The translations under genes were made by a program, and so were the position numbers. Of a DNA stretch of 64,000 nucleotides, positions 1 to 64,000 are shown in pieces. Under the pieces are notes generated by a model. It was not told where the DNA came from. It made no database searches and saw only the letters and a list, made by a program, of their open reading frames with translations. The stretch is taken from contig NZ_JAKLTQ010000002.1 of NCBI RefSeq assembly GCF_022012395.1, positions 1 through 64,000 of the forward strand, in the 5' to 3' direction. This DNA is from Arthrobacter hankyongi. Lineage in GTDB: Bacteria; Actinomycetota; Actinomycetes; Actinomycetales; Micrococcaceae. Position 1 is the first letter of the stretch, and each line of letters begins with the position of its first letter.

Positions 1-76
1 ACCCATCACCGGCTGCGGGACCGCTCGACAGGAACCGGAGGGCTCCGCTGCCAATCTAGGAAAATTTGGATAGATC

Positions 77-361
77 ATGATGACGTACACATCCGTTCAA
101 GACTGGTCCGGCTTAACCGGCAGGCATGTTCAAATACGGCGTAACGGCAAGATCGCCGATATGGGGAATGTCGATGCCGTGAGCGCGGATGGAGCTGTAT
201 TGTGGCTCGAAAACATGGGAGCAATCGGCCGGCGGCTTTATCTGAGGGCCGAATCCTACGAAGCGTGGGACGGACCCGAGCTCCGCCCCGGCGATCCTGC
301 CGTACGCTCCGACGAGGGGCCCTGCAACGGTATGGGAGCCCAACGAGGCCGTCATGAATAG
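77..361 (+). CDS. small hypothetical protein
   Basis: A 94-residue soluble protein that I do not recognise. The first ~70 residues look like a compact folded domain, with alternating hydrophobic and charged residues (for example RHVQIRRNGKIADMGNVDAV). The last ~20 residues are low in hydrophobics and may be a tail. ATG codons at 77 and 80 are both possible starts; neither has a clear ribosome binding site. The stop overlaps the start of the next gene by 8 bases, which suggests translational coupling and supports both genes being real. There is no signal peptide or membrane segment. Function unknown. Confidence 0.55.
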   Translation: MMTYTSVQDWSGLTGRHVQIRRNGKIADMGNVDAVSADGAVLWLENMGAIGRRLYLRAESYEAWDGPELRPGDPAVRSDEGPCNGMGAQRGRHE

Positions 362-602
362 CGCCCTGGTTCAAGACGTACGCGTTGAGGTGGCAGTGAC
401 AACGGCCGCTGCTGTTGATCATTGCCTCAATGTGGCTGTCGAGGAGATGCTTCCGGTGGCCCTGCAGGACGGTACCCGAGGTATCTTGGTCACACGTACC
501 GCCCCTGGGCGGTATACCGTGGAGTTGAGCGGGACAGTTCCGTATGGAATTACTATGGAAGCATTGTCTCACTGCGAAACAGGGACGGGGATGGCAAGTT
601 AG
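354..602 (+). CDS. small hypothetical protein, coupled to upstream gene
   Basis: An 82-residue acidic protein that starts inside the end of the preceding gene (8-base overlap). The sequence has alternating beta-like stretches (DVRVEVAVTTAAAVDHCLNVAVEEML, then RGILVTRTAPGRYTVELS), consistent with a small alpha/beta domain. There is no export signal or transmembrane helix. The pair at 77-602 is probably one two-gene unit of unknown function. The alternative is that only one of the two frames is coding; the non-random residue pattern argues against that. Confidence 0.5.
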   Translation: MNSALVQDVRVEVAVTTAAAVDHCLNVAVEEMLPVALQDGTRGILVTRTAPGRYTVELSGTVPYGITMEALSHCETGTGMAS

Positions 603-935
603 AGTATGGGCAGCGTGGGCGCTGTACCGTGCGGGTATCTGCTGTTATTGCCAACGCTGTGTTGCCGAGGCTTTTGGTATTCGCTTGGGCGGTCAGGACA
701 CCATCTTGCGTTTGACGTGTTCACGGCTCGGCGATCAGGGAGCGCGAAACTAATAGATTGAGGAACACCTGGTTGCCCTCCATGGAATGTGCCCCGAACG
801 GGTTCCTGGAATGATGCTTTCATCTTGTGCAGAAGCTTGGAAAGAGGTCTGCCGCCTTATGGTCCGGCAGGCCTGTCTATTTGCATAAGATACGCTGTGG
901 TAATCGACAAGTTGATTGAGCAATGGGAGGAACGC
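603..935 (+). other. intergenic region, no convincing gene
   Basis: About 330 bases without a supported gene. Short open frames exist on both strands but lack ribosome binding sites and protein-like residue patterns. The final ~15 bases carry a GGGAGG ribosome binding site for the following regulator. I see no strong hairpin or repeat. Confidence 0.5.
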
Positions 936-1718
936 GTGTCACAAAACGCCACAGGTTTGGTCCGGCGCACAATCGGACTACTACGCGTGGTCGCCTCTCA
1001 TCCGGAAGGCATCGGGCTCAGTGACGCGTCACGCGAATCCGGAATCCCTAAAGCGACCTGCTATCGCGTGCTGAGCATCCTGCAGGAGGAAAGCTGGGTC
1101 ACCTTGGACCCCGTCACCCGCCGCTATCAGGTCTCCCTCGGCATGCTGACAATCGTCGGAGGCCTCCTGACCCCCGATGGTTCATACCGCCACATGCAGG
1201 AACTGCTGCAGCAGTTGGCTGACGAGACAAACGAAACATCTGGCTTTGACGTCCTTCTGCCGCCCGACGTCATGGTCGTTGCCCAGGTTCCGGGCCCGGC
1301 CCTCATCGGCCAAACGCTCAAGCCCGTTCCAAGGACCCAGCCGGTATGGGCCACGTCCACCGGAAAAGTCCTTTTGGCGGCGCTGGATCCTGCGGAAGTG
1401 GAAGCTCAATTTACTTCTGCCTTTGGGAACAATGCAAAGGTCACCTTGGCCGACTTCCTTGCATCCTTGGATTCCGTCCGGCATCGCGGCTATGCCTCGT
1501 CCATTGGGGAACTGGAAAGCGATGCCGTCTCGGTTGCGGCTCCCGTTAAAGTGGGCGGGTCGACGCCATATGCGGTGTGGATTGGTGGCCCTGCCTACCG
1601 GATAACCCCGGACCGGATCGATGCGTTGGGGCAGTCGGTCATGGCGGCCGCCGAACGGCTGGGCAGGCTGCTCAGCCTGACCGGAGGCCTGATCACTCCG
1701 CCCATCTCTCCAAGGTAA
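936..1718 (+). CDS. IclR family transcriptional regulator
   Basis: A 260-residue regulator: N-terminal winged helix (roughly residues 8-70, including GLSDASRESGIPKATCYRVLSIL) followed by the IclR effector-binding domain. I chose GTG at 936 because GGGAGG lies 5 bases upstream; an earlier in-frame ATG at 789 would add about 49 residues of non-family sequence. IclR proteins sense small organic acids and usually act on neighbouring genes. The next gene, an F420-type oxidoreductase, starts 10 bases after the stop, so the two are probably co-transcribed. The effector is unknown. Confidence 0.88.
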   Translation: MSQNATGLVRRTIGLLRVVASHPEGIGLSDASRESGIPKATCYRVLSILQEESWVTLDPVTRRYQVSLGMLTIVGGLLTPDGSYRHMQELLQQLADETNETSGFDVLLPPDVMVVAQVPGPALIGQTLKPVPRTQPVWATSTGKVLLAALDPAEVEAQFTSAFGNNAKVTLADFLASLDSVRHRGYASSIGELESDAVSVAAPVKVGGSTPYAVWIGGPAYRITPDRIDALGQSVMAAAERLGRLLSLTGGLITPPISPR

Positions 1719-1728
1719 AGGAACGGGA

Positions 1729-2757
1729 GTGATGACGGGAGCTACGGGAGCGGCTGTCCTGCCGTCCAGGGTGGGGTACGCGGCCATGCTGGGCCAGTTC
1801 CATCCGCTCGAAGCCCTTGAGCTGGCCAGTTATGCAGAGGCGCACGGTTTCTGGGGCGTGATGGCTGCGGACCAGTTCCAGCCATGGGTGCCGCGGCAGG
1901 GGCAAGGCTCCTTCGTATGGAACGTGCTCACCGCGATGGGGGAGCGGACCAGAGGGGATTTCGGCACCGGGGTGACCACGCCCACCTTCCGCTGGCATCC
2001 GGCGGCGGTGGCCCAGGCCTCGGCTACTTTGGCGGCGATGTATCCGGGCCGCCACTGGCTGGGTCTGGGTTCCGGTGAGGCCATCAACGAGCACATCACG
2101 GGCAAGTACTGGCCCGAGCCTGCGGAGCGCATCAACCGGATGTTCGAGGCCACCGAGATGATCGGAAAGCTCTTCGCGGGCTCACTGGCCGGCCGGGACG
2201 TCAAGTATTCCGGGAGCTATTACAAGCTCGAGTCGACACGGTTGTGGACCATGCCCGAGGTCGCACCGCGGATTCTGATTGCGACGGCGGGGCCGGTGGC
2301 GGCCAGGCGTGCCGGCCGTGTCGCCGACGGCCTGATCACCGTGGACGCTCCGCTGGAGAAAGTCAGTACGTTATTACGCAGATTCGAGGAAGGGGCACGG
2401 GAAAGGGGCAAGGATCCGGCGGCAATGCCCAAGATTCTGCGCCTGCATCTGAGTTGGGCCTCTTCCCATTCTGAGGCGCTGCAGAATGCGCTGACCGAGT
2501 GGCCAAATGGAGGCATGGGCTTCCCCAAGAGCGATATCCGTTCCCCCTTTGACTTCGAGCAGTTGGCCAGGCATGTTCGGGCGGAGGATTTCGAGGGCCG
2601 GCTGATGATTTCGGAGGACCCGGATGTGCACCGCGGACATATCCAGCGGTACGTAGACCTGGGGTTTGACCGGATCTACCTGCACAATGTCGGGCGAAAC
2701 CAGCGGGAGTGGATCGAAGTTTTCGGCACGGACGTGATCCCGAAGCTGGTTTGGTAG
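1729..2757 (+). CDS. LLM-class oxidoreductase, F420-dependent type
   Basis: A 342-residue TIM-barrel flavin/F420 oxidoreductase of the luciferase-like superfamily. The N-terminus (GYAAMLGQFHPLEALELASYAE..., then ADQFQPW and FGTGVTTPTFRWHPAAVAQASATLA, YPGRHWLGLGSGEAINEH) matches the F420-dependent glucose-6-phosphate dehydrogenase-like branch better than the FMN-dependent branch. GTG 1729 or ATG 1732 could start it; an AAAGGA site precedes both. The proposed F420-0 importer and cofD downstream make F420 the likely cofactor. The substrate cannot be read from sequence; conserved residues of true F420-dependent G6P dehydrogenases were not checked. Confidence 0.82.
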   Translation: MMTGATGAAVLPSRVGYAAMLGQFHPLEALELASYAEAHGFWGVMAADQFQPWVPRQGQGSFVWNVLTAMGERTRGDFGTGVTTPTFRWHPAAVAQASATLAAMYPGRHWLGLGSGEAINEHITGKYWPEPAERINRMFEATEMIGKLFAGSLAGRDVKYSGSYYKLESTRLWTMPEVAPRILIATAGPVAARRAGRVADGLITVDAPLEKVSTLLRRFEEGARERGKDPAAMPKILRLHLSWASSHSEALQNALTEWPNGGMGFPKSDIRSPFDFEQLARHVRAEDFEGRLMISEDPDVHRGHIQRYVDLGFDRIYLHNVGRNQREWIEVFGTDVIPKLVW

Positions 2758-2956
2758 CTTCGGCACCCACAGTGGCGCTGCCGGCCGTCATATTTGGAAA
2801 ATTACGGACACCATCCTAGGTAATTCGGTATGGTTCATACAGCGGACCCTTGGATCGGATTTGATCGAGGAGGCTGGCCCGGGATGGGCCACGAGTCCCG
2901 CGGCACCTGTCTGCCGTGCTGATTCCTTCGATGCCTTTACCTAAGGATGCCCATTC

Positions 2957-3961
2957 ATGTCTGCTGCCCGTTACTTTGCACCCACATTGACCCTTTGTGC
3001 CGCCCTGCTGCTCACCGGCTGCGCCTCTGCCACGCAAGGCCCGGCGGCCGCCGCGCCCTCGGCAGCTGCGCAAAACACCGCCGGCCAGCCGGTGACTGTG
3101 GATAACTGTGGAACCAAGGTCTCATTCGCCAAAGCCCCCGAGCGTGTGGTGACCATCAAATCCACGACGACGGAAATGCTGCTGGCACTCGGCCTGGGGG
3201 ACCGCATAGAAGGCAGCGCAGCTTCCGACGGACCGCTGCCTGAGGAGTTTGCGGCCGATGCGCCGCCCATCCTGGCCGAGCAGCTGCCCTCGCAGGAAGC
3301 CGTGCTCGAGACTGCGCCGGACCTGGTCTACGCCGGCTGGGAATCGAATTTTTCTACTGAGGGCGCGGGTAAGCGCGAATCACTGCAGAAGCTCGGGATC
3401 AATACCTATGTGTCACCGGCGGCCTGCAAAGCGCCCGGATACAAGCCGGACCCGATGACGTTTGACAAGCTGTTCGGCGAAATCCAGGAGGTGGGCCGGA
3501 TTTTCCATGCCGAGGAGGCGGCACAGGACCTCGTGAAGTCCCAGCAGGAAGCATTGGCTGCCATCAAGCCGAGCACGAAGGAGCTGACCGCCCTCTGGTA
3601 CAGCTCCGGTGCGGCGGACAGCCCCTATGTCGGGGCCGGCATCGGTGCACCGCAGATGATCATGGAGGCGGCAGGCCTGAAGAACATCGCAGCCGAAGTG
3701 AAAGACACCTGGACGCCGTACAGCTGGGAGGTCGTGGCCGAACAGAATCCCGATGTCATTGTGCTGATTGACTCGAGCTGGAGCACTGCGAAGAAGAAAA
3801 TCAGCGTTCTGGAAAGCAACCCGGTGACGGCCAAACTGGACGCCGTCCGGGAGGGCCGCTACCTCGTGCTGCCGTTTCCGGCATCCGAAGCCGGGGTCCG
3901 CAACGTCGCCGCCGCTGCCAGCCTTGTCGATCAGCTGAAGACGATGAATGTCGCAGACTGA
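2957..3961 (+). CDS. putative F420-0 ABC transporter substrate-binding lipoprotein
   Basis: A 334-residue class III (BtuF/FhuD-type) binding protein. Signal peptide with lipobox LTGC and lipidated Cys22, then an Ala/Pro linker, then the two-lobe domain (RVVTIKSTTTEMLLALGLGDRIEGS; ...DLVYAGWESNF). Binding protein, FecCD permease and ATPase together match a three-gene actinobacterial cassette that family curators proposed to import F420-0. That is a genome-context proposal, not a biochemical result. The F420-type enzyme upstream and cofD downstream fit it. A siderophore or corrinoid substrate is the main alternative. The gene overlaps the permease by 14 bases. Confidence 0.8.
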   Translation: MSAARYFAPTLTLCAALLLTGCASATQGPAAAAPSAAAQNTAGQPVTVDNCGTKVSFAKAPERVVTIKSTTTEMLLALGLGDRIEGSAASDGPLPEEFAADAPPILAEQLPSQEAVLETAPDLVYAGWESNFSTEGAGKRESLQKLGINTYVSPAACKAPGYKPDPMTFDKLFGEIQEVGRIFHAEEAAQDLVKSQQEALAAIKPSTKELTALWYSSGAADSPYVGAGIGAPQMIMEAAGLKNIAAEVKDTWTPYSWEVVAEQNPDVIVLIDSSWSTAKKKISVLESNPVTAKLDAVREGRYLVLPFPASEAGVRNVAAAASLVDQLKTMNVAD

Positions 3962-4979
3962 TATTGCCGTACGGCGGCTGTCCGGCACCGCCTGGGGCAC
4001 GCTGCTGGCCGCTGCCCTCGTGCTCTCCATCACCGCCGCCGTCACGATTGGTCCGGCGTCGATCTCGGCCTTCGACGTGTGGGGGTCGGCCCTGAAGCAT
4101 CTGGGCCTTGGCGGGATCCGCCTGCCCGGGCTGCTGGATGGGATCGTCTGGGACCTGCGCCTGCCCCGTGTGCTGACGGCAGCGTGTGTAGGCGCGGGCC
4201 TGGCCATGAGCGGGGTTGTCATGCAGGCCATCACGCGCAATGCCTTGGCCGACCCTTATCTGCTGGGGCTGTCCTCCGGCGCTTCCCTGGGTGCCGTCGC
4301 GGTGCTGCTGCTGGGCGTGGCAATCCTGCTGCCGGTCGCCGCGTTTGCCGGGGCCATGGCGGCGCTGGTCGTGACCCTCGCGCTGGCGACGGCATCGGGC
4401 AGTCTCACGCCGACCAAGACTGTTCTGGCTGGGCTTGCCATCTCGTCCTTGGCGTCCTCGGTGACCTCGTTCGTGATCTTCTGGTCGGCCCAAGGGGATT
4501 CCTATCGGGAGGTCCTTGGCTGGTTGATGGGGTCGCTTGGCGGAGCCACCTGGCAGTCCGTGGTGATCAGCGCAGGCGCTCTCCTCGTCGTCGGCAGTCC
4601 CATAGTGGCGGCGGGACGGATCCTGGACGGCTTCGCCTTCGGCGACGCATCTGCCGCGTCCCTGGGCATCAACGTGCCAGCGGTCCGCTGGGTGATGCTC
4701 GCCGCCGCGGCGCTGCTGACCGGGGCCATGGTGGCGGTGAGCGGCTCGATCGGTTTCGTCGGGTTGATCCTGCCCCACATGGTCCGGCTGCTGGTGGGAA
4801 CCGGCCACCGTGCACTGCTGCCGCTGTCCGCACTGGCCGGGGCGCTGTTCCTGGTTTGGGCGGACACGCTGGCCCGTTCCGTCTTGGGCCCGGTGGAAGT
4901 TCCGGTGGGCATCATCACCGCTCTCGTGGGGGCTCCGGTCTTCGCGCTGCTGCTGTGGCGGAAAGGGGCAGCCGCATGA
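3948..4979 (+). CDS. putative F420-0 ABC transporter permease (FecCD family)
   Basis: A 343-residue polytopic membrane protein of the BtuC/FecCD permease family with about ten hydrophobic segments. Family features include RLPRVLTAACVGAGLAMSG (first coupling region), NALADPYLLGLSSGASLGA and GSIGFVGLILPHMVRLL. It starts inside the end of the binding-protein gene, and its stop shares ATGA with the ATPase gene, so the three subunits are translationally coupled. It forms the membrane channel of the importer. Substrate assignment rests on context, as for the binding protein. Confidence 0.85.
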   Translation: MSQTDIAVRRLSGTAWGTLLAAALVLSITAAVTIGPASISAFDVWGSALKHLGLGGIRLPGLLDGIVWDLRLPRVLTAACVGAGLAMSGVVMQAITRNALADPYLLGLSSGASLGAVAVLLLGVAILLPVAAFAGAMAALVVTLALATASGSLTPTKTVLAGLAISSLASSVTSFVIFWSAQGDSYREVLGWLMGSLGGATWQSVVISAGALLVVGSPIVAAGRILDGFAFGDASAASLGINVPAVRWVMLAAAALLTGAMVAVSGSIGFVGLILPHMVRLLVGTGHRALLPLSALAGALFLVWADTLARSVLGPVEVPVGIITALVGAPVFALLLWRKGAAA

Positions 4980-5764
4980 CACTGAGGGTCCGCGGGCTGA
5001 GCTACGGGATTGGCGGCAAGCAGATAGTCTGCAATGCCGGGTTCGAGGTACCCTCAGGCGCCGTGACCGGTGTGCTCGGCCCCAACGGAGCCGGCAAATC
5101 CACGCTTCTGCACCTGATGGCCGGAACACTGCCGGCGTCGGCCGGAGAGGTTCGGCTGGATGGGGAGGATTTGTTCCTGCTCAGGCGCAAGGACCGTGCC
5201 CGCAGGGTCGCACTGGTAGAGCAGGATGCCAGGACGGAGCTGTCCATGACGGTCCGGGAAGTGGTGCTGCTGGGCCGGACCCCGCACCGGTCCATGCTGG
5301 CCGGGGACAGCGCCGGCGATCCGGCCATTACCGCGGCGGCCCTTGCCGCCGTCGGTATGCAGGACTTCGGGCACCGGCTGTTCAATACGCTCTCCGGCGG
5401 CGAGCGCCAGCGGGTCCAGCTGGCCCGGTCACTGGCCCAGGAGCCGCGCCTGCTGCTGCTCGACGAGCCCACGAACCACCTCGACATCCACGCGCAGCTC
5501 AGCGTGCTTTCCCTGGTCCGCCGGTTGTCGGCGGATGGAGTCACTGTGGTCGCGGCCTTGCATGACCTGAACCTGGCCGCAGAGTTCTGCGACCATCTCA
5601 TGGTGATGGCCGGTGGACAGGTGGTTGCCGCGGGGCCGGTGGGGGACGTGCTGACCGCGGAATTGATTGAGCGTGTCTATGCGGTGAAGGCGGAGGTTTT
5701 TGCCCATCCGGTGAGCGGGCGGCCGGTGGTGGCGTATTCCGGGACCGTCGACGCTGTCGTCTGA
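4976..5764 (+). CDS. putative F420-0 ABC transporter ATP-binding protein
   Basis: A 262-residue ABC ATPase of the iron/B12-uptake type. Walker A GPNGAGKST at residues 35-43, signature LSGGERQRVQLAR, Walker B LLLLDEPTNHLD and switch His in ALHDLNLAAEF are all intact. I chose ATG 4976 because it overlaps the permease stop (ATGA) and places Walker A at the usual distance from the start; the open frame extends further upstream but that part is inside the permease gene. It powers the importer encoded by the two preceding genes. Confidence 0.88.
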   Translation: MTLRVRGLSYGIGGKQIVCNAGFEVPSGAVTGVLGPNGAGKSTLLHLMAGTLPASAGEVRLDGEDLFLLRRKDRARRVALVEQDARTELSMTVREVVLLGRTPHRSMLAGDSAGDPAITAAALAAVGMQDFGHRLFNTLSGGERQRVQLARSLAQEPRLLLLDEPTNHLDIHAQLSVLSLVRRLSADGVTVVAALHDLNLAAEFCDHLMVMAGGQVVAAGPVGDVLTAELIERVYAVKAEVFAHPVSGRPVVAYSGTVDAVV

Positions 5765-5916
5765 AGGGCGGCGGCCGCCGGGTCCCGGCAGCCAGCTTGG
5801 CCGCGGCGTCGGTCTGGCCGTCGCGCCAGGGCGTCACAGAGGATCACACCGAGGGCGAAAGGATTGGCAGGACGTCGGTGCCTGCAGCCAATAACCCTGC
5901 CGACGGCCCGGCACGC

Positions 5917-6942
5917 TCAGCGTCGCTGTATGTTCTGTGAAGAGATGGCTTCCGCCCAGGCTATGGCATCCGCGGCCAATACCGCACTTGTTCGATCATC
6001 TTTCATCCACAATGGGGTGCTAAGTGTTCGAACGCCTGCTGCTTCAATATCGCCGGCCAAGGCAGCATCTGAGGTATCTATCAGCCAGCCGTCCAGGATA
6101 CCGCCGGAGCTGCGGGCGCCATAGTGCAGCCCAACAGCGTCCGCCCGCGTGTCGACGCCGACGGCGGTCAGGCAGGCGTCTGCCATTCCGCGCACCGGTG
6201 CACCACCAATGATTGGTGAAACACCGACTACGGCGGCCTTTGTCCTCACGACAGCATCACGGACACCGGGAACATTCAGGATGGTGCCGATGGAGACCAC
6301 AGGGTTGGACGGAGCCAGCAGCAGAATGTCGGCCTCATGTATGGCCTCCAGGACTCCGGGAGCAGCTGCCGCGGACGATAGTCCCTGCTGGACGAACTCG
6401 CGCACCGGGGCGGACGCACGATAGCGAACCCACCATTCCTCAAAGTGAATCGTGCCGCTGGCATCAGACAGCACCGGTTCATCGAGCACTACATGTGTTT
6501 CGACGGGTTCGTTGCTCATGGGCAGCAGTTCAACGCCGATGTTCCATCGCGCGGCCAGGCGTGCGGTCACTTCGCTGAGCGGCAGGCCTTCCCGCAGAAG
6601 ATGCGAGCGGGCGATATGCGTACCAAGGTCCAGATCCCCCAGCGTAAACCACGGCCAGCCGAGTCCGTACGCTGAAATCTCGGCACTGACTCTTTCGCTT
6701 TCCCCTGCCCGTCCCCACCCGCGCTCTTCGTCATTGACGCCGGCCAGCTTGTACATCACCGAATCCAAGTCGGGACATACCCGAAGCCCGGTAAGCCACA
6801 TGTCATCGCCCGTGTTGATGACGGCCGTGATCCTTGCCGAAGATCCTCCGGCACCGTCCGGCAGCACCTGCTGCAGATGCGTACGAAGACCTTGCAGGAA
6901 CTTCGCCCCGCCGACGCCGCCGGCCAAGACCGTGACTTTCAC
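5917..6942 (-). CDS. cofD: 2-phospho-L-lactate transferase (F420 biosynthesis)
   Basis: A 341-residue CofD/FbiA family protein, close to the usual length. It joins a phospho-lactate or phosphoenolpyruvate moiety to the deazaflavin Fo to give F420-0 or its dehydro form. Family motifs visible: LAGGVGGAKF near the N-terminus (residues 6-15), NTGDD at 43-47, GLGWPWFTLGDLDLGTH, LLLAPSNPVVSIGTIL and SPIIGGAPVRGMAD. I chose GTG 6942, preceded by GAAGGTAGG; an upstream ATG would add 17 Arg-rich residues. It is convergent with the proposed F420-0 importer. No cofC, cofE or Fo synthase gene lies in this window. Confidence 0.93.
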   Translation of the reverse strand: MKVTVLAGGVGGAKFLQGLRTHLQQVLPDGAGGSSARITAVINTGDDMWLTGLRVCPDLDSVMYKLAGVNDEERGWGRAGESERVSAEISAYGLGWPWFTLGDLDLGTHIARSHLLREGLPLSEVTARLAARWNIGVELLPMSNEPVETHVVLDEPVLSDASGTIHFEEWWVRYRASAPVREFVQQGLSSAAAAPGVLEAIHEADILLLAPSNPVVSIGTILNVPGVRDAVVRTKAAVVGVSPIIGGAPVRGMADACLTAVGVDTRADAVGLHYGARSSGGILDGWLIDTSDAALAGDIEAAGVRTLSTPLWMKDDRTSAVLAADAIAWAEAISSQNIQRR

Positions 6943-7245
6943 CCCAGACCTACCTTCATCCACCGGACGGCCACGCCGCCGAACATGTCGCACAAATCGG
7001 CACTAATAGCTGAAATTATCTAACCGAAATGCAGTAATTCTGCTGACTCAATAGGCGGATTCCAAGGGTCGTTGCAACGCCGATTGGCCAACAGTCCGAT
7101 AGTAGGCCACACAGTCTTTCGGGAGGCGTAACCCGGCCGGGAGTCTTGCGGGGCCGGCCTGAAATAAGCCGGCCGCCGCCGTCGTTGGCAATGGTGTGCC
7201 CGGGCAACATCCCGGGCCCCACCGCTACGAAAGGCTGGCACCTCA
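6943..7245. other. divergent promoter region with a leader hairpin
   Basis: A 303-base gap between divergent cofD and an LLM monooxygenase gene. The stretch around 7000-7060 is clearly AT-richer than its surroundings and probably holds the promoters. A GGCCGGC / GCCGGCC inverted repeat (7152-7158 and 7168-7174) would form a hairpin in the leader of the rightward gene. I see no recognised riboswitch. Confidence 0.4.
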
Positions 7246-8235
7246 GTGACTGTTCCCCTCTCCATCCTCGACCTGGCGCCGATTTCCGAGGGGCAGCCCG
7301 TGCGGGAGAGCTTCGAGGCGAGCGTGGCGCTGGCCCGGCTGGCGGAGCGGTCCGGCTACCGGCGCGTCTGGTACGCCGAGCACCACAACATGCCGGCCAT
7401 CGCCTCCTCGGCCACCAGCGTGCTGATCGCGCACATCGCCGCCCACACGGAAAGCATCCGCCTCGGCGCCGGCGGCATCATGCTGCCCAACCATGCCCCG
7501 CTGACGATCGCCGAACAGTTCGGCACCCTGGAGACCCTGCATCCGGGGCGGATCGACCTGGGCCTGGGCCGGGCCCCGGGCAGCGACCAGGCCACCATGC
7601 GCGCGCTGCGCCGGGATCCGATGTCCGCGGAGTCCTTCCCGCAGGACGTGCTGGAGCTGCAGGGCTACCTGACCGGCCACAGCCGCATCCCGGGCGTGGA
7701 TGCGGTACCGGGCAAGGGCACCAACGTGCCGCTGTACATCCTCGGATCCTCCATGTTCGGCGCCCAGCTGGCCGCCGCTCTGGGCCTGCCGTACGCCTTC
7801 GCCTCGCACTTCGCGCCGGCCGCACTCACCGACGCCGTGGCTGTGTACCGGCGCGAATTCCAGCCGTCGGAACAGCAGCCCGAGCCCCATGTCATCGCCG
7901 GTGTCAATGTGGTGGCGGCGGACAGCAACGAGGAAGCGCAGGAACAGTTCCGGACCGTCCGGCGCCACCGGGTGGCCAGGTTCCTGGTCAAGGACCGGGT
8001 GCTGACCGACGAGGAAGCCGACCTGCTGCTGGATTCCCCGCAGGGCCGGCAGATCGTGGGGATGCTGCAGTACTCGGCGGTCGGCACGCCGGCGGCGGTG
8101 AAGGAATACCTGGACGGGTTCGCCGCGCACGCCGGGGCCGACGAATTGATCGTCGCGCACCAGGCCACGGAGGTGGGACAGCGGCTGCGTTCGGCGGAGC
8201 TGGTGGCCGAGGTCGCCGGCCTCGTCAACGCGTAG
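7246..8235 (+). CDS. LLM-class flavin-dependent oxidoreductase
   Basis: A 329-residue luciferase-like monooxygenase of the LuxA-like (FMN) branch. Motifs include [66 protein letters not shown] and [14 protein letters not shown]. This is the widespread group often annotated simply as LLM flavin-dependent oxidoreductase, distinct from the F420 branch at 1729. Start GTG 7246. It stands alone on its strand with a hairpin-bearing leader. The substrate and the flavin reductase partner are unknown. Confidence 0.85.
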
Positions 8236-8251
8236 CCCGGCCGGGCAGGCG

Positions 8252-8776
8252 CTACGGCCCGGGGACCGTTTCGTAGTGCGTGCAGGCGAAGTCCCCGTTG
8301 ATGGCAACCTCGACCAGCCGCAGCTCGATCCGGCCGGGCAGCAGCGGTTTTCCCGCCCCGAGCGTCACCGGGGCGTACTGGATCCACACCTCGTCCAGCA
8401 GCCCGCGGGACGCGAATTGGCCGGCCAGCCCGCCTCCACCCATGATCCACAGGTCCCGGCCCGCGGCCGCTGCGGTCATGGCGGCATGGACCTCCGCGAC
8501 GTCGGCACTGGTGAAGCGGATAGCCCCGGCGGGCACCGGGAACTGCCGGTGGGTGAAGACCCAGGCCGGAACATCGTAGGTCCAGCCCTGATGGTCCAGC
8601 AGCCACTGGTAGGTCGAGGCGCCGAGTGCGATCGCCCCGATGCGCTGGAGGAACACTTCGTAGCCCATTGGGCCGTGCGGGTCGTAGTTCCTGGTGACCA
8701 GCCAGTCCAGGGAATCGTCCTGGGTGGCGATGAACCCGTCGAGGCTGGAAGCGGTGTAGTAATGCGTTCGGCCCAC
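8252..8776 (-). CDS. dihydrofolate reductase family protein (RibD C-terminal-like)
   Basis: A 174-residue protein with the RibD C-terminal/DHFR-like fold: HYYTASSLDGFIA at the N-terminus, GASTYQWLL, LWIMGGGGLAGQFASRGLLDEVWIQYAPVTLGAGKPLL. I chose GTG 8776 because AAGGAGG sits 5-6 bases upstream. Proteins of this group are NADPH-binding reductases of mostly unknown substrate and are distinct from the housekeeping DHFR. It converges with the preceding oxidoreductase gene (16-base gap). Confidence 0.85.
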   Translation of the reverse strand: MGRTHYYTASSLDGFIATQDDSLDWLVTRNYDPHGPMGYEVFLQRIGAIALGASTYQWLLDHQGWTYDVPAWVFTHRQFPVPAGAIRFTSADVAEVHAAMTAAAAGRDLWIMGGGGLAGQFASRGLLDEVWIQYAPVTLGAGKPLLPGRIELRLVEVAINGDFACTHYETVPGP

Positions 8777-8933
8777 GTTGTCCTCCTTGTGATGTGGCGC
8801 CCCGGCCGCCGGGATCACGCTACCTGCCGTGCCGCCGGCCAGGTAGCGTGATTCGCCGGGACCCTCGACCAACGCGGCCGGGCAGGGTAGACATGGTTCC
8901 GGAAGATGATGCCGGCGAAAGGCCCGACGGACC

Positions 8934-9998
8934 ATGGACAACAGTGAACCGGAAGTGCTCCTTCGGCGGCCGGGCCGGCTCGGACACATCCTGCTCAACC
9001 GGCCGAAGGCGATCAATGCCCTGACCCACACCATGGTCAAGGAGATCCTCGCAGCCCTGAACGGCTGGGAGGCCGACGACGGCGTGGCCACCGTCCTGCT
9101 GACCGGCAGCGGGGAGCGCGGCCTGTGCGCCGGGGGCGACGTCGTGGCCATCTACCGGGATGCGCTCGCCGGCGGCGGCGCGACGGAGGCTTTCTGGGCG
9201 GATGAGTACACCCTGAACGCCCGGATCGCCGGCTATCCGAAACCGTACGTGGCCTTCATGGACGGACTGGTGCTCGGCGGCGGCGTGGGCCTTTCGGCCC
9301 ACGGTTCCGTGCGGATCGTCACCGAACGGACCCGGGTCGGGATGCCCGAGGTCGGCATCGGCTTCGTGCCGGACATCGGCGGAACCTGGCTGCTCTCCCG
9401 CGCGCCCGGGGAACTGGGCACCCATCTGGCCCTGACGGCAGGACAGGCCTCCGGCCCGGATGCCATCGCGCTCGGCCTGGCCGACTATTTTGTCGCCAGC
9501 GGCCAGTTGCCTGCGCTCGCAGCGGCACTGGAGGATGAACCCTCGGAAGTGGCGGTCCGCCGCTTTGCGGCCGCGGACGTGCCGCCGTCGCCCCTCGCCG
9601 GGCAGCGGGACTGGATCGACGCATGCTACGCCGGCGACAGCGTCGAGGAGATCCTCCGCCGGCTCCAGGCGCACCCGGCCCCGGCGGCACGCGAGGCCGC
9701 CGAAGCCATGCGGGCCAAGTCCCCGACGGCGCTGAAGGTGACCCTTGCAGCACTGCGTCGGGCCCGCACCCTCGGCAGCCTGGAGGAGGTGCTGGACCAG
9801 GAATACCGGGTCTCGCTGCGCTGCCTGGCCGGGACGGAGTTCCCCGAGGGGGTCCGGGCCCAGCTGGTCGACAAGGACCGCTCACCGCGCTGGGATCCGC
9901 CGGTGCTCGAGCAGGTTGCCACGGAACGGGTCGAGGCCTTCTTTGCCGGGCTGGGCCGGCGTGAACTGGGGCTCGCCCTGGCCCGCAGCCGGCCGTGA
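8934..9998 (+). CDS. 3-hydroxyisobutyryl-CoA hydrolase (enoyl-CoA hydratase/isomerase family)
   Basis: A 354-residue crotonase-fold protein. The length and the motif MPEVGIGFVPDIGG (137-150) mark the 3-hydroxyisobutyryl-CoA hydrolase branch. The oxyanion-hole motif LCAGGD spans 64-69 and the second motif GLVLGGGVGLS spans 111-121. Glu139 is the likely catalytic acid/base by family analogy. It frees 3-hydroxyisobutyrate from its CoA ester in valine breakdown; the next gene is the matching dehydrogenase, so the two catalyse consecutive steps. Confidence 0.88.
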   Translation: MDNSEPEVLLRRPGRLGHILLNRPKAINALTHTMVKEILAALNGWEADDGVATVLLTGSGERGLCAGGDVVAIYRDALAGGGATEAFWADEYTLNARIAGYPKPYVAFMDGLVLGGGVGLSAHGSVRIVTERTRVGMPEVGIGFVPDIGGTWLLSRAPGELGTHLALTAGQASGPDAIALGLADYFVASGQLPALAAALEDEPSEVAVRRFAAADVPPSPLAGQRDWIDACYAGDSVEEILRRLQAHPAPAAREAAEAMRAKSPTALKVTLAALRRARTLGSLEEVLDQEYRVSLRCLAGTEFPEGVRAQLVDKDRSPRWDPPVLEQVATERVEAFFAGLGRRELGLALARSRP

Positions 9999-10056
9999 TC
10001 CGCCGGTCCCACGGCCGGGAATCAGGCCGGAAACCAACTGGAAGGAGAGGGGCGTC

Positions 10057-10962
10057 ATGAGCACACGCATTGCCTTCATCGGGCTCGGCCACATGGGCGG
10101 GCCGATGGCCGCGAACCTGGCCAAGGCCGGTTACGCGGTCACCGGGTTCGACGTCGTTCCGGCGGCCAACGAGAGCGCCCGGCACAACGGCGTCGAAATC
10201 GCCGCGACCGCCGGGGCCGCAGCGGCCGGGGCCGCGGTCGTCATTACTATGCTGCAGACCGGCCGGCAGGTACTGGACGTCTTTTCGGGCACAGGCGGGG
10301 ACGGGCTGCTCGCTGCGGCGGCGCCGGGCACCCTGTTTCTGGAATGCTCCACCATCGCCGTGGACGATGCCAAGCAGGCGCACGCCGCCGCCGAGGCAGC
10401 CGGGCACCGCTGCCTGGACGCGCCGGTTTCCGGCGGGGTGGTCGGTGCGGTGGCCGGCACCCTGACCTTTATGGTCGGCGGCGCGGCGGCGGACTTCGAC
10501 GAGGCCGAGCCGATCCTGCAGGTGATGGGCAAGCGGATTGTCCACTGCGGCGGCGCCGGTGCCGGGCAGGCGGCCAAGGTGTGCAACAACATGATCCTGG
10601 GCGTGTCCATGATCGCCGTCTGCGAGGCCTTCGTGCTGGGGGAGAAGCTGGGCCTGGAGCACCAGACCCTGTTCGACGTGGCCTCGGCCGCTTCGGGGCA
10701 GTGCTGGGCGCTGACCACCAACTGCCCGGTCCCCGGTCCGGTGCCGGCCAGCCCGGCCAACCGGGACTACCAGCCCGGATTCGCCGGGGCCCTGATGGCC
10801 AAGGACCTCGGGCTGGCGCTCGAGGCCTTGGCCGCCACCGGCGTGAGTGCTGAGCTGGGCAGCCGGGCCGCGGAGATCTACCGCAGGTTCGCCGACGAGG
10901 GCGGGGCGGACCGGGACTTCTCGGCGATCATCAACCAGATCCGCGACCGTTCCGGGAGCTGA
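10057..10962 (+). CDS. mmsB: 3-hydroxyisobutyrate dehydrogenase
   Basis: A 301-residue NAD-dependent beta-hydroxyacid dehydrogenase. It has the Rossmann motif GLGHMGGPMA (9-18), the substrate motif DAPVSGG (121-127), and catalytic Lys174 in GAGQAAKVCNN. It oxidises 3-hydroxyisobutyrate to methylmalonate semialdehyde. ATG 10057 has GAAGGAGAGG just upstream. It follows the hydrolase gene by 58 bases. The rest of the valine pathway (acyl-CoA dehydrogenase, semialdehyde dehydrogenase) is not in this window. Confidence 0.9.
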   Translation: MSTRIAFIGLGHMGGPMAANLAKAGYAVTGFDVVPAANESARHNGVEIAATAGAAAAGAAVVITMLQTGRQVLDVFSGTGGDGLLAAAAPGTLFLECSTIAVDDAKQAHAAAEAAGHRCLDAPVSGGVVGAVAGTLTFMVGGAAADFDEAEPILQVMGKRIVHCGGAGAGQAAKVCNNMILGVSMIAVCEAFVLGEKLGLEHQTLFDVASAASGQCWALTTNCPVPGPVPASPANRDYQPGFAGALMAKDLGLALEALAATGVSAELGSRAAEIYRRFADEGGADRDFSAIINQIRDRSGS

Positions 10963-10970
10963 GGCCGCCG

Positions 10971-11047
10971 GCCCGGTGCCTTCCCGCCCACCATTGAAAT
11001 CCTGCCGTGGCGTTTGCGCAGGTCAGCGGCTTGCTTGAAGCGTAAAG
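10971..11047. repeat. intergenic repeat copy A (pairs with 20493-20569)
   Basis: This 77-base segment aligns without gaps to 20493-20569. The shared core is CCATTGAAA, then 22 less conserved bases, then GTCAGCG-N-CTTGCTTGAAG-NN-TAAAG. It contains a small hairpin (GCTT-gcttg-AAGC at 11029-11041). It lies between the convergent mmsB and lysE-type genes, outside any coding frame. Identity unknown; see findings. Confidence 0.7.
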
Positions 11048-11090
11048 ATGTACCGGGCGGCCCAAACAAGGGCGCGGCGGAACCGGGGTG

Positions 11091-11894
11091 TTATCGGACG
11101 ACGGCGAGCAGCTGGCGCGCGCTGTCGGCCAGCTCGGGCAGCTGCTCGGCCAGCAGCACCACGCCGAGGCCGATCATGATGACACCGCTGGCCAGCGTCA
11201 CCACACGCGCGGCCGCCGGACGTGAACGCAGCAGCCGGCGTGCGCCCAGCGCCACCCCGCTGTAGACCACGGCGGAGACGAGCATGTGGGCCAGGCCGAA
11301 CGCCCCGGTCTGCGCGGGGACCGGCAGCAGCGCGTTCGGGCTGATGAACTGGGGAATCAGGGCCAGATAGAGCAGCAGCGCCTTCGGGTTGGTGCCGCTG
11401 GTGCCCAGACCGCGCAGGTAGTTCCGCCGGTCCGCCGCTCGGTCGGCGCGGACAGCAGCCCCCTGTGCCGCGCCCTGCCCGGCCGGAACCAAAGCCTCCG
11501 CAGCCAGCGCCGGCTCCGCCGTCGTCGTTCCCGAGGCGCCGACCAGGGCCGGAACCCGTGCCGGCACGGCAGGCGCCGCGGACTGCTCGCCGGCATCGGC
11601 TGCGAACCGGGCGGCGCGCCAGGACCGGGCGGTGGAGATCCCGAGCCAGAGCAGGTAGCCCGCGCCGACGACGGTCAGCCAGGTCAGCAGCTGCGGCCGG
11701 CTCGCCACCAGGGCCGCCACGCCGGCCACCACCAGCAGGGTGTGCATGAGGTATCCGGTGCACAGCCCGGCGACGGCGGGGGCGACCCGGTGCCGGCCCA
11801 TGCCCGCGGCGATGCAGTAGGCCCAGTCGGCGCCCGGGGTGAAGGCCAGGGCGATGGAAACGGCGGCGAAACCGAGGATTGACTGGGGGTCCAT
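11091..11894 (-). CDS. LysE/RhtB family amino acid exporter
   Basis: A 267-residue inner-membrane exporter of the LysE superfamily. Family features: FTPGADWAYCIAAGMGRHRVAPAVAGLCTGY at the N-terminus, YLLWLGISTARSW, TNPKALLLYLALIPQF in the second half, and a closing hydrophobic helix. Typical members are about 205 residues; the excess is an Ala/Pro/Glu-rich hydrophilic loop at residues 92-158. ATG 11894 opens the first helix correctly. An Lrp-type regulator is divergent, the usual partner arrangement for amino-acid export. Confidence 0.88.
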   Translation of the reverse strand: MDPQSILGFAAVSIALAFTPGADWAYCIAAGMGRHRVAPAVAGLCTGYLMHTLLVVAGVAALVASRPQLLTWLTVVGAGYLLWLGISTARSWRAARFAADAGEQSAAPAVPARVPALVGASGTTTAEPALAAEALVPAGQGAAQGAAVRADRAADRRNYLRGLGTSGTNPKALLLYLALIPQFISPNALLPVPAQTGAFGLAHMLVSAVVYSGVALGARRLLRSRPAAARVVTLASGVIMIGLGVVLLAEQLPELADSARQLLAVVR

Positions 11895-11969
11895 GGGGGC
11901 TCCTGCTCGAATGGGGCTGGCAGATACCGCCAGCGTAGTGAAAACCGGTTGAAAAGTGCTGACCGATCT

Positions 11970-11993
11970 TCCCCTGATAACGGCAGGAGGGGA
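11970..11993. promoter_or_regulatory. inverted repeat in lysE-lrp divergent promoter
   Basis: TCCCCT (11970-11975) and AGGGGA (11988-11993) flank an AT-richer spacer between the divergent exporter and Lrp genes. The right arm also overlaps the GGAGGGG ribosome-binding region of the Lrp gene. It is a candidate self-operator; no footprint is implied. Confidence 0.35.
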
Positions 11994-12005
11994 TAAGATA
12001 TTTGC

Positions 12006-12455
12006 GTGATTGACGGGATTGACCGAACTATTTTGCGCAGGCTGCAGCATGACGGGCGAATGACCGCCACCGCGCTCGCCGCCGAGGTGGGCCTCACGGT
12101 GGCCCCGTGCCACCGCAGGCTGAAGGACCTCGAGTCCGCCGGTGTGATCCGCGGCTACCGGGCGGACATTGATCCGGGCAAGGTGGGGCTGGGGTTCGAG
12201 GCGCTGGTGTTCGTCACGCTCAAGGACCGGCAGAGCCTGGGGCCCTTCGAGGCTGCGGTGGGGCAGATCCCGCGGATCAGCGAGGCCCTGCGCCTGTTCG
12301 GCGAGCCGGACTTCCTGCTCAAGGTCATCGCCGAGGACCTGCCGTCCTACCAGCGGTTCTACGACGAGGTGCTGGTGGGGCTGCCCGGGGTGGAGAAGCT
12401 GAACTCGACGATCGTGATGAAGAACGTCAAAGGTGCCGGCGGCCTGCCGCTCTGA
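12006..12455 (+). CDS. Lrp/AsnC family transcriptional regulator
   Basis: A 149-residue feast/famine regulator. It starts with IDGIDRTILRRLQHDGRMTATALAAEVGLTVAPCHRRLKDLESAGVIRGYRADI, a classic Lrp helix-turn-helix, followed by the RAM ligand-binding domain with the GEPDFLLKVIAEDLPSYQRFYDEVL signature. Start GTG 12006 with GGAGG about 10 bases upstream. It is divergent from the LysE-type exporter and probably activates it in response to an amino acid. Confidence 0.92.
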   Translation: MIDGIDRTILRRLQHDGRMTATALAAEVGLTVAPCHRRLKDLESAGVIRGYRADIDPGKVGLGFEALVFVTLKDRQSLGPFEAAVGQIPRISEALRLFGEPDFLLKVIAEDLPSYQRFYDEVLVGLPGVEKLNSTIVMKNVKGAGGLPL

Positions 12456-12482
12456 GTGCGCAGTGGCAGCCGGTCGGGTGCC

Positions 12483-13331
12483 CTACGCCACCGTTGCCGG
12501 GCCCGCCGGCCGCTGCAGCTCAAGGGTCTCGGCCAGTTCGGCCAGCCGGTGCGCCCGCGCGGATTCGGCCGGCGTAAACGGCTCGCCCGGCCGGGAGAAC
12601 AGCAGCACGCCCTGCACGCTGGAGGGGATCTTGAGCACGGTCCCGTCCGCCGGCAGTTCCCTGCCGGCCGCTGCCGGATCCTCGAGGCAGCTGGCCGAGA
12701 GCAGTGCGGCGACGGCGTGCGGCAGTTCCGCCGGATTGCCCGCCAGCCGGGCCGCCAGGCCCAGGGCGTGGGTCTGGCCGTCGGCCAGGGCAACCGGCGT
12801 GGTGCGCCAGACCCGCGAGCTGCGGCCGCTGCCGGCCTCGAGCGCGTCCAGCAGGTCCCGCTCGGTCAGGCCGGCCGGCGCCGAGAGCACGAACTCGTCC
12901 AGCACCCCGCCGTCGACCGGATGGACGTTGATGCTCAGGATGTTCGCGTCCAGGCAGGACAGGGCGTGGGTGACCCGCTCGAGTGCGCCGGGCTGGTCCT
13001 TCACCACGGTCCGGACCCGCCACAGCGCGGGGGCGGCCTCGATCCGGTGCCGCCGGTGCAGCAGCGGTGCGTGCAGCCAGCGGCGCAGCAGCTTCGACGC
13101 CGAGGGCTCGGCCACCCAGATCGTCAGCACCGTGGCGGTGACCGTCAGGAGCGCCACCTTCAGCAGATAGGGCAGGTGGGCCTGGACGACGGCGGCGTGC
13201 ACCGCCAGTTCGATCGGCAGCATGGCGGCGATGTTCGCGGCGGTCAGCCGCCCCCGGGGCGGCTCGGGGGTCCGCCCGCAGCTGTCGCAGGTCAGCTCGG
13301 CAGGGGACTTTCGGCGGGGTGTCGGTCGCAT
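12483..13331 (-). CDS. ACT domain (amino-acid binding) protein
   Basis: A 282-residue protein with an ACT-like segment at roughly residues 105-175 (WRVRTVVKDQPGALERVTHALSCLDANILSINVHPVDGGVLDEFVLSAP). This is preceded by a hydrophobic stretch (about 45-75) that may be a membrane segment. The C-terminal half is acidic and not assigned. ACT domains bind amino acids and regulate enzymes or sense amino-acid levels. It lies beside the Lrp regulator and amino-acid exporter, which suggests an amino-acid-related role. The exact function is unknown. Confidence 0.78.
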   Translation of the reverse strand: MRPTPRRKSPAELTCDSCGRTPEPPRGRLTAANIAAMLPIELAVHAAVVQAHLPYLLKVALLTVTATVLTIWVAEPSASKLLRRWLHAPLLHRRHRIEAAPALWRVRTVVKDQPGALERVTHALSCLDANILSINVHPVDGGVLDEFVLSAPAGLTERDLLDALEAGSGRSSRVWRTTPVALADGQTHALGLAARLAGNPAELPHAVAALLSASCLEDPAAAGRELPADGTVLKIPSSVQGVLLFSRPGEPFTPAESARAHRLAELAETLELQRPAGPATVA

Positions 13332-13354
13332 GCTCCCAGCCTGCTCTGCCCCTG

Positions 13355-14980
13355 TTACGGAACGGTTGCGTCCGCGTCACGGCTGCGCAAAGCCTGGTCC
13401 GGAGCGGGATGGCCGTGAACGGGCCCAGCCGATTCTTTGGGCGAGGTCTGGTCCTGGACGATGCGCAGGGCGATCCAGAGGTCGGCCCGCAGCTGCGGTT
13501 CTTCCAGCGAGCGGCCCAGATGCTGCTCAATCAGGCCGAGCCGCTGGATCAGGGTGTTGCGGTGGATGCCCAGGTCGGCAGCGGTCTGGCGGCGGTTGCC
13601 GTTATGGGACAGGAAGGCCTGCAGCGTCGGCAGCAGCCGGGCGCCGGGCGAATCCGCGGCGTGCAGGGGCGCCAGCAGCCCGTCCGCGTAGGCCGTGGCC
13701 GTGTCCGCGGGCAGCAGTTGCGCGATGCCGGCTGAGACCAGTGAATCCCAGTAGACGGTGTGTGCGCTGCCGCCGGTGCGGGCCAGGGCTTCCCGGGCCT
13801 CGACGTCGCTCGTGCCGGCGTCGGCGAACGATTTCCGTCCGCCGACGCCGGTCCGGGCACCGCAGGAGTGCAGGAGGGCGGTCACCTGGCTGATCCGGCT
13901 GGCGGAGGCCTCGACCAGCAGTTGCAGGAAGGCCTCCTCCGCTCCGGCTGGTTCGACGGCCCCGATGAGCAGCCGGCGATGGGACTGCTGGATGAGCCCC
14001 TCGAGCCGGCGGGAGGCTTCCTCCAGCTGTGTCCGGGTGCCGCCGGCGCGCAGCACGCGCACCTGCTGGCTGGCGGACCGCCAGCGGGTTTCCCCGGCGA
14101 TGGACATCAGGGCGTTGCAGGAGCGCAGTTCGCCGTTCAGGGCCAGGGCCAGCGCGCCGGCACGGATCTTGCGGCGGATCATCGACTGCTCGGTGAGCCG
14201 TTCCGAGTGCAGCGACAGCAGGGCCACCGACGTCGTAATGGCACCCCGGGTGGCCCCGTCCAGCGGATGCGGGGAGATAACCGCCAGATAGCTGTGCGGG
14301 CTGGCGCGCAGGCCGAGTGGATGGATGACGGTGCTGCCCTCCGGGCCGGAGTCGCTGACGGAGCCGCGCATGCCGGCCGGTCGGATGCGGCCGACCAGGC
14401 CGGCCAAGCCGGCGGCGCGCGCGCCGGGCGGGAGCGGGCCGGATCCGAACTCCAGTTCGCCGTCGACGCCGAGGACGCCCACCCAGGCACCTGGAATCAG
14501 CGAGGCGAGCCGGCGGGTAATGCCGCTGCCGTCCGGCTCGGTGGCTGCTTTGGTCAGTGCGCGCTGGGTGGCCAGCATCGACTCGGCCGTCGCCCGTTCC
14601 TGGGCCACCTGCGAATTCGCCACCGCCTTGATGATGTCCAGGAACGGCGTCGCCTCCGGGACCGCGAAGAGGGTCAGCCCCGCCTGTTCCGCGGCGGCCA
14701 GCAGCCCGGCCGGGATGTCCGCGTGGGACAGCCCGACGCCGAAACCCAGCGCCACCACGCCGCGCCCGGACAGTCGGCGCACGTATGTGGTCCAGGCCGG
14801 CCCGTCCTGCGGGGCGTTGATGCCGGTGGTGAGCAGGATCTCGCCGCCGGTCAGGTAGGCGGTCGGATCCAGCAGTTCGCTCACGGCCACCCAGCGCACC
14901 TGCGCCTGCAGGTTTCCGGCCACCCGGGCATCCAATTTCAGGCGGCGCATGGCAAGGATCTGCTCGACGGTGATCACCAT
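13355..14980 (-). CDS. PucR family transcriptional regulator
   Basis: A 541-residue regulator (from ATG 14980). N-terminal PucR domain (VEQILAMRRLKLDARVAGN ... GGEILLTTG), a central GGDEF-like/CdaR middle region, and the PucR C-terminal helix-turn-helix (LLPTLQAFLSHNGNRRQTAADLGIHRNTLIQRLGLIEQHLGR). An in-frame ATG at 15025 is possible but adds non-family residues, and ATG 14980 lies directly at the inverted repeat between the divergent genes. It faces the glutamate dehydrogenase gene and probably controls it in response to nitrogen compounds. Confidence 0.88.
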   Translation of the reverse strand: MVITVEQILAMRRLKLDARVAGNLQAQVRWVAVSELLDPTAYLTGGEILLTTGINAPQDGPAWTTYVRRLSGRGVVALGFGVGLSHADIPAGLLAAAEQAGLTLFAVPEATPFLDIIKAVANSQVAQERATAESMLATQRALTKAATEPDGSGITRRLASLIPGAWVGVLGVDGELEFGSGPLPPGARAAGLAGLVGRIRPAGMRGSVSDSGPEGSTVIHPLGLRASPHSYLAVISPHPLDGATRGAITTSVALLSLHSERLTEQSMIRRKIRAGALALALNGELRSCNALMSIAGETRWRSASQQVRVLRAGGTRTQLEEASRRLEGLIQQSHRRLLIGAVEPAGAEEAFLQLLVEASASRISQVTALLHSCGARTGVGGRKSFADAGTSDVEAREALARTGGSAHTVYWDSLVSAGIAQLLPADTATAYADGLLAPLHAADSPGARLLPTLQAFLSHNGNRRQTAADLGIHRNTLIQRLGLIEQHLGRSLEEPQLRADLWIALRIVQDQTSPKESAGPVHGHPAPDQALRSRDADATVP

Positions 14981-14992
14981 GCAATATTTGCA
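14980..14992. promoter_or_regulatory. TGCAA-N3-TTGCA inverted repeat at PucR start
   Basis: TGCAATATTTGCA is a perfect 5-base inverted repeat that overlaps the presumed first codon of the PucR gene and faces the glutamate dehydrogenase gene. Its position suits an autorepression operator, or a misassigned start with the true promoter here. Confidence 0.4.
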
Positions 14993-15098
14993 CATTGGGG
15001 AGGTAAAAGTGTCAATACTGCCCATGGCCCTTCCGGTCCTGCGGATCTACGCTGGCCTTGTTGCGCACCGCACTCAGACTCGCAATGAAGGGAATGTC

Positions 15099-16379
<1,281 letters not shown>

Positions 16380-16399
16380 ACCCCACCCTCTGAAAACAG

Positions 16400-16461
16400 A
16401 AACTTGGGCGGGATAGATGCAGTAATCCGGATGGATAACAGCATCTATCCCGCCCAAGTTT
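16400..16461. terminator. bidirectional terminator with 21-bp perfect stem
   Basis: Perfect inverted repeat, arms 16400-16420 and 16441-16461, around a 20-base loop. The upstream arm begins AAACTTGGGCGGG and the downstream arm ends CCCGCCCAAGTTT. It lies between the convergent glutamate dehydrogenase and permease genes. The flanking A and T bases would give a U-tract on either strand. The arm length is unusual for a simple terminator. Confidence 0.75.
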
Positions 16462-16491
16462 TGAGCTGGGGGAGTTGCAGGAGAAGGTGCG

Positions 16492-18021
16492 CTACTCGTC
16501 CAGGTTCAGCACCGGGGTGCTGCGGCGCAGGGTTTCACCTTGGAAGAACTCCGGATGCCGGGCCCGCTGGACCAGCATGAGCACCACGCCCAGGCCGATC
16601 ACCCCGACGCCGATCAGGAACACCAGGCCGATGCCGCCGATTTCCGAACCGCTGCCGAAGGCGGGGTCGATGGAGTCCACGGACGTGGTGATGAAGGTGA
16701 CCACCAGCATGATGCCGCCCAGCAGCGGGGCCAGGAACTTCAGCACGATGTTGCGGGCGCCCGAGAAGGCCTCCCGGCGGAAGTACCACACGCAGGCCAG
16801 GGCCGTGATGCCGTAGTAGAAGCAGACCATCATGCCCAACGCGGTGATCGTGTCCGAGAGCACGCTGTCCGAGACGAAGCGCATGACCGCGTAGAACAGC
16901 CAGGCCGCGACGCCGGCCATCACGGTGGCGAAGCCAGGCGAGCGGAAACGCGGGTTGATCGAGGCATAGCGGGTGGGCAGCGCCTTGTAATGGCCCATCG
17001 CCAGCAGCGTGCGGGCCGGACCGACAAAGGTGGACTGCAGCGAGGCCGCCGAGCTGGAGAGCACGGCGAAGGACATCAGCAGGGCGAAGGGGCCCATCAC
17101 CGGCCCGGCCAGGGCGGCGAAGACGTTGTCCTGCGTTTCCTCGTTGCCCAGGCCCACCCCGGTCTCGCCGACACCGGCGAAACTGATGGCCGCGACCGCC
17201 ACCAGCAGGTAGACGGCGAGGATGATGATCACCGTCAGGGTGGCGGCCCGCCCCGGCGTGGTCTTCGACCCCTTGGTTTCCTCATTCATGGTCAGGGTGA
17301 CGTCCCAGCCCCAGAAGATGAAGATGGACAGCGAGATCCCGGCAGCGAAGGCGGTGAAGGAGCTGACCGCGAACGGGTTGAACCACTCCAGGCTGACCGG
17401 GGTGTGGTCGAAGGCGGTGCCGTTGCCGATGTGGAGGACGGCCGCGATGACGAACCACGCCAGCACCACCAGCTGGAAGCCGACCAGCACGTACTGGACC
17501 TTCTTGGTGGTCTGCATGCCACGGTAGGAAATCCAGGCGGCGATGACCATAAAGACCAGGCAGGTGAACACATTCAGCGGCTTGTTGTTCGTCAGGTCCG
17601 CCAGGGCAGGGTTCTGGAACAGCTGGCCGAGCATCAGGTAGAAGAAGTCCACCGCCACGCCGGCCAGGTTCGAGAGCACAATCACCGTGGCCGCCACCAG
17701 CCCCCAGCCGCCCATCCAGCCCACGTACGGGCCGAAGGCCTTGGTGGCCCAGGTGAAGGTGGTGCCGCTGTCCGGCATCGCATTGTTTAATTCGCGGTAG
17801 CCCAGGGCCACCAGCAGCATCGGGATGAAGCCGACGATGAAGATCGCCGGCAGCTGCACGCCGACCTCGCGGACCGTGGGGCCAAGAGCCCCGGTCAGGG
17901 TGTACGCCGGAGCGATGCAGGACAGCCCGATGGCGACTGCGCCGATCAGCCCGATGGAGTTCTCGCTCAGTCCCTTCCGGGAGAGCTCGTGCCCTTCGGA
18001 CACGTGGGTTGCGTCAGACAT
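16492..18021 (-). CDS. APC family amino acid/polyamine permease
   Basis: A 509-residue permease with about 12 hydrophobic segments. Its N-terminus GLIGAVAIGLSCIAPAYTLTGALGP is the APC-superfamily TM1 signature (sodium-free antiporter/symporter group). It is the last gene of the putrescine oxidase - universal stress protein unit: the stress-protein stop is 6 bases upstream of this start. Substrate inferred from the operon: putrescine or another amine. Gamma-aminobutyrate or an amino acid is equally possible. Confidence 0.87.
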   Translation of the reverse strand: MSDATHVSEGHELSRKGLSENSIGLIGAVAIGLSCIAPAYTLTGALGPTVREVGVQLPAIFIVGFIPMLLVALGYRELNNAMPDSGTTFTWATKAFGPYVGWMGGWGLVAATVIVLSNLAGVAVDFFYLMLGQLFQNPALADLTNNKPLNVFTCLVFMVIAAWISYRGMQTTKKVQYVLVGFQLVVLAWFVIAAVLHIGNGTAFDHTPVSLEWFNPFAVSSFTAFAAGISLSIFIFWGWDVTLTMNEETKGSKTTPGRAATLTVIIILAVYLLVAVAAISFAGVGETGVGLGNEETQDNVFAALAGPVMGPFALLMSFAVLSSSAASLQSTFVGPARTLLAMGHYKALPTRYASINPRFRSPGFATVMAGVAAWLFYAVMRFVSDSVLSDTITALGMMVCFYYGITALACVWYFRREAFSGARNIVLKFLAPLLGGIMLVVTFITTSVDSIDPAFGSGSEIGGIGLVFLIGVGVIGLGVVLMLVQRARHPEFFQGETLRRSTPVLNLDE

Positions 18022-18027
18022 AGGTTT

Positions 18028-18921
18028 CTAACCGTTCTTCCGTGCGGCGCCGTCGCCGCCACTGGGCGAGTAGTTCCGCGGCACCACGACCATGGGCACC
18101 GGGAGGGATCGCAGGATCTTGTTGGCTGTGCTCCCCAGGAACAGCCGGTTGTGCTGGGCCAGGCGGCTCGAACCGATCACGAGCAGCTCGTCCTCGTGCC
18201 ATTGAAGTTCCTCGACGGCGTCTTCGATGCTGTCGCCATGGGCGACCTCCACCGTGACCTCGTGCTCGGCCGGCAGCCGGGCCGCGGCCTCTTCCAGCAC
18301 GGTCCGGGCATGTGTCCTGGCCTGCTCGGTGGACGTTTCGCTCGCCGCGGCACCCTTGGCCCCGACGGCAACCAGGGAGATGAGCCGCAGCGGAATCCGC
18401 TGCCGGGCGGCGGCGTCGACGGCGGTCTCCAGCAGGTTGTCCGCGCCGGCCCGCGTGCCGACGGCGCAGGTGACGCGGCCCAGGCCCGGATGGGCCTGGT
18501 AGCCGCGCGGCGCGAGCGCTACCGGCACGGGGGAGGAATGCAGCAGGGCGCTGGCCACGGAGCCGATGCTGTAGCGGCCGAGCAGGCCGTGGCGGCCGGC
18601 GCCGATCACGATCATGCGGGCCTGCTCCTCCTCGGCCTCCTGGATCAGGCCTTCGGCGAAGGACTCGGCATAGCGGACGCTCGCCTCGGCGGGCAGCTGC
18701 CCGCCGACCAGGGCCAGGCCCTCCTTGAGCCACTCCTCGGCCTGCTCGGCGAGCAGTTCGTCGTAGCCGGGCTCGCTGGGCACGCGCGCCGCGGGCGGCT
18801 GGGCCTGCGGCAGGACCATGGTCAGGTCCAGTTCCCCGCCGGTGTGGGCGGCCAGGGTCGAGGCGAGGGCGACGGCGTCGCGGCCCCGCTCGTTGGCAAT
18901 GTAGCCGACGATGTAACGCAT
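18028..18921 (-). CDS. universal stress protein, two UspA domains
   Basis: A 297-residue tandem UspA protein. Each half carries the nucleotide-binding G-x-x-G-x9-G-S signature: GAGRHGLLGRYSIGSVASALL in the first, GSSRLAQHNRLFLGSTANKIL in the second. It lies between putrescine oxidase (27-base gap) and the permease (6-base gap), so it is co-transcribed with polyamine use. Many actinobacterial transporter operons carry such a gene; its partner here may be the permease. Confidence 0.88.
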   Translation of the reverse strand: MRYIVGYIANERGRDAVALASTLAAHTGGELDLTMVLPQAQPPAARVPSEPGYDELLAEQAEEWLKEGLALVGGQLPAEASVRYAESFAEGLIQEAEEEQARMIVIGAGRHGLLGRYSIGSVASALLHSSPVPVALAPRGYQAHPGLGRVTCAVGTRAGADNLLETAVDAAARQRIPLRLISLVAVGAKGAAASETSTEQARTHARTVLEEAAARLPAEHEVTVEVAHGDSIEDAVEELQWHEDELLVIGSSRLAQHNRLFLGSTANKILRSLPVPMVVVPRNYSPSGGDGAARKNG

Positions 18922-18948
18922 GGCTTGTTCCGCCTTCGGTAGTGGGTG

Positions 18949-20337
18949 TCAGGCCCGGGCGGCGTCGACGATCCGCGCGGCGGTCGCCTCGCCCATGCGG
19001 ATGGCGCCGTCCACATGCTGGTAGCCCTCGGCGGCGAGGTCCGAGCAGGACCAGTAGATCGGTCCCACCGGCGTGAGCTGGTCCTTGCCGTAGCGGTGCA
19101 GGCCGCCGAGGTCGTAGCTGGCCGCATAGGCGCCGCGGGTCCATTCCTCCGAACCCCAGTCGGACTCGTAGTAGACCTCCGGCGAAAGCGCTTTCCCGCC
19201 CAGGTAGTCCGCGATCGAGGCCAGGATGGCGGCCTTGCGCTCCTGGGCGCTGAGCTCGAACACGGCGTCGGCCTTCTCATCGGAGACGAAGCCCACCAGG
19301 GTGCCGCGGCTGTCGCCGTGGTTCGTGTTGTCATAGACCTCCTGCACCAGCGCACCGGCGCCGAAGCAGGTGCCGGACAGGCCTTCCTCGCGCCAGAACG
19401 GGGTCTCGTACACGGCGTGGACCTTGATCACCAGGCCGAGGGACTGGTGCTGGTGCATCTGGTGCTGGCGGCGCGGCAGCGGCGGCTCGTAGGAGACCCG
19501 CGAGTACAGGTTCGGCGGCACGGCCATGACCGCATAGCGGGCTTTGACCGTGACCGTGTCCGAGATGGCGGTGACGGCGGTTCCGCCGGTGTGGCCCTGG
19601 CCGTCAGCCCCGGACCAGCGCAGTGTGCGCACCGGGGCGTTGAGGAAGACGGCGCCGTCGCCCAGTTCCTCCGCGAGCCGTTGCGACACCTGCTGCATCC
19701 CGCCGACCACGCGCTTGTCCAGGATGAAACCGTCATCCACCAGGTTGGTGAAGGAGCCGGCCGAGGCGGCCATCAGCACCGCCTGCAGGGCGGAAAAGGC
19801 GTGGGCCGGCTTGGTCAGCATGCCGCCGGCGATGAACAGGCCGATGTTGTTGCAGGCCTCTTCGTCCGTGGACTGCCGGCGCAGCCAATGGTGGAAGGAA
19901 ATCGTGTCCAGCTCGCGGGCCAGTGGGTGGGCCCACGGCTCCCTGGCGCCGATTTCCGCGGCGAGCTTGTCCAGGGTCTCGATCAGCTTGTTCATTTCCC
20001 GCTCGGTGTCCTCGCTGACCGGGAACATTTCGCCGGTGTAGCGGGTGCGCTTGCCGGCCGGGTCGATGTACACCGACTCGCCCTCCCGGTAGCGGGAGAA
20101 GGTCTGCAGCCCGAGCCGGTCCAGCGTGTGCAGCAGGGCGGTCTGGTCCGGGGAGACCCACTGGCCGCCGATCTCCAGCATCGCGCCGTCGACGACGTCG
20201 GTCCAGGTGCGTCCGCCCACGCGGTCCCGCGCCTCCAGCACGGCCACGCTCAGCCCGGCCCGCTGCAGTTCGGTGGCAGCGGTCAGGCCGGAGGGGCCGG
20301 CTCCGATGATGACGACGTCGCGTTCGAGGTTTTCCAC
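18949..20337 (-). CDS. flavin monoamine oxidase, putrescine oxidase-like
   Basis: A 462-residue FAD amine oxidase. Rossmann motif IIGAGPSGLTAA (10-21 from the GTG start), FAD signature LEARDRVGGRTWTD, and C-terminal YWSCSDLAAEGYQHVDGAIRMGEATAARI. It closely resembles actinobacterial putrescine oxidases, which convert putrescine to 4-aminobutanal and hydrogen peroxide. I chose GTG 20337 because AAGGAAGGAA lies upstream and it sets the Rossmann fold near the N-terminus. It heads the oxidase-Usp-permease operon. Specificity among diamines is not proven by sequence. Confidence 0.88.
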   Translation of the reverse strand: MENLERDVVIIGAGPSGLTAATELQRAGLSVAVLEARDRVGGRTWTDVVDGAMLEIGGQWVSPDQTALLHTLDRLGLQTFSRYREGESVYIDPAGKRTRYTGEMFPVSEDTEREMNKLIETLDKLAAEIGAREPWAHPLARELDTISFHHWLRRQSTDEEACNNIGLFIAGGMLTKPAHAFSALQAVLMAASAGSFTNLVDDGFILDKRVVGGMQQVSQRLAEELGDGAVFLNAPVRTLRWSGADGQGHTGGTAVTAISDTVTVKARYAVMAVPPNLYSRVSYEPPLPRRQHQMHQHQSLGLVIKVHAVYETPFWREEGLSGTCFGAGALVQEVYDNTNHGDSRGTLVGFVSDEKADAVFELSAQERKAAILASIADYLGGKALSPEVYYESDWGSEEWTRGAYAASYDLGGLHRYGKDQLTPVGPIYWSCSDLAAEGYQHVDGAIRMGEATAARIVDAARA

Positions 20338-20372
20338 TGTATGTTCCTTCCTTGGTGACCGGCTGACGGCCA

Positions 20373-20397
20373 AATAAATGAAGGTAATTCATTTATT
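20373..20397. promoter_or_regulatory. AATAAATGAA inverted repeat upstream of putrescine oxidase
   Basis: Perfect 10-base arms AATAAATGAA (20373-20382) and TTCATTTATT (20388-20397) with a 5-base spacer, 36 bases upstream of the GTG start and strikingly AT-rich for this genome. It is a good operator candidate for a TetR- or MarR-type repressor. No such regulator is adjacent, so control would be in trans. Confidence 0.6.
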
Positions 20398-20492
20398 GCA
20401 GACAAGTGTAACCCCCGCCACACGGTCATGGGAAGGCCCTGTCTGGGGATCGAAAACGGTGCGCGGGGCCTCGGCAGCGGCGCCGGGCGGCG

Positions 20493-20569
20493 TGCCGGTG
20501 CCGCCGCGCCCGCCATTGAAAATCTGCGGCCGCATCGTCCCACGTCAGCGCCTTGCTTGAAGGCTAAAG
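20493..20569. repeat. intergenic repeat copy B (pairs with 10971-11047)
   Basis: Gapless match to copy A over 77 bases. The core hairpin is GCCTT-gcttg-AAGGC (20550-20564). Compared with copy A the fourth pair is swapped from G-C to C-G, a compensatory change that keeps the stem. It lies upstream of the putrescine oxidase gene. Confidence 0.7.
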
Positions 20570-20660
20570 CAGGGGGCGGAGGTTCAAAGCCGGGCGGGAA
20601 GGAACCGGCAGGCGCGCAGGCAGAGGCCCGGCGGCCGGGCCGCCGGGCCGGTGGTGCCGC

Positions 20661-21755
20661 CTACTTCGCGGCGACGAAGTAGGCGTTGAAGGGATCCGCC
20701 TCGACGTTCTTGACCTCGATGTTGCGGAAGCCGGCGTCGGCGAGCATGCTCAGCGCGCGCTGGGTGCCCCACACGGTGCCCAGCCCGTCGCCGTCGAGCC
20801 CGAGGGAAACGCTCATGCAGTGGTAGGTCGAGATCGCGTACAGGTAGCTGCCCCACGGGAGACCGATATTGTCCTCCACGTTGCTGGAGGCCTTGATGTC
20901 CACCAGCAGGAAGACCCCGCCCGGCCGCAGCGTCCGGTGGATATTGCGCAGCACGGTGGCCGGATGGGCCTGGTCGTGGATGGCATCGAAGGCCGTGACG
21001 GCGTCGAAACGGGCCTCCCCGTCCAGGGTTGCGACGTCGAGCACCTCGAAGGCGGCATTGGCCAGCTCCATCCGTTCGGCTTCATCCCGGGCAACACCGA
21101 TGGCCTGTTCGGAGAAGTCGTAGCCCGTGAACCGGCTGGCGGGGTAGGCCTGGGCCATCAGGTTCACCGCGTGGCCGCTGCCGCAGCCGATGTCCGCGAC
21201 GTCGATCCCGGCGCGCAGCCGGTCGGCCAGGCCCGGTGCCAGCGGCAGGATCACGTCCAGCAGCGCGGCGTCGTGCACCGCGGCGCTGGTCTGGGCCATG
21301 TTCCGGTGGAAGCGGGGGTACTCCGCGTAGGACAGTCCGCCGCCATGCCGGAACCGCTCGATGATCTGCTGTTCCACTTCGCCCATCATGGAGACGTGCT
21401 GCATCAGGAGGGCCATATTGTTCGGGCCGGCGGCACTGGTCAGCACGGCCGCATGCTCCCGCGGCAGCCAGTAGGTCCCGGCCTCCGGGTCATAGCGGAC
21501 CACGCGGGCCGCCGTCATGCCGCCCAGCCATTCGCGCACGTAGCGTTCGTTCAGGTCTGCCGCGTCGGCGATCTGCTCGCTGCTGGCGGCGGGCAGCTCC
21601 GCCAGCGTCTCGAACAGGCCGGTCTGGTGGCCGACGCTGGTCAACATGGCGATCGCGGCATCGTTGAGGATGCCCAGGAAACGTCCGGTGAGGGCCTGGG
21701 CGGCCTCGGCGTCGAACTGCTCGTGCGTCAGGGCGGTTTCTTGGTCGATGGTCAT
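20661..21755 (-). CDS. class I SAM-dependent methyltransferase with N-terminal winged helix
   Basis: A 364-residue protein. The N-terminal ~120 residues form a winged-helix/dimerisation domain typical of O-methyltransferases (TGRFLGILNDAAIAMLTSVGHQTGLFETL). The Rossmann methyltransferase domain follows, with SAM motif DVADIGCGSGHAVNLM and FDAVTAFDAIHDQAHP (motif II), then GGVFLLVDIKAS. I chose ATG 21755, preceded by GGAGGAAG; the open frame extends further upstream without a better site. The substrate is unknown. It is the first gene upstream of repeat B. Confidence 0.85.
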   Translation of the reverse strand: MTIDQETALTHEQFDAEAAQALTGRFLGILNDAAIAMLTSVGHQTGLFETLAELPAASSEQIADAADLNERYVREWLGGMTAARVVRYDPEAGTYWLPREHAAVLTSAAGPNNMALLMQHVSMMGEVEQQIIERFRHGGGLSYAEYPRFHRNMAQTSAAVHDAALLDVILPLAPGLADRLRAGIDVADIGCGSGHAVNLMAQAYPASRFTGYDFSEQAIGVARDEAERMELANAAFEVLDVATLDGEARFDAVTAFDAIHDQAHPATVLRNIHRTLRPGGVFLLVDIKASSNVEDNIGLPWGSYLYAISTYHCMSVSLGLDGDGLGTVWGTQRALSMLADAGFRNIEVKNVEADPFNAYFVAAK

Positions 21756-21804
21756 TGTTCTTCCTCCGGTTGCTGCGGGCCGGTGTGGCCCGATCGAGGT
21801 GACG

Positions 21805-22155
21805 CTAGGAACTGGGGGCTGCTGCCGGCGCCGGCACGGCGGGCGTCCGGTCCTCGGTCGCTTGGGACGGACTATGCATACGCCGGCCGGGCCGGACCGT
21901 GTGGCGCAGGTACATCGCCAGCATGAACGCGGTACTGAAGATGTAGAAGGCATGCAGCGCCCAGATGGGTCCCGCCGGCAGGCTGTAGACATACACGGCG
22001 TAGAACAGATTGCCGGTGTTGCTCAGCAATAGGTTGCCGAGGCTGTAGGACGTCAGATCCCGGGTCCGCACCGCCTTGATGAGCATGGGCATGACGCTGC
22101 CGGCGAAAATGACGGTGGAGACACCGCCGGCCAGGACTGCCAGATCAATGTCCAT
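21805..22155 (-). CDS. small PQ-loop-like membrane protein
   Basis: A 116-residue protein with three hydrophobic segments. It resembles a SemiSWEET/PQ-loop half-transporter (STVIFAGSVMPMLIKAVRTRDLTSYSLGNLLLSNTGNLFYAVYVYSLPAGP). The C-terminal 30 residues are Pro/Ala-rich. I chose ATG 22155 (GGAG 8 bases upstream) over ATG 22161. It could act as a dimeric sugar or small-molecule transporter; the substrate is unknown. It lies 49 bases upstream of the methyltransferase start and is probably co-transcribed with it. Confidence 0.7.
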   Translation of the reverse strand: MDIDLAVLAGGVSTVIFAGSVMPMLIKAVRTRDLTSYSLGNLLLSNTGNLFYAVYVYSLPAGPIWALHAFYIFSTAFMLAMYLRHTVRPGRRMHSPSQATEDRTPAVPAPAAAPSS

Positions 22156-22305
22156 GACCATTACTCCTTCACATCCGCGTGGCTGATTCACCTTCCACGC
22201 TACGGAGCAGGCCGGGGGCGGCGCGTCGGGCAGGATACCCAAATTGCGCACGGGGGCATGGGTCAATCTATGCAGGGAGGACCGGTGGTGGGCAGCCGCT
22301 GAACG

Positions 22306-23928
22306 TTACAGGTGCGCCCGCAGCCCGTGCTCGTGCGCCCAGGCCGCGGCCGCCGTGCGCGAGGAGACGCCGAGCTTGGCAAAGATGTTGGCCAGATGCC
22401 GGCCGACGGTCTTCTGGCTGATGAACAGGGCCTCGGCCGTCTCCTTGTTGCTGGCTCCGGAGGCGATGCAGGCCAGCACGTCCGCCTCGCGCTCGGTCAG
22501 CCCGCCGGGCAGCCGGGCGCCGTCAAGCCGCTGTACATCCGGCACGGCGCCGAGCTCGCGGTAGATGGCCAGCGCCGTCGCCGAGTCCGCCGCGGCGGCG
22601 TCGGGCTGGCCCAGTCCGCGGTGCGCCTGGGCGAGCAGCTCGTAGACCTTCGCCGTTTCGTAGCGGGCATGCAGGTTGCGGTACTCGCGTGCGGCGGCCT
22701 GCAGCACGGACAGGGCCTCGGCATGCCGGGACTGTGCCAGCAGCACCGCGGCCCGCGCCTGGCCGGCCCAGGCCCGGAAGCCCGAGGTGCCGAATTCGGC
22801 TGCGGTGTCCTCCAGTTGGCCGCACAGCCGCTGCGCCTCGTCCGCCAGCCCCAGGGCCAAGGCGATTTCGACGGCGGACTCCAGCAGCCGCGCGCCAGAC
22901 AGCCGGTCCCGTCCGGCCAGCGCGGCGCACAGGCCGGCCCAGGCCGCCTCCTGCTTCCCGCCGGCCTGCTGGAGCAGCGACTCGCCGGGCTGCGGTTCCG
23001 TACCCAAGCCGCGTGCCCGCGCGTAGGCTTCGCGTGCGCCGTCATAGTCCCCGCGCAGCCGGCGGAGTTCGCCCAGCTGGTAGAACGCTTCGCCCGCGAC
23101 CCAGTTGTTCAGGCCCACCAACTCGGCCCCGCTCTGCGCGATGGCCTGTTCGGCGGCTGCCCAGCCTCCTTCGATGCTCAGCAGCTGCAACCGGTGGACG
23201 CGGCAGATGCCCGAATACACCACCTCGCCGGTGAACTGCCCGCACCACTGCTCGGTGGCCTGGGTCCAGGCCCGCATCCGCGGCAGGTCGGCCAGCTCGT
23301 GGCAGGCATGGATCACCATGCAGTAGATTCCGCCTGCCCATTCCGCCGGCAGTTGGCCGGCGAGCACCGGCAGCATGGCTTCGTCCAGTTGGGCAAAACC
23401 CGACGCCGTACTGCCGCTGCGGATGTCGGCCATGCCGGCGAGGACCAAACCGAACGAGGTGAGCGCGGGCGCCCGCAGGCGCCGGCCGAGCTCCTGCAAC
23501 CTGTCCGCGTCCTCCGGGGCCGGCGCCAGATCCAGATAGTCCAGCTCCAGCACGGCGTCGAGAAAGATGAGATACCCGTGTTCCGGGCCTTCCGGCAGAT
23601 CATGCAGGATCCGCCGGGCGCGGTTGATCCAACCGGAGGCGATCACCTGGTCGCGCCGGATCAGCCAGAGCAGTCCGAGGTTCAGGGCCGTCATCGCCGC
23701 ACCGGAGGCATCACCGTCATCCTCCAGGCGGTGGTAGACCTGTTCGGAAATCTCCAATGATTCCTTGGCCTGCCCGAGCCACCAGGCCGCGCTGCCCAGG
23801 ATGTTCAGGTCCCCGGTAGCTAGCTCGGACAGTGTCTGGGCTCGGGTCAGCTGCCGGTGCGCGGCGTGCCAGTCCCCGCGGGCGTACGCCGTCCGCGCCG
23901 TGGCCAGCAGTTCGTCGAACTCGTCCAT
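22306..23928 (-). CDS. LuxR family regulator with TPR-like repeats
   Basis: A 540-residue protein. The N-terminal ~460 residues are helical tetratricopeptide-like repeats (AYARGDWHAAHRQLTRAQTL ... ALAIYREL). The C-terminus is a LuxR helix-turn-helix (LTEREADVLACIASGASNKETAEALFISQKTVGRHLANIFAKLGVSSRTAAAAWA). There is no ATPase domain, so it is the TPR-LuxR type rather than full LAL. ATG 23928 and GTG 23940 are both possible starts. Targets unknown; the downstream membrane protein and methyltransferase genes are on the same strand. Confidence 0.85.
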   Translation of the reverse strand: MDEFDELLATARTAYARGDWHAAHRQLTRAQTLSELATGDLNILGSAAWWLGQAKESLEISEQVYHRLEDDGDASGAAMTALNLGLLWLIRRDQVIASGWINRARRILHDLPEGPEHGYLIFLDAVLELDYLDLAPAPEDADRLQELGRRLRAPALTSFGLVLAGMADIRSGSTASGFAQLDEAMLPVLAGQLPAEWAGGIYCMVIHACHELADLPRMRAWTQATEQWCGQFTGEVVYSGICRVHRLQLLSIEGGWAAAEQAIAQSGAELVGLNNWVAGEAFYQLGELRRLRGDYDGAREAYARARGLGTEPQPGESLLQQAGGKQEAAWAGLCAALAGRDRLSGARLLESAVEIALALGLADEAQRLCGQLEDTAAEFGTSGFRAWAGQARAAVLLAQSRHAEALSVLQAAAREYRNLHARYETAKVYELLAQAHRGLGQPDAAAADSATALAIYRELGAVPDVQRLDGARLPGGLTEREADVLACIASGASNKETAEALFISQKTVGRHLANIFAKLGVSSRTAAAAWAHEHGLRAHL

Positions 23929-24164
23929 CTCCGGTACCACTTCAACGGTAGCCCCGGATACCCCTGGTGGTCGACCGCCCTCCCAGGCCCGCCTCCGGCC
24001 TGCGGGTGGAGGGCCGGGTAGATCGTCTTGGGCCGTGACCGTGGCCGGCGGGCTGCGCGGTTTCCGGCCCCGCCGGGACTATCCTCGATCCAGGAACTGG
24101 TCCCGGCGGGGCCGTTGTCGGGAGGTTGCCTATGCCGACCAAGCAGGCAGGGGAGGAATCCTAG

Positions 24165-25313
24165 GTGGGATTCCCGGGCTTGGCGCTGATCGCCGTCGTC
24201 GCACTGCTGGGGCCGCTGCTCGCGCTGCCGCGGCGCTGGCACCTGCCGGTGGTCCTGGGCGAACTACTGGCCGGCATCGCCATCGGCCGGTCCGGCCTGC
24301 AGTTGGTGGACAGCTCGGACCCGACGTTCACCTTCCTGGCCGACCTCGGCTTCGCCTTGGTGATGTTCGTGGCCGGCTCCCATGTACCGGTCCGGGACCG
24401 TCTGATCCGCCCGGCGCTGGGCAGCGGTGCGCTGCGCGCGGCCGCGGCGGCACTCTTCGCCGTCGCGGTCGGCTGGGGCATTGCGGCCGGCTTCGGCACC
24501 GGGCACGCGCCGCTCTACATCGTGCTGCTGGCCTCGTCCTCGGCCGCCCTGGTGCTGCCGATCATCGATTCGCTGCGGCTGGGCGGCGTCCAGGTGCTGG
24601 CCCTGACCGCACAGGTGGCGCTCGCGGACATCGCGGCGATCGTGGCCCTGCCGCTGGCGATCGATCCGCCGCATGCACCGCGTGCGGCGCTCGGCACGCT
24701 CGCGGTGGCCGCCTGCGCCGCAGTGCTGTTCGTTATCCTGCGCCGCTTTGAACTCAGCGGCGGCCGCCGGCGCATGCACCACTTGTCCGAGGAGCGGAGG
24801 TTCGCGCTCGAACTGCGGCTCCAGCTGGCCATTCTTTTTGCGCTGGCAGGGCTGGCCGTCTTCAGCCACACCTCCATCTTGTTCGCCGGCTTTTCCTTCG
24901 GCCTGGTCGTCTCGGCCGTGGGCGAACCGCGGCGGCTGGCCCACCAGCTATTCGCGGTCAGCGACGGCTTCCTCGGTCCGGTATTCTTCGTCTGGCTCGG
25001 GGCCTCGCTGAACCTGCGTGACCTGGGCCAGCATCCGGACATGGTCCTGCTCGGGCTGGCGCTGGGGGCCGGCGCCCTGCTTGTCCATTGCGCCACCCGG
25101 TTCCTGGGCCAGCCGCTGCCGCTGGGCGCGCTCTCTGCCTCGCAGCTGGGCGTGCCGGTCGCGGCGGTGGCGATCGGCAGCCGGCTGCTGCTCCCCGGCG
25201 AGGCCGCGGCGCTGATCCTCGGCGCACTGGTGACCATCGCGGCGGCGGCCCTGGCCGGAGCCAGGGCCGCGCGTTCCTATTCGCTTCCGTCCACCGACGA
25301 CGCCGCGGCGTAG
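24165..25313 (+). CDS. cation:proton antiporter (CPA2/Kef family)
   Basis: A 382-residue membrane protein with about 11-12 hydrophobic segments matching the Na+/H+ exchanger domain: HLPVVLGELLAGIAIGRSGL, LADLGFALVMFVAGSHVPVRD, QVALADIAAIVALPLAID (the membrane acidic motif) and SDGFLGPVFFVWLGASLNLRDL. No C-terminal TrkA-N domain is present, so it is the short form. Start GTG 24165 with GGGGAGGAA 9-10 bases upstream. It exports cations in exchange for protons; the ion is not predictable. Confidence 0.85.
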   Translation: MGFPGLALIAVVALLGPLLALPRRWHLPVVLGELLAGIAIGRSGLQLVDSSDPTFTFLADLGFALVMFVAGSHVPVRDRLIRPALGSGALRAAAAALFAVAVGWGIAAGFGTGHAPLYIVLLASSSAALVLPIIDSLRLGGVQVLALTAQVALADIAAIVALPLAIDPPHAPRAALGTLAVAACAAVLFVILRRFELSGGRRRMHHLSEERRFALELRLQLAILFALAGLAVFSHTSILFAGFSFGLVVSAVGEPRRLAHQLFAVSDGFLGPVFFVWLGASLNLRDLGQHPDMVLLGLALGAGALLVHCATRFLGQPLPLGALSASQLGVPVAAVAIGSRLLLPGEAAALILGALVTIAAAALAGARAARSYSLPSTDDAAA

Positions 25314-25316
25314 CGA

Positions 25317-25338
25317 TTGGGGTGCTCCCGCACCCCAA
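25317..25338. terminator. bidirectional terminator
   Basis: TTGGGGTGC (25317-25325), 4-base loop, GCACCCCAA (25330-25338), followed by CTCTTT. It separates the convergent antiporter and thiolase genes. Confidence 0.75.
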
Positions 25339-25342
25339 CTCT

Positions 25343-26533
25343 TTAGACGGCTTCGAGCACGCTGACGTAGTTGGCGACGGCGAGTCCGCCCATGTTGTGC
25401 ACGGCGGCCCGCCGGGCACCGGGCAGCTGCATCTCCCCGGCGGTACCGGTCAGCTGCATGGCGGTGACCACGTGCTGGGAGACGCCGGTGGCGCCCACCG
25501 GGTGGCCCTTGGCCTTGAGTCCGCCGGAGAGGTTGACCGGCAGCCTGCCGTCCCGGTAGACGAGGCCTTCCTCGATGGCGCGCCGGCCCTGGCCGCGTTC
25601 GGTGAGTCCCATGACCTCGTACATGATCAGTTCGGCGATGGTGAAGCAGTCGTGCACCTCGGCGAGGTCCAGCTCGTCCAGGCCGATCCCGGCCATGCCC
25701 AGGGCGCGGGCCCAGGCGGCCCGGGACCCGGCGAATTCGAGCGGGTCGCGCTTGGCGGCGGGCAGGAAGTCGTTGGCCTGGCCGAAGCCGGCCAGGCGCA
25801 CCGGGGCGGTGGCCGCCGACGCCGCGGCGGTGCCGGCGGTGAGCACGAGCGCGGCGGCGCCGTCGGAGACCGGCGAGCAGTCGGTGCGGCGCAGCGGGTC
25901 GGCCACGACCGGGTTCTTCTCCGAGACGGTGCGGCAGAACTCCTCGCCGAGGTCGCGGCGCAGCTGGGCGTAGGGGTTGGCCACGCCGTTGCGGTGATTC
26001 TTGGCCGCGATCGAGCCGAGCACGTCCCCGATTTCGCCGTACTGCTTTTCGTAGTGCCGGGCGGTCTCGGCGAAGAGGCCGGCGAAGCCGGTGGTGGAGG
26101 CCTTGCCCGCGGTTTCGTAGGCCGCCCCGAGCAGGGCCGCGCCGACCGCGTCCGCGCCGGCGTGGGTCATTTTCTCGGCCCCGATCACCAGCACGTTCCT
26201 GGCGGTGCCGGCCAGCAGCGCCTTGGCGCCCTGCTGGAAGGCGGCCGAGCCGGAGGCGCAGGCGTTCTCCACCCGGGTGGCCGGCACGTTGGCCAGTTCG
26301 TCGGCGACCTGCAGGGCCAGCGAGGAGGCGAAGGCCAGGGGCACCAGGCCGGAGTTGAACTGGCCCAGGTAGATCTCGTCGATCTGACCCGGCTCGAGGC
26401 CGGCATTGGTGATGGCCTCGGCCGCCACGGTGACAATCAGGGATTCCAGCGTCTGGTCGGCGAGCTTGCCGAACGGGCTGTGGCTCCAGCCGGTGAGCAG
26501 GATGTCGGTGCCGAACTCTTCCTTCAGGCTCAT
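25343..26533 (-). CDS. thiolase / acetyl-CoA acetyltransferase (SCP2-thiolase-like)
   Basis: A 396-residue thiolase-fold enzyme. Nucleophile Cys92 in [11 protein letters not shown], catalytic HDCF motif in [18 protein letters not shown], and [14 protein letters not shown] near the C-terminus. HDCF and the overall pattern mark the SCP2-like branch rather than the classical degradative thiolase with a C-terminal CxGGG motif. It overlaps the CoA-transferase subunit B stop (ATGA). It would cleave a 3-oxoacyl-CoA made by the transferase, for example acetoacetyl-CoA or 3-oxoadipyl-CoA. Confidence 0.85.
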
Positions 26534-27234
26534 GAGCGGGTTCCTTCCAAGGCGGCCTCGCGGCCGGAGTCGAATGCTGCTTCAAGGTCGGGGGAGAGGG
26601 CGAAGTCCGGTTCGGTCTTCTCCCGCACCTCGTCCAGACTTACGCCCGGCGCCAGCCGGGACAGGACCAGCCGGGGCGTCCCGCCGTCGTCGTCGATGTC
26701 GAACACGGCCAGGTCGGTGATGATCCGGTCCACCACTCCCACGCCGGTCAGCGGCAGGGTGCACTCGGCCACGATCTTCGGGCTGCCGTCCTTGGCCGTG
26801 TGTTCGGTGAGCACCACCACGCGCGGGGTGCCGGCGACCAGGTCCATCGCCCCGCCCATGCCCTTGACCATCTTGCCGGGGATGGTCCAGTTGGCCAGGT
26901 CCCCGGCCCCGGAGACCTGCATGGCACCGAGGATGGCGACCTTGACGTGGCCGCCGCGGATCATGCCGAAGCTGGTGGCCGAATCGAAGATCGAACCGCC
27001 GGGCAGGATGGTCACGGTCTGCTTGCCGGCGTTGATCAAATCCGGATCCTCCTCGCCCTCGTACGGGAACGGGCCCATGCCGAGCAGGCCGTTCTCGGAC
27101 TGCAGGGTGACCCGCACGCCGTCGGGGAGGTTGTTGGCTACCAGCGTGGGGATGCCGATGCCGAGGTTGACGTAGTCGCCGTCGTTCAGTTCGGTGGCGG
27201 CGATGGCCGCCATTTCGTCCCGGGTCCAGGCCAT
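26530..27234 (-). CDS. 3-oxoacid CoA-transferase subunit B
   Basis: A 234-residue beta subunit of a family I CoA-transferase. [15 protein letters not shown], then [29 protein letters not shown] with catalytic Glu47 in the ENG motif, and [40 protein letters not shown]. It moves CoA from succinyl-CoA to a 3-oxoacid such as acetoacetate or 3-oxoadipate. Subunit A lies 27 bases upstream. The aromatic-cleavage genes nearby use a different (mhp) route, so this set need not serve them. Confidence 0.9.
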
Positions 27235-27261
27235 GGTTCTTCTCCTTAAAGTTGGGGTGCC

Positions 27262-27978
27262 TCAGGCGCCGACGGCGGCGGGGCGGGGGCGGACGGTGCG
27301 CTGCTCGATGTCCTTGGTGCGGCCGGAGGCCTGCACCAGGCGCTGGACGTAGACCCCGGGGGTCACGATGTGGTCCGGGTGCAGTTCCCCGGCCGGCACG
27401 ATGACCTCGGCCTCGGCAACCGTGACCTTGCCGGCGGTGGCCACCACCGGGTTGAAGTTCCGGGCGGTGTACCGGTAGACGAGGTTGCCGTCGGTGTCCG
27501 CGGTGTGCGCGTGGACCAGGGCGACGTCGGCAACGATGCCGCGTTCCTGGACGTACAGTTCGCCGTCGAACGTCTCATGCGGCTTGCCCTCGGCGATCTG
27601 CGTGCCGACGCCGGTCCTGGTGTAGAAGGCCGGGATCCCGGCGCCGCCGGCGCGCAGCCGCTCGGCCAGGGTGCCCTGCGGGTTGAACTCGACCTCCAGG
27701 CTGCCGGCCAGGAACTGCTCGGCGAAGAGCCTGTTCTCGCCCACGTAGGAGGCCAGCACCTTTTTCACCTGGCCGGACTCGATCAGCACGCCCAGGCCCT
27801 TGCCGTCCACACCCATGTTGTTGGACACGATGGTCAGGTCCCGCACGCCCGAATCCCGGACCGCGTCGATCAGGTCCGCCGGAATACCGGACAGGCCGAA
27901 GCCGCCGACGGCGATGGTGATCCCATCGCTCAGCACATCCCGAAGTGCCGCCGCCGGATCTGCGGAAAGCTTTGACAT
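27262..27978 (-). CDS. 3-oxoacid CoA-transferase subunit A
   Basis: A 238-residue alpha subunit. Typical features: DGITIAVGGFGLSGIPADLIDAV, SNNMGVDGKGLGVLIESGQVKK, YVGENRLFAEQFLAGSLEVEFNPQGTLAERLRAGGAGIPAFYT and NLVYRYTARNFNPVVATAGKVT. ATG 27978 has GAGGAG upstream; a longer frame adds 18 residues without family match. It is the first gene of a three-gene operon (A, B, thiolase) probably repressed or activated by the divergent IclR regulator at 28180. Confidence 0.92.
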   Translation of the reverse strand: MSKLSADPAAALRDVLSDGITIAVGGFGLSGIPADLIDAVRDSGVRDLTIVSNNMGVDGKGLGVLIESGQVKKVLASYVGENRLFAEQFLAGSLEVEFNPQGTLAERLRAGGAGIPAFYTRTGVGTQIAEGKPHETFDGELYVQERGIVADVALVHAHTADTDGNLVYRYTARNFNPVVATAGKVTVAEAEVIVPAGELHPDHIVTPGVYVQRLVQASGRTKDIEQRTVRPRPAAVGA

Positions 27979-28040
27979 GTTCTGCTCCTCGTTGAGAGTT
28001 GGGGGGTCCGGCAGGCAGTTGCAATCATCCACGCGTTGCT

Positions 28041-28055
28041 GTCCATGTTGTGGAC
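28041..28055. promoter_or_regulatory. GTCCA-N5-TGGAC operator candidate (left)
   Basis: Perfect 15-base inverted repeat GTCCATGTTGTGGAC in the gap between the CoA-transferase operon and its divergent IclR gene. It closely resembles the second site at 28149. The spacing and symmetry suit an IclR dimer. Confidence 0.65.
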
Positions 28056-28148
28056 CCTGAATCTCCCCGCAGCCTATCCGCGGTCCCGAAGTAGCGTCAA
28101 TGGGTCATAGAATCTCCTATTCACAGCGTGGACAGTCTTCGATAAGCT

Positions 28149-28163
28149 GTCCATAATGTGGAA
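28149..28163. promoter_or_regulatory. GTCCA-N5-TGGAA operator candidate (right)
   Basis: GTCCATAATGTGGAA matches the left site except for one arm-end base and three spacer bases. It sits about 16 bases upstream of the IclR start, suited to autoregulation. Confidence 0.62.
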
Positions 28164-28179
28164 ATAAGAAAGGGGAAGC

Positions 28180-28965
28180 ATGGCGGGACAGCAGGTGCAG
28201 GGCACGCAGGTAGTCGGCCGGGTGGCGCTGCTGCTGCGCATTGTGGCGCGCTCAGCCGACGCCGGTGCATCGCTGCCGGAAATCGTCAGGGCCTCCGGAC
28301 TGACCCGTCCCACCGTGTACCGGCTGTTGGCCGCGCTCGCGGCGGAAGGCCTGCTGGACCACAATGCCGAGTCCGGTACCTGGTACCTGGGTCCGGAGCT
28401 CTATGTGATGGGCACCGTGGCCGCCGGCCGGTTCGCGATCGAGGACCTGGCCCGGCCGGGCCTGCGCCGGCTGGCGGACGAGACCGGCGAAAGCGCGTTC
28501 CTGTCGATCCGCCGCGGTGATGAAACCGTGTGCCTGGTCCGCGAGGAGGGCAGCTTTCCGCTGCGCTCCTTCGTGCTGCACGAAGGGCTGCGGCTGCCGC
28601 TCGGCGTGGGGTCGGCAGGACTGGCCATCCTCGCATTCCTGCCCGACGACGAAGTGGACCGGCTGCTGGCGGACACCGCGTCCCGCGAAGGCCGGTTCGG
28701 CCCCGGCCACACGCCGGAGACTATCCGGGGGATCCTGGCGCAGACCCGGCGGGACGGCTATGCGGTGAACCCCGGCCTGATTCTGGAAGGCAGCTGGGGG
28801 ATGGGCGCGGCTGTTTTCGACCGCAACGACCGTCCGGCCTGGGCCCTGTCCCTGACCGGGATCGAGCAGCGGTTCCGTCCGGAGCGGCAGCAGTTCCTGG
28901 GCAGGCTGCTGCTGGAAGAAGCCCACAAGATCACCCAACAGCTGCGCCAGCAGTCCGCCGTCTGA
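28180..28965 (+). CDS. IclR family transcriptional regulator
   Basis: A 261-residue IclR protein. The N-terminal winged helix (GRVALLLRIVARSADAGASLPEIVRASGLTRPTVYRLLAALAAEGLLDHN) is followed by the ligand domain ending in RLLLEEAHKITQQL. AAGGGGAAG precedes ATG 28180. It is divergent from the CoA-transferase/thiolase operon, with two matching inverted repeats between them, so it is the likely specific regulator of that operon. The effector is probably the oxoacid substrate. Confidence 0.9.
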   Translation: MAGQQVQGTQVVGRVALLLRIVARSADAGASLPEIVRASGLTRPTVYRLLAALAAEGLLDHNAESGTWYLGPELYVMGTVAAGRFAIEDLARPGLRRLADETGESAFLSIRRGDETVCLVREEGSFPLRSFVLHEGLRLPLGVGSAGLAILAFLPDDEVDRLLADTASREGRFGPGHTPETIRGILAQTRRDGYAVNPGLILEGSWGMGAAVFDRNDRPAWALSLTGIEQRFRPERQQFLGRLLLEEAHKITQQLRQQSAV

Positions 28966-29054
28966 CTCTCAGCTCCGACCGACCTTTTCAAGGCCAAGAA
29001 GGTCGTTAAGTGGCAAGCCTACGGGGTGGCGAATGGGGGTGGATGAAGGAGGGG

Positions 29055-30122
29055 TCAGGGATTGGGCTGCAGCACTGCCTTGAACAGTGCGCTGCCGTCC
29101 GCTGCCGACCCCTCGGCCGCATCGTGCAGCGCCTCGACCGCTCGGCTCATCGGATAGACGCTGACCAGTTCGTCCCCAAGCCGGGGCACGGTGGTCAGGA
29201 ACTCCAGTGCCGCCTCGTAGTCCGCGCGGTTGGAGGAGTAGCTGGTCAGCACCGTGAGCTTCTTGCCGGGCAGGGTGCTGACTGGCTGTTGTGCGCCGGT
29301 GGCATACAGCGCGACCAGCACCAGGCGGCCGCCGGGCCGCAGCGCATCGACGGCGGTGGCCAGCTGCTTGCCGGAACCCGAGGCCTCGATCCAGATGTCG
29401 ATGCTGTCCGGTTCCAGGGACATGGTGGCGCGCAGACCCAGCCTTTCAGCCAGCTCGCGGCGGCTCTTGTGCTTCGGACCGTCCCGGCCGAACATGACGA
29501 CGTCGGCGCCCCGGCTTTGGGCGATCAGGGCGGCGAGCAGTCCAACGGCACGGGTGGTGGATACCGCCACTCTGTCCCCGGGGCCGGTCCTGCCGACGAC
29601 GCTGGCCGCGCGCCAGGCGATGGATGTCGGTTCGGCGAGCACCGCCGTCGTGTCCGGAAGGCTGTCGGGAACCGGCAGCAGGCTCCGCCACGGGACGATG
29701 GTGCGGCCGGCAGCAGCACCGTGCCGGCCCAGGCCCAGCGAACTGCGCCATCGGCAGTCTTCCGGCCGGTCGGCGGCACAGGCCTCGCAGCGGCCGCAGC
29801 CGATCACGGCCAGCGGGACGACCCGGGTTCCAGGGGCGGGCCAGTCCGGTACGAGCAGGCCGGTGGCCGAGACCACGCCGACGGCCTCCTGGCCCAGCAC
29901 CGTCCCGGGCCGGACCCAGTCGAAGGCCGGGTCCGCCCGGTAGATCACGATGTCGGCGCCGCACAGGCCGCAGAGCGTGATGGTCAGCTCCACGTCCGCT
30001 GGCCCCGGAGCGCGCAGCGGGTGTTCGACCACGCCGACACCGCCGGCTGCCACCTCAGTGCGGGCGAGGGCCGGTACCTGCCGGGTGGGCCCGAAGTGCC
30101 CGCCCGGGACACCTTCCGCCAT
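29055..30122 (-). CDS. MDR-family dehydrogenase with altered zinc site
   Basis: A 355-residue medium-chain dehydrogenase. N-terminal GroES-like domain with C54 in CGLCGAD. The usual zinc-ligand motif GHE reads GQE here (Gln78 in place of His). The structural-zinc loop is intact: Cys109, 112, 115 and 123 in GCGRCEACAADRPEDC. The nucleotide-binding domain follows, though the usual glycine-rich Rossmann motif is poorly defined (VAVSTTRAVGLLAALIAQSRGADVVMFG). It resembles glucose dehydrogenase-like members. ATG 30122 with GGAGGG upstream. Function unknown; the His-to-Gln change may alter metal use. Confidence 0.78.
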   Translation of the reverse strand: MAEGVPGGHFGPTRQVPALARTEVAAGGVGVVEHPLRAPGPADVELTITLCGLCGADIVIYRADPAFDWVRPGTVLGQEAVGVVSATGLLVPDWPAPGTRVVPLAVIGCGRCEACAADRPEDCRWRSSLGLGRHGAAAGRTIVPWRSLLPVPDSLPDTTAVLAEPTSIAWRAASVVGRTGPGDRVAVSTTRAVGLLAALIAQSRGADVVMFGRDGPKHKSRRELAERLGLRATMSLEPDSIDIWIEASGSGKQLATAVDALRPGGRLVLVALYATGAQQPVSTLPGKKLTVLTSYSSNRADYEAALEFLTTVPRLGDELVSVYPMSRAVEALHDAAEGSAADGSALFKAVLQPNP

Positions 30123-30197
30123 CTGGTTTCCCTCCGTTGTCCCTGTCCTCCGATCCTAACTGGGCAGGGAACGGGAAGCGGCGCAGTCCGGTAGGAC

Positions 30198-30629
30198 TTA
30201 CCTTGGTGCCGTGTCGGCCGTCGCGGCACCTGACGCCTGCCAGGCCGCGAGAAGCCTAGAGTCTCCGGAAATGAGCACCGCAGCGGGATCACGGGATACG
30301 GCCAGTCCGGCGGCACAGTGGACCGCATCGTAGCCGCGCAGGGCAAACCGTCCGGCTGCCTTCGCCGACGCCCGCATCAACTTGTCATCCAATTCGACAA
30401 TCCCGAAGCTGTCCCAGTAGGACTCCAGCTCCGCCATCAGGATGCGGAGCTGGCCTCCGCCAATCCGGCCAATCCGATGCGCCTGCTCCAGCGCGGCAGC
30501 CGTCTCAACGAACAGCAGCCTCGTTGCCAGGGGAACATCAGTGGCGTGCCAGAGCCGGCGACACGCGGCCGAGCCAGGCTCGAGGACAAGGAGCGGGACG
30601 AAGGCGGACGTATCCCAGTACGTGATCAT
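30198..30629 (-). CDS. PIN-domain toxin (VapC-like)
   Basis: A 143-residue PIN ribonuclease. The acidic metal-binding residues are in place: Asp6 (YWDTSAFVPL), Glu42 (FVETAAALEQ), the Asp of GYDAVHCAAGLA, and the Asp of SGDSRLLAAW. It lies downstream of the antitoxin gene with a 4-base overlap, the usual toxin-antitoxin arrangement. It would act as an RNA-cleaving toxin when the antitoxin is lost. The RNA target is unknown. Confidence 0.88.
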   Translation of the reverse strand: MITYWDTSAFVPLLVLEPGSAACRRLWHATDVPLATRLLFVETAAALEQAHRIGRIGGGQLRILMAELESYWDSFGIVELDDKLMRASAKAAGRFALRGYDAVHCAAGLAVSRDPAAVLISGDSRLLAAWQASGAATADTAPR

Positions 30630-30883
30630 TCACGCTGCCCGGTCACCAAGTCGCTGACCGTTCCCTCGATGACAAGCGGCTCGCCGACCTGCCGTTTGGG
30701 TCCGTGGGGCCGGGTCACGGTTCCGTCGGCGATGAGCTTTTCGAGCACGCTGTCCCCCTCGAGCGGGGCCAGACGCGCAACCGGTTTTCCACGATCCGTA
30801 ATCGTGATCGGTGTGCCGTTGCGCACGACCTCGGCAATGTGCCGGCTCAAGTGGTTCTTTAAGTCCCTGATTCCGATGCCCAA
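30626..30883 (-). CDS. Phd/YefM-family antitoxin (VapB-like)
   Basis: An 85-residue antitoxin. The N-terminus GIGIRDLKNHLSRHIAEVVRNGTPITITDRGKPVARLAP is a Phd/YefM DNA-binding fold; the C-terminus binds the toxin. The only suitable start is TTG 30883, supported by AAGGAG 5 bases upstream. It overlaps the toxin gene by 4 bases. The complex probably represses its own promoter through the inverted repeat at 30900-30922. Confidence 0.86.
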   Translation of the reverse strand: MGIGIRDLKNHLSRHIAEVVRNGTPITITDRGKPVARLAPLEGDSVLEKLIADGTVTRPHGPKRQVGEPLVIEGTVSDLVTGQRE

Positions 30884-30899
30884 GTGTGCTCCTTGGTGG

Positions 30900-30922
30900 C
30901 TACAGTTCCAAACTAATTGTAG
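30900..30922. promoter_or_regulatory. CTACA/TGTAG inverted repeat upstream of antitoxin
   Basis: CTACA (30900-30904) and TGTAG (30918-30922) flank an AT-rich spacer just upstream of the antitoxin start. This is an operator candidate for autoregulation by the toxin-antitoxin complex. Confidence 0.4.
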
Positions 30923-30935
30923 CTACCTAACACGG

Positions 30936-32039
30936 TCAGGATGCCAGGGAATCGCGCCTCACATCCTCCCAGGCCTCGAGGACTGCCCGCCGCAGGGCGA
31001 GGGGAACGGCGATGTCCTTTCCGAGCACCACCAGGCCCAGTCCATGCAGATACTCAAGCTGCCGGCCTACCTCTGCGTAAAGCTTGGTGGTTTCCTCGGT
31101 TTGACCGGCTGGAACCAGCACGCCCGGATTCGAGAGGACCAGCCGCGACACCGAGCCGGTGGTCGAAGCTGCCTGTGCCAGGAGCCGGCCCAGTGCATAT
31201 CCTGTGCTGTCCTCGTCCCGGTCGGTAACGGCACAGCCGATGCTGAAGGCGACTTCGAAGAATGTGTAGGCGAGCATCTCCAGCAGTTCCAGACGGTCGT
31301 CGGCGTCGCCGTCGTTCATTGTTTGGCGGATTTCGGCCAACTGGTCCGCGGTGCCGGAGAAGGAACCGAGGCCCAGTCCCCTCAGGGTCGTGAACACCTC
31401 GGCCAGTACGTGTTCTCCTGCCGGGGCACTCGGGGCACCCAGGGCAGCAGCGGCCCGGACCGCCTGCCGCCACGGGAGCGTGGGGTCATCCCGAAGGCGT
31501 GTCACCAGCGCGGCGAGCAGCCGGTCAGCCCGCAGCGTCACCGGCAGCCCGGCGAGGAGCTCCAGCCGCTCGGACTGGTCCGGCTCAGTCCAGTCGAAGC
31601 CGCGGACGGGCCCGAGCGCGGCGTACCCCAGGTGCGCCCGCCGGTAGAAGATCCTCAGTTCCTGCAACTGCTCGTCCGTACCCGTCCACCGGCCGGTCTG
31701 CTCCAGGAAGTTGGTGAACACTGACATCGAGGTCACAAACGGCATATAGAAGTAATCGTCCCCCGCGCAGAAGGAGTCGACGGACAGGCAGACCGCGGCC
31801 TCGATGCCAAGGGCGGTGAACGAGGTGGCGCTGGTGCGTGGCCGAAGCTCACGATGGACCGCCAGGACTGTTTGGACGTACGCCATGATGGCGGACTGAT
31901 CCTCCTGCGGACCGCCGTTGCCGAACCAGGCTCTGAATTCGGGTGCGAGGGCGCCGGTTTCGGCGGCCGCGATCGACGCCGGCGGGCGGTACCCCCGGGC
32001 ACGGGGGCCGCCATGACGCCGTCGAGCATTCCGTCCCAT
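30936..32039 (-). CDS. hypothetical protein, 367 aa
   Basis: I do not recognise this protein. It is 367 residues, soluble and mostly helical, with an Arg-rich N-terminus (MGRNARRRHGGPRARGYRPP) and no signal peptide. Leu/Ala-rich stretches dominate (residues ~150-340). I chose ATG 32039 (GGAAGG 8 bases upstream) over longer frames that begin in intergenic sequence. It lies between the toxin-antitoxin pair and the mhpE terminator and is on the same strand as both. No function is assigned. Confidence 0.7.
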   Translation of the reverse strand: MGRNARRRHGGPRARGYRPPASIAAAETGALAPEFRAWFGNGGPQEDQSAIMAYVQTVLAVHRELRPRTSATSFTALGIEAAVCLSVDSFCAGDDYFYMPFVTSMSVFTNFLEQTGRWTGTDEQLQELRIFYRRAHLGYAALGPVRGFDWTEPDQSERLELLAGLPVTLRADRLLAALVTRLRDDPTLPWRQAVRAAAALGAPSAPAGEHVLAEVFTTLRGLGLGSFSGTADQLAEIRQTMNDGDADDRLELLEMLAYTFFEVAFSIGCAVTDRDEDSTGYALGRLLAQAASTTGSVSRLVLSNPGVLVPAGQTEETTKLYAEVGRQLEYLHGLGLVVLGKDIAVPLALRRAVLEAWEDVRRDSLAS

Positions 32040-32142
32040 GCTGGTGCCCTTCCGTTGGAGGTGCTGCGCTGCTACCACCCTGACCTCCCGCACACGGCGC
32101 CACCAGCCCTCCGGCCGGAGGTGTGGATAACCCGGACATACA

Positions 32143-32180
32143 GAAGGGCCGTCATCCACCCTTGTGGATGACGGCCCTTC
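32143..32180. terminator. terminator of the mhpDFE operon, 17-bp perfect stem
   Basis: GAAGGGCCGTCATCCAC (32143-32159), 4-base loop, GTGGATGACGGCCCTTC (32164-32180). It lies directly downstream of the aldolase gene on the minus strand. No U-tract follows on that strand. Confidence 0.78.
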
Positions 32181-32213
32181 CGGCTGCCGCGAGGCTAACC
32201 CCGGTGCCGGTGG

Positions 32214-33239
32214 TTACGCGTTCGCGCCCGCCAGCTGCACCGCGACGTCGACGATCATGTCTTCCTGGCCGCCGACGTAGCCGGCCTTGCCGACCTCTTC
32301 GAGGATCTTCCAAGCCGGGACGCCGTAACGGTCGGCGGCGCGCTCGGCGTGGATCAGGAAGGAGGAGTAGACCCCGGCGTAGCCCTGCATGATGGACGCA
32401 CGGTCCATCACCGGCATGCGGGTGATGTAGGGCTTGACCACGTCTTCGGCGGCGGCCATCAGGCCCTGCACGTCCACGCCGGTGTTGATCCCGAGGCGGT
32501 CGAAGGCGGCGGCGAGCACTTCGGTGGGGGAGTTGCCGGCGCCGGCGCCCAGGGCGACCAGGGTGCCGTCGATCTGCCGGGCCCCGGCGCGCACGGCGAA
32601 CACGGAGTTGGCCACGCCGAAGCTCATGTTCTGGTGGCCGTGGAAGCCCACCTGCGCGTCGGAACCGAGCTCGGCGACCAGGGCGGAGACGCGGTCGGAG
32701 ACGTCCTCGAGGATCAGCGCGCCGGCAGAGTCCACCACGTAGACGCACTGGCAGCCGGCGTCGGCCATGATCCGGCCCTGCTTGGCCAGTTCCTCGGGGG
32801 AGACCCGGTGCGAGAGCATCAGGAAGCCCACGGTTTCCATGCCCAGCTTGCGGGCGTGCTGGAAGTGCTGGATCGAGATGTCGGCCTCGGTGCAGTGCGT
32901 GGCGATGCGGGCCACGGACGCGCCGGCCTCGTGTGCCTGGTTCAGGTCGTGGATGGTGCCCAGGCCCGGGAGCATGAGCACGGCGATCTTGGCCTGCTTG
33001 GCTTCGTCCACGGCGGCGCGGACCAGCTCCAGCTCCGGGGTCAGCGAGAAGCCGTAGTTGAACGAGGAGCCGCCCAGCCCGTCGCCGTGGGTGACCTCGA
33101 TGACCTTCACGCCGGCGTCGTCCAGGGCGCGCACGGTGGAGCGCACGTGGCCGACCGTGAACTTGTGGCTCATCGCGTGCGAGCCGTCGCGCAGGGTCGT
33201 GTCGGTCAGACGGACACTGTATTCGGCGGCGGTGCTCAT
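32214..33239 (-). CDS. mhpE: 4-hydroxy-2-oxovalerate aldolase
   Basis: A 341-residue DRE-TIM/HMGL-fold aldolase. [16 protein letters not shown] at the N-terminus supplies the catalytic Arg and metal-binding Asp; [29 protein letters not shown] (metal-binding HxH) and [12 protein letters not shown] follow. It splits 4-hydroxy-2-oxovalerate to pyruvate and acetaldehyde and normally works in a channelled complex with the acylating dehydrogenase. Its start overlaps that gene's stop (ATGA). ATG 33239 was chosen by the overlap and by family length. Confidence 0.94.
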
Positions 33240-34183
33240 GCGTTTGCTCCAATGGTCTCGGCGGCGGCGTCGATGCGCTCGGCCAGCAGGTCTGCGGTGC
33301 GGGTGGCGGCGGCGGTGATGATGTCCAGGTTGCCGGCGTATTCGGGCAGGTAGTCGGCGGCGCCCTTGACCTGGACCCACACGCCCACGCGGCCGTTGCC
33401 GTTCCAGTCCTCGCGGGCGGTGTCGAACTGCGGTTCGACGCGCAGCTCGTAGCCGGGCACGTAGTCGCGGATCTTCGCGGCGGCCTCGTCGATGGCGGTG
33501 CGGATGGCGTCCTGGGTCTGGCCGGGCTCGGCGGCCTCGGCCGGGATGGCGCAGTAGATAGTGTTGCGCATGATCATCGGCGGCTCCACCGGGTTGATGA
33601 TGATGATCGCCTTGCCGCGCTTGGCGCCGCCGATGACTTCCAGGGCCTTGGCGGTGGTTTCGGTGAATTCGTCCACGTTGGCGCGGGTGCCCGGGCCGGC
33701 GGACTTCGAGGCGATCGAGGCGACGATTTCGGCGTAGTCGACCGGGACCACCGAGGAGACGGCGGCCACGATCGGGGTGGTGGCCTGGCCGGCGCAGGTG
33801 ATCATGTTGACGTTCATGACGTCCGTCAGCGAGTCCAGGTTCACCACGGGCGCCAGGTAGGGGCCGACGGCGGCGGGGGTCAGGTCGATCGCGTGGATGC
33901 CGGCGGCCTTGTACTTGTCCGCGTTGGCGGCGTGCGCCTTGGCCGAGGTGCACTCGAAGACGAAGTCCGGCAGTTCGTCCTGGGCCAGCAGCCAGTCCAC
34001 GCCCTCGGCCGAGACGGTGACGCCCAGGCGCGCCGCGCGCGCCAGTCCGTCCGAGTTGGGGTCGATGCCGATCATGTACTTGACCTCGACGTTCTGGCTG
34101 CGGCGCATGATCTTGAACATCAGGTCGGTGCCGATGTTGCCGGAGCCGACGATCGCGGCCGTCTTTTTCCTGGTCACTGTCAT
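33236..34183 (-). CDS. mhpF: acetaldehyde dehydrogenase (acylating)
   Basis: A 315-residue enzyme. NAD motif [13 protein letters not shown], catalytic Cys in the [16 protein letters not shown] motif, [17 protein letters not shown] and the C-terminal dimerisation region. It converts acetaldehyde plus CoA and NAD to acetyl-CoA. Together with the aldolase it finishes the meta-cleavage pathway. It starts 23 bases downstream of the hydratase stop and overlaps the aldolase gene, so the three are one operon. Confidence 0.94.
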
Positions 34184-34206
34184 GGGGATGGTCCTTTGGT
34201 CCGGAG

Positions 34207-35001
34207 TTAGCTGAAGTTGATGGTCAGGGAGCCCAGGTCCCCGAAGTCGGCAGTGGCGGATTCGCCGGCCACCACGGGCAGGGCCTTCGTGAAGGAGCCC
34301 GGCAGCACCAACTGTCCGGCCTTCAGTGCCACGCCCTGTTCGCCCAGGACATTGGCCAGCCAGGCCAGCGGGGCGACAGGGTCGTCCATCACGGCGGCAC
34401 CGGTTCCGGATTCGCGTGCCTCGCCGTTGATCCGCAGCGTGCATTCGACGGCGGCCAGATCCTCGACGGCGACCGGCAGCGGGGTGCGTCCGACGGCGAT
34501 GGCGCCGCAGGAGGCGTTGTCCGCCACGGTGTCCACCAGCCTGATGTCCCAGTTGGCAATGCGCGAGTCGATGATCTCGATCGCGGCGTAGACTTCGCCG
34601 ATCGCGGCGGCGGCATGTTCGCGGGTTACGCCGGGGCCGGAGAGGTCTTCCTTGAGCACGAAGCCGAACTCGGGCTCGACCTTCGGGGCGATGAACCCGG
34701 CGGCCGGGATCCGGGCGTCCTCGTGGTGGACCATGTCGTCGAAGAAGAAGCCGAAGTCCGGCGAGTCCACGCCCAGCTGGGCCTGCATCGCCAGCGAGGT
34801 CAGGCCCACCTTGCGCCCGGCCAGCACCCGGCCCGCCGCGAGGTGGTGGCGCAGCTGCGCCTCCTGGATCTCGTACGCGTCCTGCAGGCCCATGCCCTCC
34901 AGCCGGTCCCGCAGCGGTGCCACCGGGACCATTGTCCGGGAGGCTTCGAGCAGTTCGTCGGCGAACTGCTGCAGGACGTCCTTTGCGATGGCAGGGTTCA
35001 C
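34207..35001 (-). CDS. mhpD: 2-keto-4-pentenoate hydratase
   Basis: A 264-residue hydratase of the FAA hydrolase-like/MhpD group. [36 protein letters not shown] at the N-terminus; [14 protein letters not shown] and [14 protein letters not shown] provide the metal-binding acids. It hydrates 2-hydroxypenta-2,4-dienoate to 4-hydroxy-2-oxovalerate. GTG 35001 was chosen because TAGGAG lies 5 bases upstream. It opens the mhpDFE unit and is divergent from an IclR gene. Confidence 0.92.
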
Positions 35002-35089
35002 GGTGGCTCCTAGTCTGTTGCGCCGGACCCCTGAATAAGGGCCGGTGTTCGGTCTTGATTGTGCGGCCCCAATCCGCGACACTGCAATC

Positions 35090-35863
35090 ATGCGTACCGC
35101 TGAATGGAACAGCTCGTCCTCGGTGCTGGAACGCGCCGCCCTGATCCTGGGCGCCTTCCAGGTCCAGGACCGGACCCTCGGGGTCTCGGAACTGGCCCGG
35201 CGGACCGGCCTGGCCAAGTCCACCGTCTCGCGGCTGACCACGGAACTGGTACGCCTGCAGTACCTGGAACGCCACGGGCAGTCCCTCCGCCTTGGCCTGG
35301 CCCTGTTCGAACTCGGCCAGCTGGCGGCCACGCCGAAGGAGCTGCGCCGGCGGGCCATCGCGTTTATGGCCGACCTGCGCAACGCCACCGGGCAGACCAT
35401 CCACTTGGCTCTGCTGGACGGCACGGAGGTGGTCTACATCGAGATCCTGCGCGGCAAGGGTACTCCGCCACTGCCCTCCCGGGTGGGCGGGCGGCTGCCG
35501 GCCCACGCCACCGCCGTCGGAAAGGCGATGCTGGCTTTTTCCGCGCCGGAGGTGCTGGACCAGGTTATCGCCGGCGGCCTGCCCCGCGTCGGCCCGGACA
35601 CCATCACCGACGAAGCGGCCCTGCGTAAGGCCCTGGCGGAGATCGCGGCGGACGGGGTGGCCTACGAACGGAACGAATCCGCACCGGACAGCTTCTGCGC
35701 AGCCAGCCCGGTGCTGGATGCCGGCGGCGCCCTGGTGGCGGCGCTGTCCGTCTCGGCCAAGGTGGGGCATCTGGACGTGCACCGGGTGGCCCCGGCCGTG
35801 CGCACGGCGGCCCTGGCGCTGGGTCGGCAGCTGCCGCGCAACAGCGTCTTGGCTGAGGGATGA
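35090..35863 (+). CDS. IclR family transcriptional regulator
   Basis: A 257-residue IclR protein. Winged helix ([52 protein letters not shown]) followed by the effector domain with [13 protein letters not shown] and [16 protein letters not shown] 35090 or GTG 35045 could start it; neither has a good ribosome binding site. It is divergent from mhpDFE and is the likely local regulator of that half of the pathway. A second IclR gene (41334) serves the other half. Confidence 0.88.
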
Positions 35864-35882
35864 CGGAGTAACTGACTAACGG

Positions 35883-35925
35883 AGTCTGTGAGTTCGGCAG
35901 CCGTGGACTCGCGAACTAACAGACT
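35883..35925. repeat. inverted repeat, candidate partition/operator site
   Basis: AGTCTGTGAGTTCG (35883-35896) and CGAACTAACAGACT (35912-35925) are 14-base inverted arms with one mismatch, 15 bases apart. The repeat begins 70 bases after the preceding stop codon's region and ends 69 bases before parA. The phrase AACGGAGTCTG next to it recurs inside the second cassette gene (37090-37100). It is a candidate parS or autoregulatory site. Confidence 0.6.
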
Positions 35926-35994
35926 TCCGGCGCGCCGTCGGGACACCCGGCAGCGCCGGTGGCAAGGTGGTATCCACCTGACAGGGGAGGGATC

Positions 35995-36927
35995 ATGAGG
36001 CCAGGCCTTGAGCGCGTCATTGCCGTCGTGAACGGCAAAGGCGGAGTCGGCAAGACAACGATTACCGCGAACCTTGGTGGCATGCTGGCAGCCAGCGGCT
36101 ACCGGGTCCTGCTGGTGGACATGGACCCGCAGGGCAACCTCGCCGAAGAGCTCGGCTACACCCACAAGCCGGTCAACGACGACGGGCTGGCCCTCTCGCG
36201 CACTCTGGTCTCCGGTGCTGCGGCGCAGCCGGCGGCAGGCATCCGCCGGAACCTGGACGTGCTCATCGGCGGCGCCCACCTGGACGCGGCTGCGGCGGGG
36301 CTGACCCTGAAGGCCCGCAAAGACCCGTTGGCTGCCAAGTCCGCCCTGGCGGAGGCACTCGCCCCGGTCGCGCAGGACTATGACTTGGTTTTCGTCGACT
36401 GCCCGCCCGGCCAGGAAACCCTGCAGCAGGCAGCGCTGGCGGCCGCCCGGTGGGCGCTGATCCCGGTCAAGACGGATGCCTCCTCACGGAAGGGGCTGCG
36501 GGACGTGGCACGCCGGCTGGACGCCGTCATCGACATCAACCCGCACCTGGACCTGCTGGGCGTGGTGCTCTTCGGCGTCAACCGCTCGGCGCACCGCGTG
36601 GTGGAGGCCGCGCGGGAGGGTATCCGCGAGGATCTGGGCGACGGTGCGCCGGTCCTCACCACTGCCATCAGGCATGCCGAGGCTGCCGCGCAGGAGAGCC
36701 GGGAACGCGGGCTGCTCGCCTTCGAACTGGAGGAGGCGGTTCTTGCCGCGCCCAAATGGTGGGAGCTGCGGCGCAATAACGTCCAGCATGACGGCCCCCG
36801 TTCCAAGAGCGCCGTCGGGGTTGCCGAGGACTTCCAGGCCCTGGGCGAAGAGATTATCGCCCGCATTTCGTCCGGCGAGGCGCCACCCTCCGACCAGATG
36901 CGGGCCGGAACGGGAGCTGCACGATGA
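35995..36927 (+). CDS. ParA family partition ATPase
   Basis: A 310-residue deviant-Walker ATPase. Walker A NGKGGVGKTT (13-22), Walker A' VDMDPQGN (41-48), FVDCPPGQE, and family C-terminal sequence. There is no N-terminal DNA-binding domain, so it is the small (Ib-like or Soj-like) form. ATG 35995 has GGGGAGG 4 bases upstream. It overlaps the next gene by 4 bases. No parB/noc or chromosome-origin genes are nearby, so this looks like a plasmid-type partition cassette rather than the chromosomal par locus. Confidence 0.9.
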   Translation: MRPGLERVIAVVNGKGGVGKTTITANLGGMLAASGYRVLLVDMDPQGNLAEELGYTHKPVNDDGLALSRTLVSGAAAQPAAGIRRNLDVLIGGAHLDAAAAGLTLKARKDPLAAKSALAEALAPVAQDYDLVFVDCPPGQETLQQAALAAARWALIPVKTDASSRKGLRDVARRLDAVIDINPHLDLLGVVLFGVNRSAHRVVEAAREGIREDLGDGAPVLTTAIRHAEAAAQESRERGLLAFELEEAVLAAPKWWELRRNNVQHDGPRSKSAVGVAEDFQALGEEIIARISSGEAPPSDQMRAGTGAAR

Positions 36928-37382
36928 CGGAACCGGTGCGCCGTACCCTGACCGGACTGGCCCCGCGTGCGGCCAGGGATAAGGGCGTCGGCCGGCTGAT
37001 CCGGGCCAATCGGCAGGACGCACCGGTGGCGCCGGCAGCTGCGGAGCCTGCCCGGGCAGCCGGGGCGCCCGCCGCATCGACGCCGGAACAAACGGAGTCT
37101 GGAACTCACAGAGTTCCGAAGTACCTGCAGCTGCGGCGTCGCGAAGCCCGGGTCTACGACGAGCAAGCCGACGCGCTCACCGTCCTCGCCCGGCGCCTGA
37201 ACAACGGCAGGCAGTCGCCGGACGGAAAGACCACGGGGGAGCGGATCACCGACAACACCCTGCTGCGGCTGGCCATCGACCTCCTGCTCGCCCGCGCGGA
37301 CGAGCTTGAGGGCACAACCGAGGAGGAACTGGCGGCAAGCCTCGGGCTGGAGCCGCGGAGGCTGGGGACGGAACCCAAATAA
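36924..37382 (+). CDS. small DNA-binding partner of ParA (ribbon-helix-helix-like)
   Basis: A 152-residue basic protein. The first ~65 residues are Ala/Pro-rich and probably disordered. The C-terminal part (KTTGERITDNTLLRLAIDLLLARADEL) resembles a ribbon-helix-helix DNA-binding domain, as found in small ParB/ParG-like partition partners. It is translationally coupled to parA (ATGA overlap). By position it is the centromere-binding and autorepressing partner. The assignment is from context and a weak motif match. Confidence 0.65.
   Translation: MTEPVRRTLTGLAPRAARDKGVGRLIRANRQDAPVAPAAAEPARAAGAPAASTPEQTESGTHRVPKYLQLRRREARVYDEQADALTVLARRLNNGRQSPDGKTTGERITDNTLLRLAIDLLLARADELEGTTEEELAASLGLEPRRLGTEPK
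37101..37117. repeat. GGAACTC-N3-GAGTTCC inverted repeat inside the ParA-partner gene
   Basis: A perfect 7-base inverted repeat within the coding sequence, preceded by AACGGAGTCTG, the same 11 bases found beside the upstream repeat at 35883. The shared vocabulary (AGTCTG, GAGTTC/GAACTC) suggests that both are sites for the same DNA-binding protein. Confidence 0.5.
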
Positions 37383-37384
37383 TA

Positions 37385-37432
37385 ACGACGGCGGCGGCCG
37401 GCATCCGTACGGAAGCCGGCCGCCGCCGTCGT
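37385..37432. terminator. bidirectional terminator, 18-bp perfect GC-rich stem
   Basis: ACGACGGCGGCGGCCGGC (37385-37402) and its exact complement (37415-37432) around a 12-base loop that itself contains CCGTACGG. It separates the convergent partition cassette and the dioxygenase gene. Confidence 0.8.
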
Positions 37433-37468
37433 CAGGTAAGCAAGCCTCAGCGGCTGCCGCCGTGGTGG

Positions 37469-38407
37469 TTATTTGAGGACGGCGGTGGTGACGCCGAAGC
37501 CGGCGATGTATTCCTTGATCGGCTGGTAGAACTCGTAGGTCACGTCGTATTCGCCGCAGGCGCGCAGGGCGGAGTACGCGGCGACCCAGGTGCGTACCTC
37601 GTGGGAGGAGTGTCCGGCGGCGGCGTCCATGTCGTCGGCGTTGTAGGCATCGAAGGCTTCGACGTTGCCGGACTTGCAGACCTCCAGGAACGCGCGGTCC
37701 CAATCGGGGTTCAGGTCCATGATGGTGGCTTCGCCGGCGGCGAACTTGATCGCGGTGTTGATGGTGTTGGCCTCGCGGGCGGCGCGGGCTTCGGGGGTGG
37801 GATGGCGGCCCTCGGTGAGGAAGGCGCGCTGTTCCTCGGTGGCGGTGGCGATCTGCGGTACCGGCGGGTCGTGGGAGAGCCCGCCGGAGCCGATGAACAG
37901 GACCTTCTTGTCCGTGTTCCGGAAGTATTCGCCCACGGCCTGGCCGAACTTGCGGACCCGGGAGACCTTGGTGAACGGCCGGGCGACGGAGTTGACGAAG
38001 ATCGGGATGACCGGTGTCTTGTCCAGGCCGCCGAAGATGATTTCCATCGGCTGCACGGCGCCGTGGTCCACCTCCATCTTCCGGGAGATCGCGGTGTCGA
38101 TGTCCTGGTCGATCACGTAGGCGGCGAGGTCCTCGGCGGTTCCGGTGGGGACGTTGATCGGTCCTTCCCAAGAGTTGTAGTCGCCGGTGCCCAGGGCCTC
38201 GTAGCCGATGCAGAACGGGGGCATCAGGTCGTAGAAGAAGCCGTTGTAGTGGTCCGGGCCGAAGTTGATGACCAGGTCCGGGTTGAACTCCCGGGCGAAT
38301 TCGCGGACCTGGTCGAAGGCGGCCTCGACGGCGGCCTTGACCTCGGCCGGCGGGTTGGTGTGTTCCAGCAGCGGGCTGTGGGACATGCAGATCAAAGCCT
38401 GGGTCAC
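37469..38407 (-). CDS. mhpB: 3-carboxyethylcatechol 2,3-dioxygenase
   Basis: A 312-residue class III (LigB-type) extradiol dioxygenase. ALICMSHSPLLEH, NFGPDHYNGFFYDLMPPFCIG and MEVDHGAVQPMEIIFG carry the Fe(II)-binding and catalytic His residues. FIGSGGLSHDPPVPQI is the distal family motif. It opens the ring of 3-(2,3-dihydroxyphenyl)propionate. GTG 38407 is supported by AAAGGAG upstream. It is on the far side of the partition cassette from mhpDFE. Confidence 0.95.
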   Translation of the reverse strand: MTQALICMSHSPLLEHTNPPAEVKAAVEAAFDQVREFAREFNPDLVINFGPDHYNGFFYDLMPPFCIGYEALGTGDYNSWEGPINVPTGTAEDLAAYVIDQDIDTAISRKMEVDHGAVQPMEIIFGGLDKTPVIPIFVNSVARPFTKVSRVRKFGQAVGEYFRNTDKKVLFIGSGGLSHDPPVPQIATATEEQRAFLTEGRHPTPEARAAREANTINTAIKFAAGEATIMDLNPDWDRAFLEVCKSGNVEAFDAYNADDMDAAAGHSSHEVRTWVAAYSALRACGEYDVTYEFYQPIKEYIAGFGVTTAVLK

Positions 38408-38487
38408 GGCGGTGCTCCTTTGGTTGGGCTAAGAGAGCAGCCAGGGGTCCCCGGACGCGAAGCATGCGGGGAGGCTGCGAACGGAAA

Positions 38488-39348
38488 TCAGCGGGTGATG
38501 CCGTGGGCGGCCAGGTAGTCCTTGATGACGGTGTTGAATTCCTCGGCGCGTTCGACCTGGGACCAGTGGCCGCACTGGCTGAAGATGTGCGCGTCCGCGT
38601 TCGGGATGACGTTAAGCAGTTCCCAGGTGCGGGAGACCGGGATGACGACGTCCTGCATCCCGTGGATCAGCAGTACCGGGATCTCAAGCTTGGCCAGCAC
38701 CTCGAAGTCCAGCGGCAGCGCGTCCCGGTCCCGGTCCCGGGCGGTAACGACCTCGATCAGCCGGTCCGAGGCGGTGTCGTTCAGCGCGGCCGCGTAGCGC
38801 AGCGAGACCAGCTCGTCGGTGACCAGCGACTTGTCCACGACGAACTGCTCCAGGGTGCGGCGGATGCCGGCCTCGGACAGTTCCGGCTTGGCGTGCCCGG
38901 CCAGCGCGGCGGTCTTCTTCGCCCCGCCGGTGCCCATGGACACGATGCCCAGCAGGCGTTCTGGGAAGTCGATGGCGAACTGCATGGCGACCCAGCCGCC
39001 GATCGAGTTGCCCACGATCCAGGTCTTCTCGATGCCCAGCGCGTCCAGCACGCGCACCGCGTGGCGGACCCATTCCCGGATCCCATACTCGGTGCCTTCG
39101 GCGACCACGCTCTGGCCGTAGCCAATCGAGTCGATCGCGATGCAGCGGCCGGTTTCGGAGAGCTCGGGCAGGTTCAGCCACCAGTTGGCCGCGGCGGTCA
39201 CCCCGGTCCCGGACCCGTGCAGGAACAGGATCGGGGTGCCCTCGCCAGCCTCGTGGTAGTGCGTCAGCTCGCCCGGAGCCGTTTCGAGCCACTTGTCCTC
39301 GAGGCCAAAGAACGAATCAGTTTTGTAGTCGGGAATCTGGATGGTCAT
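38488..39348 (-). CDS. mhpC: 2-hydroxy-6-oxonona-2,4-dienedioate hydrolase
   Basis: A 286-residue alpha/beta hydrolase. The nucleophile Ser lies in GNSIGGW, the Asp in HGMQDVVIP and the His in CGHWSQVE, the set expected for meta-cleavage-product hydrolases; LHGSGTGVTAAANWWLNLPEL forms the oxyanion region. It cleaves the ring-fission product to 2-hydroxypenta-2,4-dienoate and succinate. ATG 39348 has GGAAGG upstream. It lies 80 bases upstream of mhpB in the same operon. Confidence 0.94.
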   Translation of the reverse strand: MTIQIPDYKTDSFFGLEDKWLETAPGELTHYHEAGEGTPILFLHGSGTGVTAAANWWLNLPELSETGRCIAIDSIGYGQSVVAEGTEYGIREWVRHAVRVLDALGIEKTWIVGNSIGGWVAMQFAIDFPERLLGIVSMGTGGAKKTAALAGHAKPELSEAGIRRTLEQFVVDKSLVTDELVSLRYAAALNDTASDRLIEVVTARDRDRDALPLDFEVLAKLEIPVLLIHGMQDVVIPVSRTWELLNVIPNADAHIFSQCGHWSQVERAEEFNTVIKDYLAAHGITR

Positions 39349-39388
39349 GTTTTTCCTTCCGGGAAGTTTCTTGGCTGAGGTTGGGACG

Positions 39389-41143
39389 CTACTTGGCCAG
39401 CACCGCGGCGTCGTCGGCAATCACGACGCCGGCTGGCTCGGCCGGTGCGATGAAGGCCATCGAGCGCAGGATCGCGTCCAAGGTGGCGGGGGCGTGCTGG
39501 GTCAGGCACGCGCCGGCGACGAAACGGTCGGGGCGCAGGAAGACCAGCGGGGTCGGGCGGTCATCGAACCACTTCTTCATCCGGCCGGTGTGGTCGCCGA
39601 GCACCAGGACGTCCTCGCCCATATACTGTTCAGCCCATTCGCGCTGGGTCTCCGGCAGGATGCAGACCAGGCGCGCGCCGAGGGCGCGCAGCTTGTCCAG
39701 CGACTCCTGCGGGAGCACGTCCTTGGGGCTGTTGCCCCACACCACGACGGACCACCAGTTGCCGATGGCATCATCGAGCAGGACGTTCGGGGCGTCCTTG
39801 GAGTTGACCCGCGGCTGCGGGAACTGCAGGCCGACGGGGGAGACCTTGCTGTTGGCCGTCCGCACCGGGATCAGCCTGCTCGTGAGCACGGAGGCGGCGC
39901 GGCCGGACTCCTGCGTCGTCGGGTCAGCCAGGACGCCCTGCTTGTAGCGCGGCATCGGCTTGAACTTCATGTCCGCGAAGTAGCTCTTGACGGACGGGAA
40001 GAGGTTCAGCACCGACGAGGCGGCATCGCGTGCCAGGGCGCCGGCAGGGTTGGTGATCTTGATGAACTTTCCGAAGGTCATGGACAAATCCACCATGGCC
40101 TTGGCATGATCCTTGCGCTCGGCGGTGTAGGTGTCCAGCAGTTCGTCGCCGGCCTGTCCGGCGGTGACGGCGGCCAGCTTCCAGCCGAGGTTAGTGGCGT
40201 CGCGCATGGCGGAGTTCCAGCCTTGGCCCATCCACACCGGCATCAGGTGCGCGGCGTCGCCGGCGATCAGCTGGCGGCCCTTGCGGAAGGTGCCGGCCAC
40301 GCGGCCGTGGTGGGTGAAAACCCGGCGGCGGATGAAGTCCAGCTTGGACGGGTCCGGGACATGGTCCCGGAGTAGGTTGTCCACGTACGCCGGATCGGTG
40401 ACCTGCTCCTCGGTTTCGTCGTCGTGCAGCATGAATTCCCAGCGGCGCACCGCGTGCGGCAGGCCGATGGACACATAGGGCCGCTTCGGGTCCGCGCCCA
40501 GGAAGACGTTCGGGGTGCCCAGCGGATCGTTGTTCACGTCCACCACCAGCCAGCGGGTCGACGGCGATTCACCCTCGAAGCTCACGGCCATCCGTTTGCG
40601 GGTGGGGGACTTGCCGCCCTCGCAACCGACCAGGTACTGGGCCCGGAAGCGGCGTTCCTCCGCCTGGCCGTCCGGGCCGGTGGCCAGGGCGACGGCGGTG
40701 ACGCCGTCGGCGTCCTCCTTGACGTCCTCGACGCGGTGGCCGAAGAGCACCTGGACGTTGTCGAAGCGGGACAGCCCCTCGTAGAGTGCCCGGTCCACCT
40801 CGGGCTGGATGAACCCGTGCTTGCGGTCCCAGCCGAACTCGTCGGTCTGCGGATTGTTGACCAGGATGACCTTCCCGGCGCCGTTGACCAGCCGCATGAT
40901 GTGCTGCGGGTTGGTGTGCGGCTTGACCGTGTCCACCAGGCCCACGGTCTGGATGGTGCGGAACGACTCATCGTCCAGGCCAACGCCGCGCGGGTAGTCG
41001 ATGAGCTGGTCCATGGCTTCCAGTACGGTCACCTTGCGGCCGTACATGCCGAGGATGTTGGCCAGCATCAGTCCGGCCGGGCCGGCTCCGATCACCAGGA
41101 TTTCGGCGTCGGCCGGGTTGCTATCAGCGACTTCGTTGTTCAT
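39389..41143 (-). CDS. mhpA: 3-(3-hydroxyphenyl)propionate hydroxylase
   Basis: A 584-residue class A flavoprotein monooxygenase. FAD motif VIGAGPAGLMLAN (about 17-29), DG-type motif in the middle, GDAAHLMPVWMGQGWNSAMRDATNLGWKL and a C-terminal thioredoxin-like domain. It hydroxylates 3-(3-hydroxyphenyl)propionate to the catechol. ATG 41143 has GAAGAAAG upstream; GTG 41158 in frame is an alternative. It is the first gene of the mhpA-C-B operon, with an operator candidate 74 bases upstream. Confidence 0.93.
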   Translation of the reverse strand: MNNEVADSNPADAEILVIGAGPAGLMLANILGMYGRKVTVLEAMDQLIDYPRGVGLDDESFRTIQTVGLVDTVKPHTNPQHIMRLVNGAGKVILVNNPQTDEFGWDRKHGFIQPEVDRALYEGLSRFDNVQVLFGHRVEDVKEDADGVTAVALATGPDGQAEERRFRAQYLVGCEGGKSPTRKRMAVSFEGESPSTRWLVVDVNNDPLGTPNVFLGADPKRPYVSIGLPHAVRRWEFMLHDDETEEQVTDPAYVDNLLRDHVPDPSKLDFIRRRVFTHHGRVAGTFRKGRQLIAGDAAHLMPVWMGQGWNSAMRDATNLGWKLAAVTAGQAGDELLDTYTAERKDHAKAMVDLSMTFGKFIKITNPAGALARDAASSVLNLFPSVKSYFADMKFKPMPRYKQGVLADPTTQESGRAASVLTSRLIPVRTANSKVSPVGLQFPQPRVNSKDAPNVLLDDAIGNWWSVVVWGNSPKDVLPQESLDKLRALGARLVCILPETQREWAEQYMGEDVLVLGDHTGRMKKWFDDRPTPLVFLRPDRFVAGACLTQHAPATLDAILRSMAFIAPAEPAGVVIADDAAVLAK

Positions 41144-41216
41144 GGCTGCTTTCTTCACATCCGTGAAGGGGTTCCGCCGGCCTTGGGATCCGGCCCCCGG
41201 CGCCCCTTTGTGTATT

Positions 41217-41238
41217 TATCGCACTTATATATGCGATA
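41217..41238. promoter_or_regulatory. TATCGCA inverted repeat upstream of mhpA
   Basis: TATCGCA (41217-41223) and TGCGATA (41232-41238), 8 bases apart, in AT-rich DNA. Written as TATCGC-N10-GCGATA it matches the site before the MFS gene. A probable operator of the IclR protein encoded at 41334-42023. Confidence 0.7.
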
Positions 41239-41333
41239 TTTGCACTTCAATGACCGATATCACACCATGGATGAGGTGGGAGTGTCAAGGCCCACAGGAG
41301 GTTGTTTCCCCGGCCACGTGCCGTGGCGGCAGG

Positions 41334-42023
41334 TCAGGCCAGGCGGCTGGAGATCCGGGCCGCGGCGGCGATGATGGTGTTGCCGGCACCCTCCACAAGT
41401 TCCCGGCGGTTGGTAATGAGGTTGATGCAGGCCGGCGCGCCGCCGCCGGTGATGGGCGCCGCCAGACCGTACATGCCCGGTTCCACTTCGGCATAGGTGA
41501 CCGCATAGCCGCGGTCGCGCGCCAGCCGCAGGTCTTCCGGATCGTGGTCGGAGGGCGGGTAGCAGGCGCGGATGGCCAGTCCCGCGGCGCCGCGTTCGAG
41601 CGGGTGGCGGCTGCCCTGGGCGAAGGCAATGTGGTAGCCGACGCCCGTGGGTTCCACCACGGCCAGGGCGACGGCGTCGGGGCCTTCCTGTATCAGGACG
41701 GACACCGTGGACTGGAGTTCCCTGGCGACGTCGGCCAGCACCGGCAGGGCGGCGGCGCGCATGGCCGAATGTGCCGCGGCGGCCAGGCCCAGCAGGCCCG
41801 ACGCGCCGCGGTAGCGCCCGTCGTCGTTCCGGTGGATCAGGCCTTCGTCGGCCAGCGTGTTGAGGATCCGGTAGGCAATGGTGCGGTGGACGCCCAGCTG
41901 GTCGGCCACCTCCTGGATGGTCAGGCCGTCGCGTGCGACCGCAATCGACCTCAGTGCCTTCAGTCCGCGGGCCAGTGTCTGGGAGCCTGCGGTGCGCGAC
42001 GGGGCGGAGGGTTCGGCGGCCAT
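41334..42023 (-). CDS. IclR family transcriptional regulator
   Basis: A 229-residue IclR protein. The N-terminus (ARGLKALRSIAVARDGLTIQEVADQLGVHRTIAYRILNTLADEGLIHRN) is the winged helix; the effector domain follows, slightly short. I chose ATG 42023; longer frames run through an Arg-rich, non-family stretch. It lies between the mhpA operon and the MFS importer, both of which carry TATCGC-N10-GCGATA-type repeats upstream, so it probably regulates both. Confidence 0.87.
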   Translation of the reverse strand: MAAEPSAPSRTAGSQTLARGLKALRSIAVARDGLTIQEVADQLGVHRTIAYRILNTLADEGLIHRNDDGRYRGASGLLGLAAAAHSAMRAAALPVLADVARELQSTVSVLIQEGPDAVALAVVEPTGVGYHIAFAQGSRHPLERGAAGLAIRACYPPSDHDPEDLRLARDRGYAVTYAEVEPGMYGLAAPITGGGAPACINLITNRRELVEGAGNTIIAAAARISSRLA

Positions 42024-42147
42024 GAGTCCAAGGGTATCGGTAGCGTGCGCGGATGGGGTGGCACGAAGCCGCAGTGGAGGGCCCGCGCGGCGCCGACGGA
42101 GGATGTGGCGCTTGACACAAAGGGTGATCCCGAGCACTCTTTTAACA

Positions 42148-42173
42148 AATATCGCGCACAAGAGAGCGTTATT
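42148..42173. promoter_or_regulatory. TATCGC-N10-GCG(A/T)TA repeat upstream of MFS gene
   Basis: AATATCGC (42148-42155) and GCGTTATT (42166-42173) with a 10-base spacer, one mismatch in the right arm. It has the same spacing and half-sites as the mhpA site, and lies 20 bases upstream of the MFS start. Confidence 0.65.
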
Positions 42174-42192
42174 TACACGAAATGGAGTCATT

Positions 42193-43515
42193 ATGATCCC
42201 GTCGACCACCCAGGCAGGCAGCGCCGCACGCATCGAGGCGTCGGCGCATGGCCGCAACGGCCGCCTCGCCCTGGCGTCGAGCTACATCGGTTCGTCGCTG
42301 GAAATGTACGACTTTCTGCTGTACGGAACCGCAGCCAGCCTGGTCTTTCCCGCTCTCTTCTTCACCGGCGTGGAGCCGGGCCTGGCCATCGCGCTCTCCT
42401 TCGTCACCCTCGCCGCAGGCTACGTGGCCCGGCCCATCGGCGGCATCATCTTCGGCCACTTCGGCGACCGCCTGGGCCGCAAGAAAATGCTGGTGGTCAC
42501 GATGGCAATCATGGGCGCGGTGTCGGTGCTGGTGGGGCTGCTGCCCACCGCCGGGCAGATCGGCGTGGCTGCACCCATCGCCCTGGTGGCCCTGCGGGTC
42601 ATCCAGGGCATTGCGATGGGCGGCGAATGGGCCGGCGCCACACTGATGTCGATGGAGCACTCGAAGCCGGAACGACGCGGCTTCGGCGCCTCCATCGCGG
42701 TGTCCGGCGGTCCGTCCGGCGCGGTGCTGGCCACCCTCGTCCTCGGCGCCTTCGCACTGCTGCCGGAGGAGGACTTCATGGCCTGGGGCTGGCGGGTGCC
42801 CTTCCTGCTCTCCGTGGTGCTGCTGGCCGTCGGGCTGTTCCTGCGGGTCCGGGTCAAGGAATCCCCGGATTTCGAGAAGGCCCAGGAATCCGGGCAGTCC
42901 CACCGGGGTACCCCGCTGGCCGAAGTCTTCCGGCGCTACCCCAAGGAAGTCGCCCTGTCCGTGGTCGGCGGCCTGGCCCCGCTGTTCATGCAGTCGCTGC
43001 TGGCCACCTTCGCCCTCGGCTACGCCGTGCAGGCCGGGCACAGCCGCTCGGACGCGCTGCTGATGCTCACCATTGCCAATGCCATCCACATCTTCACCAT
43101 TCCGGCGGCGGCTCTCCTGTCCGACAAACTGGGCCGCCGCCGGGTCATGGTAGCGGGCGCCGCCCTGGGCATCGTGGGCATCTGGCCGATGTTCGCCCTG
43201 ATCGATGACGGTTCCACCGGGATGATGCTGCTTGGCTTCATCATCGGCAACCCGCTGATCCAGGCGCTGATGTACGGCCCGATGGGGGCCTGGATCGGTG
43301 AAATGTTCAGCACCAAGACCCGCTACACCGGACTGTCGCTCTCCTACCAGTTGGCCACCACCCTCGGTGCAGGTTTCGCTCCGCTGATCGCCAGCGCGCT
43401 GCTCCAGGCGGATGCGGGCTCCACCTCCCTGCTGGCAGCGTTCTTCGGCCTGCTCTGCGTCGTCAGCGCGCTGGCCTTCATCCTGGCCAAGGACCGCAAG
43501 GCCGTCGAGAGCTGA
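42193..43515 (+). CDS. MFS transporter, MHS family (aromatic acid importer)
   Basis: A 440-residue, 12-segment transporter of the metabolite:H+ symporter group. Signatures: SSLEMYDFLLYGTAASLVFPALFF, PIGGIIFGHFGDRLGRKKMLV (MHS loop motif), GGEWAGATLMSMEHSKPERRGF, and the second half-domain. I chose ATG 42193, with GGAG upstream, at the start of family homology. It sits in the mhp region and shares an operator type with mhpA, so it probably imports 3-(3-hydroxyphenyl)propionate or a related phenylpropanoid. Confidence 0.9.
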   Translation: MIPSTTQAGSAARIEASAHGRNGRLALASSYIGSSLEMYDFLLYGTAASLVFPALFFTGVEPGLAIALSFVTLAAGYVARPIGGIIFGHFGDRLGRKKMLVVTMAIMGAVSVLVGLLPTAGQIGVAAPIALVALRVIQGIAMGGEWAGATLMSMEHSKPERRGFGASIAVSGGPSGAVLATLVLGAFALLPEEDFMAWGWRVPFLLSVVLLAVGLFLRVRVKESPDFEKAQESGQSHRGTPLAEVFRRYPKEVALSVVGGLAPLFMQSLLATFALGYAVQAGHSRSDALLMLTIANAIHIFTIPAAALLSDKLGRRRVMVAGAALGIVGIWPMFALIDDGSTGMMLLGFIIGNPLIQALMYGPMGAWIGEMFSTKTRYTGLSLSYQLATTLGAGFAPLIASALLQADAGSTSLLAAFFGLLCVVSALAFILAKDRKAVES

Positions 43516-43538
43516 ACTGCAAAGGGCGAATACACACC

Positions 43539-43571
43539 GACGACGGCGGCAGGCTACCTGCCGCCGTCGTC
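43539..43571 (+). terminator. terminator after MFS gene, 15-bp perfect stem
   Basis: GACGACGGCGGCAGG (43539-43553), 3-base loop CTA, CCTGCCGCCGTCGTC (43557-43571). It lies 24 bases after the stop codon. No U-run follows, but the stem is strong. Confidence 0.78.
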
Positions 43572-44018
43572 CGCGTTCCGCATATGGTTCAGGCCTGGCG
43601 CAGCTGAGTGTGGTGGTTGGGGTGCATTCACCGGGCCTTTTTGCGGGCGGGGTATGCGCGAATCAGAGAAGCCAATGTTTGTAAGCATTTTTTCTCGGCG
43701 GGGGAGCGGCAGCCGGGTGTCGCGGTGAAGGACGCCGAGCGCAAGAGCTGGACCAAGACCGAACTGGACCGACTGCGCCCGTCCAAGCGCCGGCGCTCCA
43801 ACCGCCCCTCCGGGCACGCCACAGACCACGCCTCCCACACTGCCGATTCGACGATCGGAGACGACGCTGCATCAGCGTCCGTCTCGTAAGCCCGCGGCCG
43901 GGTACTCCACAGGGTGAGCACCTGCCGACGGTCATCCACAACAGCTGCATGAGGCACGCCCCTTGGCGGCGTGCCCGTGCCAGCGTCGAAGCATCAGCCG
44001 GACTCCAAGGAGAGCGCC
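43572..44018. other. scar-like intergenic region, possible gene remnant
   Basis: About 450 bases at the junction between the mhp region and the second island. A short rightward frame from about 43724 (VKDAERKSWTKTELDRLRPSKRRRSNRP) has charged, protein-like character for ~30 residues but no good start or family match. I regard it as a possible remnant. A TTTTTTC run lies near 43687-43693. Confidence 0.4.
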
Positions 44019-44351
44019 ATGGCCAAGACCCTTCCCGCCGACACCCAAGACCGCCTGCAGCAGGTGGCTGCCCTGCTCAGCGCCACCACCACCCAGCTGC
44101 TGGAGCATCCGGTCGCCCTCGACCGGGCCCCTGATCTGCTGGACCTGCACACCGCCGACGTCCAGGTGCGCCTGCACCTGGACCAAGCCCACCAGGACGT
44201 CCCGGACGTGCTGGTCACCGACCGCCCGGCGGTGCTGCTGGACGAGGCCATCCAGCTGCTGGATGCCCTGCCCGAACACGACCGTGCCGCCCTACACGGC
44301 CCGTACCTGGTGCTCGTGCGCGCCGCGGAGTGGGCGGGTGATCTGGGATGA
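44019..44351 (+). CDS. small hypothetical protein
   Basis: A 110-residue acidic helical protein (AKTLPADTQDRLQQVAALLSATTTQLLEHPVALDRAPDLLDLHTADVQ...), unrecognised. ATG 44019 has AAGGAGAG 6 bases upstream, a good site. Its stop overlaps the following, frameshifted gene by 4 bases (ATGA), so they were an operon. No membrane segment or signal. It is the only apparently intact gene in this junction zone. Confidence 0.65.
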   Translation: MAKTLPADTQDRLQQVAALLSATTTQLLEHPVALDRAPDLLDLHTADVQVRLHLDQAHQDVPDVLVTDRPAVLLDEAIQLLDALPEHDRAALHGPYLVLVRAAEWAGDLG

Positions 44352-44772
44352 GCGAAGACCTCACCACCGTCCAGGACATGTACGACCTGGGAAGACGCCA
44401 GGCGTATGCTTTCACCCGCCGACCCCTGCACGACGCCCGGGTCAAGCGAGCCTACGGCCAGCCGGTGCAGGCCCCGTACATCGTGGCCAGCCTGCCCCGC
44501 CTCATCGACAGCACCCGGTACACCACCAAGACCCACCTGCTTTACGCCACCGGCACCGGAGCCTCGCACCTGAACGGGTTCCGCAACCGGCTCACCAACT
44601 CGAGAACGCCCTGCAGAAACTGCCGCTGCGCGCGGCCGGCACCCCGGTGCCGGAACTGGCCACCGCGTGCCGCTACCTCGACGGCGGCGCAGACCTACTG
44701 CGCACCACCGTGCCCTACGCCCCACCGGGCCCTACGGCACCAGGGACCACGCAGTGCACGCGCTTGCTGTGA
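44348..44772 (+). pseudogene. hypothetical gene broken by a frameshift
   Basis: The first ~82 codons (MSEDLTTVQDMYDLGRRQAYAFTRRPLHDARVKRAYGQPVQAPYIVASLP...ASHLNGFRNRL) look like a normal soluble protein. After about 44590-44603 that frame degenerates into Arg/Cys/Pro-rich sequence. Another forward frame takes over with QLENALQKLPLRAAGTPVPELATACRYLDGGADLLRTTVPYAPPG and ends at 44772. One base change of length near 44596 therefore breaks the gene. Family and function are unknown. Confidence 0.68.
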
Positions 44773-44853
44773 TCAAGCTTGAGGGCCGAGGAACACCGCG
44801 GGGGTCTGCGTTCGGCGAAACATGCCCCGGCCCCACGGGCTGAGCCGCTGTGC

Positions 44854-45345
44854 CTACGCGTGGGAAGACAACAGCCAATCCACCTCGTTGAAGACGACGA
44901 TGAGGGGGTCGAACTCGGTGCCCTCGGAGTAGTTGCCGCCGAAAGCGTCGACCCCGGCCTCGAGGAGGCGGGGCGCATCAGAGATCAGAGCGACGCCCTG
45001 CTCGAGCAGCTGCTTGCGGTAGCTGCCTGACAGGAATGGCTTGTCCGAGATGTCGTCCGACAAGAGGAGAAGCTCGTCTCCGTCGACGCAGAGGGAAAGG
45101 TCCGAGAACCCCACCTGAAAAACGCCGTGGTGCGCCTGCAGCACGACGGAGCCTTCGAACCTCAGCGTCAGGGTCCCATCCTTTTCCTGGCCGCTGCCAG
45201 CGGCGAGCGGCCAGGAAAAGGAGCCCTGGTTGGATACCACGTCGCCCGCGAGCGTCACCTCGCCGTGGGCGCGGCCCACGTAGCTGAGCAACGAGTCCTT
45301 GATGCTCCAGGTCATGCCGCCAAACGGTCGAGCGTGTTCAGTCAC
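44854..45345 (-). CDS. HtaA-domain protein without signal peptide
   Basis: A 163-residue protein consisting of essentially one HtaA domain: GMTWSIKDSLLSYVGRAHGEV, FSWPLAAG, GTLTLRFEGSVVLQAHHGVFQVGFSDLSLCVDGDEL. In corynebacteria such domains bind haem on surface proteins, using a conserved Tyr and His; Tyr22 and His72/His73 are candidates here. Unlike those proteins it has no signal peptide or anchor, so it should be cytoplasmic. It is the last gene of the P450 operon, 9 bases after the reductase stop. GTG 45345 is the start. Haem handling for the P450 is a guess. Confidence 0.78.
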   Translation of the reverse strand: MTEHARPFGGMTWSIKDSLLSYVGRAHGEVTLAGDVVSNQGSFSWPLAAGSGQEKDGTLTLRFEGSVVLQAHHGVFQVGFSDLSLCVDGDELLLLSDDISDKPFLSGSYRKQLLEQGVALISDAPRLLEAGVDAFGGNYSEGTEFDPLIVVFNEVDWLLSSHA

Positions 45346-45354
45346 TGTGGTGGC

Positions 45355-46524
45355 CTACTTTCCAACTTCGCGGGAGTACTCGATGAGTTGCGGACCGTTG
45401 TCGAGGCCCGCAACGGCGACCAGCTGGTCGCCGCGGTAATAGCCCATTATCGGGGCACCGCGCATTTCACCCTCGAGGGATTCGATGCGATCTGCGATCC
45501 GCGGGAGGCCGTAAGCCTGGATCCGGTACTCGTACTGGTTGCTCCAGAACGAGGGCAGGGGTGTGAAATCGGCCACGGTTTCACTCGGCTGAGTGCCGGA
45601 TACCTGAAGGATCGACTGCGCGGCACGGCGAGCGGTTTCGACTGCGATGTTCCAATGTTCGATGCGGCGGGGTACATCATCGAACATCGGGTTTGGAAAC
45701 CGGGCGAGGTCGCCGATGGCGTACACGTTCTCGGAGCCTGCTGCTCGCAGCGAGTTGCCGCAAAGCACGCCGTCGGTGAGGTCGAGCAGCTCGGAGTCCA
45801 GCCACTCGTGATTGGGCAAGCTGCCGACCGCCTCGACGACCACGTCGGCCTCGATGATCTCTCCAGATGCGAGCTCGATTCTCGCGGCATCGGCGTTGAC
45901 CTCGGGAAGACGCTCGTTCACGCGAACGTCGACGCCCGCCTCCTCGTGCCGCTCCATGATCTTCTGCGCGAGCACACTGCCGAGCGCCGGCTGCAGCAGC
46001 TGTGCACTCGGGCACAGCAGGGTGACCTCGGCACCGAGAGCGCGGGCGCTGGCAGACACCTCTCCGCCGATAAACCCGCCGCCGATCACGACGACGCGGA
46101 AGCCTGGCCGGATGGCCTCCCGCAACCGCTCGGCATCGGTGAGCGTGCGCACGCGGTACACCCGACCGACGTTTCGTTCCCAAGCCAACGGCCGGGGGCG
46201 TACGCCCGACGCGGCGACGAGATAGTCGAAATCGAGCTCGCTTCCGTCGCTCAGTGTCACGGTGCTTCGCGCCACATCGGTGCTTACCGCGCTGACGCCG
46301 AGACGCCAGTCCGCCGAGCTGAGCGTCGGCCGCGTCTTGAACTGGATGTTCGCCAGTTCCGTGCCGGCGGTCAAGAAGTCCTTCGACAGCGGCGGACGAT
46401 TATACGGCATGACGACCTCGTCGCTGCAAACTACGATCTGGCCTTCGAATCCCTTGAGTTGGAGGTTCTCTACGAGGCGAAGCCCGCTTAGAGAACCTCC
46501 AACGACAACGACGCGCTTACTCAC
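45355..46524 (-). CDS. ferredoxin reductase (FAD/NAD), P450-system type
   Basis: A 389-residue rhodocoxin/putidaredoxin-reductase-type flavoprotein. FAD motif VVVVGGSLSGLRLVENL (GGSLSG at 9-14), NAD motif RVVVIGGGFIGGEVSASARALG, and the C-terminal FAD-contact motif GSENVYAIGDLARFPNP followed by HWNIAVETARRAA. It passes electrons from NAD(P)H to the ferredoxin. It overlaps the ferredoxin stop by 4 bases and is followed by the HtaA gene. Confidence 0.9.
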   Translation of the reverse strand: MSKRVVVVGGSLSGLRLVENLQLKGFEGQIVVCSDEVVMPYNRPPLSKDFLTAGTELANIQFKTRPTLSSADWRLGVSAVSTDVARSTVTLSDGSELDFDYLVAASGVRPRPLAWERNVGRVYRVRTLTDAERLREAIRPGFRVVVIGGGFIGGEVSASARALGAEVTLLCPSAQLLQPALGSVLAQKIMERHEEAGVDVRVNERLPEVNADAARIELASGEIIEADVVVEAVGSLPNHEWLDSELLDLTDGVLCGNSLRAAGSENVYAIGDLARFPNPMFDDVPRRIEHWNIAVETARRAAQSILQVSGTQPSETVADFTPLPSFWSNQYEYRIQAYGLPRIADRIESLEGEMRGAPIMGYYRGDQLVAVAGLDNGPQLIEYSREVGK

Positions 46525-46709
46525 TCAATGATCTCGATTGCGAGCAGCGGGCAGGCATCAGCAGCGGCCATCACGCGTTCGCGCTCGGACTCGTCGGGCT
46601 CAGCAATGTAGTTCACCTTGCCCTTGCCGTCAAGCTCGAACACGTTGGGGGCGGCGAAGACGCACTGCGCGTGTCCGTCGCAGGCATCCATATCAACACG
46701 AATCTTCAT
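46521..46709 (-). CDS. ferredoxin with CxxHxxC motif (3Fe-4S type)
   Basis: A 62-residue ferredoxin. Cys10, Cys16 and Cys53 (CP) are the visible cluster ligands. The second position of the usual CxxCxxC is His13 (CDGHAQC). This CxxHxxC pattern occurs in ferredoxins that serve actinobacterial P450s and usually marks a 3Fe-4S cluster. It lies 34 bases downstream of the P450 gene and overlaps the reductase gene, so the three form one electron chain. Confidence 0.9.
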   Translation of the reverse strand: MKIRVDMDACDGHAQCVFAAPNVFELDGKGKVNYIAEPDESERERVMAAADACPLLAIEIIE

Positions 46710-46743
46710 CTTTATTGGCTTTCTTTAGGAATTGTTGAATTGC

Positions 46744-47925
46744 TTATCGGACGGAGAGGGGAAGTTTGGTGACGCCGAGGCGCTCCCAGGTCATCCGCTC
46801 AGGGGTGCCGGCGAGTTCGACCCACTCGGTGCGGTCGAAGAGTTCCTCGACGGCAATGCGGATCTCCATCAGTGCAATAGAAAGACCGAGACAGCGGTGC
46901 GGGCCCCAGCCGAAGGTCATCGCGCTGGTGTTGTCACGGTAAATGTCGATCTCGTCGACGTTCTCGAAGTGCTCGCCGTCGCGGTTGGCTGAGCTCCAGA
47001 AGAACATCACCTCGTCGCCGGCGGGAAGTACCTGGTCGCCGATCTGGATGTCTTCCTTGAGTATGCGGCGCGAAGTCATCGCGGGGCTCTCGTGACGCAG
47101 AAATTCGAGGATCGCGTTCGGAATCAACGAGTAGTCGGCTCGCAGCGCTTTTTGAATCTCCGGGTTCTCCGCGATCTTCATCAGGGTGATGCCGGTGCTG
47201 CTGGTCGTGTTGTTGTGGCCGGCCGAAAGCATGAGGCGCACCACGCGTCCGACTTCGGTGCGGGTCAGCTTGCGGCCGTCGTATTCGAACTCCATGAGGC
47301 CGGCGATCATGTCCTCTTCGGGGTCGAGCGCCAGGCGGCTGCGCTCCTCGATCAGCTTCTCCGCGTACCGCGTGAGGTTCTCTTCGGCCTGCTGCGCAAG
47401 TTCGGGCTTGTTCTCGCGATCAGCGCGGTAGATGAAGCTCTCACCGGCCCAACGCTTGAGAGCGACGGCGTCTTCGACGGGGATACCGAGGAAGGCGCAA
47501 ATCACTTCCGCCGGGAAGGGGTAGGCGAAGTTGGTTGCGAAGTCGCCGCCGCCGGCATTGATGAGTGGCAGGAGCCGCTTGACGGCGAGCTCGCGGGTGA
47601 CCGGCTCGAGAGCTTCGATAGCCTCGCGCTTGAAGTACTTGGTCAGTGCACGGCGAAACACGGTGTGGCGGGGGCGGTCCACCTCAACCGGCGGAACGCG
47701 GCCGTCTGCGAACCGGGGCGTGATCTCGCTCGAGAACACCTTTACATTCATGGCGGCGGCGGCGATGTCGTCGTAACGCACGAGCGACCAAAAGCCATTG
47801 CCATTGTCGGTCCACGGGGTGGGGCGCTCGATGCGCATCTTTTCCTGCCAGCCGAGCGGGTTGTCGGTCACGGGGGCCGTTGTCGGATCCCAGTCGACAG
47901 TCTTCGGCGTTGAAGTCTGAGTCAT
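46744..47925 (-). CDS. cytochrome P450
   Basis: A 393-residue bacterial class I P450. I-helix oxygen motif SAGHNNTTSSTG, ExxR in LEFLRHESPAMTSRR, haem loop FGWGPHRCLG with the Cys ligand at about residue 345. ATG 47925 has AAGGTG upstream; longer frames run into non-family sequence. Ferredoxin, reductase and HtaA genes follow on the same strand. The family is not assigned: it may hydroxylate a terpenoid, aryl ether or similar small hydrophobic molecule, but nothing here proves which. Confidence 0.9.
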   Translation of the reverse strand: MTQTSTPKTVDWDPTTAPVTDNPLGWQEKMRIERPTPWTDNGNGFWSLVRYDDIAAAAMNVKVFSSEITPRFADGRVPPVEVDRPRHTVFRRALTKYFKREAIEALEPVTRELAVKRLLPLINAGGGDFATNFAYPFPAEVICAFLGIPVEDAVALKRWAGESFIYRADRENKPELAQQAEENLTRYAEKLIEERSRLALDPEEDMIAGLMEFEYDGRKLTRTEVGRVVRLMLSAGHNNTTSSTGITLMKIAENPEIQKALRADYSLIPNAILEFLRHESPAMTSRRILKEDIQIGDQVLPAGDEVMFFWSSANRDGEHFENVDEIDIYRDNTSAMTFGWGPHRCLGLSIALMEIRIAVEELFDRTEWVELAGTPERMTWERLGVTKLPLSVR

Positions 47926-48230
47926 CAGGTCATTCACCTTAAAAGAGTCATTCGAAACGGACGGAACAGTTTCACCGTAAGTGCGAGAAGGTCGTGATGT
48001 TAAAGCCTTGGTTGTGATGGGTTCGATGCTCCCCGCCGATCTCGACATCACATCGGTCACACCGTAGGTGCCGGTCCGCGACCGTGCGACCGGGGCAGTT
48101 AGGGGCCGGGATGATCCCGGCATCACACCTAGGACTTGGAAGGTCGATGCCGCGCCGACGTAGTTTCGTGATGACGAAAGCGTTGTTGCTGAAGCCGATG
48201 GTGCAGCAGCCAGACCCGGAGGTTTAGATC
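47926..48230. other. divergent promoter region with an inverted repeat
   Basis: A 305-base gap between the divergent P450 and flavin reductase genes. It contains GCCGGGAT-G-ATCCCGGC (48105-48121), a near-continuous 17-base palindrome that may be an operator or a short hairpin. Both genes are likely expressed from here. No regulator gene is adjacent. Confidence 0.45.
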
Positions 48231-48749
48231 ATGTCACTCGCAGCCACCCCAAGCGTTGAGACCGCTACGGCCACCCTCGATGCCGACCTGTTGAAGCGCT
48301 CTTTTGGGGCTTACCCGTCGGGCATCACGATTGTCACGGCCGACACGGCTAACGGGCTGGTCGGTTTCACCTGCCAGGCGTTCTTCTCGGTGTCGTTGGA
48401 GCCACCGCTGCTCGCGATCTCGGTGATGAACTCCTCGTCGTCGTACCCGGTGATCCGCGACCATCAGCGCTTCGCGGTCAATGTGCTCGCTGAGCACCAT
48501 GCGGAGCTTGCCCTGAAGTTCGCGCGCAAGACGGCGGATCGGTGGGAGGGGACCGGATGGCGTCATAGTGCCTGCGGTTCGCCGCTCATCGATGAGGCCG
48601 TCGTGACATACGACTGCGAGATTTGGTCGGAGGTGCAGGCGGGCGATCACACCATTGTGATCGCCCGGATCCTGGATGTGCACCTCACCGAGCATGTCAA
48701 GCGCGCCCCGATGGTGTACGTCGACAGCCGCTTCTGCGGCGTGAAGTAA
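48231..48749 (+). CDS. flavin reductase (FMN) family protein
   Basis: A 172-residue flavin-reductase-like protein. LKRSFGAYPSGITIVTADTANGLVGFTCQAFFSVSLEPPLLAISVMNSSSSYPVIRDHQRFAVNVLAEHHAELALKFARK is the family core; the C-terminus MVYVDSRFCGVK is typical. Such enzymes supply reduced FMN/FAD to a separate oxygenase. The best partner in the window is the acyl-CoA-dehydrogenase-fold monooxygenase at 61921. The stop lies 40 bases before the IS256 left target duplication. Confidence 0.88.
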   Translation: MSLAATPSVETATATLDADLLKRSFGAYPSGITIVTADTANGLVGFTCQAFFSVSLEPPLLAISVMNSSSSYPVIRDHQRFAVNVLAEHHAELALKFARKTADRWEGTGWRHSACGSPLIDEAVVTYDCEIWSEVQAGDHTIVIARILDVHLTEHVKRAPMVYVDSRFCGVK

Positions 48750-48788
48750 CGCACCCATCGGGGCTACGGCGCGGCGGTGCTCGTGTCG

Positions 48789-48796
48789 GGGCCCCG
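48789..48796. repeat. target-site duplication of IS256 element (left copy)
   Basis: GGGCCCCG, repeated at 51833-51840 just outside the other end of the IS256-family element. Confidence 0.8.
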
Positions 48797-48805
48797 GGGC
48801 GTGTC

Positions 48806-48813
48806 AAGTTTTC
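48806..48813. repeat. target-site duplication of ISL3 element (left copy)
   Basis: AAGTTTTC, repeated at 50440-50447 beyond the right end. Confidence 0.88.
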
Positions 48814-48853
48814 GGCTCTGTCGCACTTTCGGTGGTGGTTGGGTGGACGTCCG

Positions 48854-50385
48854 TCAGCCGAGGAGGATGCGATGGCGGAGCAGGGTGAAGCCTGCCCGGC
48901 CGTACATCTGTCGCTTGAGCATCTTCGTGCGCGTATTCACGCTCTCGGTTCTGCCGTTGTGGTGAGCCTGGTGAGCGGGGCGAGGACGGCCTCATGGTCC
49001 TGCCCAAGTCCGCGGGCGAAGGAGTACACGTGCGGCAGGTCGGCAGACCAGGTGGTGCGGATCCACGTCCCGGGCCTGGCCGGGTTGGTCTCGTCGGGCT
49101 TGATGAGGCCGGCGAAATCCCGGATCAGGCCGCGCAGGGCGGTCATCTGCGGGCATGAGGCGGCGAGCCGGTCAAGACGCCCGCTCTGCCGGCCGGCCAG
49201 GTTCTCCGGCCTGGTCAGCAGCAGTCCGGTCGCACGGCGGGGCGACAGATGCGCCTGGTCCTCATCGGCCCGGCCCTGGCTCAGATAGCGGTGCAGCAGG
49301 TTCGCGCTGCCGGGATAGCCGAACTCGCGAATCTGATCCAGCAGCTGCGTGACCGGCACCCCGGGCTCTTCGGCCCGCCGACGCCGCAGATAATCGCGAT
49401 AGGGCTCCACGAGGGTGGGCCGGTACTGCGGAACACGTCGAAGGTGTTCGGGCTCGCTTGCACGGGCGTAGCGCTTGACCGTGTTCAGGCCCAGGTTCAG
49501 CCGTCGGCCGCAGTCCAGCAGCCCGACGCCCTGGTCGAGCAACCCGTGCACCTGGGCCCAGCGCTCGGCAGTCGTGCGGGTCCGGGGTCCGTCCTGCAGA
49601 GCTGCCGCTTCGGCCCAGCACGTGGAGTGGGCGGTGACCTCCTTGGCGGCGGCTTCGGCCAGACCGTGCCACAGGTGCCACCGGTCGGCAACCTGGACCG
49701 CTCCGGGCAGCGCGTCCCGGACGGCCTGGGCGTACGTGGCCGAGCCGTCCCGGCACACGATCCGCACTCCCGGACGGGTGCGAAGCCACTCGGTGAGGAC
49801 CGGGGCGCCCCGGCCGGCCAGCACGTCGATTCTCTGGCCGGTGTCGGCATCGATCAGCACCGTGGCATAGTCCCGGCTGCGGCGCAGCGCGAAGTCGTCG
49901 ATCCCCGGCACGCGCGGGACCGGACGTTCCGGCAGCGAGGTGCCCGGCAGCGTCCGCACCGCGGTGTCCCGTCCCGCGACGATCCCCAGGACCGGCAGCA
50001 GCCGGGCCGAGGCCCTGCCGGCAAGCTCGCGCACGAGGGCTCGGACCTGTTCCCTCAGCCGGACCGTGCGCCGCTCGTAGCGCTCCAGCAACCCCGGGAC
50101 CTGCTCCCGGAAGGTCTGCCGCGCGCAGCCAGATGACCGGCACCGCATCCGGCGCATGCGCACCCGCAGCAGCACGCGCCGCCCATCGACCGGCACGTCC
50201 GCCGGCATCCGCTCATGGAAGGCATGGACCCTCCGGGTCGGCGTCCCGCACGCAGGGCACTCCACCGCCCCGCCACGCGTCGACGCGCGAACCACGATCA
50301 CCCCGCCAGTGTCCTCGATCCCCTCGATCACCAACGCCGACAGCCCCGAGAACACCGTCCCGACCAGCATTTTCGCATCAACCAT
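48854..50385 (-). pseudogene. ISL3 family transposase, C-terminus shifted out of frame
   Basis: From ATG 50385 a 482-residue frame reads as an ISL3 transposase. It has an N-terminal zinc finger (CPACGTPTRRVHAFHERMP ... RCRSSGCARQTF) and the DDE region with DDFALRRSRDYATVLIDADTGQRIDVL. It ends at 48937 in LTTTAEPRA. The expected family C-terminus (HNGRTESVNTRTKMLKRQMYGRAGF...RHRILLG) is present in another frame from about 48961 to the TGA at 48854. One base near 48960 shifts it. It may be inactive or, less likely, read by frameshifting. Confidence 0.85.
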
Positions 50386-50413
50386 GCCCCATCATGAGAA
50401 GCCCGGAAGCCGC

Positions 50414-50439
50414 ACCACCACCGAAAGTGCGACAGAGCC
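50414..50439. repeat. ISL3 right inverted repeat
   Basis: Exact complement of the left repeat at 48814-48839, ending ...GCGACAGAGCC. Confidence 0.9.
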
Positions 50440-51748
50440 AAGTTTTCTGTGTAAGGGACCGGTCGGTTATCCGTTCAGCCGGGGGGCAGAGCGGGAGTCG
50501 GTTGGGAAATTGAACCGCGAACGCGTTGAGCGCCTGGTGCCATCCCTGGGTGCCGGTGCCGAACTCTCCGCCACGGGTGGTCTCGATGTTCCGGGTCTCC
50601 AGATAAACCAGCTTCAGGGCCGCCTCGTCCGAGGAGAACAAGCGCCTCGTCTTGGTGATCTTGCGCAGCTGGTAGTTGATCGATTCGATCTGGTTCGTTG
50701 TGTAGATGACCTTGCGGATCTCCGGGGTGAAGGCCAGGAACAGAATGAAGTCCTCCCAGGCGTTAAGCCAGGCCAACTCCGCCCCGCAGGCCCTCGCTTG
50801 CCAGGCCTCGGCGAAGGCCTCCATGGCCAGCTCCGCGGCCTGGACGGTGGCCGCGGTATAGATCGGTTTCATGTCCTTGGCCATGGTCTTGTGGTCCTTG
50901 TACGAGGCGTATTTCACGGCCGAGCGCAGCAGGTGACCCACGCAGGCCTGGACCACGGTCTAGGGGTAGATGCTGTTGACCGCGGCCGGCAGCCCGGTCA
51001 GCCCGTCGCAGCACAGTATCAGAATGTCCTTGGTGCCCCGGTTGCGGATCTCGGTGAGCACGTTGGCCCAGAACTTCGCCGCCTCGGTTGCACCGAGGGT
51101 GCGCCCCCAGTACCTGCTTGCGGCCCTCCAGATCCACGCCCACGGCCACGTGGCAGGCCTTGTTGACCATGACCCCGCCGTCGCGGATCTTGAGCCAGAT
51201 CGCTTCGATGTAGACGATCGGATAGACCGTCTCCAGCGGCCGGTTCTGCCACTGGACGATCTCGTCGGCCACCACGTCGGTGACCCGCCAGATCGTCGCG
51301 GCCGAGACCTTGGAGCCGTAGATCTCCTCCAGGTGAGAGCCGATGTCCGGGGTGGTCATCCCACGGGCGCACAGGGACAGGATCATGTCCTCGACCTTGC
51401 CCAGCCGGCGTGCCCCCTTGGGCACGATCACCGGCTCGAACGAACTGTTCCGGTCCCGCGGGACGGTGAGCAGCACCGGGCCCTGAAGGGGCTGGACGCT
51501 CTTGGTGGTCTTGCCATTGTGGGAGTTGCCGTGCCGTGTCCGGCGGGGGTCGCTGGCCTTGTAGCCGGAGTGGTGGCTGATTTCGGTCTCCAGGGACCGC
51601 TCCAGCACCGCCTGTGTCATCCTCGAGAGCAGATCTTCCACCCCGTGCCGGCCCTCGCCGAGATCCTCGGCGGAGGTCACCATTGCGTCGATCTGGTCGG
51701 CGCTGAGCACCCGGCCAAGGGGTTCTCCGTCAAGCTGTCTTCGGCCAT
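50440..51748 (-). pseudogene. IS256 family (mutator-type) transposase, degenerate
   Basis: Recognisable IS256 transposase in pieces. N-terminal MAEDSLTENPLA from ATG 51748, then DQIDAMVTSAEDLGEGRHGVEDLLSRMTQAVLERS... one frame away, consistent with a lost base near 51710. An extra G in a G-run near 51110 shifts VLGRTLGATEAAKFWANVL out of frame. An in-frame TAG follows near 50960 (in IYP-stop-TVVQACVGHLLRSAVKYASYKD). The original C-terminus ended ...SLTQKT-stop at the far side of the ISL3 insertion (48804-48806). The gene cannot make a full transposase. Confidence 0.88.
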
Positions 51749-51816
51749 GTGGCCCGTCCTCTCAGAAGATGAAACCCGCAGGTCACACATCGGATTGAGA
51801 CCGGACCCTTACACAG

Positions 51817-53103
51817 TCAATGAAACACTCTCGGGCCCCGACGGCGCGTACCGTCCAGGTACACCGGCATCCAGCGCACGAACCCGGCGACGCCGACGAA
51901 CCCTAGGGTGCTAAGCGTCGCGGCAGCAGCACCAAGCGGTAACCAGACCGTCACCGTCGCCACGAGCAGGGGGGCCAGGGCACTGCCGCCTTGCGTGAGT
52001 GTGCGCCATATGCCGATGAACGGTGACGGGTTGGAGCTGGGGGCGAGGTCGGAGGCGAGGGTGAGCAGCGCCCCGCTCGAAAGGCCGTTGCCGGCGCCAA
52101 GGATCACGGCGACCGCAACATACCATTCCACGCCCGGTTGGGTGACTGCAAGGCACAGGAGCCCGACGCTCATCGTCAGCGCAGCCGGCAACACCCCCCA
52201 CATGCGGCCGAGTCGGTCCATGATCTGTCCGCCCGGGTAAAAAAGAATGAGGTCGATCAGGCCAGAGAGCGCGATGACCGCGAGGATGGTGTCGGGGCCG
52301 AGCCCGATCGCGGTTCCCCAGAGAGGTAACAGCACCTGTCGACCCGACCGCACGAGGGCGAGGAGCGCAGAGGGAATCCCGAGCCGCAACAGCGGGCCGC
52401 GGTGCGCGATCGCTGTCGTGAAAAGGCCCTCCGGCGGTGCGCCCCCGGTAGGTGAAGCGGCGGATCCTCCCCCCTGTGGTGCCCCCGCCGTTGCATGAGG
52501 CGTCGACTCAAGAGCGCGCGCGGCCATGCGGTCCTGTGGCTCCGGAGCCACAGCGACGAACACCGTTGTGAGCAGGGCGCACCCAACGAACACCCAAACC
52601 GCTGACGAGGCCTCGCTCGTCAGCTGCAGCACCGCCCACGCCGCTAACGGTCCCGTGAATATGCCGGCGCGGTGCGTACCCCCGAGCAACGCAAGCGCCC
52701 GACCGCGGAAGGAGTAGGGCACGTGCAGGGTGAGAAACGCCTGGCGTGCCAACCCGTAGGTCGCTGATAAAGCGCCGACAGCGAACGCTGTCATTGCTAG
52801 GACGCTGCTGAACGACGCAAGGGCGATGCATACGCCGCAGACGACAGTGAGAGCGCCGGCGATCGTCATCGCCCATTTCTCGGGGCAGCGCGCGACGAGT
52901 GCGCCCGCGGGAATATTGCCGAGAAACTGGCCCAGCATGACAGCAGCAGCCAATAACCCCGCGACGCTCAGGTTCGCGCCGCGCTCGATAGCGAGCAGCG
53001 GCAGCAAGGGGATGAGGAGACCCTCTCCCAGAGAAAATAACAATGACGGGCCATAAACGATGGGTCCCAGCTTGAGCAGCGGATTGGCAGCAGGGGACGA
53101 CAT
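51817..53103 (-). CDS. MFS transporter with IS-altered C-terminus
   Basis: A 428-residue, 12-segment major-facilitator protein. FSLGEGLLIPLLPLLAIERGANLSVAG at the N-terminus and GGTHRAGIFTGPLAAWAVLQ in TM5 resemble drug/sugar-type MFS members. ATG 53103 has GGAGGTCGG upstream. Its last four residues (RVFH) and stop come from the IS256 element. Without the insertion the frame would have read on to DTSTAAP-stop at 48764. All membrane segments are intact, so it may still work. It is divergent from the aldehyde dehydrogenase operon. Substrate unknown; probably the compound degraded by this island. Confidence 0.86.
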   Translation of the reverse strand: MSSPAANPLLKLGPIVYGPSLLFSLGEGLLIPLLPLLAIERGANLSVAGLLAAAVMLGQFLGNIPAGALVARCPEKWAMTIAGALTVVCGVCIALASFSSVLAMTAFAVGALSATYGLARQAFLTLHVPYSFRGRALALLGGTHRAGIFTGPLAAWAVLQLTSEASSAVWVFVGCALLTTVFVAVAPEPQDRMAARALESTPHATAGAPQGGGSAASPTGGAPPEGLFTTAIAHRGPLLRLGIPSALLALVRSGRQVLLPLWGTAIGLGPDTILAVIALSGLIDLILFYPGGQIMDRLGRMWGVLPAALTMSVGLLCLAVTQPGVEWYVAVAVILGAGNGLSSGALLTLASDLAPSSNPSPFIGIWRTLTQGGSALAPLLVATVTVWLPLGAAAATLSTLGFVGVAGFVRWMPVYLDGTRRRGPRVFH

Positions 53104-53251
53104 CCGACCTCCGACGGTGATGAACAGCGTGAGTGACCCCGCACCCGTCGATGGATGAAGCACGATGTCGAGGTGCAGTAAGAACACCGACCAGATTAGG
53201 TCAGCATTTGTCGGTTGACGTATGCGCTTTCGTGATGTGGACGATTGGAAT

Positions 53252-53270
53252 GCCGTATTAGCAATACGGC
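53252..53270. promoter_or_regulatory. GCCGTATT-N3-AATACGGC operator candidate
   Basis: Perfect 8-base inverted arms (53252-53259 and 53263-53270) in the gap between the divergent MFS and aldehyde dehydrogenase genes, 24 bases upstream of the latter. A likely repressor site; the repressor is not in this part of the window. Confidence 0.65.
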
Positions 53271-53293
53271 GCTCGGGGCAACATGATGGGGAC

Positions 53294-54811
53294 ATGAACC
53301 GGACTATGCATTCAACAACGCTGCGCGTCCCCGAATCGTTGAACCGTGAATACCGCATTCTCATTGGCGGAGAATGGAAAGGCTCGCAGAGTGGCGAGTT
53401 CTTCACGATCCATGATCCCTTCAGTCGTGAGGACTGGGGTAAGGTGCCGCTCTGCGGCCCCGCCGAGGCCGACCAGGCCGTCACCGCCGCCCGGCGAGCA
53501 TTCGACGAGGGGGAGTGGCCGAAGCTTCCTCCAGCAGGGCGCGCCAAGGTATTGCGTAAGTTTGCCGACCTCATCCGAGAGAACGCCGACGAGCTCGCAC
53601 TCATGCAGACGCTCGAAAACGGTAAGCTGCTAAAGGAGACCCGCGGCGGCATCGACTTTCTCGCACAGCAGTGCGAGTACTCTGGCGCCCTGGCGGAGAC
53701 CGTGCAAGGCGCCACGATCAACACAGGCATTCCCAACCTCTTCACTTACACTCTGCGCCAGCCGCTCGGCGTTGTGGCCGCAATCACCCCGTGGAACTCG
53801 CCGCTCGGACTGCTCGGCTTCAAACTGTTCCCGGCGCTGGCCGCAGGGTGCACCGTGGTCGTGAAGCCGAGTGAGTTCACTCCCGCGTCGACGCTGCGTC
53901 TGCTTGAGCTCTCGGAGGCAGCCGGCATTCCTACGGGCGTCGTCAATGTTGTGACCGGCATGGGCGATGTGGGCGCGGCCCTCGTCGACCACCCGGGCGT
54001 CGACAAGATCGTCTTCACCGGTGCCACCCAGACCGGCGCGAAGATCGCGGCGGCAGCAGGCCAGCGCCTCGTCCCGACCTCGCTCGAACTGGGCGGCAAG
54101 TCGCCGAACATCGTGTTCTCCGATGCCGACCTCAAGCAGGCCGTGCACGGTGTGCTCGGTGGTATCTTCGTCGCCAGCGGCCAGACTTGCGTGGCGGGCT
54201 CCCGCGTGCTCGTCGAGAAGAGCATTTACGATGACTTCCTCGACCGTATGGCGCAGGTCACGGCCGGACTGAAGCTGGGCGACCCGCTCGACCCGGAGAC
54301 GCAACTCGGGCCGATCGCCAACCAGCCGCAGTTTGAGAAGATCATAAAGTCGATCGCAAGTGGCCACGAGGCGGGCTTCCGTCTGCTCGCCGGTGGCGGT
54401 GCGCCGTCGGCAGACCCGGCTCTCGGCAGCGGCCTGTTCATCGAGCCCACCATCTTCGGTGACGTCGACAACGCGTCGAGCCTCGCCACCGAGGAGATCT
54501 TCGGGCCCGTCGCGAGCGTCATCCCGTTCGAGGGTGTCGACGAAGCGCTCGCCATCGGCAACGACACTCGATTCGGCTTGGCGAGCGGTGTCTGGACCCA
54601 GAACATGAGCAGGGCTCAACGCGTGATCCGCGACCTGCGCGCTGGCACCGTGTGGGTCAACACATACCGCGCGGCACACCACTACGTGCCGTTTGCCGGC
54701 CACAAGCAGAGCGGCCTCGGGCGAGAGCTCGGCGTCGAGGCGGTTGAGGAATTCACCGAGATCAAGAGCGTCTGGCACGACTTCGGCAGCCCGCAGTTGT
54801 TCGGCCGCTAG
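53294..54811 (+). CDS. aldehyde dehydrogenase (NAD(P))
   Basis: A 505-residue aldehyde dehydrogenase. Asn168 in PWNSP, Lys191 in KPSEFTP, general base Glu265 in LELGGKSPNIVF, catalytic Cys299 in GQTCVAGS, and KQSGLGRELGVEAVEEFTEIKSVW at the C-terminus. All catalytic residues are in place. ATG 53294 has GGGG just upstream; ATG 53306 is an alternative. It opens a six-gene operon. It would oxidise the aldehyde made from a P450-generated alcohol, or an inner pathway aldehyde. Confidence 0.92.
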   Translation: MNRTMHSTTLRVPESLNREYRILIGGEWKGSQSGEFFTIHDPFSREDWGKVPLCGPAEADQAVTAARRAFDEGEWPKLPPAGRAKVLRKFADLIRENADELALMQTLENGKLLKETRGGIDFLAQQCEYSGALAETVQGATINTGIPNLFTYTLRQPLGVVAAITPWNSPLGLLGFKLFPALAAGCTVVVKPSEFTPASTLRLLELSEAAGIPTGVVNVVTGMGDVGAALVDHPGVDKIVFTGATQTGAKIAAAAGQRLVPTSLELGGKSPNIVFSDADLKQAVHGVLGGIFVASGQTCVAGSRVLVEKSIYDDFLDRMAQVTAGLKLGDPLDPETQLGPIANQPQFEKIIKSIASGHEAGFRLLAGGGAPSADPALGSGLFIEPTIFGDVDNASSLATEEIFGPVASVIPFEGVDEALAIGNDTRFGLASGVWTQNMSRAQRVIRDLRAGTVWVNTYRAAHHYVPFAGHKQSGLGRELGVEAVEEFTEIKSVWHDFGSPQLFGR

Positions 54812-54857
54812 ATACAAGAAGCACACGAGACAAGACGCACAATACAAAGGAGTTGGC

Positions 54858-55916
54858 ATGCGCGGCATGGTGTTCACTGGCGATCACCGAGTGGAAGTGA
54901 TGGACTTCCCCGATCCGCACCCCGGGCCCCGAGACGTCGTGCTTCGCATCGACTCCTCGGGAATCTGCGGCAGTGACCTGCACACGTTCCGTCGCCCTGG
55001 TGTGGCGGGGGCCTACCAGTCGGTTGACCCGAATGAGATGCGTGCGATCATCGCCGGGCATGAGCCCGTTGGCACCGTGGTCGAGCGGGGGACAAAGGTC
55101 ACCGACGCGGAGGCACCGATCGGCCTGCAGGCCATCTGCTTCCACTACAGCGGTTGCGGTACCTGTCTCTTCTGCCGCGATGAACGGCCCCAGCTGTGCG
55201 CCCAGATGCTGGGTTACGGCGGCAACGCCCACGGTGGGCATGCAGAGTACTTGGTGGTGCCGGTGGAGACGCTCGTGCCGCTGCCCGAGGAGCTGTCGGC
55301 GAACGCGGGCGCGTGCCTGGCCTGCGGCACCGGCACCGCCTATGGGGCGCTGCGGCGGTTGCGGCGCATCAGTGACCAGAACCTGTTGGTCGTCGGCCTG
55401 GGCCCCGTGGGCATGAGCACCGTCGCCTACGCGTCGGCGCTCGGTGCGCGGGTGATCGCGGTTGACCTCGACGAGGCTCGTCGGGAGTCCGCGCTGACCT
55501 ACGGCGCTGAGACGGTGCTCGACCCGGCTGCCGGCGACGTAGTCGCTTTGGTACGTGAGCTGACGGACGGGTACGGCGTTGATTCCGCGGTGGAGACCAG
55601 CGGATCGACGCCCGGTCGGCAGAGCGCTCTCATTGCTGTGCGGCAGGAGGGAGAGGCCGTGTTCGTCGGCCTCGGCGGCGGCAATCTCGATGTTGCAATG
55701 GACTGCGACGTGGTGCTTGCGCCGCGTTCGATCATCGGTTCTCGAACCTTCAGCAAGAGTGAGCTGGCCGAAGCCGCGCAGGCCGCGGCCGATCTCAAGC
55801 TGCCGCTCGACCGGATGGTGACTGCCGAGTTTGCTCTTGAGGATGCGCAGAAGGCCTATGCTGAGTTCGCCGCGGGCGCAGTGGGGAAGTACGTGATCGT
55901 GGGAGCGGGTGCCTGA
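54858..55916 (+). CDS. zinc-dependent alcohol dehydrogenase (MDR family)
   Basis: A 352-residue medium-chain dehydrogenase. Catalytic zinc ligands Cys37 (CGSDLH), His68-Glu69 (GHEP), structural-zinc Cys100, 103, 106 and 114, and Rossmann motif LLVVGLGPVGMS. It resembles threonine/sorbitol dehydrogenase-like members. ATG 54858 has AAAGGAG upstream. It follows the aldehyde dehydrogenase by 46 bases, and its stop shares a base with the next start. It probably oxidises an alcohol to the aldehyde or ketone for the neighbouring enzymes. Confidence 0.9.
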   Translation: MRGMVFTGDHRVEVMDFPDPHPGPRDVVLRIDSSGICGSDLHTFRRPGVAGAYQSVDPNEMRAIIAGHEPVGTVVERGTKVTDAEAPIGLQAICFHYSGCGTCLFCRDERPQLCAQMLGYGGNAHGGHAEYLVVPVETLVPLPEELSANAGACLACGTGTAYGALRRLRRISDQNLLVVGLGPVGMSTVAYASALGARVIAVDLDEARRESALTYGAETVLDPAAGDVVALVRELTDGYGVDSAVETSGSTPGRQSALIAVRQEGEAVFVGLGGGNLDVAMDCDVVLAPRSIIGSRTFSKSELAEAAQAAADLKLPLDRMVTAEFALEDAQKAYAEFAAGAVGKYVIVGAGA

Positions 55917-56650
55917 TGGTCAACCCCTTCGCAGCAGCTCGTTCGCCGTGGCAGGGCTGGCCCGAGATCGGCCAGCCGCAGTTCGCCGGTGGCCCGGGAT
56001 GGGTCGACGTGAGTCACCCCATTACCGAGTCTCTTTCCCGGGCCCCCTCGTTTCCACAGCCGGTCATCAAGAAGATTGAAAACCTACCCGATGATCCCGC
56101 CAATGTGACGCACGTCAGCATGGCCGTGCACCACGGAACGCATGTGGATGCGCCGAGCCACTTCTACGCGGACGGGCCCACGATGGATCAGATCCCGCTC
56201 GAGCGCCTGTACGGTCGTGGGGTACTATACCGGGTGGCCGCCGAAGCCGGCGCGCAACTCACCGTCGAGCAGATCCAGGGCTCCGGCCCCGCGCCGCAAC
56301 TCGGCGACATCGTGCTGATCGACACCGGGTGGCACCGGTATATGAACCAGGAGCTCTACTTCGATGCGCCATCGCTCAGCGTGGCAGCCGCGGAGTGGCT
56401 GCGCGATGCCGGCGTCAAGCTCGTTGGCCTCGACGCGAGTACGCCCGATCTCCCCGCGCACCGGAGAACCCCCGGATTCGACTGGCCGGTACATCAGATC
56501 CTGCTCGGGTCAGGGGTGCTCATTGCTGAGCACATGGCCAACCTGAGCGCCCTGGAGCCGGGTGCCATCGAGGCCTTCTTCGGCGTGACGTCATTTGTTG
56601 GGGCAGATGCGGGCCCGGCTCGAGTGATTGCGAGGAATATTCATGACTGA
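55916..56650 (+). CDS. cyclase family hydrolase (kynurenine formamidase-like)
   Basis: A 244-residue metal-dependent hydrolase of the cyclase family. The metal-binding motif HHGTHVDAPSH (residues 72-82) fits HxGTHxDxPxH, and DVSHPITESL and LDASTPD match the family. Known members hydrolyse formyl-kynurenine or isatin, or open small rings. It sits in a catabolic operon, so ring or amide/lactone opening is plausible here. It shares one base with the dehydrogenase stop and overlaps the CoA-transferase by 8 bases. Confidence 0.86.
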   Translation: MVNPFAAARSPWQGWPEIGQPQFAGGPGWVDVSHPITESLSRAPSFPQPVIKKIENLPDDPANVTHVSMAVHHGTHVDAPSHFYADGPTMDQIPLERLYGRGVLYRVAAEAGAQLTVEQIQGSGPAPQLGDIVLIDTGWHRYMNQELYFDAPSLSVAAAEWLRDAGVKLVGLDASTPDLPAHRRTPGFDWPVHQILLGSGVLIAEHMANLSALEPGAIEAFFGVTSFVGADAGPARVIARNIHD

Positions 56651-57866
56651 TTCGACAGTGACCGAGATGCCGGCTACCACGGGGACATCAACGAAGGCGG
56701 CAACGGCAGGACTCCCGCTAGAGGGAGTCCGAGTTCTCGATTTGACAGGGTTTCTGTCGGGCCCGTTCGGGAGCCAGATCCTCGGCGATCTCGGCGCCGA
56801 GGTGCTGAAGATCGAGCCCCCCGAGGGCGACAACTCGCGATCGGTACCGCCGTACTTCGTCGGGGACGCCAGCGTGTACTACCTCAGCACCAACCGAAAC
56901 AAGAAGAGTGCGGTCATCAACCTGAAGGACCCTGACGGCCAGCGAGTCGTGAAGGGCCTCATAGCCAAGAGCGACATCGTGCTCGAGAACTTCAGACCGG
57001 GCGCGCTTCAGCGCCTTGGGCTCGACTACGAGACGATCGCGGCCGACATTCCGAGCATTATCTGGTGCTCGATCAGCGGCTTTGGGCAAGACGGTCCCTA
57101 CGCGCACCGGCCCGCCTACGACATGATCGTGCAAGCCTACTCCGGCGGCATGAGCCTCACCGGTGAGCGCGGCGGGGTACCGGTGCGCGCCGGGCTTCCG
57201 ATCGGTGACCTGACGGCGGGGCTGTACGGCGTCATCGCGGTGCTGGCCGCGCTGAATAAGCGCGCTCACACGGGCGAGGGTGACTACATTGACATTTCGA
57301 TGCTCGACTGCCAGCTCGCGTTCCTCAGCTACCAGGGCGCCTACTACCTGCACTCGGGAAAGGTGCCGGGTACTCAGGGGCGCGCGCACGACTCGATTCC
57401 GACCTACCGCTGCTTCAGGGCTGGCGACGGCATCGACGTGGCGGTGACTGCGAACACTGAGGGGATGTGGGAAGCGCTGTGCGGAGTGCTCGGCCTAGCC
57501 GAGCTCATTGAAGATGACCGTTTCCGCACCCTCGCCGACCGCCACCGGAATCGCGGTGAGCTCGAGCCGCTACTCGAGGAGGCCTTCCTCGCCCTCGGTG
57601 CCGACCAGTGGGTCGAACTGCTCACCGATGCCGGGGTGCCTGTCGCGCCGGTGAACACTGTCGACCGCGCGCTCGCCGACACTCAAGCACGTCACCGGAA
57701 TATGGTGGTCGAGCTGCAGGATGAGTCGGGTGAGCAGAACGTTCGGGTGGTCGGCAACCCGCTGAAGTTCCGCAGCATGTCGAGCCAACTGCTCAACTAC
57801 CCGCCGAATCTTGGGGAGCACACCGAGGAGATCATTGCATTGTCGGGAGTAACTCATGGTGAGTGA
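56643..57866 (+). CDS. CaiB/BaiF (class III) CoA-transferase
   Basis: A 407-residue class III CoA-transferase. LEGVRVLDLTGFLSGPFGSQILGDLGAEVLKIEPPEGDNSR is the N-terminal family signature. Asp160 in AYDMIVQAYSG is in the position of the catalytic Asp. VENFRPGALQRLGLDYE and GDYIDISMLDCQL follow. It would activate a pathway acid as its CoA ester, taking CoA from another acyl-CoA. ATG 56643 overlaps the previous stop. Both partners of the transfer are unknown. Confidence 0.92.
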   Translation: MTDSTVTEMPATTGTSTKAATAGLPLEGVRVLDLTGFLSGPFGSQILGDLGAEVLKIEPPEGDNSRSVPPYFVGDASVYYLSTNRNKKSAVINLKDPDGQRVVKGLIAKSDIVLENFRPGALQRLGLDYETIAADIPSIIWCSISGFGQDGPYAHRPAYDMIVQAYSGGMSLTGERGGVPVRAGLPIGDLTAGLYGVIAVLAALNKRAHTGEGDYIDISMLDCQLAFLSYQGAYYLHSGKVPGTQGRAHDSIPTYRCFRAGDGIDVAVTANTEGMWEALCGVLGLAELIEDDRFRTLADRHRNRGELEPLLEEAFLALGADQWVELLTDAGVPVAPVNTVDRALADTQARHRNMVVELQDESGEQNVRVVGNPLKFRSMSSQLLNYPPNLGEHTEEIIALSGVTHGE

Positions 57867-58797
57867 TGTTCGAGTCGGAGTGATCGGGCTCGGGAACATG
57901 GGTGCAGCCCTGGCCCAACGCCTGCAGGAACTCGTCGCTGAAGTAGTGGTGTTCGATGTGCGTGCTGAAGCCATGACCACCGCGGCGCGGTTCGGGGCAA
58001 CAGCCTCTTTGAGCCCTCGTGAGGTCGGCGAGCGATCCGACGTCGTCGTGGCGTCCTTGCCGTCGCCCGCGATCGCCCTGGAGGTGGCCCAGGAGGTCGG
58101 CACGAGTACCCAGCTCCGGGCGTATGTAGAGACATCAACCGTGGGCCCGCTCGCGGTGCGGAAGATCGCCTCGGCGCTCGCGGTTCCGGTCATCGACGCG
58201 CCCCTCAGCGGGGGACCACGAGGGATCCTGAGTGGCAAGCTCACAAGTTATGTGTCAGGGCCCGAAGCAATCCGCCAGGAGATCGCAAACTGGTTTGACG
58301 AACTCTGCCCCATTCGGATCGTGGTGGGCGAGCAGGCGGGCGTCGCGCAGATCGCGAAGCTCGTGAACAACGCTGTATCGCTGAGCGGCATGGCGATCGC
58401 CTGCGAGGCGATCGCCGTTGGTGTGGCCTCCGGCGTCGACCCGAAGACCGTCGTCGAGGCGGTGAACTCTGGAACCGGGCGGAACTCCGCGACGGAGAGC
58501 AAGATCCCGAAGTCCGTCCTCACCGGCACCTTCGACTTCGGAGGTCCGGTATTTCTTGCGGAGAAGGATCTGGAGTTGTACCAGTCCCTCGCAGAGGAAG
58601 CGGGGATCCGAGAGTCGCTCACGAATTCCGCACTTGAGGCGTTCCGTGAGGCGATCCTGAAATTCGGGGTGAACGCTGACTACACCGAGATTGCGCGCGT
58701 CTTCGAGAGCGCCGTCGGTGCGGAAATTCGCCATCGGCCCGCAGTTGCGGGCGGGGGACTCGGCAGCAATGGCTGGCGATCCGAACATTTAGATTGA
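57856..58797 (+). CDS. beta-hydroxyacid dehydrogenase (HIBADH-like)
   Basis: A 313-residue NAD(P)-dependent dehydrogenase. Rossmann motif GLGNMGAALAQ (11-21), substrate motif DAPLSGGPRGILSG, and catalytic Lys in GVAQIAKLVNNAVSLS. It is a homologue of, but clearly different from, the valine-pathway MmsB at 10057. It overlaps the CoA-transferase stop by 11 bases. In this operon it probably oxidises or reduces a hydroxyacid or hydroxyacyl intermediate. Confidence 0.9.
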   Translation: MVSDVRVGVIGLGNMGAALAQRLQELVAEVVVFDVRAEAMTTAARFGATASLSPREVGERSDVVVASLPSPAIALEVAQEVGTSTQLRAYVETSTVGPLAVRKIASALAVPVIDAPLSGGPRGILSGKLTSYVSGPEAIRQEIANWFDELCPIRIVVGEQAGVAQIAKLVNNAVSLSGMAIACEAIAVGVASGVDPKTVVEAVNSGTGRNSATESKIPKSVLTGTFDFGGPVFLAEKDLELYQSLAEEAGIRESLTNSALEAFREAILKFGVNADYTEIARVFESAVGAEIRHRPAVAGGGLGSNGWRSEHLD

Positions 58798-58819
58798 ACG
58801 ACCAAAGCACGTAAGGGGA

Positions 58820-59701
58820 ATGACATTGGATCTGAGCAAGATCGTAGCGATTGACGTTCACGCGCACTCCATGGTGAGTCACGAGCACCCTGAGCTCGCT
58901 GACGATGAGATGAACCAGCACATTGTCGCAGACGCGAAGAAGCGTTGGAAGACCGACCTGACGACCATTTCGGTCGACGAGAGCGCCGCATACTACCGCG
59001 ACCGCAACATGATGGCGGTGATCTTTACCGTTGACTCGGAGTCGGGGCTCGGCGAGCGTCGAGTTCCGAACCGCGAGGTGCTCGACGGGGCTCTGCGCAA
59101 CTCCGACGTGCTCATTCCGTTCGCGAGCATTGACCCATGGAAGGGGCGCATGGGTGTCTCCGAAGCGAAGGATCTGATCGCGGCCGGGGTGAAGGGCTTC
59201 AAGTTCCATCCGAGCATTCAGGCGTTCTACCCGAACGACCGTCGCGCCTACCCGCTCTACGAGGTTATCGCCGAGGCCGGACTCACCGCGCTCTTCCACT
59301 CCGGTCAGACGGGCGTCGGCAAGACCTCGCCGGGTGGCGGCGGCGTGCGTCTGAAGTACTCGAACCCGATGTTCCTCGACGACGTCGCGGCCGACTTCCC
59401 CGACATGTCGATCATCATCGCTCACCCCTCCTTCCCATGGCAGCAGGAGGCCCTGGCGGTCGCGCTGCACAAGCAGAATGTGTACATCGATCTCTCCGGG
59501 TGGTCGCCGAAGTACTTTCCGCAAGAGCTCGTGCACTACTCGAACACGCTGTTGAAGCACAAGATCCTGTTCGGCTCCGACTTTCCGCTCATGACCCCGG
59601 ACCGCTGGATCGCCGACTTCGAACAGCAGGAGTTCCGTGACGAGGTGCGGCCGCTGATTCTGAAGGAGAACGCCGCAAAGCTGTTCGGATTTACCGAGTG
59701 A
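58820..59701 (+). CDS. amidohydrolase family protein (decarboxylase/hydratase-like)
   Basis: A 293-residue amidohydrolase-2 protein. Metal residues: His14 and His16 (DVHAHS), His160 (ALFHSGQ), His202 (IIAHPSFPWQQ) and Asp254 (LFGSDFPLMTPDR). This layout is typical of the ACMS decarboxylase, gamma-resorcylate decarboxylase and oxalomesaconate hydratase group. It is the last gene of the six-gene operon, 22 bases after the dehydrogenase, and is followed by a terminator hairpin. Decarboxylation or hydration of a pathway acid is likely. Confidence 0.9.
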   Translation: MTLDLSKIVAIDVHAHSMVSHEHPELADDEMNQHIVADAKKRWKTDLTTISVDESAAYYRDRNMMAVIFTVDSESGLGERRVPNREVLDGALRNSDVLIPFASIDPWKGRMGVSEAKDLIAAGVKGFKFHPSIQAFYPNDRRAYPLYEVIAEAGLTALFHSGQTGVGKTSPGGGGVRLKYSNPMFLDDVAADFPDMSIIIAHPSFPWQQEALAVALHKQNVYIDLSGWSPKYFPQELVHYSNTLLKHKILFGSDFPLMTPDRWIADFEQQEFRDEVRPLILKENAAKLFGFTE

Positions 59702-60060
59702 TCGGCTGAGTTCCCGACTCGTTCGAGACGCCAGGGCTCTCGTCGCAGTTCAACGGCAGGGGTGCGCGCCTATACACGGCGCGCCCCTGCTCGGGGTGTG
59801 CCTGTACGACGAGCCTGACGTTTCGTGTTCCTGCGATTATTACGGCCGCATGATTCCAGACGCCCGATCCAGCCGACTGTCCCACCGCGTGATCCACCAA
59901 CGGGCCATTCGTTCTGTCGAGTTCGCGTTCGCGCAACAATTTACGCCCCGTAGACTGGGCGTCGGCCGACTGGGGAGAGGCACGGCGAGAGCCAAAGCGC
60001 TGTCTCCGCTAAATCACTACTCGTGATGTGCGCCGTGCTTCGGCTGCCTGGGAGTCAAGA
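59702..60060. other. intergenic region between convergent operons
   Basis: About 360 bases without a supported gene. It contains the terminator hairpin at 59757-59789; the rest has no repeat or reading frame I would defend. Confidence 0.6.
59757..59789 (+). terminator. terminator of the aldehyde dehydrogenase operon
   Basis: CAGGGG-tg-CGCGCC (59757-59770), 7-base loop, GGCGCGCCCCTG (59778-59789). A 12-bp stem with a 2-base bulge, 56 bases after the amidohydrolase stop. No U-tract. Confidence 0.6.
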
Positions 60061-60108
60061 AACGACGATGGGGCGGAAGGACCAATGTCATTCCGCCCCA
60101 TCGTCGTT
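60061..60108 (-). terminator. terminator of the MmgE/PrpD gene, 18-bp perfect stem
   Basis: AACGACGATGGGGCGGAA (60061-60078) and its exact complement (60091-60108) with a 12-base loop, 4 bases past the stop of the leftward gene. Confidence 0.8.
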
Positions 60109-60111
60109 CGC

Positions 60112-61635
60112 TTAGAAGTACAGCTCGCCCAGGAGGGACTGGATGTCGTGCACCTCGTCGATGTTGCGGAGCCGCTGCACTAGGCGATCGGCCGCGTCAC
60201 CGAAGAACGGCCGCGCGAGTGCGACGAACTTCTCGTCGACAGCCGCCGTGCCCATCTCGACGCCACGGTTGAAGGCCCAACTCGTCTCCGTCGAGCCGTC
60301 GTCGAAGCGAACGGTGACGGCGGCCCAGTTGCAATCGTCAACTGACGGCACAGCCGGCGCGAGCTTGATGAAGTCAGGGTCGATCGTCAGCGCGATCTCG
60401 CTGAGCAGGCCGGCCTCCTGAATGCGATCGAAGGTCTCCTGCTCATACGAGTCGACCGTCACCTTGCCGTCGAGCCACGCGGCGGCGATGCCATACGGGA
60501 GGCTGAACTTGCCCTCGAGCGGTGTCTGCGGCCAGGTGCGGAAGACGGCGCCCCGCTCCGGGTCTGTGGGTACGGTAATTTCGATGCCGGCGATACTTCC
60601 GCGGTCAAACTCGGGGCGATCGATCATGGAGAACATCGCGGTGAGCACCGCATTGTTGCCGCCGCAGGCCGGCCACGGTTTGAAGCTCGGGCCGCGGCTC
60701 AGGTTTGGTCCGCCACGAAGCTGATCGCTCGGAGCGCCGAGACCGACCTTGGAGGGGTTGGGCATACTGCCAGTGTGCGTGGGCGGGAACCTGTTCTCGT
60801 TGAGCGGGCTGCCTGCACTGAGGTCCATGGGGACGCGCGTGATCCAGAAATCCTCGGTCGCGGAACCATAGTGCACTTCGACCTCGGCTTCGGGATCGCA
60901 GTACGCGGCGAAGAATCCCTTCCGTCCCTCAAAGACCCCAGGGTCAGCGGTCCAGCCGGATTGGGCGAGTGTTGCAGCAAGGTACCCGGCCTCGGCAGCG
61001 CGGCCCGCGTGCAACGGCTTCGTAAAGGTGCCGAAGTTCTCGGTGAGCCCTGAACTCATGGAGGCTGCAATGCTGAGCGCGAGTATGGCCTTTTCCTCGT
61101 CGAGCTTCAGGAGTTTGGCAGCGACCGCGGCTGCGCCGATCGCGCCGGCTGTGCCGATGGGGTGCTGCGGACGGCCGTGGGCGAGCATAGTCGTGACCCG
61201 GGCAGCGACTTCAAAGCCGGCGACCAGCGCGACGATGACCTCTTCACCCGTGACCTCACGGGTCTCGGCGATCGCGAGTGCCGGGGGCAGTTCAACCGCA
61301 GCGAAGTGCGGAATGTCATCGAAGTCGAGGGCGTGCATGAGCGTCCCGTTGGTTAGCACCGCTGAGCGAGCGTCAGTCTTCCGGGAGGTCGCGAGCACGG
61401 CGTGCGCGCCCGGAACGTCGGGCAGCCACTGCTGTAAAGCTGCGCCAATATCTGTGCGTGTTGCCGCCAAGCCGCATGCGAGGCCGTCGACCAGCATCGA
61501 CTTCGCCTGCGCGATCGCCTGCTCGGGCAATTGGTCATAGCTCAGGTTCACGATGAAGCGCGCATGTTTTGACGCCACCGTATCCTGCGCCTGAGTGGTT
61601 GAGTGGCTACTCAACGTCCGTGTGACTGCTCCCAT
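60112..61635 (-). CDS. MmgE/PrpD family protein
   Basis: A 507-residue MmgE/PrpD-fold protein. LVDGLACGLAATRTDIG, NGTLMHALDFDDIPHFAAVELPPALAIAE and HGRPQHPIGTAGAIGAAAVAAKLLKLDEEKAILALSIAASMSSGL are the family core. Members act as dehydratases, decarboxylases or epimerases on small di- or tricarboxylates. ATG 61635 has AGGAGG 10 bases upstream. It is divergent from the monooxygenase gene with two palindromes between them. The substrate is unknown; it may process a carboxylated product of the operon at 53294-59701. Confidence 0.88.
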   Translation of the reverse strand: MGAVTRTLSSHSTTQAQDTVASKHARFIVNLSYDQLPEQAIAQAKSMLVDGLACGLAATRTDIGAALQQWLPDVPGAHAVLATSRKTDARSAVLTNGTLMHALDFDDIPHFAAVELPPALAIAETREVTGEEVIVALVAGFEVAARVTTMLAHGRPQHPIGTAGAIGAAAVAAKLLKLDEEKAILALSIAASMSSGLTENFGTFTKPLHAGRAAEAGYLAATLAQSGWTADPGVFEGRKGFFAAYCDPEAEVEVHYGSATEDFWITRVPMDLSAGSPLNENRFPPTHTGSMPNPSKVGLGAPSDQLRGGPNLSRGPSFKPWPACGGNNAVLTAMFSMIDRPEFDRGSIAGIEITVPTDPERGAVFRTWPQTPLEGKFSLPYGIAAAWLDGKVTVDSYEQETFDRIQEAGLLSEIALTIDPDFIKLAPAVPSVDDCNWAAVTVRFDDGSTETSWAFNRGVEMGTAAVDEKFVALARPFFGDAADRLVQRLRNIDEVHDIQSLLGELYF

Positions 61636-61780
61636 AAGCGTAGTGCCTCCTGCCAGTGATGTAGGTATCAGCCGAATACTAGGTTCGTGAGGCAAGGCCC
61701 GGCCAAGTTCGCAATGGCATGCCGGTGATAGCTCCGGGTGATGAAGCACAGTGTAATTTCACCCGCCGTTCTTATGGCCG

Positions 61781-61807
61781 GCGGTGATCACAAAAAGTGA
61801 TCACCGC
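61781..61807. promoter_or_regulatory. GCGGTGATCAC-N5-GTGATCACCGC operator candidate
   Basis: Perfect 11-base inverted arms (61781-61791 and 61797-61807) around AAAAA, midway between the divergent PrpD and monooxygenase genes. Each arm also contains the small palindrome TGATCA. This is the clearest operator-like site in the island. Confidence 0.72.
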
Positions 61808-61903
61808 ATAGCGGAATTGGTCTTGGTGACCTTTTTCACAGGCTGTTAGCGTCTAAGCCGGTCAAGTTTACGCAACGCACCAGGGCCGGTGCATGAGACG
61901 CCG

Positions 61904-61917
61904 AGAACATCGATGTT
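61904..61917. promoter_or_regulatory. GAACATCGATGTTC palindrome at monooxygenase start
   Basis: A perfect 14-base palindrome ending 3 bases before the GTG start. It could be a protein-binding site or a hairpin that affects translation. It replaces the place where a ribosome binding site would be expected. Confidence 0.5.
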
Positions 61918-61920
61918 CGG

Positions 61921-63156
61921 GTGCCGAAAGTGAGTGAAATGTTTAAGAATCTTGTTCTAAGCGGCTCGTTGACTGACGCGGAGCGTCAGTATCTTGATCG
62001 AGTCGCCGGACTGATCCCCGTACTCCGGGACGAGGCCGCTGCCGCGGAAGAAGGTCGGAAGGTCACCGCGCCTGTGATGGACGCGGCGGTCGAGGCTGGA
62101 CTGTTCTCGGCACTGGTGCCTGCTCGCTTCGGCGGTCAGGCGCTGGGCCTTCGCTCGCTGACCGAGGCGGCCCGCCTGCTCGCCCGTGGCGACGCTTCGA
62201 CTGCGTGGGCGCTCGCGTTCCTCATAGAACATAACTGGATGGCCGGCCGCATGCCGATCCCGGTCCAGGAGAAGCTCTTTGCTGACCGCAACTACATGCT
62301 CGCTGCGGCGCCGCTGGTCTCGGGTGGTCCGGCCACACGCGAAGAAGACGGCAGCTACCGCATCACCGGCACCTGGCGCTACGGTACCGGCTATGACAAC
62401 TCCGATTGGGTGTTCGTCACCTGCACGATCCAGGAGGAGGACGGCCCGGTCGACCGCGTCTTCATGCTCCCGGTCGATGCCGTCGAGGTCGTTCAGCGCT
62501 GGGAGGCGTCGGGTATGGCGGCGACCTCGAGCCACAACCTGCGCGGCGAGGATCTGATCGTTCCCGCTGAGCGTAGCCTTCCGATTCCCGACTTTGTGTC
62601 GGCGGACTCGCATGGTGGCATCGAGCACATTGAGTCGATCTACCACTACCCGCTGCACTTTGGTCTGAACAACATGATGGCGGGCATCTTCGTGGGGATT
62701 GCCGAAGCGGTCCTCGATCTCTACGAGGGCAAGCTGGAGTCGAGCCGTCCGTTCGGGCTCGCCCGCAAGGAACGCACGCCGTCTCGCATTCGCTGGGCCG
62801 CGGCTCGCAAGCGGATCGAGGCCGCGCGCCTGCTGTACTTTGCCACGATCGATTGGACGGTTGAGCTGTGCGAGAAGCGCGAGGGGTACACCCAGGAGGA
62901 CATCGGCGAACTCCAACTCTCTTCGCTGACCATCGCGCATATGTGCCACGACGCAGTGAACCAGCTCTGCATGGGCATCGGATCGAGCGCGTTTGCACTG
63001 AAGGACCCGATTCAGCGCTACAAGCGTGATATCGATGTGCTGATCAACCATGCGGGTCTCGATTGGGACGTAGTGGCGGACCGCGCATCGCGCTGGTCGC
63101 TCGGCTTCGGGGCCGAGACGACCGACTGGCACTCGTCGCCTGCGAAGGGCAAGTGA
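61921..63156 (+). CDS. acyl-CoA dehydrogenase-fold flavin monooxygenase
   Basis: A 411-residue protein of the acyl-CoA dehydrogenase superfamily. VMDAAVEAGLFSALVPARFGGQALGLRSLTEAARLLARGDASTAWALAF matches group D flavin monooxygenases (HsaA, DszC, HpaB-like) rather than true acyl-CoA dehydrogenases. The catalytic Glu region of the latter is not evident. Such enzymes use reduced flavin from a separate reductase; the flavin reductase at 48231 is the candidate. GTG 61921, GTG 61930 or ATG 61939 could start it. It overlaps the next gene by 4 bases. Confidence 0.86.
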   Translation: MPKVSEMFKNLVLSGSLTDAERQYLDRVAGLIPVLRDEAAAAEEGRKVTAPVMDAAVEAGLFSALVPARFGGQALGLRSLTEAARLLARGDASTAWALAFLIEHNWMAGRMPIPVQEKLFADRNYMLAAAPLVSGGPATREEDGSYRITGTWRYGTGYDNSDWVFVTCTIQEEDGPVDRVFMLPVDAVEVVQRWEASGMAATSSHNLRGEDLIVPAERSLPIPDFVSADSHGGIEHIESIYHYPLHFGLNNMMAGIFVGIAEAVLDLYEGKLESSRPFGLARKERTPSRIRWAAARKRIEAARLLYFATIDWTVELCEKREGYTQEDIGELQLSSLTIAHMCHDAVNQLCMGIGSSAFALKDPIQRYKRDIDVLINHAGLDWDVVADRASRWSLGFGAETTDWHSSPAKGK

Positions 63157-63977
63157 TCGTTGTGAATACGCAGCATAGTTTCAACACGGAACAGTTCATC
63201 TGCGGGCTCTTCGGTGCCGACCCCGCCGTCGCGGAGCTAATCGACGAGGCCGCGACGGTCGACATTCCTCGCATCGGGCGGGTGTGCGGATCGCGGGGGC
63301 TCGAGCAGACCGTACGCTCCTGGCGTGCCGTATACCCCTACGAGCTGATCGGTGCGGAGGTACGCAACGTCATTACCACAGAAACCGGCCTCGTCTCGGA
63401 ATTCCGCCTGCTGCTGCGCGAGGGCGATCGCGAGTTCATTCTTCCCGTTGCCGTTGTCGCGTCGAGTGACAGCGAGGAGCAGTTCGTTCGGCTGTACCAT
63501 TCGGAGCGGCTGATTCACGGGGAGCGGAGGGGGCGACGTGCAGTGTGGCCTGCCGAGGATGGACAGTATCCGACCGCATTCGACGAGTATCACCCGGCGA
63601 TCCGCAACTATATGGCGGCGATCGCGAGCGGCGCGGCCGAGAACGTCACCGCGCGACTCGCCGAGGGTGCGGCACTCGACAATGGCGTGCGGCCGGTTGC
63701 CGACGCTGATGAACTGCTCGCGGTCTTTACCGCGATGGTGCGCACGGGCGGTGCACGTCTTGTGCGACGCAACGAGTTCGACAACGGCACGACCGTTGCG
63801 CTCGAGTACACGAGCCTGCCGCGACCAGGCGTTGCTGCCGGCGCACCGCGGACGCCGCCCGGTGGGGGCATCGGCATCTACGACTACGACGGGTCACACC
63901 TGATTCGTGCCGTTCGGATGTACGACGATTTCGACCCGGAGATGCTCATCGCCGCAGGAAGAAACACTGACAACTGA
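63153..63977 (+). CDS. NTF2-like (SnoaL-type) protein, 274 aa
   Basis: A 274-residue protein made of two halves that each resemble an NTF2/SnoaL cone fold (IGRVCGSRGLEQTVRSWRAVYPYELIGAEVRNVITTETGLVSEFRLLLREGDREFILPVAVVASSD; then NYMAAIASGAAENVTARLAEGAALDNGVRPVADADELLAVFTAMV). GTG 63153 overlaps the monooxygenase stop; GTG 63162 is an alternative. It is probably co-transcribed with the monooxygenase and may catalyse an isomerisation or hydration of its product. Function unknown. Confidence 0.72.
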   Translation: MIVVNTQHSFNTEQFICGLFGADPAVAELIDEAATVDIPRIGRVCGSRGLEQTVRSWRAVYPYELIGAEVRNVITTETGLVSEFRLLLREGDREFILPVAVVASSDSEEQFVRLYHSERLIHGERRGRRAVWPAEDGQYPTAFDEYHPAIRNYMAAIASGAAENVTARLAEGAALDNGVRPVADADELLAVFTAMVRTGGARLVRRNEFDNGTTVALEYTSLPRPGVAAGAPRTPPGGGIGIYDYDGSHLIRAVRMYDDFDPEMLIAAGRNTDN

Positions 63978-64000
63978 ATATCTTTGCAAGCGTCCCAGGC

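What the first reader, a model, noticed from the sequence alone, without database searches (positions are those of the whole stretch)
44854..63977. Second catabolic island with no recognisable known pathway
Seen: a P450 with ferredoxin, reductase and HtaA protein; flavin reductase; MFS transporter; aldehyde and alcohol dehydrogenases; cyclase-family hydrolase; class III CoA-transferase; beta-hydroxyacid dehydrogenase; amidohydrolase; MmgE/PrpD protein; ACAD-fold monooxygenase; NTF2-like protein. Known families allow oxidation of an alkyl or ring carbon, ring or amide opening, CoA activation, and decarboxylation or hydration. I know no described pathway with this exact set. Inference: two oxygenation routes (P450 and two-component flavin monooxygenase) act on one substrate, with the six-gene operon degrading the products.
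Basis: partly seen in the sequence, partly recalled or inferred. Interest (0 to 1): 0.85.

Follow-up and report, generated by a model that had tools for sequence, protein, structure and literature searches.

The report
P450 operon with cytosolic heme-binding partner
A soil bacterium's degradation gene island carries an enzyme operon (cytochrome P450 plus its electron carriers) that includes a small cell-interior relative of bacterial heme-scavenging proteins, and such proteins recur beside P450 genes in related bacteria, which suggests an unreported helper that handles heme for P450s.

Summary
Two insertion sequences (48814-50439, 50449-51814) separate the P450/flavin-reductase part from the six-gene operon. 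Beyond the window the cluster runs into an ABC importer, a LysR regulator and a probable maleylacetate-reductase/hydroxyquinol-dioxygenase pair. No syntenic copy was found in 72,556 plasmids; the best listed P450 relatives are 30-37% identical. The substrate stays unknown.

The striking part is the fourth gene of the P450 operon: a single-domain HtaA (CR) protein with no hydrophobic N-terminus and both heme-pocket residues (Tyr22, His72) kept. Of 68 other HtaA proteins judged cytosolic in related actinobacteria, 32 lie within 3 kb of a P450 gene (29 on the same strand), against 0 of 17 long-chain, presumably secreted HtaA and about 1-3% by chance in four genomes. The linked P450s fall into about ten groups under 40% identity with different electron partners. 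But 36 of 68 have no such neighbour, and none of 19 P450-centred loci held an HtaA. I think it is an optional heme-handling partner (loading or holding heme) of these P450s; partnership is likely, direction and mechanism unproven. The paper searches found no report of such a link.

The parts
44854..45345 (-). single-domain HtaA (CR-domain) protein, 163 aa, no N-terminal hydrophobic segment; heme-pocket Tyr22 and His72 kept
   Evidence: PF04213 E=1.9e-21, 77.8 bits against cut-off 24; matches solved HtaA CR domains; ligands; hydropathy
45355..46524 (-). ferredoxin reductase (FAD), overlaps the end of the ferredoxin gene by 4 bp, ends 9 bp before HtaA
   Evidence: PF07992, PF14759; coordinates
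46521..46709 (-). 62-aa ferredoxin of the single-cluster P450-partner kind
   Evidence: ORF; BLAST match to the ferredoxins at L046 and L047; cluster type inferred by eye
46744..47925 (-). cytochrome P450, 393 aa from the ATG at 47925; divergent; I-helix AGHNNT by motif
   Evidence: PF00067; closest solved chain E=6e-56; motifs; listed relatives at most 37% identical in 296 class genomes
48231..48749 (+). flavin reductase (HsaB/HpaC-like), divergent from the P450 operon
   Evidence: PF01613 E=1.5e-43; HsaB model 117 bits, under its cut-off 230
48814..50439 (.). ISL3-type insertion sequence with 24-bp inverted ends and 8-bp flanking repeat AAGTTTTC
   Evidence: PF01610, PF14690; ends and flanks
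50449..51814 (.). IS256/Mutator-type insertion sequence, transposase split over two frames
   Evidence: PF00872 in two separate ORF pieces; end motifs
51817..53163 (-). MFS transporter (start uncertain), its 3' end abuts the IS256-type element
   Evidence: PF07690
53294..54811 (+). aldehyde dehydrogenase, first gene of the six-gene operon
   Evidence: PF00171 E=1.7e-167; ATG read
54858..55916 (+). zinc-type alcohol dehydrogenase (start uncertain; ORF 54693-55916)
   Evidence: PF08240, PF00107
55916..56650 (+). cyclase-family metal hydrolase
   Evidence: PF04199; distant match to kynurenine formamidase and isatin hydrolase chains
56628..57866 (+). class III CoA-transferase, nearest model succinate-glutarate CoA-transferase
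   Evidence: PF02515; NF052585 326.9 bits, under its cut-off 750
57856..58797 (+). beta-hydroxyacid dehydrogenase
   Evidence: PF14833, PF03446
58820..59701 (+). amidohydrolase (Amidohydro_2)
   Evidence: PF04909 E=3e-45
60112..61749 (-). MmgE/PrpD-family protein, divergent (start uncertain)
   Evidence: PF03972, PF19305; nearest chains IDS-epimerase and cis-aconitate decarboxylase
61921..63156 (+). acyl-CoA-dehydrogenase-fold flavin monooxygenase (HsaA/HpaH-like)
   Evidence: PF08028; p-hydroxyphenylacetate hydroxylase model 141 bits, under its cut-off 650; HsaA, XiaF and C2 chains
63063..63977 (+). SnoaL/NTF2-like protein (true start probably about 63168)
   Evidence: PF12680 E=6e-6, 27.2 bits against cut-off 27

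Best explanation
The left half of the interval is a four-gene P450 operon (P450, ferredoxin, ferredoxin reductase, HtaA). NAD(P)H electrons pass through reductase and ferredoxin to the P450, which oxidises an unknown substrate (inferred from the families). The HtaA protein is a cytosolic member of the CR-domain hemophore family that has become an accessory of P450 systems. It most likely binds heme through Tyr22 (with His72 as helper) and hands it to newly made apo-P450, or holds and returns heme lost by it. Shown here: domain identity, kept ligand residues, absence of a hydrophobic N-terminus, and repeated adjacency to P450 genes of about ten groups. Inferred: heme binding by this protein, physical contact with P450, direction of heme transfer. 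The right half is a separate set of catabolic genes, split off by two insertion sequences and running past the window towards probable hydroxyquinol cleavage; its substrate is unknown.
For: HtaA profile match 77.8 bits and match to solved CR domains. Axial Tyr in 37 of 37 and helper His in 36 of 37 cytosolic HtaA rows, window included; the one exception (L055) has Tyr, the helper used by ChtA in PMC12494546 (passages). No hydrophobic stretch ahead of the domain in 65 of 67 loci with cytosolic rows (exceptions L186, where it lies before the likely start, and L197, which is not P450-linked). P450 within 3 kb: 16 of 36, 15 of 21 and 1 of 11 further cytosolic HtaA, so 32 of 68, of which 29 on the same strand; long-chain, presumably secreted HtaA 0 of 17 and 0 of 4 regions with signal-like short ones; Fisher p=0.0005 for 16/36 against 0/17. 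Prediction test: 7 of 7 new hits scoring above the window's own protein stand on the same strand as a P450 within 1.13 kb. 32 P450s (window and L049 included) form 10 groups at 40% identity. 4-22 P450 matches in four genomes give about 1-3% by chance (my estimate). L110 has the same order, P450-ferredoxin-reductase-HtaA. A secreted HtaA takes heme from cytochrome P450 in vitro (PMC8027190, passages), so heme exchange between the two folds is possible.
Against: 36 of 68 cytosolic HtaA have no P450 within 3 kb, including whole ortholog groups (L121/L203-L211; L044/L054/L114/L115/L118/L212; L124/L125/L217/L218), so the domain has other roles. P450s as a rule have no HtaA neighbour: none of 19 P450-centred loci (17 with 1.5 kb and 2 with 10 kb of flank) held an HtaA match. 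Three of them are single-chain relatives of linked P450s, seen upstream only, where linked ones have their HtaA. The known in-vitro transfer runs from P450 to HtaA. The counted loci are related and not independent; the second and third sets were found mostly with a profile made of linked members; in P450-rich genomes of the class chance is higher (84 first-look candidates in 9.4 Mb in G383, would give up to about 6%). No structure of this protein was obtained. Heme loading of recombinant bacterial P450s in E. coli without HtaA is routine (recalled).
Confidence: 0.55

Rival explanations
1. HtaA is a heme salvage or holding protein: it takes heme from damaged or turned-over P450 and so limits free heme when P450 is strongly expressed, rather than loading new P450.
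For: [quoted passage not shown] Ligand residues kept. Would explain why HtaA is optional.
Against: None of 19 P450-centred loci had an adjacent HtaA; other heme enzymes would need salvage as well, yet P450 is the neighbour that I saw to recur (other heme enzymes were not searched for).
Confidence: 0.25
2. HtaA is not about heme traffic but a structural or regulatory subunit of the P450 complex, or binds a hydrophobic substrate in the pocket.
For: Adjacency alone does not tell function; electron partners also vary among linked loci.
Against: The Tyr and helper His/Tyr residues are kept in 37 of 37 rows, which a non-heme role would not need.
Confidence: 0.12
3. The whole interval is one new catabolic pathway with two oxygenases on one substrate.
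For: All genes are of catabolic families, no matching cluster was found; the P450 cluster at L049 also has MFS and ALDH genes, and L108 has ADH and PrpD genes (partly by eye), so parts of the palette recur with HtaA-linked P450s.
Against: Two insertion sequences lie inside; the P450 block occurs without the rest (L110); the right half continues into other genes outside the window.
Confidence: 0.2
4. HtaA next to P450 is an accident of gene crowding in small genomes.
For: Loci are related, so counts are inflated; the profile search favoured linked types.
Against: 0 of 17 long-chain HtaA and about 1-3% expected against 29 of 68 on the same strand; about ten P450 groups; 7 of 7 in the prediction test.
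Confidence: 0.05

Closest known systems
CR-domain hemophores HtaA/HtaB/ChtA of Corynebacterium (Pfam PF04213)
   Same: Domain profile, axial Tyr and helper His (PMC12494546 passages)
   Different: Those are secreted or wall-anchored and feed HmuTUV; this one has no hydrophobic N-terminus, a single domain, and stands fourth in a P450 operon
Class I bacterial P450 systems with ferredoxin and ferredoxin reductase (e.g. thc, eth, mor gene sets, recalled)
   Same: P450, small ferredoxin, FAD reductase in one operon
   Different: Fourth gene is HtaA; I-helix acid and alcohol residues both read Asn (AGHNNT); listed relatives of the P450 are about 30-37% identical
Cytoplasmic heme-trafficking proteins of bacteria (HemW, CgdH2, HtpA/TANGO2)
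   Same: Proposed job: passing heme inside the cell
   Different: Different protein families (recalled), no P450 client named; the review that I read in passages (PMC11442138) contains the word P450 zero times
GAPDH/Hsp90 heme delivery to human CYP3A4 and CYP2D6
   Same: Heme supply to apo-P450 by a partner protein (PMC10840333, abstract and outline)
   Different: Human cells, general carriers, not a gene in the P450's own operon
Two-component class D flavin monooxygenases (HsaAB, HpaH/HpaC, XiaF)
   Same: Genes 61921 and 48231 match both components
   Different: The NCBIfam scores for both are under the curated cut-offs; the two genes are 13 kb apart with two insertion sequences between

Membership tests
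HtaA/CR-domain family (PF04213) | profile score above the curated cut-off | tested here: met
   77.8 bits against 24
HtaA/CR-domain family (PF04213) | axial Tyr and helper His/Tyr in the heme pocket | tested here: met
   Y22 and H72 align with the ligands
HtaA/CR-domain hemophore (extracellular heme uptake) | secretion signal and wall or membrane anchor | tested here: not met
   highest 19-residue hydropathy 1.02, in the first 60 residues 0.69; four long-chain HtaA gave 2.08, 1.75, 0.52 and -0.49 in the first 60, the last two with a cut or doubtful start; no signal-peptide program was available
HtaA/CR-domain hemophore (extracellular heme uptake) | placed with heme uptake genes (hmuTUV) | tested here: not met
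   neighbours are FdR, ferredoxin and P450; no heme transporter among the island genes scanned
HtaA/CR-domain family | binds heme | not testable with these tools
   needs protein
Class I P450 system | heme-Cys motif, ExxR, ferredoxin and reductase genes in the operon | tested here: met
   FGWGPHRCLG, EFLR; (ferredoxin by eye and BLAST)
Class I P450 system | acid-alcohol pair in the I helix | tested here: not met
   AGHNNT by motif; known P450s also vary here, so not decisive
Two-component class D flavin monooxygenase | oxygenase and flavin reductase of matching type | tested here: inconclusive
   best models under their cut-offs; partner gene distant
Hydroxyquinol pathway (outside the window) | hydroxyquinol dioxygenase and maleylacetate reductase | tested here: inconclusive
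   L003:8735-9670 and 7591-8685 match only intradiol-dioxygenase and Fe-ADH models under cut-off; names rest on my recall of the families

The most novel reading that the evidence does not exclude
Cytosolic single-domain HtaA proteins include a dedicated heme-loading family for bacterial P450s: the CR-domain hemophore fold was moved inside the cell and joined, several times, to P450 operons of about ten groups, where it delivers heme to the apo-enzyme. That would be a client-specific heme chaperone for a soluble cytosolic monooxygenase encoded in the client's own operon.
Probability: 0.45. Interest if true: 0.85.

Novelty: new variant of a known kind. Interest (0 to 1): 0.68.

Why it matters
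How bacterial cytosolic P450s receive their heme is, as far as I know, open; the review read here in passages says that heme trafficking inside bacteria is not self-evident and that only a few cytoplasmic proteins are known for it (PMC11442138). An operon-encoded heme-binding partner makes the question testable with two small proteins and a deletion. It could also help P450 production for biotechnology, where heme occupancy often limits yield (recalled). For the island itself, the finding says where to start: the P450-HtaA operon is a unit, the rest need not be.

Tried and rejected
Substrate from relatives: plasmid searches for the whole interval, P450, HtaA, flavin monooxygenase, SnoaL, CoA-transferase and PrpD gave only matches in the IS and ALDH stretches or sub-60% family matches, and none for HtaA and SnoaL; reading four neighbourhoods gave no shared gene order. 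One scan of genome contigs with the P450 gave two loci at 29-30% identity, without HtaA.

Pathway from the amidohydrolase: 60 of 296 class genomes, the own one included, have a match at E<=1e-30, but the nine neighbourhoods printed show other genes; rejected as a guide to the substrate. Gamma-resorcylate-type pathway: considered because of amidohydrolase plus two-component monooxygenase plus hydroxyquinol genes; rejected as unproven because the only solved relative of the amidohydrolase found was 3irs.

A clean P450-only HtaA clade: the 54-row tree suggested one grouping, but with 75 rows (short search) linked members lie in both halves, so I dropped the claim. HtaA as an obligatory partner: rejected. 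A first look for HtaA beside P450s by plain tblastn was too blunt (it also missed the HtaA of L046), so it was repeated with profiles.

Limits of the counts: candidates were chosen from the listings, mainly by open frame (about 280 aa or less), plus longer frames L056, L112, L117, L118, L124, L125, L189, L217 and L218 whose own start looked short. Of 16 such short frames besides the window's, 15 were read first; the sixteenth (G047) was read and has a signal-like N-terminus. From one search's listing 20 regions were taken and 14 (with one, G572); of the 15 regions, four (L213, L214, L216, L219) carry signal-like N-termini or multi-domain chains and were left out of the 11 cytosolic rows. Some longer frames (for example G670, G747, G760; G859:C78, G872:C6) were never fetched. 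P450 genes were found with a profile of my own from nine P450s. L111, L113 and L116 were counted as secreted by chain length. Distances are between domain matches.

Structure: the fold of the window HtaA alone was accepted but had not finished when last asked, so no model was used.


Full report
What is there. The window is bases 1-64000 of a 459,452-base contig of a 5.19-Mb genome. G+C per 2 kb is 62-68% in 46-64 kb, against 66-73% in 8-42 kb. First, an ISL3-type element at 48814-50439, with 24-bp inverted ends and the 8-bp repeat AAGTTTTC on both sides, and next to it an IS256/Mutator-type element at 50449-51814 whose transposase is in two frames. They separate the P450 operon and flavin reductase from the MFS gene and the six-gene operon (ALDH, ADH, cyclase, CoA-transferase, beta-hydroxyacid dehydrogenase, amidohydrolase). 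Second, the cluster does not end at 64000: on L003 follow, by eye, an ABC importer and a LysR regulator, then an iron-alcohol-dehydrogenase-fold protein and an intradiol dioxygenase. I read the last two as maleylacetate reductase and hydroxyquinol dioxygenase by recall; the curated models match only under their cut-offs.

Is it a known pathway? I could not find one. Megablast of the interval against 72,556 plasmids found 12 records, with matches only in the IS and ALDH stretches. Protein searches found only relatives under 60% identity for P450, flavin monooxygenase, CoA-transferase and PrpD, and none for HtaA and SnoaL, and four neighbourhoods read in full share no gene order. The P450 is divergent: the listed matches in 296 class genomes are 30-37% identical (the list is cut), the 25 listed plasmid matches under 35%, and the nearest solved chains are a reconstructed CYP125 and others. 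Its I helix reads AGHNNT where most P450s have an acid and a threonine. The substrate cannot be named from this.

The HtaA lead. The last gene of the P450 operon encodes a 163-aa protein that is one HtaA/CR domain (77.8 bits, cut-off 24). CR domains are known from secreted hemophores; they hold heme by an axial tyrosine with a helper histidine, or a tyrosine in ChtA (PMC12494546, passages). Here Tyr22 and His72 align with those residues and there is no hydrophobic N-terminus. In one search this protein was searched in 198 relatives. Of 15 short-frame hits read with their flanks, 10 had a P450 gene within 3 kb, all 10 on the same strand, five of them within 40 bases between domain matches. The sixteenth short frame of that listing (G047) was read later; it has a signal-like N-terminus and no P450 nearby.

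Counting. I then took further hits from 394 class genomes, 396 order genomes and 197 family genomes, fetched flanks of about 6 kb where the contig allowed, and looked for P450 genes with a profile. Without the window: 16 of 36, 15 of 21 and 1 of 11 cytosolic HtaA have a P450 within 3 kb, in all 32 of 68; 29 are on the same strand and 11 within 30 bases. In 65 of the 67 loci that hold these 68 there is no hydrophobic stretch ahead of the domain. Of long-chain HtaA, presumably secreted, 0 of 17 have a P450 (Fisher p=0.0005 for the first set), nor do the four regions with signal-like proteins. Four genomes hold 4 to 22 P450 matches, which makes about 1-3% expected by chance (my estimate; up to about 6% in a P450-rich genome such as G383, from the candidate count). 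As a prediction test I built a profile from 15 linked proteins, the window's included, and searched the family: 7 of 7 new hits that score above the window's own protein have a P450 on the same strand within 1.13 kb (one of these P450s is a piece at a contig end). Lower-scoring hits are mixed: one ortholog group has none (L121, L203-L211).

Diversity. The 32 P450s that could be compared (window and L049, at 3.2 kb, included) form 10 groups at 40% identity. Electron partners differ: the small ferredoxin plus reductase in the window, and divergently placed in L047 and L120; a [2Fe-2S] ferredoxin at L055 (Pfam) and by eye at L110; separate pyridine-nucleotide reductase and flavodoxin at L050; and single chains of P450, pyridine-nucleotide reductase and flavodoxin at L043 and L051. 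L110 repeats the window's order P450-ferredoxin-reductase-HtaA. L049 (P450, MFS, ALDH, ferredoxin, reductase) and L108 (P450, ferredoxin, reductase, ADH, PrpD; partly by eye) share part of the window's palette. A first tree put long-chain HtaA in one clade (99/98) and most linked ones apart from unlinked ones; with 75 rows, linked members lie in both halves. So the link arose more than once or was lost often.

Against. Just over half of cytosolic HtaA (36 of 68) have no P450 within 3 kb. P450s as a rule have no HtaA: none of 19 P450-centred loci did, including three single-chain relatives of linked P450s, of which only the upstream side was seen. So HtaA is an optional helper, not a general need. 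The loci are related, and part of them was found with a profile of linked proteins, so the counts overstate independence.

Mechanism. Best reading: a cytosolic heme-binding protein that supplies heme to, or keeps heme for, the P450 of its operon. [quoted passage not shown] That shows exchange is possible, but in the salvage direction. In human cells, GAPDH and Hsp90 supply heme to CYP3A4 and CYP2D6 (PMC10840333, abstract and outline). A review of bacterial heme homeostasis discusses HemW, CgdH2 and HtpA in its passages on heme trafficking and holds the word P450 zero times (PMC11442138, passages). Searches for a printed HtaA-P450 link gave none in the listings or in the passages that I read of five papers; the library holds open-access papers only.

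Verdict. I put partnership between P450-linked cytosolic HtaA and P450 at about 0.85, heme handling as its nature at 0.75, and loading rather than salvage at about 0.5.

Noticed in passing
L043:5542-8937, L051:5493-8564 (also L045, L052, L053, L105, L144-L146): Single chains of about 1,000-1,220 aa: P450, pyridine-nucleotide reductase of the adrenodoxin-reductase look, flavodoxin (Pfam on L043 and L051; the rest by homology and length). Best solved match of the P450 part is 6g71. One search listed nine papers, none with a title on such natural fusions; I read none of them.
   Followed up: partly
L003:13793-18001 and contig 12:81082-82715: A second P450 followed by phosphoenolpyruvate-synthase-like genes, a [2Fe-2S]-type ferredoxin and a reductase (by eye), right after the island. 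Resembles the cre set for 4-cresol by recall; a known kind.
   Followed up: partly
contig 12:100001-101882 (L064): A second dioxygenase and Fe-ADH-fold pair, 73% and 66% identical to the pair at L003:7591-9670, beside a 621-aa protein that looks like a flavin monooxygenase: two copies of the probable hydroxyquinol step about 30 kb apart.
   Followed up: no
window 48814-51814: ISL3-type element inserted 9 bases from the end of a decayed IS256-type element.
   Followed up: yes
window 37469-41158: Extradiol dioxygenase (above the curated cut-off of one MhpB model) and a 3-(3-hydroxyphenyl)propionate hydroxylase-like gene (under the cut-offs) upstream of the island.
   Followed up: partly
window 43971-44782: Two open frames of 126 and 144 aa with no Pfam match between the first island and HtaA.
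   Followed up: no
contig 1:566155 (L044) and contig 12:226593 (L056): The same genome has two more HtaA genes that look cytosolic and have no P450 in the flanks read, of a type recurring in the genus: a second role for the domain inside the cell.
   Followed up: partly
L043, L045, L050-L053, L105, L122 P450s: Several HtaA-linked P450s have unusual I-helix motifs (GLNEP, SDAP) in place of the acid-threonine pair; P450s without HtaA in view (L144, L147) share GLNEP, so not specific.
   Followed up: partly
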